Below, one piece after another: positions 1 through 64,000 of a DNA stretch of 64,000 nt. A program made the translations under genes and the position numbers. The first letter of the stretch is position 1. Every line of letters starts with the position of its first letter. The notes under the pieces are model-generated. The model was not told where the DNA came from, did no database searches, and was given only the letters and a program-made list of their open reading frames with translations. This DNA is from Absidia repens. Lineage: Eukaryota; Mucoromycota; Mucoromycetes; Mucorales; Cunninghamellaceae. The stretch spans positions 1,612,001 to 1,676,000 of the forward strand of contig MCGE01000002.1 in NCBI GenBank assembly GCA_002105175.1, given 5' to 3'.

Positions 1-2706
1 GGATTTGAAGATTACTGTCAATTCTATGGTGGATCAGCTGCGGGTGTTTGCTTCAGAAGTGACACGAGTGGCACGAGAAGTCGGTACAGAAGGAAAGCTC
101 GGTGGTCAGGCGATTGTGCAGGGTGTTGCTGGTACCTGGAAGGATCTAACAGACAATGTGAACATGATGGCTGGTAACCTTACAACGCAAGTCCGGTCTA
201 TTGCTGATGTTACAACTGCTGTTGCTCAAGGTGATCTCTCAAGAAAAATTGTCGTGGAAGTCCAGGGTGAAATCCTACAGCTAAAGTAAGTCACTTTTTC
301 ACCGCGAACCAAATGAAAATGACATTGGACTGACTAATTTAACTATTTTTTTTTTCAAACTTTAGGGAAACTGTGAATTCCATGGTGGACCAACTACGTG
401 TGTTTGCTGCTGAAGTCACAAGAGTTGCTCGCGAAGTGGGAACGGAAGGAAAGCTCGGAGGTCAAGCAACCATTATTGGAGTCGACGGTACATGGAAAGA
501 TCTTACTGACAATGTGAACCTTATGGCAAGTAATTTGACGGATCAATTGCGTGCGATTGCTGCTGTGTGTAAAGCTGTGGCCCAAGGTGACCTATCCAAA
601 AAGATTGAAGTTGAAGTCCATGGGGAAATTGCTGAACTCAAAAATACAATCAACACAATGGTGGATCAACTCAGCTCTTTTGCTTCGGAAGTGACGCGGG
701 TGGCTCGTGAAGTTGGTACGGAAGGCAAACTAGGTGTGCAAGCTCAAGTAATGGATGTAGAAGGTGTATGGCGCGAAATTACCAGCAATGTGAATACGAT
801 GGCGTCCAATTTGACAACACAAGTGCGTGCATTTGCGCAAATCTCGGCGGCTGCAACTGAAAACGACTTTTCTCGACTTATTACTGTGGAAGCTTCTGGT
901 GAAATGGACTCTTTGAAGACCAAGATTAATCAAATGGTGGGCTCCTTGCGTGATGCGATCCAAAAAAATCGACAGGCACGGGAAGCGGCTGAATTGGCGA
1001 ATCGATCCAAGAGTGAATTCCTGGCCAACATGTCTCACGAAATCAGAACCCCTATGAATGGTATTATTGGTATGACTTCACTGACTCTGGAAACCGAACT
1101 GACCCGACAACAACGCGAAAACTTGATGATTGTATCCAGCCTTGCAAACAGTCTACTTACTATCATTGACGATATTCTGGATATTTCCAAGATTGAAGCT
1201 GGACGCATGACGATCGAAACCATTCCCTTCTCTTTACGCTCTGCTATCTTCAGTGTCCTCAAAACGTTGGCAGTCAAGGCGAATCAAAAGAAATTGGACT
1301 TGATTTACAATGTGGATCGTGCTATTCCTGACCAATTGATTGGTGATCCTCTGCGTTTGCGCCAAGTTATTACGAATTTGATCGGTAATGCTGTTAAATT
1401 TACGACTCAAGGGGAAGTGGTACTTCAAACAAGGACTGTGAAAATGAATGGCAATCAAGTACGACTGGAATTATGCGTTAGTGATACTGGCATTGGTATT
1501 CAAGAAGACAAACTTCATGTTATTTTCGACACTTTCTGTCAAGCCGACGGTAGTACAACGTATGTATGAAAAAAAAAAAAGAATGGAAAGTCAAAATGTT
1601 AGGCTAATACTTTATTGGGTTGTTGAATTGTAGGCGCGAATACGGTGGCACTGGTCTTGGCTTGTCTATATCGAAGCATCTGGTACAGCTGATGGGTGGT
1701 AATCTTTGGGTGGAATCGAATTACGGTCGCGGCTCTCAATTCTACTTCACCATGAATGTCAATCGATTTGAACTACCAAAGAAGGAAGTGATGGGCAAGA
1801 TGCAGCGATTTACAGGGAGACGTGTCCTCTTCCTGGATAGTATGAATGATCAAACCGGTGTAGCTGAACGTATTCAAGAACTTGGACTCCAAACCTTCCG
1901 GGCGACGTCTATTGCTGAAGCGACTGATATGGCAAATGCGAACACAAATAAATCCCAACCGGCACCTTTCTTTGACATGGTGATCCTGGACAAGATGCGA
2001 TATGCCAACAAGGTCCGTGAAATCGTGCCATTGCGTTACACTCCTATTGTATTGATCGCCCCAGAAGTTCATTTACTGAATATGAAACTGTGCATTGACC
2101 TCGGTATTACTGGCTACATCAATTCTCCTATCAACCTAGCTGATCTCTCTGACGCCATCTTACCCGCCTTGGAAAGCCATGCTGCATTACCAAGCGATGC
2201 CTCCAAGACTGTGCCTCTGGAAGTTTTGTTAGCCGAAGACAACGTCGTCAACCAAAAACTAGCGGTCCGCATTTTAGAGAAGTTTGGCCATCATGTGAAG
2301 ATTGTTGGAAATGGTAAATTGGCTGTAGAAGCGTTTGAAACACAACCATTCGATTTGATTCTCATGGATGTCCAGATGCCGGTGATGGGTGGATTTGAAG
2401 CAACACAAAAAATTCGTGAAATTGAACAATCCTCAGATATGGGCCGTATTCCTATTATTGCATTGACTGCTCATGCTATGATTGGCGATCGTGATAGATG
2501 TATGCAAGCTGGAATGGTAAGAGAGAAACACACAAAGTCATACATATTCCATTATTTTTATTTTATTTTTATTTACTCTTTCCTTTTTTTGTCCGTAGGA
2601 TGAATACGTTACCAAACCTTTGCGATTCCCTGAATTAATCGCTGCTATAAAAAAATTTGCACCACAATCCGCTCATATGATGGTTGAACGATCGAACAAA
2701 TCCTAG
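1..2706 (+). CDS. NIK1: Group III hybrid histidine kinase (Nik1/Os-1 type), 5' end outside window
   Basis: Cytosolic osmosensing and fungicide-responsive hybrid kinase that acts upstream of the HOG phosphorelay; this role is known for the family. Exons are 1-285, 366-1559, 1634-2516 and 2599-2706; 822 codons plus stop are visible and the frame is open at base 2. Visible in order: three successive HAMP units of about 92 residues (each with TVNSMVDQL- or [13 protein letters not shown] starts and VGTEGKLG); a HisKA box [14 protein letters not shown] with the phospho-acceptor His; HATPase motifs (N box [16 protein letters not shown]1 DTGIGI, G2 GTGLGL); a degenerate receiver-like stretch; and a true receiver with [20 protein letters not shown] and VTKPL. 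The HAMP array is the hallmark of group III. The remaining upstream HAMP units and the N-terminus lie before the window. No anomaly was seen in the catalytic residues. Confidence 0.95.
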
Positions 2707-2959
2707 ATATACTTATATATACCATTAGCTCGTTTATATTTATTTTATCTTCCATTCATATATATTTATTTATATTTATATTTTATCTTTATCTCCTTTA
2801 TATATCTATTGTGCACATATGTTTTATTGGGCAGCTGATGACTGTGTCATCTTCTTGCATAAACCAAACAAAAATAAAAATTATTTATTTGACTTGAACT
2901 GTTATGTTGGTACCCTGACACCTCTATCTAAAGGTACGTGAAGAGGGAGGGGTGATGCG

Positions 2960-3290
2960 CACACTGGAACTTTTCAAATGCCGACCACGTGGATTTTTAT
3001 TTCAATTTATTTATTGGGGGGGGGTCCCGCTTTCTTTTCATTTTCTTTCTTTTTTCTTTTTTCACCTCCATTCAACTTTTGTGGCTTATAGTGATCTTAG
3101 ATTAGTGCCAGGACTAGTTTAGAAGGGGTTTCAGGTCAGGGATTGCAACATGCATGGGGAAACCCTTTCATTTTGGATTCAAGACCTAGGGCCACCCATT
3201 CACCGGATTTTTGAAACCTTCATTAGCTTAATTTAGTGTTAGTATGTCATAGTTTGTATCTACATCTGAACCAGCCCCCCTCCCCCCGCC
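2960..3290 (+). repeat. Dispersed repeat copy A (5' segment)
   Basis: 5' part of the dispersed family. It has CACGTG at 2986-2991, a pyrimidine-rich stretch, an upstream arm GAAGGGGTTTC near 3122-3132 and the invariant core at about 3151-3180. The homology runs on through a 'TACATCTGAA' stretch and is then interrupted by a C-rich minisatellite. The first arm differs from other copies by a change that keeps G.T pairing. No coding capacity is seen. Bases 2707-2960, between the histidine kinase and this copy, hold the kinase 3' UTR with AATAAA-like signals. Confidence 0.8.
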
Positions 3291-3485
3291 TCGCCCCTGC
3301 TCGGCCCCCCCCACACACCACTCACCCCCCCACACACCACTCACCCCCACACACACCACTCACCCCCCCACACCACACACCTCCCACACACCACACACAC
3401 ACCACACACACACCACACACACACCACACACCCACACACCCACACACCCACACACCTCCCACCCCAACCACCCCCAACCACCACC
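3276..3485. repeat. C/CA-rich minisatellite
   Basis: About 200 bp of CCCCCCACACACCACTCA-type units grading into CACACACCACACA and CCACC units. It is strongly strand-asymmetric, with almost no G on the + strand. An open frame through it gives only Pro/Thr/His low complexity and is not a gene. It sits inside the repeat complex between copies A and B. Runs of G on the opposite strand could fold as quadruplexes; that is inference. Confidence 0.85.
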
Positions 3486-3635
3486 CTAATCGTCCAAATT
3501 ATAAAACAACTACTGCCTGAATAAAATATTATACAGTTTGTCTGATAGAGTGCTACTCAATGTTTTACAAAAAGTGTCATCTGTAATGTGTTAGGATAGA
3601 GAAGGTTATTAGAGTACTAAAAAAGAAAAAGCGTG

Positions 3636-3980
3636 GTGAAAAAAGAGCAGTTGGATGACTTCGCCATTTCGCACTATGGAGGGCAGCCCCTTGGGGCCCA
3701 TCCGTCGTTGCTCAGCGCTCAGTCAGGACTTGGGTATTTTTTTTTTTTTGTATGGTGAAAAAAAAAGTAGTTGAACGACTTCGCCATTTCGCACTATGGT
3801 GGGCAGCCCCTTGGGGCCCATCCGTCGTTGCTCAGCGCTCAGTCAGGACTTCGTTTTTTTTTTCTTTTGTATGGTTAAAAAAAAAAAGGCAGTTGGATGA
3901 CTTCGCCATTTCGCACTATGGAGGGCAGCCCCTTGGGGCCCATCCGTCGTTGCTCAGCGCTCAGTCAGGACTTGGTTTTT
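3636..3980. repeat. Three tandem copies of a ~118-bp unit
   Basis: Three near-identical units start at about 3636, 3752 and 3871, and a partial fourth start lies at 3994. Each begins TGGTGAAAAAA or TGGTTAAAAAA and shares about 80 bp with only a few differences, including CTTCGCCATTTCGCACTATG and CTCAGCGCTCAGTCAGGACT. Each contains the perfect palindrome CCCCTTGGGG followed by CCC. Identity is far higher than in the surrounding decayed repeats, so amplification looks recent. Open frames across the units are artefacts of the tandem arrangement. Confidence 0.9.
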
Positions 3981-4045
3981 TTTTGGCTTTTGGATGGTGA
4001 AAAAAAGAGGCAATCGCCCGACTATATGGACGGTGGCATCATTTA

Positions 4046-6096
4046 CACTCCGCTTACGCTTTATTTTTTTTTATTTATTTTTGTCTTTTTTCGCTTTTTC
4101 TTTTTTTTTGTTTTTATTTCCTTTCTCCATTCATTCTTCAATGTGCTGTGATCTTGGATTAGAATTAGAACGTGAATCAGGGGCATTTTGAAAAATGCAA
4201 TACAAACATGCATGGGGAAACCCTTTCATTTTGGATTCAAGATTTGGATCCACTCATTAGATTAGCTTCGCCATTGTTATCACTGAACACCAATAATTTA
4301 GTTTAGTGCAAGTTTGTCATAGTTTTTAACTTCATCCAAATAAAATACACTTGTCTCTTTCTATCGTTAGTTTCTTTGTTATAAGTTTAAATTGTTTGTA
4401 TTGACGAATGGGTATACATGGACATAGAAATAAATTGGTATGTTTGAGTGCGTGGAAAGAAAATGTGCGGGATATTAAGATGACTTTGTCCATCACCTCA
4501 TGTATATATTTGAACGTAGAAAAAAAAAATAGCCATGTGTTTGTGTAAGAAAAAATGCACTACAGAATATTTAGTTTGCTAGCCCCTCTGTATTTCATAC
4601 CTAGATGGGTTATGTAGAGTAGCAATGGTAGGGAAAGTCATGTTTGTGTAACTACAATTCATCTTCAGCAAAAAATGACGCCCATTTCAAATTTTTACTC
4701 AAATCGACCTGGAATCAATAGAGAAACATTGAAGATACGGTGCGAACCATCTTTCGTAGATCAGGAACGTATACTGTATATATTTTGGCAGAGAAAAAGA
4801 ATGGGCATGTGCTTGTGTGAAAAAAAATATAGAGTATTTAGTTTATTGGGACCTCTGCATTTCATCCTAAAGTGGGTTATATAGTGCCTCAGCTCATTTT
4901 CAGTGAAAAATGATATTTTCCATGATTTACAAATAAATCGTTCTCGGTGACTGTGCCTCAGTAGGGTGCAGGAGTAATAATCTCCTCTAATTTAGCAGTT
5001 TTATTCTCAGAGCTGACTTGGAAGAAGGAGACAACGGGATGAATTGATTGGTGGAAAAGAGAAATAGAGGGGTGGGATTGGGTAGAAAGCCGGCAAAAAG
5101 CAACTGCGTTCTAGCACTAGTAAGTTAGCTGGGCTTTAAAAATCTGATGACAGTTTGTCTTTAATACTGTTCAATAAAAGTATGTCTCATTTTACCTGCT
5201 TCATTAAAAATGTCTCAATCGTCTCTCTCATTGTTTTGTGTAGTAGATCCCTCTTATATATATATACACACTACGAAGATTCCTTTAGATTAGTGTTGAC
5301 AGTTGTTATGCTTCAGTGAGGAATATCCCTTTTATCTTTCTCATGACTTGTACAATGTATTAGATCCAGACTACAATGCTTCATATAGGTTACCGTTGAC
5401 CATACGTTGAATTCCCCAGAAGTCCCGCTCATGCTTTTTCTAACAGATCCTTTGTTAAATTCCTTGTTGCAATGAGCCCTTCTCCTTTAGTTTTAGTATC
5501 TACCATTCTGCTTCAATAAAATATATATTCTTTCTAATTATTCCCTTGCCCATATTATAATAAACGATGTCGGTATTGCAGCTGTTTTATTAGCTCTTAT
5601 CAAACGCCCGCTCCTTAGCTCCTCCACTGTTCACCTTCTCCCAGAGGACCAGATAAAGGTTGACAGTGCTAATTAACTTCAATATCGAAAGAAGTCCTAG
5701 CTGTCAGTGGAGCTGCAGGTATACTGGAGAGCATTTTTGTCCTGCTTAAAAAAAGACATGTTTTTTCAAGGCCGCTCCGTGCGTACTAATGCATCTTACG
5801 ATCGCCCTGTCGCTTTTAAGCTACTCTCCCTTCGGGTGACTGATTGGCTATTTTACGTCACTTCATATGAAAGATGGTGGTCTTCATATTCTTCTAATTA
5901 TATCCATCAACCAAGATTCCAGACTGGACACGCCGTATAGATCCAGCTCTTTTTTTTTTTTTTTTTTGTGATTTTCTGAAATTGGGAGTGCGAAATCGGA
6001 GCGTCTTGAGCCATACCCTGCCGGACGACTGAGAATACAGCATGAAAAATTAAGACAGCCAGAGTTTACTTTACGTTCTTGCTGAACTGCATCATA
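4046..6096 (+). repeat. Dispersed repeat copy B (long form)
   Basis: Second copy on the same strand. It has a pyrimidine-rich leader, the invariant core at about 4209-4238, and downstream homology to the other copies: ATAAAATA..TGTCTC segments, repeated CTTCAATAAA, and 'TTAGTTTTAGTATCTACCAT' near 5490. It ends near 6077-6096 with TTCTTGCTGAACTGCATCAT, the same terminus as copy D. Copy B lacks a good upstream hairpin arm. It holds an extra, internally duplicated segment (4500-4930). At 2.05 kb it is longer than copies D and F. No protein-coding content is recognisable. Confidence 0.75.
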
Positions 6097-6753
6097 TTTG
6101 AAAGGATTACTTGAAGACAGTATAACACAGATGATGTTGGATCTTATTTAAAAAGGGTTCCGCACAGGTAAAATATACATTTCTTTATATGATATGTACT
6201 AAAAACTGGGAAAGCAACACTGTATATTTATAGCATTTTACCTTTTCACAGCGTCGATCCTTTTAGTGCTCGCTCTCTCACCGTTTATCAAAACAAAGAG
6301 CTCTGAATCAGTAACAAAAATCAATAATCATACACGGCAGAGAAACTAAAAATAAAGAAACTTTGTTTGATTCCTTATTTAGTAACACTGTTTTCTGAAG
6401 AGCTTAATGGGTGCATTCCCACCCAGTCATCAAGAAAAAAAGTTCGGGTATACAATTTACCCTGAAAGTTTTTGGAAATAAGTATTCCCCCAGCTCTGCA
6501 TATGGAGGGATTATACAACACTATGGGTGATATATGTCACTGGAAAAAAAAAGGTGGGGAAAATGATTAACAAGCATGTGATAGAGGGTCATTAAGCCGT
6601 TCGATATGTGTCAATGCAATTCCAAACAAAGTTTATAGACTGAAATTTAAACTGCGTTCCTTTTTTTCCACTTCTTTTTTACTTTTTTCTTTTTCTGCAA
6701 TACCTTCTTTCACATTTCTTTTTTATTTACTTTTCTTTATTTTTATTCCTATA
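6097..6753 (+). other. Intergenic and promoter region of the acyl-CoA oxidase
   Basis: No gene was recognised. The last 100 bases are a T/C-rich tract running to the ATG at 6754, as seen before many genes in this window, and probably hold the transcription start and 5' UTR of the oxidase. Confidence 0.5.
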
Positions 6754-9510
6754 ATGTCAAACGACTACTTGAGCCAAATGGCTACTGACATTCAAGTGGC
6801 TCGTCAACAAGCCACATTCCCAGTAGAAGAATTGACGAAAACGTTGTATGGAGGTGAACTTATTCTACATGTTGTGCAAAAGCTACGTGCTATTATGGAC
6901 AAGGAACCTCTTCTGGATAGGTCACAAACAAATTATATGAACCGTGAACAGGTACATAGAGAATATATTAACAAAGCTGCTACATGACTCATCATTCTGT
7001 TTAATTGTAGATGCTTCATTATTCTCTCGTGGTGCATAAACGTCTGATGGAACTGGTGGATGAAGAGGATCTCTCGGATTTAGAATTCCAAGGACTTGTC
7101 TTGCTGTCTGAACTGATGTCTCCTCTAGGTCTTCATTACTCTGGTAAGAATACACCCCTTCCCTCGCACAAGGAAAAAGACAAATCTAGAAATACGAATT
7201 GATCCACCTTTATCTCTCTCTGTAGCGTTTATTCCTGTATTACAATCTCAAGGAACGGACGAGCAAGTAGCCAAATGGGTTGAGCCTGCTAAAAAGTTGG
7301 CTATCATGGGCTGCTATGCTCAAACTGAACTGGGGCAAGTTTTTATCTTTATTTTTATTTGGAAGATTGGAAGCCATGTGATATTAACATACACTTCTCA
7401 TTCTTAATTAATCGGTTATCTAGACATGGTTCTAACGTACAAGGACTGCGTACTACTGCCACTCTTGATACAAACACTGACGAATTCATCGTTCATAGTC
7501 CGGACTTGACTGTAAGTGCCCTTTTGCAAACAAATTCATTCATTGCCTCTAATCTGATCTCCTCTTTACTTCAAAAACTCTAGGCTGCTAAATGGTGGAT
7601 TGGAGGTCTTGGTATTGCCGCTACACATTGTGTTCTCCAGGTAAAACTTATAAAACCAAATGTTGATAATTGGAATTGACAATAGCCCAGTCAACTCCGA
7701 TACTGACTATAATATCTGATCTTTTTAGGCTCAACTCATCATCGATGGAAAATCATACGGTCCGCATATATTTGTTGTTCCTGTACGATCTCCAGGTAAA
7801 ACATTATTAGACAAGTGTATTTTACGAAAATAAGAAAATTGACTGTATTGTATAATTACCCTTTTAGTTGATCGCAAACCTCTCCAAGGTGTTACGGTTG
7901 GTGACATTGGCCCAAAAGCATATGGCGGATTTAGTACCGTTGACAATGGGTGTAAGTATAAAAACCAGAGAGAGTAAGGGGGTGGGCAGATGAAAATGGA
8001 TATGCATTTTGACTAAACGATTCTTTTCTTTTGTTGTTTATTTTTATTTATAGTTGCACTCTTTGACCACGTTCGTATTCCACGAGAAAACATGCTGATG
8101 AGATTTGCCCAAGTGACAAGAAATGGGGAATATATTCGGCCAGTACATGACAAGTTATCTTATGGTAGTATGGTCAAATTACGTGTGGGAATGGTGGCAG
8201 ACGCTGGTATTAAACTTGGCAAAGCAGCAACTATTGCGATTCGTTATTGCACGGTGCGGCGACAATTCCACGACACGGCGACAAAGGACGGCAGCAAAAA
8301 GGACAAATTGGAACAACAAGTGATCAGCTACTCTTCGGTCAAGCACAGACTCTTCCCATTGGTGGCGGTGTCTTATGCTTTACTCTTTGCTGGACAGAGT
8401 GTGGGTGCCGATTTTGAAAAGATGACCAAACAACTGTTGAATCAAGATGCCAGCATGCTCCCTGAAATGCATATTACCACGTGCTCTCTCAAGGTATGGT
8501 GTACTCGCCGATCTACGGATGGTCAAGAAGAATGCCGCAAAGCAATGGGTGGGCATGGATACTCTCAATTCAGTGGGGTGGGACAACTCTTCGCTACCGC
8601 TGTACCTTCCAATACGTACGAAGGAGACAACTATGTGCTATGTCAACAAGTAGGTCGGGCACTCTTGAAACAATTGCAAGTGGTCTCTGATGGAACGAAG
8701 ATTGAATCATCCAATGCGTCATACCTCAATCTGCTGCTTTCTGATATACCTCATACTCCTTACAAGCTGAATAATCCCTACCACGATATTCTGGACCCCA
8801 AGATACAAGAAAATATCTTTGGCTTACGTGCTGCTCGTCTTGTGGCTGATCTTGGCAAGCAAATGAAATCAGGTCGTCCCTGGTCAGATGTCAATATGGA
8901 ATGTTGGAATGTTTGTTTTGCTCATGCTGAATACAATTTAGTCCGACAATTCAATCAACGTGTTGCTGCTGTGTCCGCTAAGACTCCTTCGTTGGCAAAA
9001 GCAATCACTCAATTAGCCAATTTGGTAAGTTTTCATTTATTTATTTTCGGAACGAAAAAAGGCATTTCTTCACTTACCTGACATTTATTTTCTGCTCTAG
9101 TTTGCTATTAGTATTATCACTCAATCATCCATGGCAACATTCTTGTCCACTGGCACTCTTCAATCTACTGATTTGGATGGAATTCAAGCTCAATTCCGTC
9201 AACTTCTCGACCAGGTTGCTGAAAATGCTGTACCTTTGACCGATGCATTTGGATTTACTGACCGTGAACTGACAAGCGCTTTGGGGTCATATGATGGACG
9301 GTCCTATGAGCGCCTTTGGGAAGCTGTTCAAAAAAATCCTTTGAACAATGAAGCTGGACGCAAGGAAATAGATGTAAGTCCCCCCCAGCTGAAAAAAAAT
9401 TGCATGATTCAGATCACTCAATGCTGTATTATTACATATATCATATATAGGCCGTCTTATTCGATTTGTTGCATCACGGCAATAATCTGACCCTCTCGTC
9501 CAAACTGTAG
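6754..9510 (+). CDS. POX1: Peroxisomal acyl-CoA oxidase
   Basis: Catalyses the first, FAD-dependent, H2O2-producing step of peroxisomal fatty-acid beta-oxidation. Ten exons: 6754-6951, 7011-7143, 7226-7334, 7424-7511, 7584-7640, 7729-7795, 7868-7951, 8054-9024, 9101-9373 and 9451-9510. They total 2040 nt, giving 679 aa, the usual family length. Visible are CYAQTELGHGSNVQGLRTTA (flavin-binding middle domain), AKWWIGGLG, KAMGGHGYSQFSGV and TYEGDNYVL, whose Glu matches the catalytic base of acyl-CoA oxidases. The protein ends SSKL, a canonical PTS1 peroxisomal signal. Intron 3 (7335-7423) only restores the TELGHGSN motif if it is read as a GC-AG intron (donor GCAAGT). An alternative such as acyl-CoA dehydrogenase is unlikely, given the C-terminal oxidase domain and the PTS1. 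Confidence 0.96.
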
Positions 9511-10479
9511 TTATCCCTAGTTATTTATTACTACCTTTATTATACATTATTTTTCTCATTACCCCTGGTTTAGATAGTGTTTTGTTGGTATATTATTTAC
9601 GGTTGGATCACCGTTGTCAATATCAAATTATTCAATTCAATAAAATTTTGATATGATCTTCATACATTTGATTCTTTTCATTTATTATGTGCGATGAACA
9701 TGTGTTTAGGGTTGGGTTATGGAAAAGTGATTCATAGCTTAAAGTACTGTACAGTACACCTTATGCTTATGCTTGCATTGTGTAAAAGTCATATCTTTGA
9801 GTTTTTTTTTTTTTTTTTTTGTACTTGATAGCGAATGATGTATGTAGTGGAAAAAATGGGCGATTTTCTCTCTATATATCAAGATATTCAGTTGTAATAT
9901 TGTTTTATGCTCCTGGAAACTGGGAGAAGTTGAGAGAAAATTATTATTGTGTCGCTATCACCCTCATATTCAACATTTTTTAGCATCAACGATAATTGAC
10001 ACTTTTCAGCGTCCATCACAATCGACACATTTCACCTTCCATTATAGCCGACACCTTTCAGCAACAACTATAGTTGTTTTTTTTAACATCCCCATCTCCT
10101 TTTTAGAAGGGTATAAAATAAAAATAGTGACAGGGTTCGCATACACTGCATAAAAAGCAATAAAACTAAGTGGAGACAAAAAGTAAAAAGCAGTAAACCA
10201 ATAACATTTTATTTGAATATAATAGCTATTCCACATATTATTGAGATAATCACCATTATATCTAATCTACTGTGTATATACTACTTATAAACTATTTCTA
10301 TGGGATACAATATAAGCCGTATGGAGCCAAACCAGCAAAGCTATTTCAAGTATTGCTGCATCACCTAGTAAAAATCAAGCTCCCCAGTCCATAATCGCTT
10401 TATCCAGTAACGTAGATTACACCAGCGAATCACTAATTGGCCGCTTGAGTCCACCTGCATGTCATCATTGTACACCAGC
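9511..10479. other. Intergenic, no gene seen
   Basis: The oxidase 3' UTR with AATAAA-type signals near 9640 is followed by AT-rich sequence. It contains a 14-bp perfect palindrome GTACTGTACAGTAC at 9744-9757 and a short run of related phrases (ATTGACACTTTTCAGCGTCC-like) at 9970-10070. No coding evidence was found. Confidence 0.5.
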
Positions 10480-10770
10480 AACATGTTACCAAGCAGTCAG
10501 ATATCTGTAGATAAATCCAGGCAGACCAACCAACACATCTGACGCAGCATTCATCACAAGTCAATTGGGACCGTACAGTACTAAATCCTAGATCCAAAAT
10601 GAAAGGGTGTCCCCATGTACTTTGCCATCCCCTTTTTCGAAACCCTCTAATCTAACAAACAATCCCACTCCATGATCACCAGACCCTCAGAGGATATTAA
10701 TGTGGAAAAAAAAGAAGAGAAGAAAAAGAGATTTCACGGTTTTTAAAAATTGAATTGAAATTCCGCATTA
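10480..10770 (-). repeat. Dispersed repeat copy C (diverged fragment)
   Basis: Minus-strand fragment of the dispersed family. The core is recognisable at about 10591-10620, read on + as CCAAAATGAAAGGGTGTCCC. It is followed by a degenerate second arm and the purine-rich complement of the leader (10705-10730). The CACGTG box is lost and only ACCGTGAAA-like sequence remains. This is the most decayed of the eight copies. Confidence 0.7.
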
Positions 10771-11913
10771 TTGGTCAAAGCATTTTTTTGCAGTGAGATA
10801 AATATTGACTGGCAGGCCAACATAAACAGTTTTCTAGATTGTTCAGTCTTCATCCCCCAAAACAAGAAAAATCAAAACAATGACAAATAAAACAAAAGCA
10901 AAAATCCATGTACGAGTGATAATAAACTGGTCTTTATTCAAAAAAAAAAAAATGGATATGAAAATAATTTCAAACTACAAAACGTACAGTAGTAAAGCCA
11001 TTCGTGTATGATTGTGGGTATTCTATAAAACTATGACTAAATATAGTATTACTGAGTAAAATCTTTGAATTATGGCACTTAGTTATTGGTTTCCATAGAT
11101 GATGTATCAATACAATTTTCTCTATGATTCAAAACTTTAATTCTGAATGGGCTTGGATGTTTTCGAATTTTAATTTTGCCTCAATTCCTGCAGGATCAAA
11201 ACTTACCCCTGAAGAATGTAAAATATAAACTTGATTTTTTATTTTATAGAATGCTTGTCTCCTAATGATTGTGTAAAAAAATTACAACTCTCTATGCACT
11301 GTATCACTTATTCTTTAGCGCGATGATGAAGCATGGGCAACAGGAGGAAGAAAAAAAGTTCATTCAAAGAGGACTACCGTAATTTATCAAGTAGCCTCTC
11401 ACATTGTCTCCTAGTGAAATATTGATAGATCAAAGATTTTATTTATATAAAGAAAGATCTATTCACATGTTTAGAAAAGGTGGCAATCATCATTTGTGCG
11501 CACAAGAACAAAGAAAGGGCTGGAAAAATGAATCAAAGGTTGAAACACGGCTCCTACTCAGAGAAAATTGGTCAGAAGAATAAAAAAGTAATTTATCGAA
11601 TAAAGGGCCAATAATAAAGAAAAAGAATAGTGTGCCATGTATGCATCCAAATACCACACTATTAAAACAAATTTTTTTTTTTAAAAAAAAAAAAGCACAC
11701 ACACCCAGCCATAGACAAAAAGGAGAATGAAATTCAAAATGTTTTGCTCAATGCCGTAAAAGGAAGGTATAGAGCTTTTTTTATTGCTGCCAGTCAATCG
11801 TAGGACAAAAAGCCTGAACGATAAGATATATAAAGAAAAGAGAAGATATTTCCACTGTTTCTCTCTCTTTTTCTTTCCCTGTATCCCTCGACCAATCCAA
11901 TACCCATCCATCC
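10771..11913. other. Intergenic; promoter of the small proline-rich gene at the right end
   Basis: AT-rich DNA with poly-A and poly-T runs and no supported gene. A TATA-like AGATATATAAAG at about 11825 lies some 85 bp before the ATG at 11914, followed by a CT-rich leader. This supports transcription of the downstream small gene. Confidence 0.45.
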
Positions 11914-12162
11914 ATGACCGGACCGCCGCCACCCCCACCGCCACCTCCACCAAGCAATATATTTTATATCATGTCTCCAGGTCATCCGTGTCCACCACCA
12001 CCACCTCCTCCTCCTCCAGGTGGTGCACCATCTCCCCCTCCTCCTCCTCCTCCCCCTCCATCAAAATCACCACTAGTTCAAGACGATCCCGACTGGGGAA
12101 ATCCTCGATGTGTATCAGAGAAAGGTGGTATCATACAGGACGCTCGGTGCATCGTCATGTGA
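11914..12162 (+). CDS. Small proline-rich protein with a C-terminal CaaX-like box
   Basis: An 82-residue single-exon frame, not assignable to a named family. It starts MTGPPPP and contains three polyproline blocks (roughly residues 4-13, 27-35 and 41-50), a short NIFYIMSPGHPC spacer, then a mixed-composition tail ending R-C-I-V-M-stop. CIVM fits the CaaX prenylation pattern (Met at the last position favours farnesyl), so the product may be membrane-tethered. Polyproline runs commonly bind profilin, SH3 or EVH1 partners; that is inference. Support for a real gene: a TATA-like box and CT-rich leader upstream, a non-repetitive C-terminal half, and an AATAAA at about 12358 downstream. Against: no homologue is recognised, and CCN-rich DNA can stay open by chance. 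Confidence 0.55.
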   Translation: MTGPPPPPPPPPPSNIFYIMSPGHPCPPPPPPPPPGGAPSPPPPPPPPPSKSPLVQDDPDWGNPRCVSEKGGIIQDARCIVM

Positions 12163-13456
12163 TTTTTTTTTCAGAACTCAAAACCAACAGTCGTAATCTA
12201 ATTTTAAAGAAAACCATCCCCACCGATCTTCATTCAAATCATCGTCAAATTGGCAACAAATACCTTCTTTTTTCTTAAAAATAATCGTCAACCATCATCC
12301 CGTTCATGCCCAATTCCTTTCATATGTTATGTTTTCGTTTCAATCAATCAATCAATCAATAAAGTCTTTTTATATATCATATAAACATGTATTTTTTGTT
12401 GAAAAGATAAATATCACACACACAAACACACACAATTGCCATAGTCCATATGATATTTCATTAACCTGAACTATATTTAACTAAGAATACATAAAAACTA
12501 TCTATTGCTAAACGTGGGTGATTTCTTGGTCCAATTGAAGATCACTAAAATAATTTATAGTCCTGAGGTTTTGAGTCATATAAAAATAATACTTTTTTCC
12601 CCTTTTTTTTCATGTCTTACCTTGTATATTGCCAAATATGATACACCACAAATTTCGATATTTTTGTTATTAACGTTGACAGTGACATACCATAGTCTGA
12701 TCGAGAGAGGCAATCTATTTGCGTAGAGTGACAGGATGTGTAACAAATATGGAACTTGAACGTCCTTGAACAACACTACGGTTCCACCTAGTATCTACAC
12801 AAATAAATTCAATATAGTCTCAAACTCCCCACTTTTTTTTTATATATTCACCTTCGAAAAAAAAAAGAAGCCATAGTGTGCAAGATAGGAGTAAACGTCG
12901 TTCTTTCAGACTACCTGCGCTTCTGTGATGCGTTTCAAAGCTATATCACTTTCTTGCTTAATTTCCTATAGATAGAAGTCATGGTGAGCCTGCTTTATTC
13001 TCACCTCTCTGATTTTGTTGTTCGCGGGACTCAAAGGAAATAATACCGCCTTTTTCCTTTGCAACCCTCGTCGAAAATGCTCAGAACACATTACCTTTTG
13101 GCATCCAAGTTGTATAATAAATGTAGACGTTCATCAAAGGAGACAGCAATCAGGTCACATTTGTGGTTGTTGTTATCAATAGAAAATCTATACAGCATAA
13201 GCACACAAGATTAAGATCCAAAAAGAAACCGCAGTTTTGTCGAAAAAAAAAAAAAATAGATCAAGCCAGTCAGGTTTCATATGTTATATTTCGACGCACA
13301 CTTAATACAACCTTTATTTCGAAAAAAAAATACCCACACATATATTCAAGGTAAATGACAATGATATAAAACTATACTATAGTAATGTGTGTAATATAGA
13401 ACGCAGTAATAAATAAAATAAAAAGTAGGCATGAAATCCCGCTATTGAAAAAACCA
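12163..13456. other. Intergenic between convergent genes
   Basis: Contains the 3' end of the proline-rich gene (ATCAATCAATCAATCAATAAAG near 12340-12362 on +) and, from the other side, that of the RPEL gene. No ORF with a family signature was found. Short CACA and poly-A tracts are present. Confidence 0.45.
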
Positions 13457-14259
13457 TCATTGCGGAGGCAGTTGATCAGCTACCATATAAAAAAGCATAA
13501 CAAAAAAAAAAGGCTTAGTAATTTTCGTTAAACACTAGAACTGTTCTTTACTTACCAGGAAGGATCCCTTGTTCAACCAAATCAGAGGCTTGCGGACGTT
13601 CCGAGATTTTATGTTCCAAACGATCTTCAAGGCGACTTCGTTCAAGTTCCGCTTGTGGTCGTTGGAGAGCTGGCGCTACATCGCTGTCTATTTCAGTAAT
13701 GAAATTAAATTAATTAATCGTCGCCAAAGTGTGACCCCAACACATACACACACACATACAGATGCCTCCTCCTCTCTATCTTCTTTTATCCTTGTTTTTT
13801 TTTTTTTTTTTTACCTTTCAAGATGTTATGCTCAATCAGTTCCTCCCGAGTAGGTCGATGGTCTATCTTGTGACGGAGAGAATCTTGTACCTTTTGTTTC
13901 GCCAAGTCATCGGCATGTTGTTGGAGAGTCGGTGCCACTTTGGGATCTGTATGATGAAAAGATGTAGTATACGGGTAAAACTATTAGTTTAGGCTAGAGG
14001 AAGGCAAGGGGAAAGGGCGGAGGGTTATGCACAGTCGGTGCTATTTTACCTTTCATAATATTTCTGTCCACCAGTTCTTGAGCTTCAGGACGGTGACTGA
14101 GGAAACTATCCAAGGCAGCAGCAGGTTTGTTTTCTTGAGCTACATCAATTTCGTGGTTGAAAAAAAAAAAAAAAAAAGGAGCAAAGAAGAAAGTCAGGAC
14201 AATTTAGAATATAGTCAAAGTTTCACACTTTTTTTCTTTGACTTACGTGATATAGTCAT
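13457..14259 (-). CDS. RPEL-repeat protein, copy 1
   Basis: A 129-aa protein in five exons read leftwards: 14259-14247, 14139-14050, 13946-13815, 13687-13556 and 13479-13457. All internal boundaries are phase 1 and coding length is 390 nt. Three RPEL-type repeats are visible: LDSFLSHRPEAQELVDRNIM, HKIDHRPTREELIEHNIL and HKISERPQASDLVEQGIL. Each has the RP-x(3)-EL/DL core and a preceding helix. In animals RPEL motifs bind G-actin (MRTF, Phactr); a role in fungi is inference. The first coding exon is only 13 nt (ATG plus 10), placed by phase and the GTAAGT donor. The two central repeats each occupy one 132-nt exon. The paralogue lies at 24320-25160. Confidence 0.8.
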
Positions 14260-14722
14260 GGTTAATAAAAAACAGAAAGATGTACTACAAGATGAAAAAG
14301 ATGAAAAAAAATAAAATAAAAGGTAAAACGAGGAAGTAGTGTTTATTTTTCGGGCGACGTTATTTTTCAACGTTTCACGTGAACTAAATTTAAAGTCAGC
14401 TGCATAACCATTATATACTCCATCAGTATTGTAGGAGACATAGGTACGAACATCAGTAAAGATGTAAAAGACTAATGTAGACTGTAGTAAAAATATTATT
14501 GAGGTTGGTGGTTTGATTTCATTTTTATTTTTGAGATAAAAGAGAGAAAGAGTGAGAATGCGGACTATATATAAAGTATGCTAAGTGCTAATATGGAGGA
14601 ATAAAAGACATGATGATTTGGGACGATGGAAGTACGTGGGGGGGGAGAGAGGGAAATAAAATGTACTACTGTTGATAAAACTATGACGAGGGATTAATTA
14701 AAGATGATGAAGCGGATAAGTG
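14260..14722. promoter_or_regulatory. Upstream region of RPEL copy 1 and 3' region of the MYSM1-like gene
   Basis: Both flanking genes are on the minus strand, so this 463-bp gap serves as 3' UTR and promoter. It contains CACGTG at 14376-14381 and nearby GACGTT at about 14355, which are E-box-like and CRE-half-like elements. No coding sequence was found. Confidence 0.35.
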
Positions 14723-17700
14723 TCACTGGTATGGAGAGTGTTCCGATTGTGGTTGCGGGTGTGTCAGAGATTCACTTGCAGTAGCATCGTCATCTTGTTT
14801 GATATTCTGTATCCTTTCATCCTCCTCGTCCACAAAGACATCCAGTATCAGTGATCGCACAAATTCCAGAAAGATATTCGCTTGTTTAAGGTCCATAAAA
14901 AGATTTGAGCGTAATGAATCTAGCAATTTTTCGAGTCGCGATCGTGTTCCGTATGTTGAGAGCATGTTCATTTTACTACAAATAGTCGATCATCAAATGA
15001 ATCATTAGTACCATTTATCCTCGTGTTTCCGGTTTATTTGTGTTCTTTCTTACTGTTCATAATCCTTGAATTCATCCACCAATTCCTGGATTTGCATCAA
15101 AACTATCTCAGGAACATGATCATCATGTCTAACTACCCGACGGCAAGCATAAGGTACCCCTTGATGTATATACGTATAAAAAAGTCGAATTAGAACATAT
15201 GGTTTGAAGTTTCGTTCCCTTGTTTTCGTCATGATTTTTCTTTTGCTTACGAAATGCGTGATGTTCAGTCCATTGATTGCTGATGTGAAGGTATTGAATC
15301 TGTGATTGGTCACTTGCAATAGACAGATCATAAGGAGTCACAATCACCCCAATAAAAGGTTCATCGCCTGTTTTTTCATGGCGGAATAGCGTCTATTAAA
15401 AAAAAAGTGGAAGGGAGAGAGAAAGAGAGATGATCAGTGTCAGAGAAAGACAAATATTTACATTCTTAGAAAACTTTTTTTTTTAGATCCAAAATTGTTT
15501 ACCTGATACGATGTTTGATTTTCAATATCTCGGATACTTGGGTGGGGTTCGAAAGTAGGGTGAGAATGGTACCAGCCAACAACAATATAACCACTTGCTG
15601 CAAAGACGTCGCGTGCCTTCATTTCCGATTCTGGATCCATTTCGCATTGAATACCTGTACTCGTGCTTTTACAAGGAAAAACACTTTTCACCACCAATCG
15701 TTTTCCACCACTGATGGAGTCTGTTTCATAGGTCCCGCCAAGCAAACCAATAATCTCAGTGTGAGCCAAATGGGAATGAAAGTCCATCACCAGAAGGGAG
15801 TTGCTGGTGATTTCAACTGTAAAGGGCGCTGCATAATGGTCGTCATAGTATTCCACTGGTATCAATCGGAACGGATCGTAACCACGTCCAAAGTCATCAT
15901 TGCTGTAATAGTGTTGTGATCGTTTAATGATGCGTTTCGATTTCACTAATAATAAAGGCATAGAAAGTTAATTAATTGCATGATGATATTCAATTGTTAT
16001 TGCTATCTTTTATATTCTTTTCGCTTACCTGGGGCTTTTGGTTGACCATGTTCGATAACCCTTCCTTCTAATTCCTTTGGATCCACCCTATGGTATATAC
16101 CACAAAAAAAAAAAAAAAAAGCACATGAGTATACAATAAATTAAAACCAATCACCCCAAGCACCATGTTCATTCCAATCCATAAACCCGCATGATCTTAC
16201 CATTCCCCTTTTTCGTTCCTAACCTTTCGTTTTCGAGGACTATAGAAAGAGATGTGAGGTTAAATCAGTTACACGTGAAAGTTGGTTCAAATTCAAAAAA
16301 AAAAGTACCCATCATAACCAATAAGCAAATCTGCGGCTCCATATAAATCGGCATCATCATCACTACCATTATCATTGTTTTTGATATCCATGGTTGTTGT
16401 ATTGAGAGAATTTCGTCGAGGAGGTCGAGGAGCAGCATTAGTACAGTTCACATTAATAGCGCCAATATTTTCCAGGTAAGAGTGGACACGCCCAATTGCA
16501 TTCACATCACCACAATCCTTGAGCGCTTTCCTGGAGCTTGTCTTGGTGAGATATCGAGGTCGACAGGCCTGCCAGCAATTCAGCATGTGGTTTCGAATCT
16601 TCAAATAACGACCAGGTGATTTAGATTGCTTGTTGTGGAACCATTCAGGATTATTGGTTTTTTCTTCTTGTGAGATAATATGTGGGTCAAAGCTCTGATA
16701 TAATGATAAAAAAGAAATTGTGAGTATTCTACCATGATATGAGTTTCAGTTCCTTACCTTGATAATATCGTCGTTTTCTTGATTTGATGAGGGTATATCT
16801 ATTGGTTTGGTGTCATCAATATTTTCCGATCCATTATCGTTTTGTTCTTCGTGTATTGTGGTTGTTTGGGCGGTTACGGTCGAAGGTGGTATAGTGTTTA
16901 AATATTGTTGTTCATCTTCTGCAAGTTTATCATTATTGACTTCGTTTTGTTGTTTGATATCCACTGAATCATCACTGGTGATTAATCCATGGGGCAAGCT
17001 GTTACCGTCAGAGATATTCTCAGCGTCATCACGATCCATATCCCCATTTGCCGTTAAATTGTTGCTCGCCTTGGTATGCTGTGATCCACTTTCAACAGGT
17101 TCTTCCTTCATCGTAAATGGTGCCGGCAAACTAACTGGATCGTCATCGTCTTCCACTGATATATTTTCATCGTCATCGCCATCATTCATACGTGATATAT
17201 CTGAATTCCGTGGTGAGCTGGTGTCAAATTTTACATCGTCAACATTCGTATCGGTAGCGTTTGTTTCCGTCGATTTGCTGTGAAGGGTAGCAGCAACATC
17301 GTCAAGTTGACATTTTGCTGATTCCGTTGTATTCTCTGCTGTCGTAGATGATGATATTTGTGTTGACGGTGTTGGTAGGTTATCCTGAGGTGAGTAAATA
17401 ATAGTCAGTTGAGATAACGCATCTATCCATTTCCCATTTGGTCACAGTTTTCATATTTTACCTTTTCGTATACTGCCCAATGTCGCGCCCGGTTCTTACA
17501 CTGTAATGGGTTCCTTGTTTTGACAAAATCAGCTATAGGTTTCCAGTTTCCATAACCAAATTTTTCCTGCGCAAATGAAAATGACATAATAATCAGTCAA
17601 TACGTCAAATCATATCACCCAGCCAAAATATAACTTACTAGAGCCAGTTTCAAATGACTATCTTCTTCTGAAGTCCAACGCGTTTTGTGAGAAGGTAATG

Positions 17701-18278
17701 ACGCTGAAGATATACCTGTGGTCTTGTCCCCTAAAAGAAACAAAAATGCCTTTGTTAAACAACATAAATATCGATATATATTTGTCGTAAGATCCCACCT
17801 ACCAGCATAATCGCGACTGCCGCTGTCTACTTTTCGTTTCTTAGTGCCAGTCTTCTTCTTTGTCGTCCCTTCAAGTTTCTTTTGCCGTTTCACGGTAGTC
17901 ATTGTGTTCTTCCCATAATAGAATTCTTCTTCTGCGAGCATTTGTTCTATTAATGTCCTCGATTCCGAATCCATATCAGTGTACTAGATCAAATAAATAA
18001 AAGTAATACTGACTTTAATATATCATTCACATTTTTTTTTTTTGGACGCCTTTATATATATTACCATGTTATCTTCCCATGCATGGTCAGTTTGTGCTGG
18101 AACTGTTGTCGTTGCTTGTTCCCTATTAATAAGAAACGCAAGAGGCAATGAGTGAGTGTATGCGTATAACCGTTTTTCTTTTGTTATATAATACGTACGT
18201 ATTTAATGGAAGCGCTGGAGGAGATTCAGTGATAGATCCTGTGTCACCAATATCTATAATCTCTTCTTCCGTCGTCAT
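14723..18278 (-). CDS. MYSM1: MYSM1-like histone H2A deubiquitinase (SANT-SWIRM-MPN/JAMM)
   Basis: Predicted nuclear zinc isopeptidase; animal MYSM1 removes ubiquitin from H2A. Thirteen exons: 18278-18199, 18122-18065, 17983-17803, 17730-17639, 17566-17462, 17384-16758, 16694-16309, 16239-16201, 16087-16029, 15945-15503, 15392-15251, 15159-15054 and 14975-14723. The sum is 2571 nt, giving 856 aa, close to the animal protein. In order: an acidic N-terminus; a basic nuclear signal (KKKTGTKKRK); a SANT/Myb domain (TRWTSEEDSHLKLAL, then FGYGNWKPIADFV and CKNRARHW); an acidic low-complexity linker; SWIRM (NPEWFHNK to GRVHSYLENIGAINVNC); MPN with TEIIGLLGG and the complete JAMM signature [16 protein letters not shown]; and a C-terminal helical tail. 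The zinc ligands are intact, so it is probably active. It is divergent with the H+-ATPase gene to the right. Paralogue at 32834-35300. Confidence 0.93.
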
Positions 18279-19389
18279 CTATGTTGTAGTGTCTGAGGGT
18301 TTTTCTTTTTCTTTTTTGTAATACTGGTATGGATTGTCAGAGGCGCAAAAAAAAAAAATAGAGATTTTTTTGTTTTTTGTTTTTTTTCTCGCTCGAGACA
18401 TTTAAACCGCCGCTTGAACGCCATTGTATTGTGCCTTGACAAAAAATGGTGTTGCATAAACACGATGGATGACCGAATAAACTGTAAATACAATCTCATA
18501 TAAAATATCATAACTTAGTTATACAAATGCCTAGAACATGATCATAAATATTCTCGTTCTTTTAAAGAAAAGATTATTTATTGATCAGTCACTTTGTTTG
18601 CCAAGACAAAATAGAATCAGTGAAAAGGATCGCTGGTTTTCTTGTGTGAAACAGTCCTTATTGTAAGGACCTTATACAACTTGTTATGGTTTGAACTTTT
18701 TTTCTCGTCGGGTTAGTTTTGTTATTGTTGATCCTTCTTCTCTGGATCAAAATTTTTCCTTTGTGACGGGAACCTTTTTATTTTAGTGCGTACACGTGCA
18801 GTCATCAGCTGAACGACGATGGTTCGCACTCATGACGTTCGAACAAAAACAGTTTAACCAGTATACCACAGCAATCCAAATCAATATTAATCGATAAAAT
18901 GACATAAATTGTTATTGAAGGACAATTATATCATCAAGAGGAAAAAAGGAGACTTTTTTCCTTTTATAAGGTAGTTGTCACCATCAACGAACATGAATCG
19001 ATTGGCTCATCGTTATCGTCACTACCACATTAGAGAAAAATGGCGCTTCTGTATCACAAAAAAAAAACTCCAACTTCGATTTAGTCAGAGAGGGAAAACA
19101 TCTAAATATGGATAAATCATAACTGTTTTAAAACAAACATTCAGTGACAAAAGAGCCTTTTGATATTTGATCTTTCACACAGCTAATGATAGGATACGGC
19201 ACCTTCCCATTTTTCGCTTTCACATAAAATAAAGCTATTTTAAAACTCCTCATTGATTTCATTTCCTTTCTTCTTCTTTTTTTTTTTCTTAAAAAAACCA
19301 ACAAAACCCACTTTTTTTTCTTTTTACATACATATTAGCTATTTATTTGATCGTGTCAATTAGCTTTATTACACACATTACTGAATGTC
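18279..19389. promoter_or_regulatory. Bidirectional intergenic region between MYSM1-like and H+-ATPase genes
   Basis: 1.1 kb between divergent starts. It contains a CT/T-rich leader directly before the ATPase ATG, poly-A/T runs, and an ATGACGTT element near 18831. An out-of-frame ATG at 19385 sits 5 bp before the ATPase start at 19390 and would have to be skipped or leaky. No gene was seen. Confidence 0.45.
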
Positions 19390-22300
19390 ATGTCAGGCGA
19401 ACATCCCAACAAGTACGAGCTTGGTGATTCTACCAGCAGTAGCAGCAAACACTCTAACCGCGACAAAGTCGAAGCCATTGATCAAGACACAACCAACGAA
19501 AAGCTTCCACAACATGAAAAAAATGGTGCAGAACATCTTCCTCACATGCAAAGTTTGACAGTGGAAGAACTCTATGACAAGGAAAAATTCGATTTATCTA
19601 CAATGGAACCTGGTGATGTTTTTGCCTTATTACAGTAAGTCCAAAATAAAATAGAAAAAAGGGGAAGTCAGGCAATGATATAATACGTTATATAAATTAA
19701 CAACCCATTTTCTTTCTGTAATAGAACATCAACTGATGGTCTTACATCTGAAGAAGCTGCTTCACGTATTGAAAAATTTGGCCACAACCGTCTGGAGCAT
19801 AAGGAAATCAATCCCTATTTGCAATTCCTTGGATTTATGTGGAATCCTTTATCTTGGGTGATGGAGGCTGCTGCTATTGTGGCCATTGCATTATCAAATG
19901 GTGAAGGTGAACCTCCTGATTGGGAAGACTTTATTGGTATCATCCTCTTACTGCTGGCAAACTCTATCATTGGCTTTTTGGAAGAACGACAAGCTGGGAA
20001 TGCTGTCAAGGCGTTGATGGAATCATTGGCCCCTGAATGCAAAGTCAAGCGTGATGGTGAATGGCATACAATGGAAGCAGCAGAACTAGTCCCTGGTGAT
20101 GTGATCAGTATCAAATTGGGTGATGTGATTCCTGCTGATGGTCGGCTTATTAAAGCGCATGGCCAGGTTTCTATCGATCAAGCTGCTTTGACAGGTGAAT
20201 CCTTACCCGTGGGCAAAGATGCTGGTGACGAAATCTTCTCTGGATCAACCGTTAAACAAGGTGAAGCGGAAGCAGTGGTGATTGGTACCGGCCTCAATAC
20301 CTTCTTTGGACGTGCTGCAAAACTGGTGGGCGATGCAAACGATGGCATGGGACATTTGCAACAAATTTTGGCCAAAATCGGTAACTTTTGTCTGGTGTCC
20401 ATTGGTACCTTTGTTGTGGTTGAAATTTTGGTCATGTATCCTGCCTTCCATTACTCATACCGACGTGGAATTGACAATATATTGGTGTTGCTCATTGGTG
20501 GTATTCCTATTGCCATGCCTACTGTGCTGTCTGTTACTCTCGCTATTGGTGCCAAACAACTCGCCGAACACAAAGCCATTGTCACTCGTATTACTGCTAT
20601 TGAAGAAATGGCTGCTGTCACCATCCTTTGCTCCGACAAGACGGGTACACTGACATTGAACAAGCTTATTGTGGACAAACCAACCATCAAAACCTACAGC
20701 GATTTATCCACGGAGGACGTGATTCGAATCTCTGCCTACGCCTCTCGTACAGAAAACCAAGATGCCATTGATTTCTGTATTGTCAACTCTCTTCCGGACC
20801 CAACTCTTGCCCGCGACGGTATCGAGGAATTGGACTTTGTGCCCTTCAATCCAGTCATCAAACGAACAGAAATCACGTACAAGCAATCATCAGATGGAAA
20901 GACGCTACGCGCGACCAAGGGAATGTCCCACTTTATTTTGGATCTGTGTACCCGTGACAAGACTGAACAACAAATCCAAGCTTTGAATGACGATGTGGAT
21001 GAATTTGCTCGGCGGGGTCTGAGGTCACTCGCAGTCGCGGTGGATGAAGTTCCCTCTGGACAACCTGATGGTGAAGGTGTTGGATTCCGTCTCGTTGGTC
21101 TTTTACCCATCTATGATCCTCCTCGCTCCGATACCAAGGAAACAATAGACCGTGCCATTGCTTTGGGTGTGCAAGTCAAGATGATTACTGGGGACCAGCT
21201 CGCCATTGCCAAGGAAACAGGTCGACGGCTAGGTATGGGTGACAATATGTTCTTATCGAAAACGCTCAAGGAAGGCCCCCCTGCTGGTTCCGGCTACTCT
21301 ACTTTGGATGATATGGTTTTGGGTGCCGATGGGTTTGCTGGTGTCTACCCGGAACACAAGTATGAAATCGTTGAAAGACTACAAGCATTAGGACACATGA
21401 CAGCAATGACAGGGGATGGCGTCAATGATGCACCGGCGCTTTCCAAATCCAATGTGGGTATCGCAGTTGCCGATGCATCCGATGCAGCACGATCAGCAGC
21501 GGATATTGTTTTGACTGAACCTGGGTTATCTGTCATCATCGAAGCATTGATCCATTCTCGCCAAATCTTCCAACGTATGCGGAATTACTCGATTTACACT
21601 TGCTCAGTGACGATTCGTGTGGTTGTTGGCTTTGCGGTGATGTGTTTTGCCTTCCAGTATGATTTCCCTCCTTTTATGGTGCTTATTTTAGCCATTCTGA
21701 ACGACGGTACTATTATGACCATCTCTACTGATCGGGTCCGGCCATCGCCCCATCCAGATGCTTGGAATCTATTTGAAATTTTCTCTTACGCCATTGTCTA
21801 TGGTCTCTATCTTGCCTTGTCCACTGTCTCCTTTTATTCTGTCATCTACAAGACCAACTTTTTCCAAGCCAAGTTTGGGGTGGACTCGTTTGCAGGTGAT
21901 CCCGCCAATGGTATTCCTCCCGACCCCAACAATGGTATTCTACACTCTGTCATTTATCTCCAAGTGTCGACGATTTCGCAAGGGCTGATTTTCGTTACTC
22001 GATCTCAGGGGTGGTTCTTCACGGAACGTCCGTCAGTGTTGCTCATGTGTGCATTTGTAGTGGCTCAACTCGTGGCGACGTTTATTTCGGTGTATGCAGA
22101 TTGGGGATTCACTAAAATTGCAGGCTGTGGCTGGACATGGGCAGGTAAAAAACTAAAAAAAAAAATTAGAGTCGTGTCATGTGCTTTACTTTAAAAACCG
22201 TTCTCTTATTTTGGACCTGTAGGTATTGCCTGGATTTGGAACTTTATTTGGTTTGTACCATTGGATCTGATCAAATTTGCTATGCAACGCATCTTCAAAC

Positions 22301-22635
22301 CCAAACTTATTGCACCTTTACCCGATCATGCTTCCGGCGGCCGCTCGCGTCGTTCCTCGATGGTATCCAATTCCAACTCAGCGCGATACTATGCCAATCG
22401 CACTCAATCGTTACGTGCGCTTGAACAACCACGGAACTTTGGGAAACGAATTCTTGGACTTGAAAAGAAAATGTCCATGGAACCAAACGAAATGCGACGA
22501 TTCTCTTCTGCTCAGGTAAATTGTTAAAGAGAATATAAGGGCGTGGAAGCAAAGTGATCACACTGACGCCTTTTTTTTTTTTGTTAGACCAACCATGCTT
22601 CACAAATTCTTCAAGGCTCTTCAAGTAGCAAATAG
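19390..22635 (+). CDS. PMA1: Plasma-membrane H+-ATPase (P3A P-type), copy 1
   Basis: Pumps protons out of the cell using ATP and sets the membrane potential and pH gradient for nutrient uptake. Exons 19390-19634, 19725-22144, 22223-22515 and 22588-22635 sum to 3006 nt, giving 1001 aa. Visible are the N-terminal [20 protein letters not shown] segment conserved with copy 2; TGES loop ([12 protein letters not shown]); phosphorylation site [25 protein letters not shown] in the nucleotide domain; [14 protein letters not shown] hinge; and hydrophobic helices flanking both cytosolic loops (ten in the family). The C-terminus has a basic/Ser-rich regulatory tail ([15 protein letters not shown]-like). 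The intron at 22145-22222 is absent from copy 2. It shares a divergent promoter with the MYSM1-like gene. Confidence 0.97.
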
Positions 22636-22860
22636 ATCTAGTATTTAGCCCTTTACCTCCCCCCGCCCTCCCTGTAGGTTTATTATATCTTTATTTATTT
22701 ATGTTTTCCTTTTTATAATGTATTTACTATTCTTTATTACTATTTTTTTATTATTCTCGCTATTTATATTATTCTACTTGCAGAATCAATAAAAAAAATT
22801 TTTTTATCAGACTATTATTAATTTGAATAATTATATTTGGGTGATATTGTTATTCTGAGC

Positions 22861-24036
22861 TCCAGTTTAGCGAAAAATGATGATTCAAGTTCCGCCCACG
22901 TGAAAGTTTATTTACCCCCAATTTTTTCCCCTCTCTTCTCTCTTTTTTCCTTCTTTTTTTTCTTCATCATTCAACATCATTGAGGCTATGGTGGACTTGG
23001 ATTATTGTCAGGACTAGTTTAGAAAAGGTTTCAGCTCAGGGATTACAAGATGCATGGGGAAACCCTTTCATTTTGGATTCAGGATTTTGGACCACCATTA
23101 GTGTTGGCTTATCATAGTCTTCATTAGTTTAGTTTAGGTGTTAATATGTCCCAATTTGTATATACATCTGAATAAAATATGTATCCTTTTATCTGCTTCA
23201 ATGAAAAATGACCCAATAGTCTCATTCATGTCTTACGCTATAGATCCTTAATCACTTCATCAATCCCTGTTGATCAGTATCTATTGGTTGTGCTTCAATA
23301 AAGGCAACCCTTTATCCTTTCCCATGTCTTATTTCTATGGCATAATGGATTCGTTTTTACTGTAGACCCTTTATATTAGTATTGACCATTCTTCAGATCT
23401 ACCAGTAGTCTCCCTCCTACTTCCTCCATTAGATATCTTGTTACATTGAATATCCCCCTGCCCTCCGTTTGGTATTTATCATATTCTTTCAAAATAAAAT
23501 ATTCCTTTTTGTCACCCATCCTCTGATCAATTAGATAATGAGAAATGCTGCTATTGTAGCTGTTTTGGAGTGCTCTACCAAGCATCTTCTCTCTATATAC
23601 CGACTTTGGCTATATCTTTTTTATTTTCTTTTTTGTTGAAGATCCACAAACCACTTACTATCAGATATGACCATATTTTTGCTCAGACAATAATATAATA
23701 AACTTGAATTGTGCCGTGTGCATCATCTTCACTATAGAGTTTTGAGCTGTTTTATAGCTTATCAATGACTGACTACTTGCCCCTCCCATGAGGCCAATTG
23801 GTGGATATTTCTATGTTATGTGGTCCTATTATCACACTAGCGCTTATATCTATCCACTAGGCCATGTCTTTGACGTAACTTTCATTAAAAAAAAAAAGTG
23901 ACCAAGCTGAATGCAGTTGAGCGCAAGGGTGTCTCCCTGACATCTAGTAGATGGATTTTTCGCAAGTGTGAGAACGTTTTGAAACTGAAAATAAAAAATT
24001 ACAACCAACTTTACATTCTTGCTGAACTACATCATA
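22861..24036 (+). repeat. Dispersed repeat copy D (nearly complete, ~1.18 kb)
   Basis: Best-delimited copy. The left end TCCAGTTTAGCG at 22861 resembles the complement of the right end TTCTTGCTGAACTACATCAT (24017-24036), an imperfect terminal inverted repeat. Inside are CACGTG at 22897-22902, a 60-bp C/T-rich tract, the hairpin arm GAAAAGGTTTC, the core at about 23051-23080, then about 900 bp with repeated AATAAA/AATGAAAAAT and ATTAGTCTC phrases. A motif GTGTGAGAACGTTTTGAAAC lies near 23968. No open frame of note. A non-autonomous DNA transposon is the simplest reading. Confidence 0.8.
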
Positions 24037-24207
24037 GAAGATGATATCGATCCGATTGTTGAATAAGGGACATTTGGGACAAAATCATAGTTGTATAATT
24101 AATTTGGTGCACTCTATTATCCGGTGTTTTGTTTTCATGTTAACCTTATGATATCCTTTCTGTGGTGCTTACACGTCGTACAGTAGAAAAATGCAGCACG
24201 ATTCAAT

Positions 24208-24221
24208 TCCCGACGTCGGGA
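24208..24221. promoter_or_regulatory. 14-bp perfect palindrome with GACGTC centre
   Basis: TCCCGACGTCGGGA is a perfect inverted repeat about 100 bp before the start of RPEL copy 2. The ACGT core is the type bound by bZIP dimers. The RPEL copy 1 upstream region also has a GACGTT, but no palindrome. The function is inference. Confidence 0.45.
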
Positions 24222-24319
24222 CAAAATAAAAACCTCGTTGATCTTTTCATTTTCTTCGTTTTTCTTTTTCCCTTTGAAAAAATATCCCTATATATAAATA
24301 TATTTCAATCTGTCAGAGT

Positions 24320-25160
24320 ATGAGTAAGTATTTACTATTGCCAGTGGGAAGATGGATATACAAGATGATGACTACTAATCAGGCTCACTTTTTATTCTTC
24401 TCCCCCCACGTTACGAACTTCTCTAGCCGTCCCTGAAAGCCCGCTGGAATCCTTCCTTCAACGACGACCTGAAGCAAAGGCGCTTGTTGAAAAGAATATT
24501 CTGAAAGGTAATTGATATGAAATGAAGTATTGCTCTTGACAAGAGTATGTCATCTAAGGAATGTTTTCTTATGTATATAAAATAGATCTGCACGTTGCTC
24601 CCGCCATTCAACAACAACGCGACGAACTCTCCAAGCGAAAAGTAGAAGATTCTTTGCGCCATAAGATTAGCCGGCGCCCTACACCTGAATTATTGGTACA
24701 ACAAAACATTCTACAAAGTAAGCATTTACTTTTCTGTAAATACCTTATGTGTAGATAGTTGACTGATTTTTTTTTTAAAAATTACACTCTCTCTTCTGCT
24801 TCTCACCCACCTCTCCTTCTCTACCTTAGATTGCGTAGTAGCACCTGCATTTCAAAAACCTATTCATGATGTGGAAAAGATTCAAGTACAAAATAATCTG
24901 GAGCAAAAAATTTCTGAACGACCTACAAAAGATACTCTCTTGGAGCAAGGAATTTTACAAGGTAAGTTAATCATTATTCAAATAGTAGCAATAGTAGATG
25001 GGGTGTGTGTAGGGGGGGGGACAGAATAGGTAAACTGCTTGGGAAAAAAAAAGATTATGTATGTGGTCCATCTTTGATGCAAGTCAAGATGTGTATATAC
25101 ATTTGACACTGATGTTACGTTTTATTGTCACTTGATACAGGGGAACAGTCATCTGAATGA
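24320..25160 (+). CDS. RPEL-repeat protein, copy 2
   Basis: A 122-aa paralogue of the gene at 13457-14259. Exons are 24320-24323 (only ATGA), 24427-24507, 24586-24717, 24830-24961 and 25141-25160; coding length is 369 nt and all internal introns are phase 1. Three RPEL repeats are seen: LESFLQRRPEAKALVEKNIL, HKISRRPTPELLVQQNIL and QKISERPTKDTLLEQGIL. The last repeat has Thr-Leu where RPEL has Glu-Leu. The middle exons are exactly 132 nt, as in copy 1. The 4-nt first exon is the weak point: it is chosen because ATGA|GTAAGT gives the right phase and a similar N-terminus (MT) to copy 1. Actin binding is known for animal RPEL proteins and is only inferred here. Confidence 0.75.
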
Positions 25161-26179
25161 ATCTGACAAGTTTGAAGTCTTCATCAGCAAGGGGGTGTTG
25201 CTTTGGCTTAGCGATTTAGTTTAAATTATATATTATGTAGTTTAGCACAAACATTAGCTTTTAGTATTTTGGTGGTTAATGCATACGAATAAAATAGCAA
25301 TAGTAATTTTTTTAATATGATGTCTTTTTTTTTTTTTTTGAAGAACGGTAATCTTGTTTGAAAGGGGATCCTTTTGTTTGAAGAGAGTGGTTTGTTTGTT
25401 AGTTTGAAATGATGATGTGGTACAATACATGCTCAAAATATTACCCTGCAGAAATGGGCCAAAAAAAAAAAAGGCAGAGAAAGGCTATGGTATAAGCAGG
25501 ACATACTATGATGGAACGGGTTGCGAAATATAATACAATGGAAAATGGATGGGGATGTTGAGGATTGGATTGAACCTAGTATCATGAATAAAAAAAATCC
25601 CGCACAATATCCCAAAAGATAAATTTTGATCATGATAAGAGTTTGATAGTTTATTGAGTGAAGACAGAAATAACAAAGAAAACACTAAAGGGACTACATA
25701 TATATTGCTGCTAAAACTACGGTAAAAAGGACGCCTGATACCTATATTATCACCAAAACTAAAACATAGGTCAATACGGGCACATCAATAAAATACCAAA
25801 TCATGAGTACTTACCATTTGAATAAACCCCCTTGCCCTTGATACTCCCGATGTCCTTGCCGGCTTGATCATTTTTGGTCTCAGTAGGAGCAAGGACCGTC
25901 ATGCAGGGCGTACATAATATACAAATACAAAAGACAATACGTTGTTTTCCTGGGTCGAATATACTGGAGATGTGTAATCGATTGTTTTCTTCAGACGATA
26001 ATGATATAGCAATAACGCTAGTTCTGCAGCGAATAAGGGGAGATGGTTTAAATTGTCTGATAAATAGGCAGAAAGAGGTGGTGTTTCAATGAAATATAAA
26101 GCGTGAGGTATCTAAATCTATATGTTTGTTAGTGAGACGAAAGGGATAACTTTTTTGAAACAAAATAATTAATCTAAAG
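25161..26179. other. Intergenic, no gene seen
   Basis: AT-rich sequence with T- and A-runs. Part of 25600-26179 may be a further decayed 3' portion of repeat copy E, but the match is too weak to bound. No coding evidence was found. Confidence 0.4.
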
Positions 26180-26770
26180 GGGCGGTAGAAAAAGGAATGT
26201 CTTGCGCTATACATGAGAAAGTCTGATGGGAGACGTTTATTAAAATATAGCAACGGTCGGTACTAATCTCAAGGAAACATAATAAAAAGGATCTATTGTA
26301 CAAGACACGAAAAGAGAGCAAAAGTGTCATTGTAAAAGGCAGGAGAGAGAAAGAGGGAGAGAGGGAGTTTATAGCAGCATGTAAACAGAATCTATTGCAC
26401 AATGTATAAGAGAAGTAAACTGAGACATTTTTTCATTGAGTTAAGTAAAAATAGTCATATTTTATTTTGATCGATACAAAATATGGACAGACTAACACTA
26501 GACTAAGCTAATGAAGGCTCCAAATAGCCAACTAAAGGTGGTCTAAATCCTGAATCCAAAATGAAAGGGTTTCTCCATGCATCTTGTAATCCCTTATCTG
26601 AAAACCCTTCTAAATTAGTCCTGACACTAATCTAAGTCCAACATAATGCTATAGAAGTTGAATGGTGAAGGGGAAGAAAAAGAAAAAGAAAGAATGCTAA
26701 AAAATTGAAAATAGGTTCAAATAAAAATCCACGTGTGCGGGGTGTGAAAATTTTACCTTGGTTTTTTTTT
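26180..26770 (-). repeat. Dispersed repeat copy E
   Basis: Minus-strand copy. Read on the minus strand it has CACGTG (26731-26736 on +), a leader tract, arm GAAGGGTTTTC, the core at about 26551-26582 with one substitution (GGAGAAACCC), then the ATAAAATATGACTAT and AATGAAAAAATGTCTC phrases and the GATCCTTTTTAT stretch (26287 on +). The left limit is a conservative estimate. It is inverted relative to copy D across RPEL copy 2. Confidence 0.75.
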
Positions 26771-28141
26771 TTCAAAACTGGAAGCCGCTCAACAATCTAC
26801 ACCATACAACATAATAATTCTCTTCTCATGGCAAAGCCACCGCCGAATAACCACATCTTAAGATAGGTATCATGATATTCTCTTTAGATTCGCTTGATGT
26901 CAGTTGTCATAGTTTATACCTATATCTGAATAAAATATGTTTCGTCTTATCACTATGATATTAGTCTCGAAGATTGTTTAATTTGGCTGGTCGAATATAG
27001 GCATATCAAAACTGTATAGTACTGTAGATGTGAGTGTAGAAGAAAAAAGAAGGTGTTGTGTGCAAAAAAAAAGAAATATCACCCATTTATATTCTTTCAG
27101 AGAATACATCATTCATGGATCATAAAATGTCAAGTTACAAATGCAACGTAAAGCATTTGGGTGAATTGATGAATTCGGCATAGACTGAACTGACAGGTGA
27201 ATTTGAGTGGTTCATATGTACACGTGAGTAAACTATTTTTTTTGGACGTGTGAGAATGTTTGTTTGGTAGTGCACAGGAGTAGTGCCCGAGTCTTGCCCA
27301 ATCAACCTTCCCCGCAGATCTCGCTTAGTTTGTACGCTTCATATGCCAATACTGACACCTAGATCTTGTTAAATGTTTTCAAAGGCTCTCATTCTGACCT
27401 ATGATAGCAAGGATTTTCTAGGATATAATTCGGGGTTTAAAGTATTTTGGGCCTTTATTTTATTTTATCTTATTTTACTTTGCTGCGAACGGTTGGGTTT
27501 AGTAGCTACATCGTTTTGATGTGTTGAATATCAGTCAAGTGGTAGCGTGATTGCGTTTTAGCAGTGAAGGAGCTAATATATAGTCATTGGACTGGTGATC
27601 TTTTATTAGTGATAAAGAAGATGATCCAATAGGAAACCTGATAAAACCGAATAAAGGTAATCATAGAAAAAAGAAAGAGGCTTGTTGGGTCTCTTACTTC
27701 CATAAACGATCAACGAGGCACAGCTAGAAAATAATATTTCTTTATCAAGTTGAATATGGTGATTTTAGTATTTTATTTTGAAATCCAGAAAAGGTCAAGC
27801 TTTGACCGAAAGATGGTCATCCAGTATAATTCTCACTGTGAGCATTTTCATGATGAATGCACGAGTACTGTAAAAAGATTACTGGTAGTTGATTTAAGAT
27901 AGTAATAATCTGGGAAGTAAAATTGAAAACCTTTCCTCGCCTAAGTTTGCCGATGAAAATAAACTTTCCGGGTTGACGAAATACAACACTGACGGGCGGG
28001 TTTTCAACGAAAACATTACGTTTTTCTTATTTTTCTTTTTGTTTTTACATAAAAGGGGATGCCTTTTGTGTCTTTTTCTTTTATCTATCGATTTTGTTAC
28101 TGCGCCTTTTTTTTTATATATTTGTTCGAGCAGATGCAAAC
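26771..28141. other. Intergenic, partial repeat relics and promoter of AT-hook gene
   Basis: A GGACGTGTGAGAATGTTTG at about 27246 resembles the 3' terminal motif of the dispersed family and is probably a relic. The last 130 bp before 28142 form the T/C-rich leader of the AT-hook gene. No other gene was seen. Confidence 0.4.
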
Positions 28142-28978
28142 ATGAAACAGTCAATCACACTGCCTTCAATATCTTCAGTACTCAATAATAACAACGAGAA
28201 TGATCATAGTGGACCCCATTATATCAAGTTACCTGCATTATCAAACCAATATTCTCATAACCATAACCATAGCCATAAACATGATATGTATGAAGGTATT
28301 TTTCTTCCTACCTCACCAGTGTCACTATCATCATTATCACCTATTCAGCAATATGACAATAACCATCACTCATTTACTTCAAATACACCGCCGTCACCAC
28401 TTATTCCTTTAGCACCAGGACGAAGCTTATCATCATCTTTACCCCACACTATAAAGGAAACTGCCATTACCGAGAATGGCGATTCGTCTCCCCTGACTCA
28501 TCCGTCTTTATTCCCAGTTATATTTGCGCCGCCGCTAAAATTTTCGACCCCATATAAAACTGAAGATAAGGCTAAAACATCACTCAGCTCATCTTCCACT
28601 AAATTTGTGCCAACATCAGAGTTACAAATCATACAGTCGTCTTCAAGTGATGGCACAATAAAAAAACGACGCCGTGGAAGGCCACCTGTTTACACAGAGT
28701 ATCATGGTCAACAAAGCTCAGGAACCAAAAATAATCATGACCGGACTTTTCGATCGCCGACTATTTGGGAAATTTCATCAACATCCAAACCGGCAGCATC
28801 TCCTTCCTGCGCTATGAGTACATTTTCAAGTATCACACTAGAGCCTGAATTGCCACCACCAAGAAAAAAGCGCGGTAGAAATCCTAAACATAGTATTCAA
28901 GGGAATTCTTGCTTTCTTTGGAAAGATATCCCTATTGCTCGTAAAAAGAAAATTCGCCCGCTGCTCGGTCAAAAATAA
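28142..28978 (+). CDS. AT-hook protein with C-terminal GNSCF-WKDI motif, copy 1
   Basis: A 278-aa single-exon protein. An in-frame non-ATG extension exists upstream, but MKQSITLPSIS at 28142 aligns with the start of the paralogue (MKLPSIHTLL) and follows a T-rich leader. Low-complexity Ser/Pro/Asn/His regions surround two AT-hook-like basic motifs: KKRRRGRPPVY (about residue 177) and RKKRGRNPKHS (about residue 242). The second runs straight into QGNSCFLWKDI near the C-terminus. A shared SPTIWEISS block lies between them. AT-hooks bind the minor groove of AT-rich DNA, so a nuclear DNA-binding role is likely. The C-terminal motif is not one I can assign to a named domain. Only 69 bp separate it from the hydrolase gene downstream. 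Paralogue at 48767-49831. Confidence 0.8.
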   Translation: MKQSITLPSISSVLNNNNENDHSGPHYIKLPALSNQYSHNHNHSHKHDMYEGIFLPTSPVSLSSLSPIQQYDNNHHSFTSNTPPSPLIPLAPGRSLSSSLPHTIKETAITENGDSSPLTHPSLFPVIFAPPLKFSTPYKTEDKAKTSLSSSSTKFVPTSELQIIQSSSSDGTIKKRRRGRPPVYTEYHGQQSSGTKNNHDRTFRSPTIWEISSTSKPAASPSCAMSTFSSITLEPELPPPRKKRGRNPKHSIQGNSCFLWKDIPIARKKKIRPLLGQK

Positions 28979-29047
28979 AAAAAAAAATATGAACTTTAAA
29001 ATTCAGCCTTTTTGATACCTTCCTTTTTTCTATTTTTTTAACCAAAT

Positions 29048-30117
29048 ATGCAAATGTTACGTCTTGTTAATCGTCATTTATCCTCCTCTTGTGGACCATT
29101 GTCCATAAGATTATATACTACATCGAATAAAACCGTACCTTTATCGTTCGCCAAATATTCTCCCTCCAACGGAACTTCGAAGGACCGCAACGCAAGTTCT
29201 ATTGTCGTATGTCATGGCCTATTCGGTGCGAAAAGGAATTGGCGGGCACTTTGTAAAGCAATGTCTAATCAATTGAGGCGAGATGTATATGCTTTAGTAA
29301 GTAGAAAAAGGAAAAAGGAATACGGAGACAGTCAAATCTAATATGATTGCCGCTCTTTCTCATATAGGATCTGCGAAACCATGGCGATAGTCCGCATAGC
29401 GTTCCTCATACATATGAAGCCCTGGCCGAAGATGTCAGCCAATGGATCACTGAACAAGGAATTGAAAAGCCTATTCTTCTTGGTCATTCAATGTAAGTCC
29501 TATACATCTCACCATAATATGACACTTGTATAGCCAGACACAACTGACACTTCCTTTGTTTTACCAGGGGTGGAAAAACAGTAATGACTTTAGCTCTGAC
29601 GAAAAATGACCTGGTGTCCAAACTGATTGTTGTTGATATTGCCCCAGTTCACATGACACTTCTTTCTGAATTCCCGCGGTATATCCAAGGCATGAAACTC
29701 ATCGAAAGCAAGCAACTGAAGCGACAAACCGATGTGGATCAGCTTATGATGGAATACGAACCTGAACTCCATGTACGTCAATTCCTTCTCACAAATCTCA
29801 AAAAGTCATTGGACGATGGTGTATATCGATTTCAAGTACCTGTGGAAACCCTCGGCAACTCTCTCAGCAATCTGGCGCAATTCATTCAAAACCATCGCTA
29901 CGCTGGACCCACGCTCTTCATCACCGGTGGTGCAAGTCCTTATCGAAAACCATTTTTGGCCCATCCCGAACTTGTTGATCAGCAGTTTCCCAATAATCGG
30001 ATTACAGTCATGCCTGGCTGTGGCCATTGGCTGCACGCCGAAAACCCCGAATTGTTTTTGTCCGTGGTCGCCGACTTTATCACCACGACTGAACGACTGG
30101 AATCAGAACAACATTGA
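29048..30117 (+). CDS. Mitochondrial alpha/beta hydrolase (ABHD11/Imo32/Eat1-like)
   Basis: A 307-aa protein in three exons (29048-29296, 29368-29492, 29568-30117; 924 nt). The N-terminus is Arg/Ser-rich and lacks acids (LRLVNRHLSSSC...RLYTTS), typical of a mitochondrial presequence. Family motifs: VVCHGLFGAKRNWRALCK (oxyanion loop HGLFG), DLRNHGDSPHS, nucleophile elbow GHSMGGKT with the Ser, VVDIAPVHM, and GCGHWLHAENPE with the catalytic His. This matches the ABHD11/Imo32 branch, some fungal members of which (Eat1) make ethyl acetate; the substrate here is unknown. The residues for a Ser-Asp-His triad are present and nothing appears broken. Confidence 0.9.
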
Positions 30118-31249
30118 TAGCAGCATTAATAATACCAATAGCAACATCAACACGACTAGTATAGATACTAGAATAAATAGTTGATTTAGAATATAGTAGT
30201 TTTTTAGATATTATAATAGGTAGTTGATTTAGAATATAGTACTGTTTTATTTTATTTTTACAGATGACAATAAAGTTTTAAATAACCGCCTTTTATCATG
30301 TCTTTCTATATGAATGGTTGTGGGTAATATTAGGACTATACTAGTGTGTATGGAAAACGGAAGTGAGGTGATACATCAAATGATCTAAACAAAAAAACAA
30401 AAAAATTGGCTGCGAAATTTGAATGGGGATTCTTCTGTAGAATTGATGGATGCATTTACTATGCCTAAATTTCTGGGATGAGTCGAAGATTATTATCTGT
30501 TAAAACTGGACTGAGATGAAGGCCAAGTAGGGAAGTAAAAAATTAGAAGGTATAAAAATAGGCAAACGACAAAGACTGCAGCATTTTGAACTAAAAATAC
30601 TCAAGAAATACCTATTCAAGAAATACCTCTTAGCCCTATATTTAGAAACCGAATAGAATATAGGAAACGCTGAGCACAACTATTAATTGATGTTGCTCAA
30701 TTTTTCAACGCACACGCATCGTCCATTTTTTTTTTTTTGCTTTTTTTTGCACGCATAAAAGCCGTACAGTACAGTACTGTACGATATTGGTATATCCATC
30801 CGACATGGCAAACTGAACGTATGAGAGACGGCATAAAAGCAAACATACAAGATTTATTTATTGAGCAGTATAAATTCATATATCATTATAGACTGACAAT
30901 TAAACTAAATTGTTCTAATGACAATAATATGACACATATTCAAATGTGAGGCGTTTAAGGTTGTGCGTGTTTGTGCATGCGAGTATAAAGTTCTTAAGTT
31001 AGGGGTTGCTAGCTTTATAATAAACATAGCATAAGGTAAGCTAGTCCAATCGAAGAGGGTAAGCTCCCTTTAATGAGTACAAACCTTCTACAATAAGGGG
31101 TTGACCGAATTGCTCCATCTTGTCTGCAAAGGAATCAAGAGAAGATAAAAGCAATTTTATAGATGTTAAGCGGTGGTGGTCACTGTTATGGGAAGAGAAC
31201 AGCCATGTTGCTGATGTTGTATGGTGCTGACTGTTCTAAAAAAATAATC
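30118..31249. other. Intergenic, no gene seen
   Basis: The hydrolase 3' UTR contains a short direct repeat of 'TAGTTGATTTAGAATATAGTA' type around 30178-30241 and an AATAAAG at about 30270. A 14-bp perfect palindrome GTACAGTACTGTAC sits at 30769-30782, next to a TATAAAT-like stretch near 30868. No coding evidence was found. Confidence 0.4.
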
Positions 31250-32298
31250 GCAAACCAAATCCACACAAGAGACAAAAAGAAGGCAATTCAGATCCCGCCC
31301 ACGTGAATATTTATTTACTGTCAATTTTTTTCTCCCGCCCTCCTCGTTTTCTTTTTTCCTTTCATTTTTTTCTTCATCAATCAACTTCATTAAGGCTATT
31401 GTGGACTTAGAACAGTGTCAGGACTAGTTTAGAAAGGGTTTCTGCTCAGGGATTACAAGATGCATGGGGAAACCCTTTCATTTTGGATTCAGGATTTGGA
31501 ACCCCCATTAGTCGGCTCTTTGGAGCCTTCATTAGCTTAGTTAGTGTTGGTTTGTCCATAGGTTGTATCAACATCTGAATAAAACATGTCTCTTTTTACT
31601 TCCTTCAATGAAAAATATCTCATTAATCCTTCTCATTTCTGATACAATATGCATCTCTTTTTACTGCAATGACTTCTTTGATTAGGGTTGACCGTCGTTG
31701 TACTTCAATAACAGATGTCCCTTTAGTCTTTTTCATGCCTTTTTCCATATATTACCTCCCGTTTCATAACCGGCCCTTTAGAATAGTGTTTACCATTTTT
31801 CAAAGCTTACATTAGTCTCCTTCACGCTACCACCAACCAATAAATCCTTTGTTACAATATGAACCCCCCTCATTTATTAGTTTTACTATCCACCTACATG
31901 CCTCAATAAAAAATACCTTTTTATTAATAATCCTCTGATTCATCTTCTAACAAACAATGCCGATATTCTGGTTGTTTTGTGAGAATCCCACTAAGCACTA
32001 CCTTTCTAGTTCAGCTGCTATGGCTATTCTCATCCCGCGTGAACCACAAAGGCATTCAATGCCCTATTCCCACTCTACCATTCACGTCAAGAAACCTGGA
32101 CCTTGTCTCGAGCGTAACTCCGCCAGACTAAACATACTGTATACCTTCTGCTCATTATTATTTTTTATTTGTCTTGCATGTTGTACAGTACAATAAAAAA
32201 AAAAGTACAAACGAAATTCAGTTGACCCACCGCCACTAATGTTGCAAGGCAGGGCTTCTAATTCCATCAAAAACTATACTTCACTGACATCGAGGAGA

Positions 32299-32343
<45 letters not shown>

Positions 32344-32396
32344 CAAGTGTGAGAATATTTTTGAAATTGAATATTAAAAGTTGCTAAACTGTACCA
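31250..32396 (+). repeat. Dispersed repeat copy F (perfect hairpin)
   Basis: CACGTG at 31300-31305, a C/T-rich leader, then a perfect 11-bp stem: GAAAGGGTTTC (31432-31442) and GAAACCCTTTC (31469-31479) with a 26-nt loop. The core runs about 31461-31490. Downstream are the family's AATAAA phrases, then a 41-nt T tract (32301-32341), then AAGTGTGAGAATATTTTTGA and the right end TTGCTAAACTGTACCAT near 32380-32396. No open frame with protein character; a frame at 31957-32196 is not conserved in other copies. Confidence 0.8.
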
Positions 32397-32833
32397 TGCA
32401 ACTGCAAAACAGGAAATTCATCGACTCTGATGGAGAACAAGAAATGAATGTTAGTCAAAAGTACATATTATGAGATGTGACAATGTGGTGTGAAATTTTG
32501 CTTATCATAATCAACACCGATTTCCTGTGGTTATAGTCATTGCTAAAATCCTCTGTTCTCTTCACCATCGACACAACCGACACTTCTCTTCACGCAAATA
32601 TTGATTTTAAATGCCTCAGTGGTGATTTTATTTCAATAAAATTTGATAATGTCATGAATATAGCTATGATAATGGGATAAAAACATAAAGGGGAAAGAGG
32701 TAACTAAAAGGGGATAATAATATGGTATTGATATAAGGCTAGTATAAAAGCTATTTAAAAGAGGCCAGTGGTTTTGAGATAATGGAATATATATATATAT
32801 ATATATATATAACAAGAAGGAGATAATAACCGG
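32397..32833. other. Intergenic: 3' flank of the SWIRM-MPN gene
   Basis: AT-rich, with an (AT)n run at 32790-32811 and AATAAA-type signals on the minus strand. No gene was seen. Confidence 0.4.
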
Positions 32834-33402
32834 CTAATCTTGATGTAATAATTGGAATTCCTCAATAATCAAACGACGAGCATCAGTAAAAAAATCTTGA
32901 CGAGCTTCCGGAGGCAAATACACAAACCGTTCCAAAGATGCCAAACATTTGTCTACTGCAAGCTGCCCATTCTTTTTTGAAGACATGTCTACTTTCCTGG
33001 ATAGATTTACATAAAATAAAGTCATCAGTACCATAGTTCGTGACATGATCATAACCAACTTACTCTTGATGATCTTTGTATTCTTCAACAAGTTTCTCAA
33101 AAGAAGCCATTGTACTTGCCACATCAAGGTTGTCAGAGGTTAGGCTTTGATCGCACATATAAGGAAGGCCTGTAGGACGAACAAAAAAAAAAAAAAAAAA
33201 AAAGAGCCATTTGATAAGTGGGGCAGGCAATATATATAATTTTCATTATATTTCTTACGGTAAGTTTCGGTATCATTGACTTGCTGACTGATATGTACAT
33301 AGGCCATTGATGAAAGGCCATCTCTTGTGTCGTAGGGATTAACAATCACACCAATAAATGGTTCATCATTGGTTTCCTTAACCTGGAAGAGCTCCTGTTC
33401 AC

Positions 33403-33439
<37 letters not shown>

Positions 33440-35300
33440 GACGAATAAATAAACAAACGAGGAGCTACAATAAAAAAATTAAAGCACATTACCTGATAAG
33501 ACATTTGGTTTTCAATGTCGCGTATGCTTGGTATAGCCACAAATGTAGGATGAGAATGATACCAGCCGACAACGGACAATCCCTTTTCTTCAAAGCATTC
33601 ACGAGCTTGCATTTCAGAGACAGGATCCATTTCACACTAGATTTTTTTTTTTTTAAAAAAAAAAAGTTTTATAATCATAATACACACAACCTTTGTTTTT
33701 TTTTTTTATTTGTTTACCTGAGTGTCAGTGCTTATACTCTTGCAAGGATATACACATTTCACAGTCAGCCTTTTTTCACCATCCTCATTTGTTTCAAAGG
33801 TGCCGCCCAGCAAGCCAATAATTTCAGTCAAAACCAAATGCGCGTGGAAGTCCATAATCACCTACAATAAAAAGAGGAAGAACAAAAAAAAAAAAAATAC
33901 ATATCAGTATATTCTCATGTTGATGATCGGGGGGGGGAGGGGTGTTGTCTTACTAAAGCGCCACTTTCTACATTCACTTTAAATGGCGCCGGGTAGTATT
34001 CAGTATATGTTTCAAGCGGTATCAATTGATAAGGATCATTTTCCACTTCTTCATTGCTGAAATCAGTATATCGAGGAGGTCCACGTTTTCTGCGGGTTTT
34101 GTTATCTATATTTTTTCATGTCCCCCCACAAAGAAAAAAAAACGATCATATTTCATTAATTTTTCGACATCACCTTGCAAATGCTTTTTTGAAGCATTCT
34201 TACCTCGAGGTAATTCAGATGTATCCCTATAAAAAATAAAAAAGTTAGTAACATGTATTCATATTCTAATAATGATAAACTCACTTACCACATTTCAAGA
34301 TTGTGCTTCTTTTTTCTAGTATTTTCAGACAAACAACCACCATAGTAAGTGAATATGAATACTTCATATGTCAGCAAGTTTTTTTTTTTTTTTTTTTTTT
34401 TTTTTTGTTACCTTTTTTTGACTGAGTAATCTTGGGAATCCGTTTTTGTGACATAACTGATGGGACGAGGAACACGTGGCTTCCTTGGAGCGCGTTTCGT
34501 TTTCTGTGAAGGCACCACACAATTGACATTGATATACCCAGCTGATTCAAGGAAGGAGTGGACGCGGCCAAATGAAGTGACATCTCCACAGTTTGCCATT
34601 TGCTTTCGGGCCGAAGATTTGGTGATATAATTTGGCTTATGTTCATCCCAATAGTTCAAGATAAAGTTTCGCACACTCATGTATTTTCGGGGGGTTTTGG
34701 CAGGTTTTCCTTCTATGAACCATTCAGGATTTTGAGCTCTTTCCAACGCAGTAATATCATCGCGGTCCAAAGTCTATGAATAATGAGAAAAGAAAAAAAA
34801 AGAATGAGTGGGTGTGATTTCTTTTATCTTTATTGTGGATACATATATATTACCTTTTCTTCTTGGGGAGTGACTTCTGTTGTTGGCTGTATAATGTTAA
34901 GCGAGTCCACCACATGTTCATTATCCCGGTAAATCACGGAACCATCATTATTTCTTGATGCATTGAGTTCCTTGAATGATATGTTAATAATAAAATTCGA
35001 TACAGGTAGTATAAACAGGATAAATCCACTTACAGTTATTTCAATATTCGTATTTTGCACACTTTCAGTCATATTCATCATATTGGGTCCTACAATGTTT
35101 CAAATGCGGTTTGTTTTCATTTCCCACAGTGGTTTTGTTTCTCCCCTGTATTTCTTTTTTTTTTCCTTTTTTTCTTTTGTTATCTCACCTTGTTGTAAAC
35201 CATACAGATGCGTAGCTTCCAGCAACTTGGGTGAGCCCCCCTCCATGCTTGTTGGGAAACTATAAGGATTTGTATGACTATCTGCAATGAAAGGATTCAT
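32834..35300 (-). CDS. SWIRM-MPN/JAMM deubiquitinase, MYSM1-like paralogue without SANT
   Basis: Twelve exons: 35300-35189, 35089-35034, 34970-34854, 34773-34412, 34315-34289, 34226-34204, 34105-33954, 33861-33718, 33636-33493, 33394-33259, 33169-33064 and 32996-32834. They total 1542 nt, giving 513 aa. SWIRM is clear ([20 protein letters not shown] to [17 protein letters not shown]), as is MPN with TEIIGLLGG and an intact JAMM signature [16 protein letters not shown]. Several splice points match the 14.7-18.3 kb gene. The N-terminal SANT domain and the long acidic linker are missing, and only 503 bp separate this start from the next gene, so they were not merely overlooked upstream. It is probably an active zinc deubiquitinase with changed chromatin targeting. 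Introns carry very long A/T runs (for example about 31 A at 33406-33436). Confidence 0.9.
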
Positions 35301-35803
35301 TTCAAAACGAGAAAAAAAAAAAATGACACGCAACAAACAGAAAGAAGAGCAAGTCAATGAGTTTATTTGTTTATCTATTATTTTTATAACGCCCACCCGA
35401 ATTTCTTTTTTTATTTTGGCCAATCAAAGAACAGGAAATGCTTCCTCGAAAATAAACTACCCAACAGCATAAAAAAGGATGTCGGGGTTCAAATACTGGC
35501 TGTCAAAAAATTACCTTCACAATCGATATGCGACATGCATGGGTTTTTATTTTCCCTCGAGTCTGAAAAGCAAGGTTTTACTCACACAAAAAGTCATCGG
35601 TGCATTACATAGCTTGTGTCTCAAATCTCGACTCTGAAATTTTGGGATTTTTTATTTATTGTAGGGGTCATCTTTTTTTTTTTATTTAATTTTTTTTCTT
35701 ATCAATACTTCCTATTTTTTTTTGTTTTTTTTTTTGTTCTTCTTTCTTCTATTTTCTTTCTTCTTACTATTTGTGATATTACCTCAGAGTCGTTTTTGTA
35801 AAA
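35301..35803. promoter_or_regulatory. Bidirectional promoter region, second MYSM-like/H+-ATPase pair
   Basis: 503 bp between divergent start codons, less than half the 1.1 kb of the first pair. The ATPase side has a 130-bp T-rich leader up to 35803. No obvious stretch of identity with the first pair's spacer was seen by eye. Confidence 0.4.
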
Positions 35804-38800
35804 ATGGCATCCAATGATCCATCAAAAAATGGTATTCCACCTTCATCTCATGACGCAGAAATACCTGATGGTCAATCCGTACCACCTACAGGCCAAGAAA
35901 AGGAAGGAGAAGGGAACATGCCATCAGTGAATGAAAAAACAACAAACGCACCAGCCCTCAACACGGATGCTTCTGGTGCTCCCGGTGTCAATGCAAATCA
36001 ACAAGGCGGGGAATCAGTGCCTCCTACTGATCTATCTGGCGCAAACAAAGAAATGCCATCAACCACTCCTTCCCAGCCCCAACCCACGTCAAATGGTAAT
36101 CTACCTGAAATGAAATCGTTGACTGTGGAAGAACTTTATGATAAGGACAAGTTTGATTTATCGACTATGGAACCGGGCGATGTTTTTACTCTATTACAGT
36201 AAGTATTTTAATTTTTAAAATGCCGACTTTTTTTTTTTGTATAATTCTCTTCATTTTACTGACGGGTTTCGTTTCCTTTTTTTTTTTTTTTTTTTTTTTT
36301 ACTTGAATTGACAGAACAACAACTGATGGTCTTACTGAAGAAGAAGCTGCATCACGTATTGAAAAGTTTGGGCATAACCGTCTGGAATCCAAGGAGCAAA
36401 ATCCCATTTTGATGTTTCTGGGTTTCATGTGGAATCCATTGTCTTGGGTTATGGAAGCTGCTGCCATTGTTGCTATTGCTGTCTCTAACGGTGGTGGACG
36501 TCCTCCTGATTGGGAAGATTTTATTGGTATCGTTCTCTTGCTACTGGCGAATGCTACTATTGGGTTTTTGGAAGAACGGAATGCTGGCAATGCAGTCAAG
36601 GCGCTCATGGCATCTCTGGCGCCTGAATGCAAGGTCAAACGCAATGGAGTTTGGGAAACAAAAGAAGCCGCTGAATTGGTGCCAGGTGATATTGTCAGTA
36701 TCAAACTTGGTGATGTCGTACCTGCCGATGGAAGATTGGTGACTGCCCATGGTGATGTCTCCATTGACCAAGCTGCTTTGACAGGTGAATCGCTTCCAGT
36801 GACAAAAGATGCAGGCGATGAAATCTTCTCTGGGTCTACTGTTAAGCAAGGTGAAGCTGAAGCAGTAGTTATTGGCACCGGTCTTAATACCTTCTTTGGT
36901 CGGGCGGCGAAATTGGTTGGTGAATCTGGTGACGATGTCGGACACTTGCAACAAATTTTGGCCAAGATTGGTAACTTTTGCCTTTGCTCCATTGGTCTCT
37001 TCATTGTGGTGGAAATCTTGGTGATGTATGCTGCCTTCCGTTATGACTATAGGCGGGGTATCGACAATATATTGGTGTTGCTCATTGGAGGTATCCCAAT
37101 TGCTATGCCTACAGTGTTGTCCGTTACTCTTGCTATTGGTGCCAAACAACTCGCTGAACACAAAGCCATTGTTACTCGTATTACTGCTATTGAAGAAATG
37201 GCTGCTGTCACCATCCTTTGCTCCGACAAGACAGGTACTCTGACATTGAACAAGCTCATTGTGGACAAGCCAACCATCAAGACATATGCCGAATTCGACA
37301 ATGAAGGCATCATTCTGATCTCTGCTTATGCGTCTCGTGTGGAAAATCAAGATGCGATTGACTTTTGTATCACGAACTCTCTACCAGATCCGGCCATGTC
37401 CCGTGCGGATATTGAAGAATTGGAATTCAAGCCCTTCAACCCTGTTATCAAGCGAACGGAAATTACTTACAGGGACAAGGATGGCAAAGTCAAACGAGCA
37501 ACCAAAGGGATGTCACATTTTATTTTGGATCTATGTACCCGCGACAAGGATGAGGCTCAAATCAAGGCGTTGAACGATGATGTGGATGAATTCGCCCGTC
37601 GTGGTCTTCGATCTCTTGCAGTGGCGGTGGACGACGTTCCTTCTGGTAACCCTGCAGATGAAGGTACTGGCTATCGTTTGATTGGTCTCTTGCCTATTTA
37701 TGATCCTCCTCGCTCTGACACAAAGGAAACAATTGATCGTGCCATTGGATTGGGTGTTCAAGTCAAGATGATTACCGGTGATCAATTAGCTATTGCAAAG
37801 GAAACGGGTCGACGCTTGGGTATGGGTGAAAACATGTTTTTATCAACGACATTGAAGGACGGTCCTCCTCCAGGTAGTGGATACCATGATGTGGACGACT
37901 TGGTCTTGGGTGCGGATGGGTTTGCTGGTGTGTACCCTGAACACAAGCACGAAATTGTTGAACGTTTGCAAGCTATGGGACATATGGTGGCCATGACAGG
38001 TGATGGTGTCAACGATGCTCCTGCTCTCTCCAAAGCTAATGTGGGTGTTGCGGTGGCAGATGCTTCTGATGCTGCACGTGCTGCAGCCGATATTGTGTTG
38101 ACTGAACCAGGTTTGTCGGTGATCATTGAAGCCTTCATTCACTCACGGCAAATTTTCCAACGCATGCGGAACTACTCTATTTATACTTGCTCTGTCACCA
38201 TTCGTATTGTACTTGGTTTCTCCATCATGGTCTTTGCATTCAAGGCTGACTTTCCTCCTTTCATGGTGCTAATCTTGGCCATTCTGAATGACGGTACCAT
38301 CATGACTATTTCAACCGATCGTGTCAAGCCATCACCACAACCTGATGCTTGGGATTTATTTGAAATCTTCTCCTGTGCTATCATCTATGGTATCTATTTG
38401 GCTGCTTCAACGATCGCATTTGTTGCTACTGCATTGAAAACAACTTTCTTCCAGCGCAAATTTGGACTCCATCCCTTCATTGATCCCAATGACTTCATGC
38501 TTCACTCTGTTGTCTATCTTCAAGTATCCACCATCTCACAGGCATTGATTTTCATTACTCGATCTCAAGGATTTTTCTTTATGGAACGACCCTCTATTTT
38601 ATTGATATGTGCGTTTGTGGTGGCTCAACTGGTGGCGACCTTTATTGCAGTTTATGCCAACTGGGGATTTACTCAAATTCATGGATGCGGATGGGGTTGG
38701 GCAGGTGTAGCTTGGATCTGGAACTTTGTGTGGTATGTGCCTCTGGATTGGATCAAGTTTGGCCTACAACGACTCTTTAGAAGCCGTCATCCCAGTCCTG

Positions 38801-39158
38801 TTACTGACGCTGCTTCTCTCAAACGCCGACGTTCCTCTGCTGCCTCTATTGCTGCCTCTGCCATGTCAGGTGCTGGTACAACCAACTCTGCAAGATACTA
38901 CCGCAACCGTACCAAATCTCTTCGACAACTTGAAACTCCTAATAGCTTTAGACAGCGCCTATTTGGAAATGGTCGCTCAGTCTCGATGAATCCCAAAGAA
39001 TTACGCCGGTTATCATCTGTACAGGTAAATAGTGAAAAAGGGACGGGATATTATTGAATTTACTGGATTCTCAAACTAATATCTTTTTTTTTTCCTAGGC
39101 AAGCAATGCGTCTAGAATTCTATCTGGTGGTGGTGAAGCTAGTGGCTCAAGGGCTTGA
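35804..39158 (+). CDS. PMA1: Plasma-membrane H+-ATPase (P3A P-type), copy 2
   Basis: Proton pump paralogous to 19390-22635. Exons 35804-36198, 36315-39024 and 39099-39158 total 3165 nt, giving 1054 aa. It has the same catalytic motifs ([38 protein letters not shown]). Its N-terminal extension is longer and Pro/Asn/Gln-rich (about 110 residues before [20 protein letters not shown]) and its C-terminal tail is longer and Ala/Ser-rich ([17 protein letters not shown]). The first and last introns match copy 1 in position and phase, but the intron of copy 1 at WTWAG|IAWIW is missing here. Divergence is concentrated in the tails, where regulation of these pumps occurs, so different control of the two pumps is likely (inference). 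Confidence 0.97.
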
Positions 39159-39550
39159 TTTTAGTTTATTTTGATCTTGATATATATCTTAGTTTATTAT
39201 TATCTTGATATATTCTTTTATTTTAGTTATATAGTGTTAGTACTTTTTATTTATTTACTGAAATTGTAGTTTATTATTTTACTTTTCCTCAACAGTCATA
39301 TCCTCTAATAAAAAAAGGTATCATTTGATTATTATTGAATGACGTTATCACTGATGTTGTCACTGGTGTGTAATATATGGTGCGGGTGGGACTTTGGTGG
39401 ATTGCAGATGTGATAAATCATGCGTGAAGTTGCAGCAGTAAAAAAAATACACCCGGAGTTTCAAATATAAACCTAAAAAAGACAAGGAGTCTCCCTTTTT
39501 TTATTTTCATGTTTTGAACACATCTTTCTTTTCACGAACATACAATAATA
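39159..39550. other. Short intergenic region
   Basis: The ATPase 3' UTR (AATAAAAAAAGG near 39307) and the sorting nexin promoter. No gene was seen. Confidence 0.4.
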
Positions 39551-42100
39551 ATGGGTGACAACTATGACAATGTAGAATGGGATGTTCATGCGACGAGTGA
39601 TGCTGTCACATCAGGTTTTGATACGTCTGATCCTTTATCTGCTTATGCTGCTGCTACCACTTCTTATGACAACCAGGTAACACCGTGAAAAATATGAAAC
39701 ATATTGCTGACGGTATTCTGATGTCATGGATGGTATTTTAATTACTTTTTATTTTTTTCTTCGTGGCTAGCCGACCTCACTACTATTCTCGGAAGAAACG
39801 AATTCAGCTGACAACCATAGACCACATTCAGTTACATCGCCTCCTTTACCATTTAACAGCCACAACACAGAGTCGGTAGATACGTCAACAACTATGCATT
39901 CATCCTCTCCTTACTATGTTGGTGCCTCTTCATCCTCTACTGATCAATCTACTGGTCACCGAAATGACTCCCGGAACACAAGAACAAGTAAAACTGCAAA
40001 GCCAATGATTATCCAAATTGGTGATGCTCAAAAGCTATCAGATGGAACCCAAGGCGCATATGTTTCTTATCTGGTAACCACTACGGTAATAATACTAAGA
40101 GGAGTAGGGGTGGGGATGGGCAAATAATTGTTCGTACACTCACTTTCCATATTTTGCTACTAGACCTCAGTGGAAATCTTTTCTGCGACCAACCCAAGAC
40201 CTGTTCGACGACGATTTCATGATTTTGTTTGGTTATACAACTCTTTGTGTTCAGAATATCCCGCATGCATTGTGCCTCCGCTTCCTGAAAAACATCGTCT
40301 AGGTAAAAACTGAAAGTGAATCCACTCAAAGCCAAACCACATCACTGACGGTTATTTTTTTTCACAGAATATATCAAGGGCGATCGATTCAGTTCGGATT
40401 TTATCGAAAAAAGGAAACTATGGTACGTACTGAATAATGATAAGTGATTCGATAATATAGGAACTATTAACACCATTCCCCCTTTCTATATACAGCTTAC
40501 AATGGTTTTTGGATAGGATTGCTCGACATCCCATTCTTCAGCAATCACAATGTACCCGAGTATTTTTGGAATCTTTAGATTTTGTAAGATAAAAAAAAAA
40601 AAAAAAAAAAAAGGCGGACTGAGTGAGGCATGGGGGGATGCGAGAATGAATGCTATGAATTTGGACACCGTTTTTTGACCTCATATTCTTGAATTGAATA
40701 GAAAAATGACAAGCGTGCTCAAGCGAAATATGTGCCTCCGTCGACTACTGTGTTGGAGTCACTTAGCGATACTCTATTGAACGCGTTTACCAAAATCAAA
40801 AAGCAAGAGGAGCGATTTATTGTGATGAAGGATCATATCGACAAATTGGAAGATAACCTCAATACCGTGGAACGACTCTATACAAGAATCGGAAAACGAC
40901 AATACGGTAAGATTGAATTTATAATAATGAAAACCGAGAAATGGGCTATTGTTACTGTCTGACATTTGCCTTCCTTTTATAATATATAGATATGCAACGA
41001 GATTACATCAGCTTTGGGGACAGCATACAAGGACTCTCGGCATTGGAGTCGAATATCAATCAACCACTTCATCAGTTTGCTGAAACAGCAAAATCGTATG
41101 GGAAGGCTTTGAAGACGATGGTAATTTCAACTATATATATGGATTGGAAAAATGGTCGCTAAAAAAAATGAACTCTTCATCTTTTAGTCTAATCAAGAAG
41201 ACATACTATATTTGAATCGGATACACGAATTGTTGTCATACTGTAGATCTGCCAAGGTAAACCTTTACAAAAATAGAAGAGGCACAAAGATGACCACTGA
41301 ACGACTTCTTTTCTTTTTCTTTTTTTTTTCACATACTCCACACAGACAGTATTCCGGGATCGTGATCAAAAACAAATGGATTTTGAAGCATTATCGGCGT
41401 ATTTGCAACAGACGATTCAAGATAAGGAAAGGATCAAATACCCTGGACGGCACGATAATGGGGCAGCATGGAATCATATACCTGAATTGGTGATGGATAA
41501 AATCAAACAAGCTCGAGGCATGGACATGGAACACGCACGTCGAGAAAAAATGGTACGACTGGAAATCAAGATCAAGGATCTGCAGGATGAAGTGGCCCTG
41601 GCGAACGATACGTCGCAAAGCTTCTCGGAACAAGTGATAGATGAATTTGACCTCTTTCAGCAATATAAAACTCATGAACTCAAACATGGTCTTGCCGCAT
41701 ACGCTGATACTCATGTTGACTTTTATCAAAAGGTAAAGGGAAGAAAAAAACGAACTAATGAATAGAATGAAAATGTACAAAAGATGGGTATGAACTGATA
41801 ACATTTTTCTTTCCTCTTTGGTTTTTTTTTTTTTTTTTTTTGTCTTTCGTCTAGGGTATATCTATCTGGGAAGAAATTCTACCTGCTTTGGAAGCTATTG
41901 AAGTGGATGATCGGAAATCAGATGACAACAATGACAAACCAATGGTGATAGTAGTGTTAGAAGAAGTAGCAGTAGCAGTAGTGAAGGAGGATCATTATGA
42001 CCAAATGATATTGATTCTTTCTAATAAACTATACATTGTTTTTATCGTCTTTTTATCTTTTGTCTTCTTGAAATATGTGCATGTGCATGTGTATGTGTGA
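39551..42100 (+). CDS. SNX4: Sorting nexin Snx4/Atg24 (PX-BAR)
   Basis: Endosomal sorting nexin used in retrieval of SNAREs and in selective autophagy (family knowledge). Ten exons: 39551-39676, 39771-40085, 40164-40302, 40368-40422, 40496-40583, 40702-40906, 40990-41120, 41188-41256, 41346-41732 and 41855-42100. They total 1761 nt, giving 586 aa. An acidic Ser/Thr-rich N-terminus is followed by a PX domain (AYVSYLVTT, RPVRRRFHDFVWLYNSL, CIVPPLPEKHRL, GDRFSSDFIEKRK), whose RRF and downstream Arg bind PI3P. A long helical BAR region follows. The last about 50 residues are odd. Frame 0 turns Val-rich and hydrophobic and stops only inside the GT microsatellite (42098-42100). A shifted frame reads a Ser-rich end stopping at 41998-42000. 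The C-terminus should be treated as uncertain. Confidence 0.92.
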
Positions 42101-42155
42101 GTGTGTGTGTGCGTGTGTGTGTGTGTGTGTGTATGTGTGTGTGTGTATATATATG
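42084..42155. repeat. (GT)n microsatellite
   Basis: About 70 bp of GT/ATGTGT repeats ending in TATATATATG. It overlaps the apparent stop of the sorting nexin frame. The rest of 42101-42866 is the convergent 3' region of the sorting nexin and Caf40 genes and holds no gene. Confidence 0.9.
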
Positions 42156-42866
42156 CCCTGAATTTTTACGACCTCTCCATGACCCATCATAATGACCACC
42201 TAAACCAAACTAAGATAACCTTTAATGCCCCCATCAATTTACACCCCATTCTTGTGCCCATTATTTCACCAACTGCATTTTTCCAACCGCATACAAAAAA
42301 GTTTACAGTAAAATCAATAATTTTATTGAGGGGATAAATACAGTAAAAACGAAGTTGATGATAAAAAGAATAAAAAAATAAAAATAGTAGAGGGAAAAGA
42401 CTAAGGTATTCACATTTTTACATGAATGAAGTGTGATGATTTTGCGTGTGTGTGTTGTGTTTCTTTGTGATATTGAGGTAGAAGGTAGTTGGAGGGAGGG
42501 AGGATAACAGCAATATGAATGTGCAACGGAAAAATGTATAACAAAAAAGAATTAAAAAAAAATAAAAGTTTGTACATGATGATAATGATGATGATGTAAG
42601 GGAGATAGTGTATGTGGAAGAGGAAGAAAGGCATGTAAATAGGTGTATACACCTTTCTTCATCGAATATATCAAGTATAGAGTATATAAAATGGAGGGGG
42701 GGGAGTCATTAAGATGACAATAATGATAATAATAGTAAAAAAGTAAAATGACCAAAAGTAACAAGTAACAAAAAGGTGCCACATAAAATTTGCCTGTAGT
42801 AAAGAGATGAAGGTGTCAATAAACACAGCCATATCATTCCTAATTCCATCCTCTTTACACTACCTT

Positions 42867-44604
42867 CTAATGCATTCCATCTGAGAGATTGAGTAATAAC
42901 TGACCCAAACATCGTTTTGTACCCATGTCATCCTTCAATGCTTGCTGGAAAGTGGTATCACGCAAAGGATCGGGTAGGCATTGTCGAAGGGCTTCACGTG
43001 CTCTATAAATTCAATAAATGATCATCAGCATCATCATGATCATCATTAGCCATTTCATAGATCTTACCTGGGATTATCAGACAGCCGTAAATAACATCGA
43101 ATGACGTGTTTCAACAATCGCATTGCCTGAGCTTCCACTAGTTGATTCACCATATTGTTTAGAACTGTAGCAACTGCATAGAAACGCTCGTATGTTTGAC
43201 AAATGTAATACTAAAACAAAACAATAATATAAAACAGTCGTCAGTATTCACCAATTTTGAATGATTCGATAAAAAAAAACACTTACGAGTCCAGTATCAT
43301 CCACGAGAATCTTTTGAACGATAAAAATGGCCACAGTTTTCGACAATTCGCTTCCAGTTTCCATAATACGAAGGCAAAGAGGGATGATTTCAGTCGATAA
43401 CAAAAAGGTGATGACTTCGGGATTATCGTTCTAATATAATTTATAATAAGATGTGAGTCAGTCTTTCTTTTTACTTCCAGGGTAGTAGTAGATCAGGGAC
43501 AAAAAAATGTTGCCATTACCTTTACCAAAGCGCCAATCACACCTAAACTTGTTAGCCGTAAGTATTCAAATGGTCGAGTTTTACTGGAAGTGTTGAGGAA
43601 TGGATATAAGTACAGCGGAATATGAGCTATAAGGGAAGGGAGGTGCAAAAAAAAGTTGAGTCAGAGTACAGAATACATGCTGGTCCCGATCTTCCCTTTT
43701 ATGCACGTATCAAAAGAAAACACCCCAGCTTACCATGCAAAAACAGAGTGCGTGTTTCATTATGATTCGCTACACATTGAAGTAAAGCCAAAGCATTACA
43801 AACCCTGTTAGAAGCACCACCGCTCAAGGTAGGAGGGGTCAACAGCGGGTAGGCAGAGACAATTTCTTGAAGCAAGACAGACATGACACCTACAACACAT
43901 TATATAAATCATCAGTCAATGGTTGCTTTTTTCCAACGCTCTAAACACATGGTTCCTCCTTTATTCTTACCATACGAGTACCAAAGTACCAAAGCCAAAT
44001 CATCATATTGTTCTCTTTTCTTGCTAAGATCCAGAAGAGCCTGTTCACGTAAGACAGGATTCAACAAGTCCAATACCAAAGCGTAAATCTTTTCTTCATC
44101 CAGTTGTCCAAGTTTTTGCTGTTGCTGTTGTTGCTGTTGCTGTTGTTGTTGTTGTTGTTGCTGTTGTTGTCCTTGTTGAAGTTCTTGTTGCATAAAGGGG
44201 AAGTTGCCATTAAGCGTGTTGTTGTTCATTGGTTGACCAGCGGCAGCGGCAGCAGCGGCATGTGCAGCAGCGGCATGGGCAGCAGGATTGTTTCCCATCA
44301 ACGCAGCATAAGCAGCAAACGAATCGGCGTTTCCATTGTTGACAGGTGTCCGAGGCATACCAGAGTGTTGCTGTTGTTGCTGTTGTTGTTGCTGTTGTTG
44401 TTGTTGTTGAAGGCTGGTTACGTTAGGCGGCTGACTTCCAGTACCACCACCAACATTAAGATTGGAATAATGTTGAGATAATGAATTGATATTACCAGTG
44501 CCTGCACTAGCGGATTGTAAAACAGCAGCCAAGGGATTGTTTGTCGTTGTCCCAGATAAGGGTGATTGTTGTAAATACTGATGAAGTTGGGAGTTGGAGT
44601 GCAT
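42867..44604 (-). CDS. CAF40: CCR4-NOT subunit Caf40/Rcd1 (CNOT9)
   Basis: Armadillo-repeat subunit of the CCR4-NOT deadenylation complex, which recruits RNA-binding and repressor proteins. Six exons: 44604-43971, 43889-43734, 43626-43520, 43430-43287, 43210-43068 and 43002-42867; 1320 nt, 439 aa. The N-terminal about 165 residues are low complexity: two polyglutamine tracts (roughly 14 and 18 Gln, CAA/CAG mixed) and an Ala/His block. The conserved Rcd1 core follows: [64 protein letters not shown] and [20 protein letters not shown]. It ends in [11 protein letters not shown]. The core is highly conserved with yeast and human, and only the N-terminal extension is unusual. Confidence 0.95.
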
Positions 44605-44930
44605 GTTTTATAGAGGGAAGAGAGGGGTTTTCTTGTATATTACGAAAAAGATGATATGTAAAATATGAAGTAGAAAAATAAAAATAAAAAAAAAGTAAAA
44701 AGTACGAATAAAAAAAAGGAAGAAAAAAAAAGGAAAGCTTTTGGATGGTGAGGATATAAGATGTAAAAATGACAATGTATTTGAAGAAAAAATAAAAAAC
44801 GTAAGAGAGAGGGAAAAAAAAAGGAGTTCTGATTTTGTTCATAAGCGGATTTATTGGTGTGACTGTGATTGTGTTTGATACATACTACTTTGAAAGATTT
44901 ATAACTACGCTCATAATATTATTATTCATA
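44605..44930. other. Intergenic between two minus-strand genes
   Basis: Purine-rich on +, that is a C/T-rich leader for the Caf40 gene on the minus strand; 3' UTR of the next gene lies elsewhere. No gene was seen. Confidence 0.4.
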
Positions 44931-45584
44931 TTAATCTCGTTTATGCTGAAGTCTTTCAACAGCATCTTCTACTTCATCTTCCAATCGATGCTTTGCTTGA
45001 TTGAAATCTTTTTCATTGGCTCCTAATGTTTCGCTAGTGTCACTAATGGCTTCTTCCACGCTTTCGGCCCCTTTGGATAGAGTTTCTTTACCCGCTTGTC
45101 TGACTTTCTCGGTAGCTTCTCCTAGATCACCAAATTTTTCTTCCACTTGATCAGCCTTATGTTGGGTCCGGTCACGCATGACTTTCTTGGTTTCTTGTGC
45201 CTTCCCTCGTAAATCTTCCGTTTTGGCCTTGAAGTCGTCTTTCAAATCTGAAGCAGCATTTGGTGCTTGTGAGGTAGCCGCTTTGGCCTCATCAATACCA
45301 TGAGCCAATTTCTCGCCGATTTTCATATTTACATCATGCCCAGCCTTTTTGACGGTTTCGCTTAAATCTTTCGCTTTATCAATGACACTTTTTTGCTATA
45401 ATAAAAAAAAATTAACAAGTTTTAATCTCAAATTCAATTTTTCTTTGTATTTGGTAGACCATACTTGGATTGATGAAGTGTGTAGTAAAGCGGGTGATGT
45501 TTGAATGATATATTTGAAATATTGTTGTCTGGTTAGAAGTGCTTGACGCACTAAACAAGAAGTGTTTGTTTTTATTATGTTCAT
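44931..45584 (-). CDS. LEA-like amphipathic helical protein, probably mitochondrial
   Basis: A 194-aa protein in two exons (45584-45465 and 45395-44931; 585 nt). The first 40 residues look like a mitochondrial presequence (MNIIKTNTSCLVRQALLTRQ, ending LLHTSSIQ). The mature part is strongly charged, Lys/Glu/Ala-rich and predicted to be one long amphipathic helix with loose 11-residue periodicity (DKAKDLSETVKKAGHD, KTEDLRGKAQETKKVMRDRT, DQVEEKFGDLGEATEKVRQA). This pattern is typical of group 3 LEA proteins, which protect membranes and enzymes on drying. The assignment rests on composition and is not a precise family match. An apolipoprotein- or CsbD-like helical protein would look similar. Confidence 0.7.
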
Positions 45585-46162
45585 TTTTTTAATGATAATA
45601 ATAATTAAAAAAAAAAAAAAAAAAAAAAAAAGGTGATGACATTTTCTATCTTCTTTTATTATAGTAACGTCGCTTCTTTTTTCTCAAACTTTCTGGGGTT
45701 TATTTTGACTGAAGAAACATGGTATACAAACAAATCTGATCAAGTTCCACTGCGTTTCAAACCATTCGATATTAATCAATTTCACAGTTGATTAGTTGCA
45801 TGAATTTACTCCAAAAGAAGAAAACAACAAATAATTTGTGAAGGTAGGACTCAATTTTGTTAGCAATGCACCAACACCAACAAATTATGCCAAAGAAAAA
45901 TATGGGGTAAAATAGCTGACGATCATCAGCTCTTTCAAATGACCACCACATATTTAAAACCCTGTTTCACATAATCGTCGTCACTTTCTTATGTTGGCTG
46001 AACCGTTTTTGTCACTTGATATGTATCTTTTGGTTTACAAAATTGCTTTGGGGAGGGAGGCAATTTATTTAAAATCCCGCATTGGGGTGATGGACACTTC
46101 TCCGGTTCTCGTATTTTTTTTTTTTTTTCAATTTCATTTTTCATGATAGCTCGATTACTCAC
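45585..46162. promoter_or_regulatory. Divergent promoter region
   Basis: 578 bp between the LEA-like gene (-) and Spo7 (+). It contains a 26-nt A tract at about 45606-45631 and a T-rich leader just before 46163. No gene was seen. Confidence 0.35.
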
Positions 46163-46950
46163 ATGAACCAGACACCAGACACATCATCTACATCAGCAAC
46201 GTCAATACCCGTCACAATGTCAACCAACAAACAAACATCGGATCAAGTGACCTACAGAGACCTTGTCATTTTTGAAGAACGTTTACGTGGAAACATGATT
46301 CGCTTACGAAGACGCAAGAAAAAGTTTGAAGGTAGATAAAAGGAAATGCTTTGTATATATGCATACCTAATGGCTATCTCTTTTTCGTCTTTCTTACAAT
46401 ATCTCTAGCTCTTTTGTGTTGTTTGCTGGTCTTACTAGGGTATTTTTTCTATGCTGTTTTTGTTGATCCAAGCAAGGTAAGAAACCAGTACGGTAGTAAG
46501 GGCGGTAGGGAAAGGGGTGTCAGGGAATACTTGAAAAAAAGTCTGACGATAAACTTCTCCATTGTGAAATAATAGGCCTTTACCAATCACTTGATCAATA
46601 CTGTAGCGTTACTTGTAGTGGCTGGTAGCTTGGTCTTCTTCTATCGGTCTGGCATGTATTCTGAAAAGATCATGTATGCTGCAAAGTAAGTGTTTGGTAC
46701 CTATCAAGTCCTTGACCATTTGTTCTTATCAACAAACAACCTTTTACTTTATGATCATAGATTTGTTCCTCACTGCAATAGGGCATTATCATCGTTCAAC
46801 TTGCAATTCAACCGACAAGGCGAATCCGGCGAACTCAACTTCTATCCTATGATACCAAAACAACTTCAAGACGGTTTCGACAAATACCGGAAACAATACC
46901 AAATTCGAAAAAAGGCTCGACAACAGTCCAATAAAGCAAAGGCAAACTGA
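46163..46950 (+). CDS. SPO7: Spo7/NEP1-R1-like regulatory subunit of the nuclear envelope phosphatase
   Basis: Membrane partner of Nem1; the complex dephosphorylates lipin (Pah1) and steers phospholipid versus triacylglycerol synthesis at the ER/nuclear envelope. Four exons: 46163-46331, 46409-46476, 46576-46685 and 46761-46950; 537 nt, 178 aa. Features: a hydrophilic N-terminus; YRDLVIFEERLRGNMIRLRR immediately before the first membrane helix (ALLCCLLVLLGYFFYAVFV, about residues 57-75); a second helix (LINTVALLVVAGSLVFFY); then RFVPHCNRALSSFNLQFN and a basic tail. Spacing and the FVPxCNRALxxFN block match Spo7/TMEM188. Confidence 0.9.
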
Positions 46951-47295
46951 TATATATATATATAGTGTAGTATTTAGTGAAATAGATCATGTAGACAGGT
47001 TTAGTTTAAATTATAGTTCAGTTGCTGCTTTTTTATTGTATATATACATAGTTATATTTTTTTATCATTCTTTTTATCAAATAAACACATATCAAACATC
47101 ATCATCAGAAAAGAAAAACAAGGCTATTTGTGTGAAGAAGAGGGTAGCAATTTAGGTTTTTATTATACATATATTAGTTTAAAAAGGAAGGGGAAAGACT
47201 AAACTAGTGTGTCAAAAGGGGATTGTGTGTATATCAACTATTGTGTCAAGAAGAGGAAGGTGCTATACATAGAGAAGAAGGAAGGGGAACTATTT
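46951..47295. other. Convergent 3' region
   Basis: 3' ends of Spo7 (ATCAAATAAACAC near 47077) and of the SDHAF4 gene. No other gene was seen. Confidence 0.4.
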
Positions 47296-47580
47296 CTAAA
47301 AGTCAGTGACTCGACCACCAAAGCTCCAGTCATTGTGTTTCACCGGTTCATTCTTGGGACCATTAACTTCACCCGTCTTTGGATTGACATCACCTTTAAA
47401 CTCTGGTTGCAAAGGCTGACGAGCATCGGCATGCACTCCGTTTGGGTCTTGTGAATCTTGTTGTTGCTTTTTACGAATGAGGTCTAACATTTCTTGTTGT
47501 TGCTTCTTGTTGCCCAGGGGAATAGGACCAGATCGATTCAAAGATGTATAAGTACGTCGAGCGAATGTGTGTCGTAACAT
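47296..47580 (-). CDS. SDHAF4: Succinate dehydrogenase assembly factor 4 (SDHAF4/Sdh8)
   Basis: A 94-aa single-exon mitochondrial protein. An Arg-rich presequence (MLRHTFARRTYTSLNRSG) is followed by a Gln/Lys-rich helix and the diagnostic C-terminal block EFKGDVNPKTGEVNGPKNEP and HNDWSFGGRVTDF, which ends the protein. Sdh8/SDHAF4 chaperones flavinylated Sdh1 before it joins Sdh2, limiting oxidative damage (family knowledge). The length and the exact C-terminal end match the family. Confidence 0.95.
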   Translation of the reverse strand: MLRHTFARRTYTSLNRSGPIPLGNKKQQQEMLDLIRKKQQQDSQDPNGVHADARQPLQPEFKGDVNPKTGEVNGPKNEPVKHNDWSFGGRVTDF

Positions 47581-48766
47581 TTTTTGTTTGTAGATAAAAA
47601 AGATGAAAATGAAATGGGCTGCCCAGGGTGGTTTTTATTTTTTAGGAAAAATAATTTGAACACCGCACTACCCGGCGAATCAGTCTAGGTTATGGGTGCT
47701 ATTTTATTCCTCATACTGCATATTAAACGACAAATGGGTGGTATATTGCTGATGAATCAAGCAGATTGATGCTGAACAGTGGGTCGTGCGCGGAGAATGG
47801 GGCACGGGTTTAGTGCTACGACTTACCAACACTGCATAAGGAACATGATTAGTGTGCTGTACGGCAACAATCAAAATCACTGGGCATGAATGAACAACAA
47901 TGAAAATACGCTCCCCATACTAAAAATAAATTTCTGTGCTCGACAATTAGGATGCTTAACGAATTAAGGGACTCTCTCTATCTCTTTTATTAGTTCATGT
48001 CTATGGCACCATCACACATCAAAGGCTTGTCCGCTGCACTTTGTGACTGGCGAGGCTTTGATCATGTGCGGAAATAGATATTCATGTCAAGGCACTTTTT
48101 TGATTTCTCACCCAAGACATGCTAACGGCATTGATTACCTGTCACCTGTATCAAGCACTATCAACCTCTTCTTTCTGCAACCAAAAATAAAACTGAATAA
48201 GGCATGATATGGGAATTCTTTGTAGTATAGCTGTTATAGTATATTATTAGTTATTAAAGTTACTTTGTTTATTCGTCATAGCTTAATCTATTAGTTTAGG
48301 CTTTTTCCTCTTCCTTATTTGTGCTAAGGCTTCTATCAAATAAAAAAGTAGATGTTTGAAAAATTCCATGAAAAATCAACTCTAATAGGGTATGTGTTTG
48401 TTTTTTGATTATTTTCCATCCAGTGATACACAAAATTGGTAGGCTCCGCCACTGTCCCACGTGCGCTCATTCATGGAATTGCCTATTATCCCCAGTGAAA
48501 GACAAAACGTACAGGACAGAAAGAGAGCGATTTCCACTGTTTCTAATTTTTCCATAATTGGTAGAAAAGAGAATTTACACAGCGTGGATTGAATTACCAA
48601 GGATACATACGATTCTAAGGAAACAGTGGAAAACTTGGAAAAATGACTTTTATAGAGAAAATGAGTATAAAAATTTAAAATTTCTCTTTTCTTTCTTTTA
48701 CTCTTTTTATTTTTATATTTATTCTTTTATCCTTGTCACCCCCATTTTTTCTTATATACAACACTA
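47581..48766. other. Intergenic, no gene seen
   Basis: 1.2 kb separating divergent SDHAF4 (-) and the AT-hook gene (+). Isolated short frames have no family features. The last 100 bases are a T-rich leader ending in ACAACACTA just before ATG 48767. Confidence 0.45.
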
Positions 48767-49831
48767 ATGAAGCTACCTTCCATTCATACTTTACTCAATC
48801 CAGCTCCACCTTCGCCTCCAACTTATGATGTCAATGACAACAGCTACTCACAAAAGCAACAAGCGCTGCCTGCGCCCCCGTCTGTTCAAGTGTTACCAGC
48901 TTCACCCGGACCTTTGTCTGTGGACACTATGGCGCTATCACCCATGCTATCACCAGCATTGTCTTCTAACAGATCACCCTCTGTCAGCTCTGTTGGATCC
49001 ATCTCACCAATGACTATGAACATGTCTGACTTTCCTCCTATTCATGGCGACGATCCTCCTCCTCGACGACGACCTGTTCAATCAACACCGCTTCTTCAAC
49101 CAAGAACTCCTGCCAATTATTTACACCAACATAAACGGAGTTTTTCTCAGGGTGATAAGCCTTTGTATGCAGACAGTCATTCGGATCAAGGTATTTGTGC
49201 TATTGGGCCCACAACTCTTCCTACACCACCCACTTCCTTCTCATCACCCTCACCACCTCCTTCTATCGTAATATCACCATCCGCATCCTCTTCAGCCTCT
49301 GAAAACAAGCACAACAACAAAGCCACCACCATCACCAACAAGAACCTTTTGCAACCAACAACCAGCAATAAAAAATCAAGACAATCAACTGCAACAAAAG
49401 GGGTAAAAGAACTGGGACCAGCTCCACCACCCTGCACAGAAATCCTCATTTCACCTACCGGACAACCTATATTAAAGCGAAGACGTGGGCGACCCCCTAC
49501 AAGGTCTCCTGGCTACGAAGAAGGTGGATGGACATTTTTATCACCAACTGTATGGGATGTAGCTTCACCTTCCTCATCATCCCCTTCATCATCATTATCA
49601 CCAGAACAGCAACAACAATATGACCGACGTGGAACAGCAGCGGAGGATGAAGGAATGATGAATGATGCGATGACTGCTTTCACCAGTGCGGATATGGATA
49701 CCGTTTTGCCAATGCCAAAAAAGAAACGAGGTCGCAAGCCAAAGACGCATATCGAAGGTAACTCATGCTTTGTCTGGAAAGATATTGCTGCATCAAAACG
49801 AACAACAAAGCCTATGAGTGATATGGTGTAG
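48767..49831 (+). CDS. AT-hook protein with C-terminal GNSCF-WKDI motif, copy 2
   Basis: A 354-aa single-exon paralogue of 28142-28978. It starts MKLPSIHTLLNPAPP and is Ser/Pro-rich throughout. Two AT-hooks: LKRRRGRPPTRS (about residue 237) and KKKRGRKPKTHI (about residue 322). The second is followed at once by EGNSCFVWKDIAAS. The block FLSPTVWDVASP between the hooks matches FRSPTIWEISST of copy 1. Outside these blocks the two are hardly alignable, so the conserved blocks mark the functional parts. It is probably a nuclear minor-groove binder or transcription regulator. The family name is unknown to me. Confidence 0.85.
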   Translation: MKLPSIHTLLNPAPPSPPTYDVNDNSYSQKQQALPAPPSVQVLPASPGPLSVDTMALSPMLSPALSSNRSPSVSSVGSISPMTMNMSDFPPIHGDDPPPRRRPVQSTPLLQPRTPANYLHQHKRSFSQGDKPLYADSHSDQGICAIGPTTLPTPPTSFSSPSPPPSIVISPSASSSASENKHNNKATTITNKNLLQPTTSNKKSRQSTATKGVKELGPAPPPCTEILISPTGQPILKRRRGRPPTRSPGYEEGGWTFLSPTVWDVASPSSSSPSSSLSPEQQQQYDRRGTAAEDEGMMNDAMTAFTSADMDTVLPMPKKKRGRKPKTHIEGNSCFVWKDIAASKRTTKPMSDMV

Positions 49832-50319
49832 ATTAGATTCATGTCCCTCTCCCTTTCTCTCCCTTTCTCTCCCCTCCCTCAGGCTTGCCCTCCCCCCCCC
49901 CAAATTATTGATCCAATCCTTATTTTATTTTATGTATATCTTGTTTCTCCTCTATTCTCTTTTTTTATATTATATATTTTAATTGCATATTATGTATATA
50001 GGTCCCATATCTTCAATTACATTGCACACACACACATTTTTTTTTCACTATGACTTCAATAAAGATACCACGATTTACTATTATTTAAATATTTTTGTGC
50101 GTCTGAATGGGTGGGTAGCGGTGGCAGCGGCATTTGAAAATATTCCTTGTCGTTTACCATGAAACTTGCTTCTTTTTTTATTTTTTATTTTTTTGCCGTG
50201 TACCATCTATTTTTACAACAGCCAAACGTGCTTTTCTTTACCATTTTCGACATTCCTATGCATGACACCGTTTAAATAACATTTGGTCAAACTGATCAGC
50301 GCCACAAGGAAAACTCGAA
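49832..50319. other. Intergenic, no gene seen
   Basis: 3' UTR of the AT-hook gene with a direct repeat CTCCCTTTCT (about 49847-49870) and TTCAATAAAGAT near 50055, then AT-rich sequence. Confidence 0.4.
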
Positions 50320-50772
50320 ATGGTGATCATTGTCCCTGTTACTGGTCGTCAGGTGTGGTATGTACCTAAATCATCCTCCCATTCCTCTTGCCAGCGGATT
50401 CAATTACATATGGGTCTGCTACTGTTAGGTAATGATAAACGAAATATAATAGAGTCTCATATATGGATGTTCATTATGTTTTGTTTTGTTTTTTTGCGCT
50501 AGCTAGTATTGGGAAGCCAAGGTGTCCATTGTACATCATCACTCGATGAACCATTATATTGTTACTCTCTGGCAGACTCAATAGTAAATACAAACATACA
50601 CAATGCGGAATTTGGGGTTCCTGTATTTTACTAAATCCATGTTTTCTTTATATAGATATATTATGCGGAGGGTGGGGCGACAGCAGTATATCACGATTGG
50701 CAAAAAGGATATCACGGGCAATGGATTCATCTGGATGAAACGGATAGTCGATTCGATTACGAGATATTTTGA
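50320..50772 (+). CDS. Doubtful small secreted or membrane protein gene
   Basis: Tentative three-exon model: 50320-50428, 50507-50622 and 50656-50772, with phase closing at 113 aa. After splicing, MGLLLLVLGSQGVHC forms a possible signal segment, followed by a plausible soluble stretch (SLDEPLYCYSLADSIV, YYAEGGATAVYHDWQKGYHG, WIHLDETDSRFDYEIF). The second intron would be only 33 bp, which is suspiciously short; without it the frame stops at 50632-50634. After the TGA at 50770-50772 the same frame stays open and encodes a hydrophobic segment (MILYSLAFFVIFYLS). A readthrough, a missed splice or a pseudogene are all possible. No family was recognised. Confidence 0.3.
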
Positions 50773-51909
50773 ATGGATCAAAAACACAAACATAACCTAT
50801 CTATTTTATCAGCGTCAAAATTTGCAACATCAACATCAATCGGCAAAATGGAGCACTGGTCGGTGACCATGATACTCTATAGTTTAGCCTTTTTTGTTAT
50901 TTTTTATTTATCTGATCAGGCTTGGCAAGGTTTTTCTTTTTTTTTTTTTACTTCAGTATTGATATTATTTTGTGGGCTAATAGCAAGACGAACGATGGTG
51001 TGGCTGCTCTTCATACTATCAAAATGTAGTGCATGTATTGGTGGGGGCCTCTCATTTCTTTGTTATATAGTCAAGGTTGTACAGAATACTTGCTGGTCAT
51101 CAAGGTAAGAATAGATTAGAAAAAAATGGCTTTATTTGTAAAACAGCTCTCATTGTATATCATACAATTTTACCTTATAATTATATGAATATGTAGTGCA
51201 TATTGGAAAGTCCCGATCAATGTTTACAAGGATCACCTCATTTTATAAAGAAATGTATCTATTTGAAGGCTTAGTAGATTAGATTATATTTAGCTATTAG
51301 TAGCATAGCATGTAGAATGGTTTTACGATTAATGTTTGAAATAAATGACATTATTATATATATATGTGTGCGTATTTATCTATTTGATTAAATCATGAAT
51401 GAATGAAAGAAAATGAATTGTTTCCTTTACAACGATGGATTCTATGGATTCCATTGTTTCTTTTGGTTGTTGGGATGGTCTATGTGTTGGTTTTTCTTTT
51501 TTATTATTTGTGTCTCCATTCTTATCATTCTTTTTTGTCTTCTTCTCCCTCGACATTTACTATATATTGCTAAAATAGAAACATAAAACCAGACATCTTT
51601 TATTTGTACCACTATTTATAGGTCACCAATGAAAAAGAAAATTGTACCTTTTTAGGTGGATTTCCTCGATTTCTTTTTTTTTTGGAATCAAGTGGTACAA
51701 AAAAGTCAAAAAAAAAGGAAATTCAAGGTCCCCAGTAACCCATGCTAAAAATATTAACTTTGAATTAGTCCTGTTTTAAATCATGTTGAGTATAATTTTA
51801 ATAGTATACCAATAGTTATATATAAAAGAAGATCTTTATTGATGGATAAGAGAAGTAGATGATAAATATAGGCTATATGTATAAAAAGGATGGGGGGAGC
51901 GGACGGGAT
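50773..51909. other. Intergenic, possible extension of the preceding frame
   Basis: 50773-51108 is an open frame with hydrophobic segments in phase with the previous candidate. The rest (51109-51909) is AT-rich and without a gene; the right end holds the 3' UTR of the bZIP gene. Confidence 0.3.
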
Positions 51910-53228
51910 CTAACTAGTAGAGGGCAATAGGTCGGACCTTGAAGATAGAAGTAGTGCAGGAGATGCAGAAGAATACTGAATTGCCGCTGCAGCCCCCATA
52001 TAATCTTGAGGGTGATGATTTGAGATTGAATTTGTTGAAGAAGTTTGAATATTATTCGTAGATGTAGGAGAAGAAGAGAGTGGTGAAGATGCTATTGATG
52101 ACAATGATGATTCTGATGTGACAATTGGGTGCTGATGGCTATTGTTGTTGTTATTGTTTTTACTCTCGTTTATCAAATTAGTAGATGGAGGCAAAAGAGG
52201 TGGCGGCATCATGATAGGCTGGCCAGGTGGTAAAGGACGATTTAAGACTTTGATGGTGGAATGTTTGTTGAGAGGACAGTCCCTGTGGCTCCATAACATA
52301 TTTCGTAGTTGGATCAATTCGTCACGCATCATGTTGCTTTGTATTTGTAATTGCTCATTATCATTTGTCAAGTATTCCACTTTGGTTTGTAAATTGTTGA
52401 GCCACTGTTTTTTCCTTTGTCGACATTTTAGCGCCGCTATTTTTTTTTTTTTAAAAAAAAAAAAAGAAAAAAAAAAAGAAAAGAAAAGTTTAATGTGCGA
52501 TGTATGAGTATTATTAGTATTAGTATTATTATATATACTACTATTACTATACCTTGTCGATTTCGTTCTAAAAAGTTTTTTCGTTTTTCATCATCATCCA
52601 TATATTTGGAAGCCTGGGACTTTCTTTTTTTTGTTGCAAGTTTTTTATCATCTTGTTGATGCCGATGTCTGTTAGAGGATAATTTCGAATTGGATTTCAT
52701 CGAGTTAGTGATAGCAGGTGAGCATTCATTGGAGGTATACATAGGATCTGACCAAAGCATAATGACAATTTATAATGGTGGGACATAAAAAGTAAGAAAA
52801 TAAAAGAGTAAAAGCGTCCATCGTTTTTAAAAATAAAGGAGCCAAGTTATATTTGGGCGGAACGATCGGACAAAAATTCGGATATGCATAAAAGAGAAGA
52901 ATATAAAAAAGGAAAAGAAAGCTTCATTTTAGTAAAAAAAAAAAAAAAAAAAAGTCAACCCGTTCCTCCCTAGTTCTTTTTATTTGAGACCGTTAAATAT
53001 CAGATAATTTTTTATCACCGAAATCAACTCCTTTTTATTGGGTTGGTCATACTTACGTTTATTAGATACACCGGTATTTAACGATGGCATCATTTCAATA
53101 CTAGATATCGGTGTGCCTGACGAAGGTGTCGCTGGTAAAGGAGGTAGAGCCGGTTTATCGTTGTTACTGAAAAAACTTTGTTCAAATGGATTGAATTCTT
53201 GTTCTAATGCTACTATTATAGGATTCAT
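51910..53228 (-). CDS. bZIP transcription factor (Atf1/CREB-like)
   Basis: A 297-aa protein in three exons (53228-53057, 52747-52553, 52436-51910; 894 nt). The start MNPIIVALEQEFNPFEQSFF is chosen over upstream hydrophobic sequence, which is a T-rich leader. The bZIP domain crosses the second intron: KRKNFLERNRQ | AALKCRQRKKQWLNNLQTKV, then leucine-zipper heptads (VEYLTNDNEQLQIQSNMMRD, ELIQLRNML). The basic region matches the Atf1/ATF2 type that binds TGACGTCA-like CRE sites and in other fungi acts below the stress MAPK. The zipper ends with HRDCPLN, typical of fungal Atf1. N- and C-terminal regions are Ser/Pro/Asn-rich and unstructured. It may respond to the same HOG pathway as the histidine kinase in this window (inference). 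Confidence 0.9.
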
Positions 53229-53779
53229 ACATAAATAAGTTGATAATAAAATGAGAAAGAAGGAATAAAATAAAAAAAAGAAGTAAAAGAAGGAATGAAT
53301 AGTTTTAAATCGAGAAAGAAACCAGATGGTCAATGCAAAAAGAATGATCAGGAACTCCGCTCTTGCATTCTATCGTGTCATTTGTTTTACAGGAGTGGGC
53401 TCCAGATACAACCACTTCACTCTTCAATTCCAAGAAGATATCGCAGTCTTGACGCTTCCACAAAAAAACACCAATTTTGCTAGGTCTCAGGTCGGGGTGT
53501 TGAGGTTTGTGGGACAGGATTAGACGCCTTCAGCAATTCATACACTTTGATGGCAGCCCCTGCGGATTCAATCTCCCGAACCCAGTGTGTTATTTTCTCC
53601 AATAGCATCTACAAAACACAAACCTCGTGTGCAAGAATCATTAATATGCGTAGTCTAATCAGAGAGGGTACGCTCTTATACAGTAAGTGGCAAACTCTTT
53701 TACAGTTGCCAAAATAAAACAAATTGCTCCATAACAGAGTCCATAGCCATCATTCAAAAAAATACCAGAGAGGGTGTGA
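53229..53779. other. Intergenic, promoter side of the bZIP gene
   Basis: A short frame at 53326-53523 has no family features and no leader. The region leads into repeat copy G. Confidence 0.4.
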
Positions 53780-55130
53780 ATATTTCAAATCCCGCACACG
53801 TGAAATGTTTCGTTTTCTCTCTCCCCGCCTTTTTTATTTTTTCGGCTCTCTTTTTGATTATTTTTTTTTCTTCATTTTTTTTTCTTCACCATTCGACCTC
53901 TATGGGAATATGACGGACTTATATTAGTGCCAGGATTAGTTTAGAAGGGTTTTCAGCTCAGGGATTACATCATGCATGGGGAAACCCTTTCATTTTGGTT
54001 TCAGGATTTGGGACCACCATCAGCTGGCTTTTTGAAGAAGTCTCCATTAGCTTAGTTTAGTGTTAGTTTGTCCATTCTATCTACATCTGAAAAAAATATG
54101 TCTCTTTTTACATGCTTCAATGAAAAAATGTCCCATTAGTCTCTCATGCCCCGTATAGTACAGTATTATAGAATCTCTTTTTACGTCGCTCCTTTATATT
54201 CGTTGTGAGTGTAGTTGTGTTTCAATAAATGATACCCGACTGGAGTATTTCTCCTGACTTGTATTGCACATTACATTAGTCTCCATTTTACAAATGTCCT
54301 TTTAGATTAGTGTTGGTCATTCATCAAATCTTACATTAGTCTATTTCATGTTACCTCCACCAGATCCCTTGTCGTAATGAACCCACCCACCCACTTTCCG
54401 CTCAATATTTATCGATATGCTTCAATAAACTATATCTTTTAATTAACCATCTTCCGACACATTAATTAGTATGAAAAGTTGTTATTGTACCTATTTTATG
54501 AGTATCCTTTCATACACCTGCTTCCTAGCTCATCCACTTTGATTACGTCCCCGCGGGCGCTCAGTGGCTGATCAACCGTCCTAGGACACTTAATATCAAA
54601 CTTTACCTCTACCTTATTTCAATGCAGCCATATATATCAATGAACCTAAGTCGCCTCATGGGCATATCGAGGGCTATATAGTACTGCATTGAATCTTTCC
54701 TACCCCGCTTTCTGGCTAACACACTGCCATTATAAAAAGGGGGCTCGTTTATTTTTTCAAGGAACACTCTACCAAGCATACTAAGGCACCAAATTGTCTT
54801 TCCGTTACTAGAAGTAATTCTCCTTTCCGAGCGATTGAATGGAAATTCTAAGTAGCTTGATATGAAACGAGTCGTTATTCCTATTCTGTCATTCATGCTA
54901 TTGCCAAGGCCTTACTGCCAGCGTAGCTTTATGACTGGATATACTTTATATTTCCAGCCCGTTTTTTTTTTTTTTTTTTTAATTGATGTGGAGAAATGAA
55001 AATAAAAGACAAACCCATATTGAAGCCATTTAGACCCCAATGGGTACCCTACAAAGGGTGCGGAATGGCAGGAGTGTGAAATTCTATCAAAAACTGTACT
55101 TCAGCTATTTTCCCCATGACCTGTAATTTT
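53780..55130 (+). repeat. Dispersed repeat copy G
   Basis: CACGTG at 53797-53802, a pyrimidine-rich leader, arm GAAGGGTTTTC, the core at about 53973-54002, and then the longest run of family phrases: ATGTCTCTTTTTACATGCTT, TTTCAATAAA, ATTAGTCTCC, CTTCAATAAA. A T tract lies at 54963-54980, and AATTCTATCAAAAACTGTAC (55080-55099) is shared with copy F. The right terminal repeat is not recognisable. Confidence 0.8.
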
Positions 55131-55589
55131 ATTTCCAGTAAATTTAAGATAACAAACTAAATTGTTAAATATATAAACCAGTTCTATACCAACTACAAAC
55201 CCAATTTCTCAAAAAATATCATAGCATTGTCGACACCCGAGGTATACTACGGTAAAGTATATTATCATTACTGTATTAAACTTTAATAATTTAACGAAGG
55301 AAATTTCCTGTAGTGTACAGTAGGAAGACTCAGCAGATTTATATGGTATGAATGCTGCATTTTACGACAGTATACTTTATGTCTTTACTGTATCGTTACC
55401 GCATACATGCGATATAATTACTATATTCTTGACCTTCAAACGGTAAATTGGGCTTCAGTAAGCTAACTGTTTTCAGTATAATACCGACCAAGTCATGCTC
55501 TCACCAAAATATAAAACTAAAGACTAACAATTATCCCGTACCGTCGTTGAGCGAGTCCTAATTACTGCCAAAACACAATAGAAAAAATA

Positions 55590-56180
55590 AAAGCATCTAA
55601 TAAAATACCCAGAGACGTAACCCGCGCCAGTAACAAACAGCAAAAACACACGTAATGAATCTATCGTAGGTCGCATGAGGGACATGAGGCATACTATTGT
55701 AGATCTGATTAATGGTCAACAATAATCTAAAGAGACACTGTAAAAGGAGATCTATTATACTATACAAGATCATTTCTAATCTAGAGGAGATGGTACAAGA
55801 CATGAGAGAGACTAATGGAACATTTTTTTATAGAAGTATGTAAAGAGAGACATCTTTTATCGATAGGTAAAAAATAAAGGAAAAATTGACACTATACTAA
55901 AATAAGCTAATGGAGGCTTCAAAAAGCCAACTAATGGCAGTCCTAAATCCTGAATCCAAAATGAAAGGGTTTCCCCATGCATCCTGTCATCCTGAGCTGG
56001 AAATTCTTCTAAACTAGTCCTGACACCAATCTAATATCACCATAACCTCAAAAAGGTTGATATGGTGAATAAAAAAAGAAGGAAAAAAAAAAAAAAAAGA
56101 TAGGCGAAAAAAAAGCGTGAGTAAATAATATTCACGTGGACGGGATTTGAATGTTTTTTGTGGCGTCTTGCTAAACTGCA
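55590..56180 (-). repeat. Dispersed repeat copy H
   Basis: Inverted copy, tail to tail with G. CACGTG is at 56133-56138, the core at about 55951-55982, and the first arm is degenerate. Its outer end TCTTGCTAAACTGCA (56166-56180 on +) is complementary in sense to the family's right end, giving the clearest evidence for terminal inverted repeats. It retains the AAAGAGACATCTTTTATCGA and GAGAGACTAATGGAACATTT phrases. Its left limit is uncertain; 55131-55589 between G and H may hold more decayed sequence. Confidence 0.8.
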
Positions 56181-56824
56181 ATTCTTGATCATTTCCCTTA
56201 GAATGCCACTGTATGGCCAGATATAGCATAGCTAGAGATAACATGGCTACGCACATCATAATAATGATAATAAACATAGCAGCGAAACAATTTAAATTTG
56301 TCGTTGGTATCGTTATTGCCGGTCCCTACTGTATTGAAGTAATAATATTGGCTACAATTTGCTATAGTAGTTGTCCTCTTGGTCTGTTCGAATTTGGATA
56401 AAAATGGTTAAGTACATTACCTGCGACTCAAATTTATGTTACTCTCCTTGACATTTGCCAATGAATTTCATGGGTGTAATACCAGGACCTTTGAATGAAA
56501 TTTCGTCAAAGTATGAATTTAACGAGTGGGTGATAAAATAAATAGATACCTATTTCCAGCGTCAAGAACTTCAGTCAATCCAATAAACTTATTTAACCTA
56601 AAAGTGAATTAAATTCAAGATGAAATGAATAAATAATAAATGAGTATCTATTGCGAATTTTGCTCTTGAGAAAACCCTTGGGCAATCTAAAATTGGACAA
56701 AAAATTCATGTAAGCGGACATTGAATACACTATTTTTTTATGTTTCGCCCACTCTTTTTCTCTCGCTTTTTGTCTTTTACCATTATACATAGTCGTCAAA
56801 TTAGATTGGAAACACATATTTACG
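56181..56824. other. Intergenic, promoter of DUF4112 gene
   Basis: A C/T-rich leader runs at 56740-56790 before the ATG at 56825. No other coding evidence was found. Confidence 0.4.
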
Positions 56825-57745
56825 ATGACATCTCTTGCTACCAAGTTTATGGAAAGAAAAGTGAAGAGATATGCGTCCGGAAGGGCAGCCGACTTACTGA
56901 ACCCTACACAGCAATATGTCAACGACCCCGAAATTCGTCAAGCTAAAGAAGAGGCTGCTGCCATTGCAAATAAACGACATTGGTGGAAACGTCAACATCA
57001 ACCTGATATTATTCTCAGTGAGCGTGATCGCCAAATCCTTCGATCTGTGAAACGCAGAGCGACGTACCTCGACAAAGGCTGCGATTGCTGCTGTTTTACT
57101 TTTGGCTTCGACTTCGTTATTGGTAAGTAATATTTGATCGTCACCTGGGAGATGACTTAGTGTCCTTTACGTTTGCCTACTTTTAGGTTTAATTCCAGGC
57201 GTAGGGGATCTCATCGGTATGATTTTGGGATTGGAGCTGATCAAAGTGGCGGTAAAAGCTGACATACCAAGGCATTTGCAAATTCAAATGGTGACAAACG
57301 TGATGGTGGATTTTTTGGTAAGAAAGTAAATATACATATATCATTTGACTCAACAATATTGGTAATAACTTTCTTTACTTGATTCCCGGGGACGAGACGT
57401 TAGGTTGGATTGGTACCGATTGTAGGTGATGTCTTGGATGCGGTTGTCAAAAGTAATTGGCGAAATGCAATGATTTTGGAAGATTATTTGATGCTACGGC
57501 GCCGTGATGAAATCAGAGCTGAAAGAGGATTACCAAAACATGAAGATAGACTTGTCCGCGACGATCATAATGACAACGACGATAATCGAGATGGGCCTAT
57601 ACGAATTCATTCGCCTGAACTACAGCACATCGATACTCCAAACCAGCACCAGAATCAGCAAATGCAATCAGTAAGCAACGAAACTATGTCAGCAACGCCA
57701 GCACAAAAAAATGAAAAAAATGGCACGTTCTGGTCACGTTTCTGA
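56825..57745 (+). CDS. DUF4112-domain protein
   Basis: A 256-aa protein in three exons (56825-57122, 57187-57317, 57404-57745; 771 nt). The N-terminus is basic and helical. The domain follows: YLDKGCDCCCFTFGFDFVIG, then LIPGVGDLIGMILGLELIKV, MVTNVMVDFLVGLVPIVGDV and SNWRNAMILEDYL. The paired Pro-x-Val-Gly-Asp turns in hydrophobic hairpins are the hallmark of DUF4112, a membrane-associated domain of unknown function found in bacteria and fungi. The C-terminal 70 residues are Asn/Asp/Gln-rich and disordered and end in FWSRF. The biochemical role is unknown. Confidence 0.88.
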
Positions 57746-60004
57746 TAGCAATCGGATAATCGCTTTTTGATATCTACTTTAGTTTTTGGCTTACCATTTA
57801 GTATATAGTCCGTTAGTATATAGTCTTTTAGCCCATAGTATGTTTTGTAGTATATTGTAAATTGATATTTTCTCAATAAAAAAAGTTATTACCATATTTT
57901 CATTTGTATCGTAAGATATTTTTCTTATTTATATTATTATCCTGCATGTCAATCATCTCATTTGTCTATACTATTTATAAAGGCCAACATAAGATTTGGT
58001 TATAATGATAAATTGACACTGAATTCGATACTGTGATTTATCAGCGTGCTAGCAATCGTTTGAAAATGATGTAGACGTCAAAATAAAACACTATGAACGA
58101 TATATAAACGTCATGTATAGCCGTTTTCGTCCAGTTGTTTTCTTTGCATGGAAGCTCCCCCACCTCCATACGTGCCCACGATTTACCCACAACCAGTCTG
58201 TGTCGATTATGCCAGCATTCTTTTTTTTAAACTGTCAATAAATTTCCTGCTTATTTTTTTTTTTACTTTTTATCCCTTGCTCATCACTAAAGCTTATTGC
58301 CTAATATTTATGATATCTCCACCAATATGTTGACGATTCTGTACCTGTTTTTTTTTTTTTTTGTTTTCGCTCTTCACCAATATGATAGTTCAATATTCAG
58401 AGTTTTCCAATCCATACTTCCCTCCCCTGCACATACTCTCTACTCATCAAAAAGCACACATGTCGTTCTCCAGCTACATGGAACTTTTAAAACGTCACTA
58501 AAAAAAAGTACTAATGAAAATGATACCAACCTCCGATTTTATTAAAAAAAAAAAAAAAAGAGAAAAGAGTAAAGCGATAAAACTATTTACAAAAAGCGCA
58601 TAAATACTAAAACTAGATGAGGATGCAATTATAAAACTAAAACGAGGGAATGAGAAAGAGAGTAACCCTGAGTGAAGAATAACCGATACGGTTGGGGAAG
58701 TGACTAGATGAGCAGAAGAATCTTGGGGAGTCCTATATAAGCCCAATCACTGCAAGCTTTGAAATGGCCTACTATCCAAAAAAAAAAAAAAAAAAAAAAA
58801 AAGGTGAGACCTTTAGAATATCATGATCCATTTTTATTTTTCAATTCATTACCGAAGTCCGTTTCCACTATCGCAATCTAGAGAAAGGAAAAGATAAAGA
58901 AGTATGGTTTGCTGTAATTGTTTCGTATAAAGGTGAGAACGATATCGTCCAGAGATCGATAACCATATACAAATTGATATGGTGATACATATGGACACTA
59001 TGAAAGTGAAGAGGGATATACGACGTTCCTTTTTTTTCTTTTTTTGTACCTGCTGGTTGATTCGATGCCTCTGAAATTCCTGAAAAACTGGATAAACTGT
59101 TTCAGGTGCGTTTTACCTTTCAACCAATCCTTCAGAGAAAGGAAGTTAGTGAGAGAAGAAGTACCAGGATAAGATCTTGATTAATAGGTCGGAGTATATA
59201 CAAGACATAATACAGAGAGGAGTACGATAGTTAGCAAGACAGCATTTTTTTTACCTCATAGACCTTCTGTTCAAATACGTCTTTTTTTTTTTTGCTTGTT
59301 CTGTGTCTGTAGGACTGGTTTCTAATACGTGATCATGATGTCAGTGTGTGTGATTGGTAAGGATAAACTTGCTGTTCGCTAGTTGATGGCGATTTTTTGT
59401 GCCAAGCCAGTCCAAGTTGTTTTTAATATACAAGTTGCGTGATATCCGTCTTGTTTGTGTAAGGGAGGAAAATCGCTGGCATGCATTGGAAAAAGTAAAA
59501 GAAAGAAAAAAAAAAGGTCTAGAATTTTTTCGCACCTAAGTGTTTTAGCGGTGCTTTAAGCTTGTTCCTTTTTTGATTCATGCGTTCCAAGCCCGAGTTG
59601 GCGTCATGGAAAACTGAACGTTCTCGGGTATACCCAAAATTAACATTTTTGTGTAACAAAGATCTATAGTATTGGCGAAATTTCGGGGAAGAGGGGGTTT
59701 AAAGCTACGGTATTCTTTTGACTTTATAGTACAGTCTTTTGACGAATAGGAACAATCAATATGCAGCTTAGTATAAATGATCATTTTGAATGAGGAGGGC
59801 TCATAATTATCATATTATAATCGTGTCTCAAAAAACCTCATACAATTTTACAGCGCAAAATAAAAAATTTACTCCCCTCTTTTTTTCTCTTTCTTTTTTT
59901 TTTTTGTATCTCTTTTGCCTTCGTTCACTTATTTATTTTTTCTACCCTTTTTTTCCAAAATACTCTACTTATTCTTACTACTACTACTCTTCATCATTCC
60001 TATT
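57746..60004. other. Intergenic, no convincing gene
   Basis: 2.2 kb. A frame at 58148-58333 begins MEAPPPPYVPTIYPQP about 45 bp after a TATATAAAC box. It then becomes an uninformative hydrophobic T-rich read-through, so at most its start could be exon 1 of a small gene. A-runs lie at about 58543-58559 and 58778-58801. The last 120 bases are the pyrimidine-rich leader of the acetyltransferase. Confidence 0.4.
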
Positions 60005-61139
60005 TTGAAATTAAAACGTTCTTCGCCTGTGAATTCCACCTCCACTTCTGAAACACAACGACGTTCCAAACGCAGCAAATCAGGGAAACCAACAATCAAA
60101 GCCAACGATTACGACCCACCGATTCCTCAAGATTCCAACACCTTGTCGGCGGTGTTATCCAGTAAGGACACTTTACCACCTTCCTCAATGGAGTCTCCGC
60201 CTTCACCGCAAAAGTCAACGTCTCAACCTCATCACAGTCTATCTACGTCTTCAACTCAACAGTTAAAGACCATGGCCACAACTACAACAACGACTTCTAC
60301 TGCATCAGCACCCCCTTCTCCTCGTAGGAAATCACAGCAGCAGCAGCAGCAACAGAAGCAGTTACAACAAGGCACTTCCTCTGCATCTACAGCAAACAAC
60401 CCTGTACCTTCCACAAGTGATAGTAGCTTATGTAGCAGTGGCAGCAGTTCCAAAAAACGACCGTTACCGAAAGAATCTTCTTCCAAAAATAACAGCAGCA
60501 CGACATGCGATATGCAATCCAAAGTGATAGTTAAGACATCTACGCAATCAACGGCATCATCAGCAACAACTCCTCGATCTCTCAATCAGCCTACTTTTGA
60601 TATATCTCAAGTGAAGCACGATGCAAAAAACTATATGTTCAAGCTATGCCTCGATTCGAAAGGAAATATAGGTATTTAATAATGAATATATAAAGGTGTG
60701 TGTGTTGTGTATGTGTGTGTGTGCACGTATATGTGAATGCTTATGAACTGGATTCTTATTTTTTTTTTTTTTTTTTTTTTTTTGCACTCTCATAGCTGCT
60801 TTATGTTACCTTCCTACACGATATCCTACAATGATAGAATTTTATCATACGGTAAGGTCAAGAATCAAAAATATAGGGTAGTGGTAATACTAATTGATCG
60901 GTTTATTGTTATTGTAGGAAGTTCCATTGGCCTATCGACATTTGGGACTTGGTGATCTATTAGTCAGGCGGGCATTTGAATGGGTGGAACAGTCAAACCT
61001 TTTGGTGATACCCTCCTGTCCTTTTGTTTTACGATATTTGAAAACACATTACCCAGATATGGACGGTGGACAATGGAAATATACTGTAAATGATGAAATT
61101 GAAGGATTAGAAAAATTGGCCCATAGGGTAGTTATTTAG
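60005..61139 (+). CDS. NATD1-like GNAT acetyltransferase with disordered N-terminal extension; start unclear
   Basis: Exons 60005-60671, 60796-60851 and 60918-61139 give 945 nt, 314 aa if read from TTG at 60005. The C-terminal about 95 residues form a compact Gcn5-like fold of the NATD1/YidJ type: KNYMFKLCLDSKGNIAALCY, EFYHTEVPLAYRHLGLGDLL (acetyl-CoA loop), PSCPFVLRYLKTHYPD. The N-terminal 200 residues are Ser/Thr/Gln-rich with a basic cluster (QRRSKRSKSGK) that could serve nuclear import. The natural start after the CT-rich leader reads TTG-AAA-TTA-AAA-CGT, where MKLKRSSP would be expected. The first in-frame ATGs are at 60188 and 60271. There is no AG acceptor between about 59915 and 60020. 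The core assignment is firm; the start is not. Confidence 0.75.
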
Positions 61140-61654
61140 GATACTGTTGGGATTTGATATGATTTGATTTGATTTGGCTTTTTTTTTTTTTCACTTGTAA
61201 TAAAAACCTCTTTTACCATATTCGTTTGTATTTTATTACTGTCTTCCCTTTATTATCAATTATACATACGCGTATATATACATATATATATATATTATTT
61301 TTGTCACTTGATCTGAACCCCTTTACCATATTGATACTACCAAGATATACATTACATTACAGTACAATGACTTTGAACCTGCAGACAACTTCGGGTGTGG
61401 CACAAACTGTTTTCCTTTGGCTCGAAAACCTTCCCGGTTTTAAATTCCGACAATTATTTTTATCTCTCTTTTTCACCTTTTTATTATTATTCAACCTGTT
61501 TCTTCTCTTTCTTCTTCCTTCTCATCGTTTATTTTTATCCTTTATTCTGATTTAGTTACACATTCTCTCCTATTTTACTATCCATTTTTTGTAATTCCTT
61601 CTTTATCTACACATCCTCCTCTCCTTTTATCCAACTCATTCTATTCATTTTGCT
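61140..61654 (+). promoter_or_regulatory. Upstream region of the Kin1-like kinase with a short hydrophobic frame
   Basis: An ATG at 61367 opens a 62-codon frame ending at 61555 (MTLNLQTTSGVAQTVFLWLE, then Phe/Leu-rich). It sits in the probable 5' leader, 100 bp before the kinase start, so it may be an upstream ORF or chance. A TATATATATATA run is at about 61283. The rest is T/C-rich. Confidence 0.3.
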
Positions 61655-64000
61655 ATGTCCATCGCCACAGGTCAGCCTGTTGACAATTTACCTCCATCCA
61701 CTCCTTTACCTTCATCTTCACAACAATCCAACTATAGAAAAGATCAAGCAGCAATGAATGTACCCTCATCTACAACATCGCCGCCTCATGCACAGGATAA
61801 CAACAATATACAGCGCACTCATTCTCGTCGATCTAACTCTCTACACCGCAAGGCCAGTAACGTCAGTGCCAGGAACACCAGCAACGATCAGAATACCAGT
61901 AGCAGTACCAATAGTAGTCACCACAATAACAACAATAGTAATATCAGTACTCCAGGAGATAAAAATCGGACAAAGTCTCAAGAAATGCAACGACGATCCT
62001 CTGAATCAAAAAAGCAAGCGGTACGAATCCAAAACTATGTCATCTATCGAAAAACCATTGGTCAAGGAAGCATGGGCAAGGTGAAATTGGCTGAATGTTT
62101 GACAGATCGGGATCAACAAAAGGTAATGCCAGCGAAGACAAGAAAGAGTGATGATAGTATTATACGTATGAGATCACCGACTTTTGATTTTTATTTATAT
62201 AGTACGCAGTCAAGATTATGCCTAAGGTGGATCTGGCGTCTATTCCTGTATCCAACGAAAAACCCAAAGATCCCAAAGATACCCCCAAAGAACGTGAACA
62301 ACGCACAGTCCGTGAATTGGCCATCATGTATTTATTGCGACATCCCAACATCTGTCAGCTCAAGGATTGGGTTACTGAAGGCGACTATTACTATATGTTT
62401 CTTGAATATGTGGATGGTGGACAACTCTTGGACTATATTATTCAACATGGAAAACTACATGAAAAGCAGGCTAGAAAATTTGCAAGACAAATCGCTAGTG
62501 CTTTAGGTAAGAATCCCCCCATCCCTACATTTTAATAGAAGAAGATGAAGGCCGTACTGTTGAAACGCTGTCTTCAACAAGTTGACTAATTCTTTGTTTG
62601 TTTTGTTTTTTACTTGTATTTAGATTATTGCCACCGAAATTCTATTGTTCATCGAGGTAATGGGACACGAGAATAGAAATCTTATTTTTCTGGAAATGGG
62701 GATCTCCTCACACAACCAATTTCCTTTTGCGTATTGACTTTTTATATATATTATTTTTACTAACTGGATTTATTATTATTTATTTATTCTTTCTTATCCA
62801 TGCAGACCTCAAGATTGAAAATATTCTGATTACAAGGGATGAAAACATCAAGATTATTGACTTTGGGCTATCAAATATTTATTCTCCTTCAAAACTTCTC
62901 TCTACCTTTTGTGGATCTCTCTATTTTGCTGCCCCTGAATTGCTCAAAGCTAGACACTATACTGGCCCTGAAGTGGATGTGTGGAGTTTTGGTGTGGTTC
63001 TCTATGTTTTGGTCTGTGGTCGTGTACCTTTCGATGATACCAGCCTACCTGCTCTCCATGCGAAAATCAAATCCGGTGTCATTGATGAATATCCTGACCA
63101 TCTTAGCAAAGGTAACTTTTGCTCAATTAAAAGAAAGAAAGAACATCGACATGGTTACATATTTACCTTTTTTTTTTTTTTTTTTTTTTTTTTTTGTAGA
63201 ATGTGTTGACTTGCTATCCAAGATTTTGGTAGTGGATCCTCGAAAACGATTGACATTGGCAGCCGTTGAAAACCACCCTTGGATGAAAAAAGGTTACGAA
63301 GAACCTATCTACAGCAACATTCCTCAACGACAAGCGTTGGAAAAGGTGGATATGGATATTGTCAAAGGAATGCATGGATTTGGACTCGGTGATGAACAGT
63401 TGATCAGATCAAAGTTGGAACGACTCATCAAAACCCCAGAATACAAACAGGCAGTAATCAAAATTGAACAAAATCAGCAGCTTGAATGGCAGCGACAAAA
63501 CCAAGCACCAATACCACGCTGGCGGCGTAGCATCACTCCAACAAACAAGAAATCCAATCAGACCGACGATGATCCTTTGTCGTTACCGGCTATGTATGAT
63601 CCTCTACTCTCCATCTATTATTTGGTGAAGGAAAGGAAAGAATATGATACTCGACGTCAGCTGGATATGGTACAGAGCAAACCACTCTATCATTCTGCAG
63701 GTGGTCTCAGTCGCTCAACAAGTACGGTGGCACCACGACCCAAGGCAGTCAGCGCTATCACGGGCAATGCGAGCACGACACTGGTACGACGAAAAACCGA
63801 TGGATCTCGCAACTCAGCACGTGCGCGAAATACCAGTAATCAATCACCATCAACAGGCGCCATGAATGTCGACATAGCTGATACAACATCTACATCATCT
63901 TCATCGCCACCCCAACGTAAACCTTCCATTGGTAGTCGTCTCGGCCGAACCAGTAGCGTACGTCTGATCACCAAATCTGTTACTGAACGCACCAACAGCA
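61655..64000 (+). CDS. KIN1: Kin1/Kin2 (Par-1/MARK-type) Ser/Thr kinase, 3' end outside window
   Basis: Polarity and exocytosis kinase at the plasma membrane in yeasts (family knowledge). Exons 61655-62122, 62203-62506, 62624-62656, 62806-63111 and 63200 onward, with no stop by 64000. A disordered Ser/Asn/His-rich N-terminus of about 120 residues precedes the kinase domain: [13 protein letters not shown] (glycine loop), YAVKIM (lysine), [33 protein letters not shown] (catalytic loop), [21 protein letters not shown] (activation segment with T and SLYFAAPE), [19 protein letters not shown] and HPWM. The insert [20 protein letters not shown] after the lysine is characteristic of fungal Kin1/2. 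After the domain comes a Ser-rich tail; the KA1 domain would lie beyond the window. Confidence 0.94.

What the first reader, a model, noticed from the sequence alone, without database searches (positions are those of the whole stretch)
2960..56180. Dispersed non-coding repeat family with a near-invariant core and CACGTG-led architecture
Seen: eight copies (A about 2960, B 4046, D 22861, F 31250 and G 53780 on +; C 10770, E 26770 and H 56180 on -) share CACGTG, a 60-110 bp pyrimidine tract, a potential hairpin and the core GGGGAAACCCTTTCATTTTG, followed in the fuller copies by about 0.9 kb with repeated AATAAA-type phrases. None encodes a recognisable protein. A fixed internal order of elements without coding capacity suggests either a non-autonomous mobile element or a transcribed non-coding RNA family with its own promoter and poly-A signals. 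I know of no named element with this layout.
Basis: partly seen in the sequence, partly recalled or inferred. Interest (0 to 1): 0.75.

Follow-up and report, generated by a model that had tools for sequence, protein, structure and literature searches.

The report
Thousands of non-coding copies, one core
A fungus carries thousands of scattered, mostly old, non-coding DNA units with different front ends but one shared short stretch that has changed much less than the DNA around it, which suggests that the stretch does something, though what it does is unknown.

Summary
The eight copies are real (8 places, 0.01 expected). They belong to a huge family: the 21-base core occurs 4,541 times at up to 2 mismatches in the 47.4 Mb genome, very probably Absidia repens. 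Six of eight window copies have CACGTG; B and C have other heads. At least four different heads are joined to one shared stretch of about 85 bp around the core. The main type is about 780 bp: E-box/CCCGCC head, pyrimidine tract, shared domain, tail with AATAAA-like signals. No predicted coding segment overlaps the 37 units examined. Copies D and F have no close relative (71-82% among the best-scoring), yet 28 of 28 hits of an upstream-only profile keep the core at 0-3 mismatches. Pieces of subfamily B's unit are at least 92% identical at 13 other loci, so it spread recently. Best reading: a non-autonomous, promoter-bearing mobile element whose domain, probably part of a short Pol II transcript, stays under selection in old copies. 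Transcription, function and mobilising machinery are not shown; TIR, TSD, LTR, tRNA and Rfam tests were negative; coding has no clear support.

The parts
2957..3270 (+). copy A, 5' part: E-box head (CACGTG at 2986-2991), pyrimidine tract, domain, core 3156-3175; broken off at the position of the first poly-A signal
3271..5180 (+). B unit, about 1.9 kb, lying inside copy A; carries copy B; about 95% identical to locus L006 over 3447-3883 and 3753-5183
3639..4009 (+). three tandem copies (about 120 bp) of a GC-rich head module (TTTCGCACTATGGNGGGCAGCCCCTTGGGG), upstream of core B
4039..4362 (+). copy B (another subfamily, no CACGTG), core 4214-4233
5125..5636 (+). 3' part of a main-type unit without core, probably the displaced tail of copy A; its first bases may belong to the end of the B unit
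10578..10731 (-). copy C (third subfamily, no CACGTG; its two C1 relatives carry GCGGGATTTCAATTGG in the head, C itself GCGGAATTTCAATTC), core 10595-10614, 1 mismatch
22864..23617 (+). copy D, near full length, core 23056-23075
26373..26767 (-). copy E, core 26557-26576, 1 mismatch; tail partly decayed
26169..26318 (-). remnant of the tail of copy E
31264..32045 (+). copy F, full length, core 31466-31485
53761..54557 (+). copy G, full length, core 53978-53997
55791..56171 (-). copy H, core 55957-55976; tail decayed
55657..55768 (-). remnant of the tail of copy H

Best explanation
This is a very large family of dispersed, non-coding units in Absidia repens, its main type old. Each unit has three modules: an exchangeable promoter-like head, a shared domain of about 85 bp holding the core, and, in the main type, a tail with repeated AATAAA-type signals. 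SHOWN: copy number, different heads on one domain, no overlap with predicted coding segments in the sample, lack of close relatives for the two main-type copies tested, recent spread of subfamily B, and slower change of the core than of its flanks in copies found without using the core. INFERRED: (1) the units spread as non-autonomous mobile elements whose RNA is made by RNA polymerase II from the head and ends at the first AATAAA (about 200-240 nt) or a later one; (2) the shared domain is the functional part of that RNA and is read by a common host or element factor; (3) after insertion many copies went on as functional short transcription units, so the domain stayed under purifying selection while the rest drifted.
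For: 4,541 places with up to 2 mismatches and 1,232 exact, 0 for the reversed control. Upstream-only profile: 28 of 28 hits keep the core at 0-3 mismatches, 27 mismatches in 588 bases; P about 2e-15 at the 14.7% divergence of neighbouring sites, if copies are independent. Downstream-only profile: 26 of 30 hits that begin within its first 60 positions keep it (the other four are told under evidence against). E-box-head 22-mer at up to 4 mismatches: 23 of 23 in 264 kb are followed by a core within 100-260 bp. 12 loci on other contigs, taken from the 100 exact heads listed: 12 of 12 keep a core. Conserved blocks coincide with a promoter-like head (CCCGCCCACGTG), the domain and AATAAA. The 39 best-scoring non-self matches of D and of F are 71-82% identical, in a flat series. 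Variable sites of 59 copies are almost unlinked (nearest neighbour 0.703 against 0.682 permuted). At least four heads on one domain. B-unit pieces at least 92% identical at 13 other loci. No coding overlap. Substitutions are not RIP-like: C to T 474, T to C 386.
Against: No RNA data at all. No TSD, TIR or LTR signal in 18 near-full copies, so the way of moving is unknown. RNA structure is weak: RNAalifold -4.7 kcal/mol on 48 copies; arm-swap z about -2, but a control reaches the same and a second putative hairpin pairs worse in own than in swapped arms (z +2.1); genome-wide 2x2 counts 283/17/11/2, Fisher P 0.18; no column pair with an excess of standard pairs exceeds the permutation maximum. 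Core divergence is about 7% per site, so constraint is partial. Two of 35 profile hits spanning the core have a shortened, damaged core. Of the four downstream-only hits without a core, one (C1 73619) has its core just outside the span scanned (C1 73577, 2 mismatches), one is the displaced tail of A, and two are weak hits (under 28 bits) with no core. The profiles were trained on 27 copies that had been found by their core. The 28 upstream hits include one inverted duplicate pair, so 27 are independent.
Confidence: 0.5

Rival explanations
1. Purely selfish mobile element. The shared domain is needed only for mobilisation and was kept in the active source lines; old copies are junk without host function.
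For: Several heads joined to one domain and a recently spread subfamily B are what module-swapping non-autonomous elements show; type II copies and L006 sit in tandem arrays.
Against: D and F have no close relative among the best-scoring matches genome-wide, so they look old, yet 28 of 28 upstream-selected copies keep the core. Neutral decay should be even along the unit, but identity runs from 0.73 to 0.94 by block.
Confidence: 0.25
2. DNA-level cis element. The domain is a binding site (transcription factor, insulator or replication-origin factor) scattered through intergenic DNA; transcription of the unit is secondary.
For: No overlap with predicted coding segments, about one per 10 kb, conserved as primary sequence with little covariation.
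Against: The fixed order of head, tract, domain and AATAAA is strand-directed, and the AATAAA block is itself conserved. Spacing is close to random (CV 0.93 and 0.78).
Confidence: 0.17
3. Core kept alike by gene conversion or recombination between copies rather than by selection.
For: Variable sites are almost unlinked between copies, and conservation falls with distance from the core on the 3' side.
Against: The head motif near -175 and the AATAAA block near +115 are as conserved as parts of the domain, with poorer blocks between; conversion tracts centred on the core would not do this.
Confidence: 0.05
4. Micropeptide gene: frame ATGCATGGGGAAACC (MHGETLSFWIQDL...) or ATGGGGAAACCC (MGKPFHF...).
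For: In the first frame 16-41 codons are open from the ATG in seven of eight window copies. In the second frame synonymous changes are somewhat more frequent than expected, 12 of 39 (0.31 against 0.19), one of three frames tried.
Against: In the first frame 9 of 44 changes are synonymous, as expected without selection (0.20 against 0.22; 75 copies). The length of the G run differs in L057 and C1 79921, which shifts the second frame (read). Stops differ between copies. No protein shares three 5-residue words with the 41-residue peptide of copy H (a short query, so sensitivity is low).
Confidence: 0.03

Closest known systems
SINEs carrying a highly conserved domain (HCD: V, CORE, Deu and others), PMC6887750
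   Same: Dispersed, non-coding, a few hundred bp, with different heads joined to one conserved inner domain (the V domain is about 120 bp) whose conservation is unexplained (introduction read).
   [quoted passage not shown] SINE heads come from tRNA, 7SL or 5S genes; here the heads look Pol II-type, with no tRNA or Rfam match. No LINE-like tail or TSD was shown here.
WEIRD non-coding RNA and MINE chimeras of Magnaporthe grisea, PMC2104539
   Different: There 33 bipartite chimeras and one tripartite, with WEIRD copies fused to LINE or SINE sequence and flanked by direct repeats; here thousands of units without TSDs, and a listed RT gene lies within 10 kb of only 4 of 38 B-like loci.
tRNA- and 5S-related SINEs of Aspergillus fumigatus, PMC5063351
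   Same: Fungal short non-coding dispersed repeats.
   Different: They have tRNA or 5S heads and TSDs of 4-14 bp (start of abstract in the search listing only); neither was found here.
C. elegans 21U-RNA (piRNA) loci (recalled, no call)
   Same: Thousands of dispersed small Pol II units that share a short upstream motif.
   Different: There the motif is a promoter element and each product differs; here the conserved stretch would lie inside the transcript.

Membership tests
SINE (including HCD-SINE) | head derived from a Pol III RNA gene (tRNA, 7SL, 5S) | tested here: not met
   ARAGORN 0 genes in the window; Rfam 0 at gathering over the window and 0 at E up to 5 for copy F
SINE (including HCD-SINE) | target site duplications | tested here: not met
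   longest direct repeat across the ends 6.9 bp own against 6.7 bp swapped, 18 copies; copies are old, so loss is possible
SINE (including HCD-SINE) | tail shared with a LINE of the same genome | not tested
SINE (including HCD-SINE) | conserved central domain shared by families with different heads | tested here: met
   four head types; type II and F share -49..+35 at 82%, type III and F -111..+37 at 68%, II and III -37..+49 at 77%
MITE or other TIR element | terminal inverted repeats | tested here: not met
   longest inverted match of the ends 6.7 bp own against 6.8 bp swapped, 18 copies
LTR, solo LTR or TRIM | direct repeats at the ends | tested here: not met
   no plus-strand self match in any of 18 near-full copies; this does not test the solo-LTR case, which has no second repeat
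Helitron | 5' TC and 3' hairpin plus CTRR at exact ends, Rep/helicase partner | tested here: inconclusive
   ends are fuzzy; a TC stands near the left end, no constant CTRR was seen by eye; partner gene not searched
Protein-coding gene family | conserved reading frame | tested here: not met
   varied stops, 0 of 19,946 bases in predicted coding segments, no protein hit; synonymous share as expected in two frames and slightly raised in the third
Structured ncRNA family | compensatory base changes | tested here: inconclusive
   weak, not beyond controls
Transcribed Pol II unit | transcript with cap and poly-A | not testable with these tools
   no RNA data held

The most novel reading that the evidence does not exclude
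One fungal genome holds some 5,000 individually constrained short Pol II units that make one RNA domain from several unrelated promoters: a domesticated mobile family acting as a dispersed non-coding RNA system, larger than any non-coding RNA gene family I know of in fungi (recalled).
Probability: 0.25. Interest if true: 0.85.

Novelty: new variant of a known kind. Interest (0 to 1): 0.6.

Why it matters
Why some mobile repeats keep a highly conserved inner domain is an open question, described for animal SINEs (PMC6887750). Here is a fungal case with thousands of copies, little subfamily clumping in the main type and several heads on one domain, so constraint can be measured copy by copy. A close strain or sister species and one RNA-seq set would tell selection on old copies from selection on the mobile source alone. 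If the copies are functional units, a compact fungal genome carries a large unrecognised RNA or cis-regulatory layer.

Tried and rejected
Coding reading: not supported; in one of three frames synonymous changes are slightly raised (12 of 39). Rfam, tRNA: nothing. TIR, TSD, LTR: nothing. RIP as cause of divergence: rejected, C to T 474 against T to C 386. Hairpin covariation: tried by alifold, arm swap, genome-wide 2x2 counts and column pairs; weak. In favour: the stretch -36..+14 folds better than mononucleotide shuffles in 88% of 58 copies (-13.1 against -8.7 kcal/mol). A tRNA primer site after the tract, an A-box-like stretch and point-centromere likeness were considered by eye and dropped: the motif is not conserved between subfamilies, or the copy number is far too high. 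Even spacing (origins): no, CV 0.93 and 0.78. RT partner: of 38 B-like loci, 4 have a listed RT (150 listed of 213 candidates) within 10 kb (2.4, 5.8, 6.9 and 9.6 kb), so no consistent neighbour. Other collections: 0 exact 23-mers in viral contigs and in prokaryote genomes; both are poor places to find a fungal repeat. Papers: eight searches listed no description of this element; this covers open-licence PMC text only.

Limits of the sample: detailed alignments rest on the window, C1:1-200000, 25 further C1 loci chosen by an exact core (core-biased) and 12 short stretches chosen by the E-box head (12 of the 100 places listed; 40 prepared). Dropped before counts: L006 tandem cores (3) and one of the inverted pair at C1 148483/149190 in the covariation tests; L062 (indel); 13 of 61 aligned copies below 62% identity to the consensus as other subfamilies; hits under 60 bits in the gene-context count. 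DNA searches score only the best 40 candidates (of 3,444, 3,456 and 907).
Full report
OBSERVATION. The stated core occurs at all eight loci of the window (6 of 8 exact, 2 of 8 with one mismatch; 0.01 expected). The window is C12:1612001-1676000 of a 47,368,516-base genome in 79 contigs. In that genome the 21-base core GGGGAAACCCTTTCATTTTGG has 4,541 places at up to 2 mismatches (reversed-pattern control 0) and 1,232 exact places. If mismatches are Poisson this means about 5,700 copies and 7% change per core site. A protein of Absidia repens in the protein collection lies on a contig of 3,895,514 bases, exactly the length of C1, so the genome is very probably Absidia repens.

ANATOMY. The main type runs from about -200 to +560 around the core. 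Near-full copies number 18 in the 264 kb made of the window and C1:1-200000. Order: TTTCAAATCCCGCCCACGTG head, pyrimidine tract, TTCACCATTCAAC, domain, core, ACCACCATTAGTTGGC, ATCTGAATAAAATATG, then further AATAAA-like modules. Sharing between copies, measured by BLAST, drops from 12.5 to 1.7 of at most 33 partners at -200 and from 5.5 to 1.9 at +550. CACGTG is exact in 6 of 8 window copies. Copies B and C, and several copies on C1, belong to other subfamilies. Head 2 is a GC-rich module, often tandem: all 10 modules found in the fetched sequence, at 5 loci (two of them fetched because of a core), stand 303-672 bp before a core on the same strand, and the module has 560 places genome-wide at up to 3 mismatches. 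Head 3 (copy C and two C1 copies) carries GCGGGATTTCAATTGG in both C1 copies and GCGGAATTTCAATTC in C, close to the reverse complement of the main head's TTTCAAATCCCGC. Head 4 (C1 97658 and 53462) is different again. Across types the best shared stretch is about -50 to +35 (82% for type II against F over 85 bp, 77% for II against III, 68% for III against F over 155 bp). CCCGCC/GGCGGG resembles an E2F site and CACGTG a bHLH site (recalled).

NESTING. Copy A breaks off at the poly-A signal position, and a 1.9 kb unit that carries the GC modules and copy B follows (3271 to about 5180). After it comes a core-less 3' part (5125-5636) that fits as A's displaced tail, although its first bases may belong to the unit. 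The same unit, about 95% identical, stands at L006; its left junction there is at the matching position of another core-bearing unit (profile position 325 against 326), but the right flank in L006 gives no profile hit. Pieces of 3271-4210, about 250-750 bases long, are at least 92% identical at 13 other loci, L006 among them (40 of 907 candidates scored). Subfamily B has therefore moved recently. RT genes are not consistently near: 4 of 38 B-like loci have one of the 150 listed RT matches within 10 kb.

AGE AND CONSTRAINT. Copies F and D used as queries over the whole genome give 39 listed non-self matches each, 71-82% identical, in a flat series of scores (40 of about 3,450 candidates scored). 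At variable sites the nearest neighbour among 59 copies is hardly closer than in permuted columns (0.703 against 0.682). The main type thus looks old and nearly star-like; only these two copies were tested genome-wide. Without using the core for selection: an upstream-only profile finds 28 hits in 264 kb, and 28 of 28 keep the core at 0-3 mismatches (27 of 588 bases changed). A downstream-only profile gives 30 hits beginning within its first 60 positions, and 26 of 30 have a core at 0-3 mismatches; of the other four, one has its core just outside the span scanned (C1 73577, 2 mismatches), one is A's displaced tail and two are weak. All 23 E-box heads with up to 4 mismatches are followed by a core. 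12 of 12 loci chosen by an exact E-box head on other contigs keep it (0-2 mismatches in 11; 4 with an indel in L062). The profiles themselves were trained on core-selected copies. Against this, 2 of 35 profile hits spanning the core have a shortened, damaged core. Identity to consensus by block, 25 copies: head 0.90, tract 0.82, 5' arm and loop 0.90, core 0.94, +24..60 0.81, first AATAAA block 0.88, +200..540 0.73-0.76. Even neutral decay would not give this profile. RIP is not the cause.

WHAT IT IS NOT. No predicted coding segment overlaps any of 37 units (0 of 19,946 bases, while such segments cover about 30% of the sequence; home-made hexamer predictor trained on 25 long ORFs). For a 41-residue peptide from copy H no protein shares three 5-residue words; stops differ between copies; synonymous changes are 9 of 44, 12 of 39 and 9 of 43 in the three frames against 0.22, 0.19 and 0.22 expected. 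No Rfam family, no tRNA. No TSD, TIR or LTR signal in 18 near-full copies.

RNA OR DNA. A hairpin GAAGGGTTTTC with GGGAAACCCTTTC can form in most main-type copies, and -36..+14 folds better than its shuffles in 88% of 58 copies. Own arms pair slightly better than swapped arms (P 0.08 for 58 copies, 0.03 for 18 with variant cores), but a control reaches P 0.05, and a second putative hairpin pairs worse in own arms. Genome-wide counts for one pair were 283, 17, 11 and 2 (odds ratio 3.0, Fisher P 0.18). In the column-pair analysis two pairs exceed the permutation maximum of 25.1, both short-range and without an excess of standard pairs; the best pair with such an excess reaches 22.0. RNA structure is therefore possible but not shown. 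The directed order of head, tract, domain and AATAAA is the main argument for a transcript.

MECHANISM. Inferred: Pol II starts after the tract, reads the domain and stops at AATAAA. The RNA or its gene was mobilised by an unknown partner, with heads exchanged on the way, and many old copies remain functional. The strongest rival is a purely selfish element whose domain matters for mobility only. A DNA-level binding site is third.

KNOWN KINDS. The nearest analogue is the HCD-SINE: different heads on one conserved domain (PMC6887750, outline and introduction read). It fails as a SINE on the Pol III head and on TSDs. WEIRD/MINE of Magnaporthe (PMC2104539, passages read) is a smaller, LINE-linked case. 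A Mucoromycotina genome paper (PMC7928374, passages read) mentions Tc1/Mariner, LTR, L1, DIRS and Helitrons, and its main text has no word beginning with SINE. A survey of TEs in 625 fungal genomes (PMC6416283, passages read) does not mention Absidia in its main text.

CHANGES AFTER CHECKING. The head-3 motif, the identity range of D and F, the RT distances, the L006 right flank and the downstream-only hits were mended. The codon-wise count raised the micropeptide rival from 0.02 to 0.03, taken from the DNA-element rival (0.18 to 0.17).

Noticed in passing
window 3639-4009: GC-rich module TTTCGCACTATGGNGGGCAGCCCCTTGGGG in 120-bp tandem; 560 places genome-wide at up to 3 mismatches, upstream of a core at all 10 places in the fetched sequence.
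   Followed up: partly
window 19696-22194 and 36307-39057: Two P-type ATPase paralogues of the plasma-membrane H+-ATPase type, same strand, 16.6 kb apart.
   Followed up: no
window 14-2603: Hybrid histidine kinase gene with HAMP, HisKA, ATPase and receiver domains; three 260-bp repeats at 14-905.
   Followed up: no
L006 380-820: Three tandem units of about 100 bp, each with a core of up to 3 mismatches, just before the B unit.
   Followed up: partly
L045, C1 148483 and 149190: Two very similar core units in inverted orientation 0.7 kb apart, perhaps a recent local inverted duplication.
   Followed up: no
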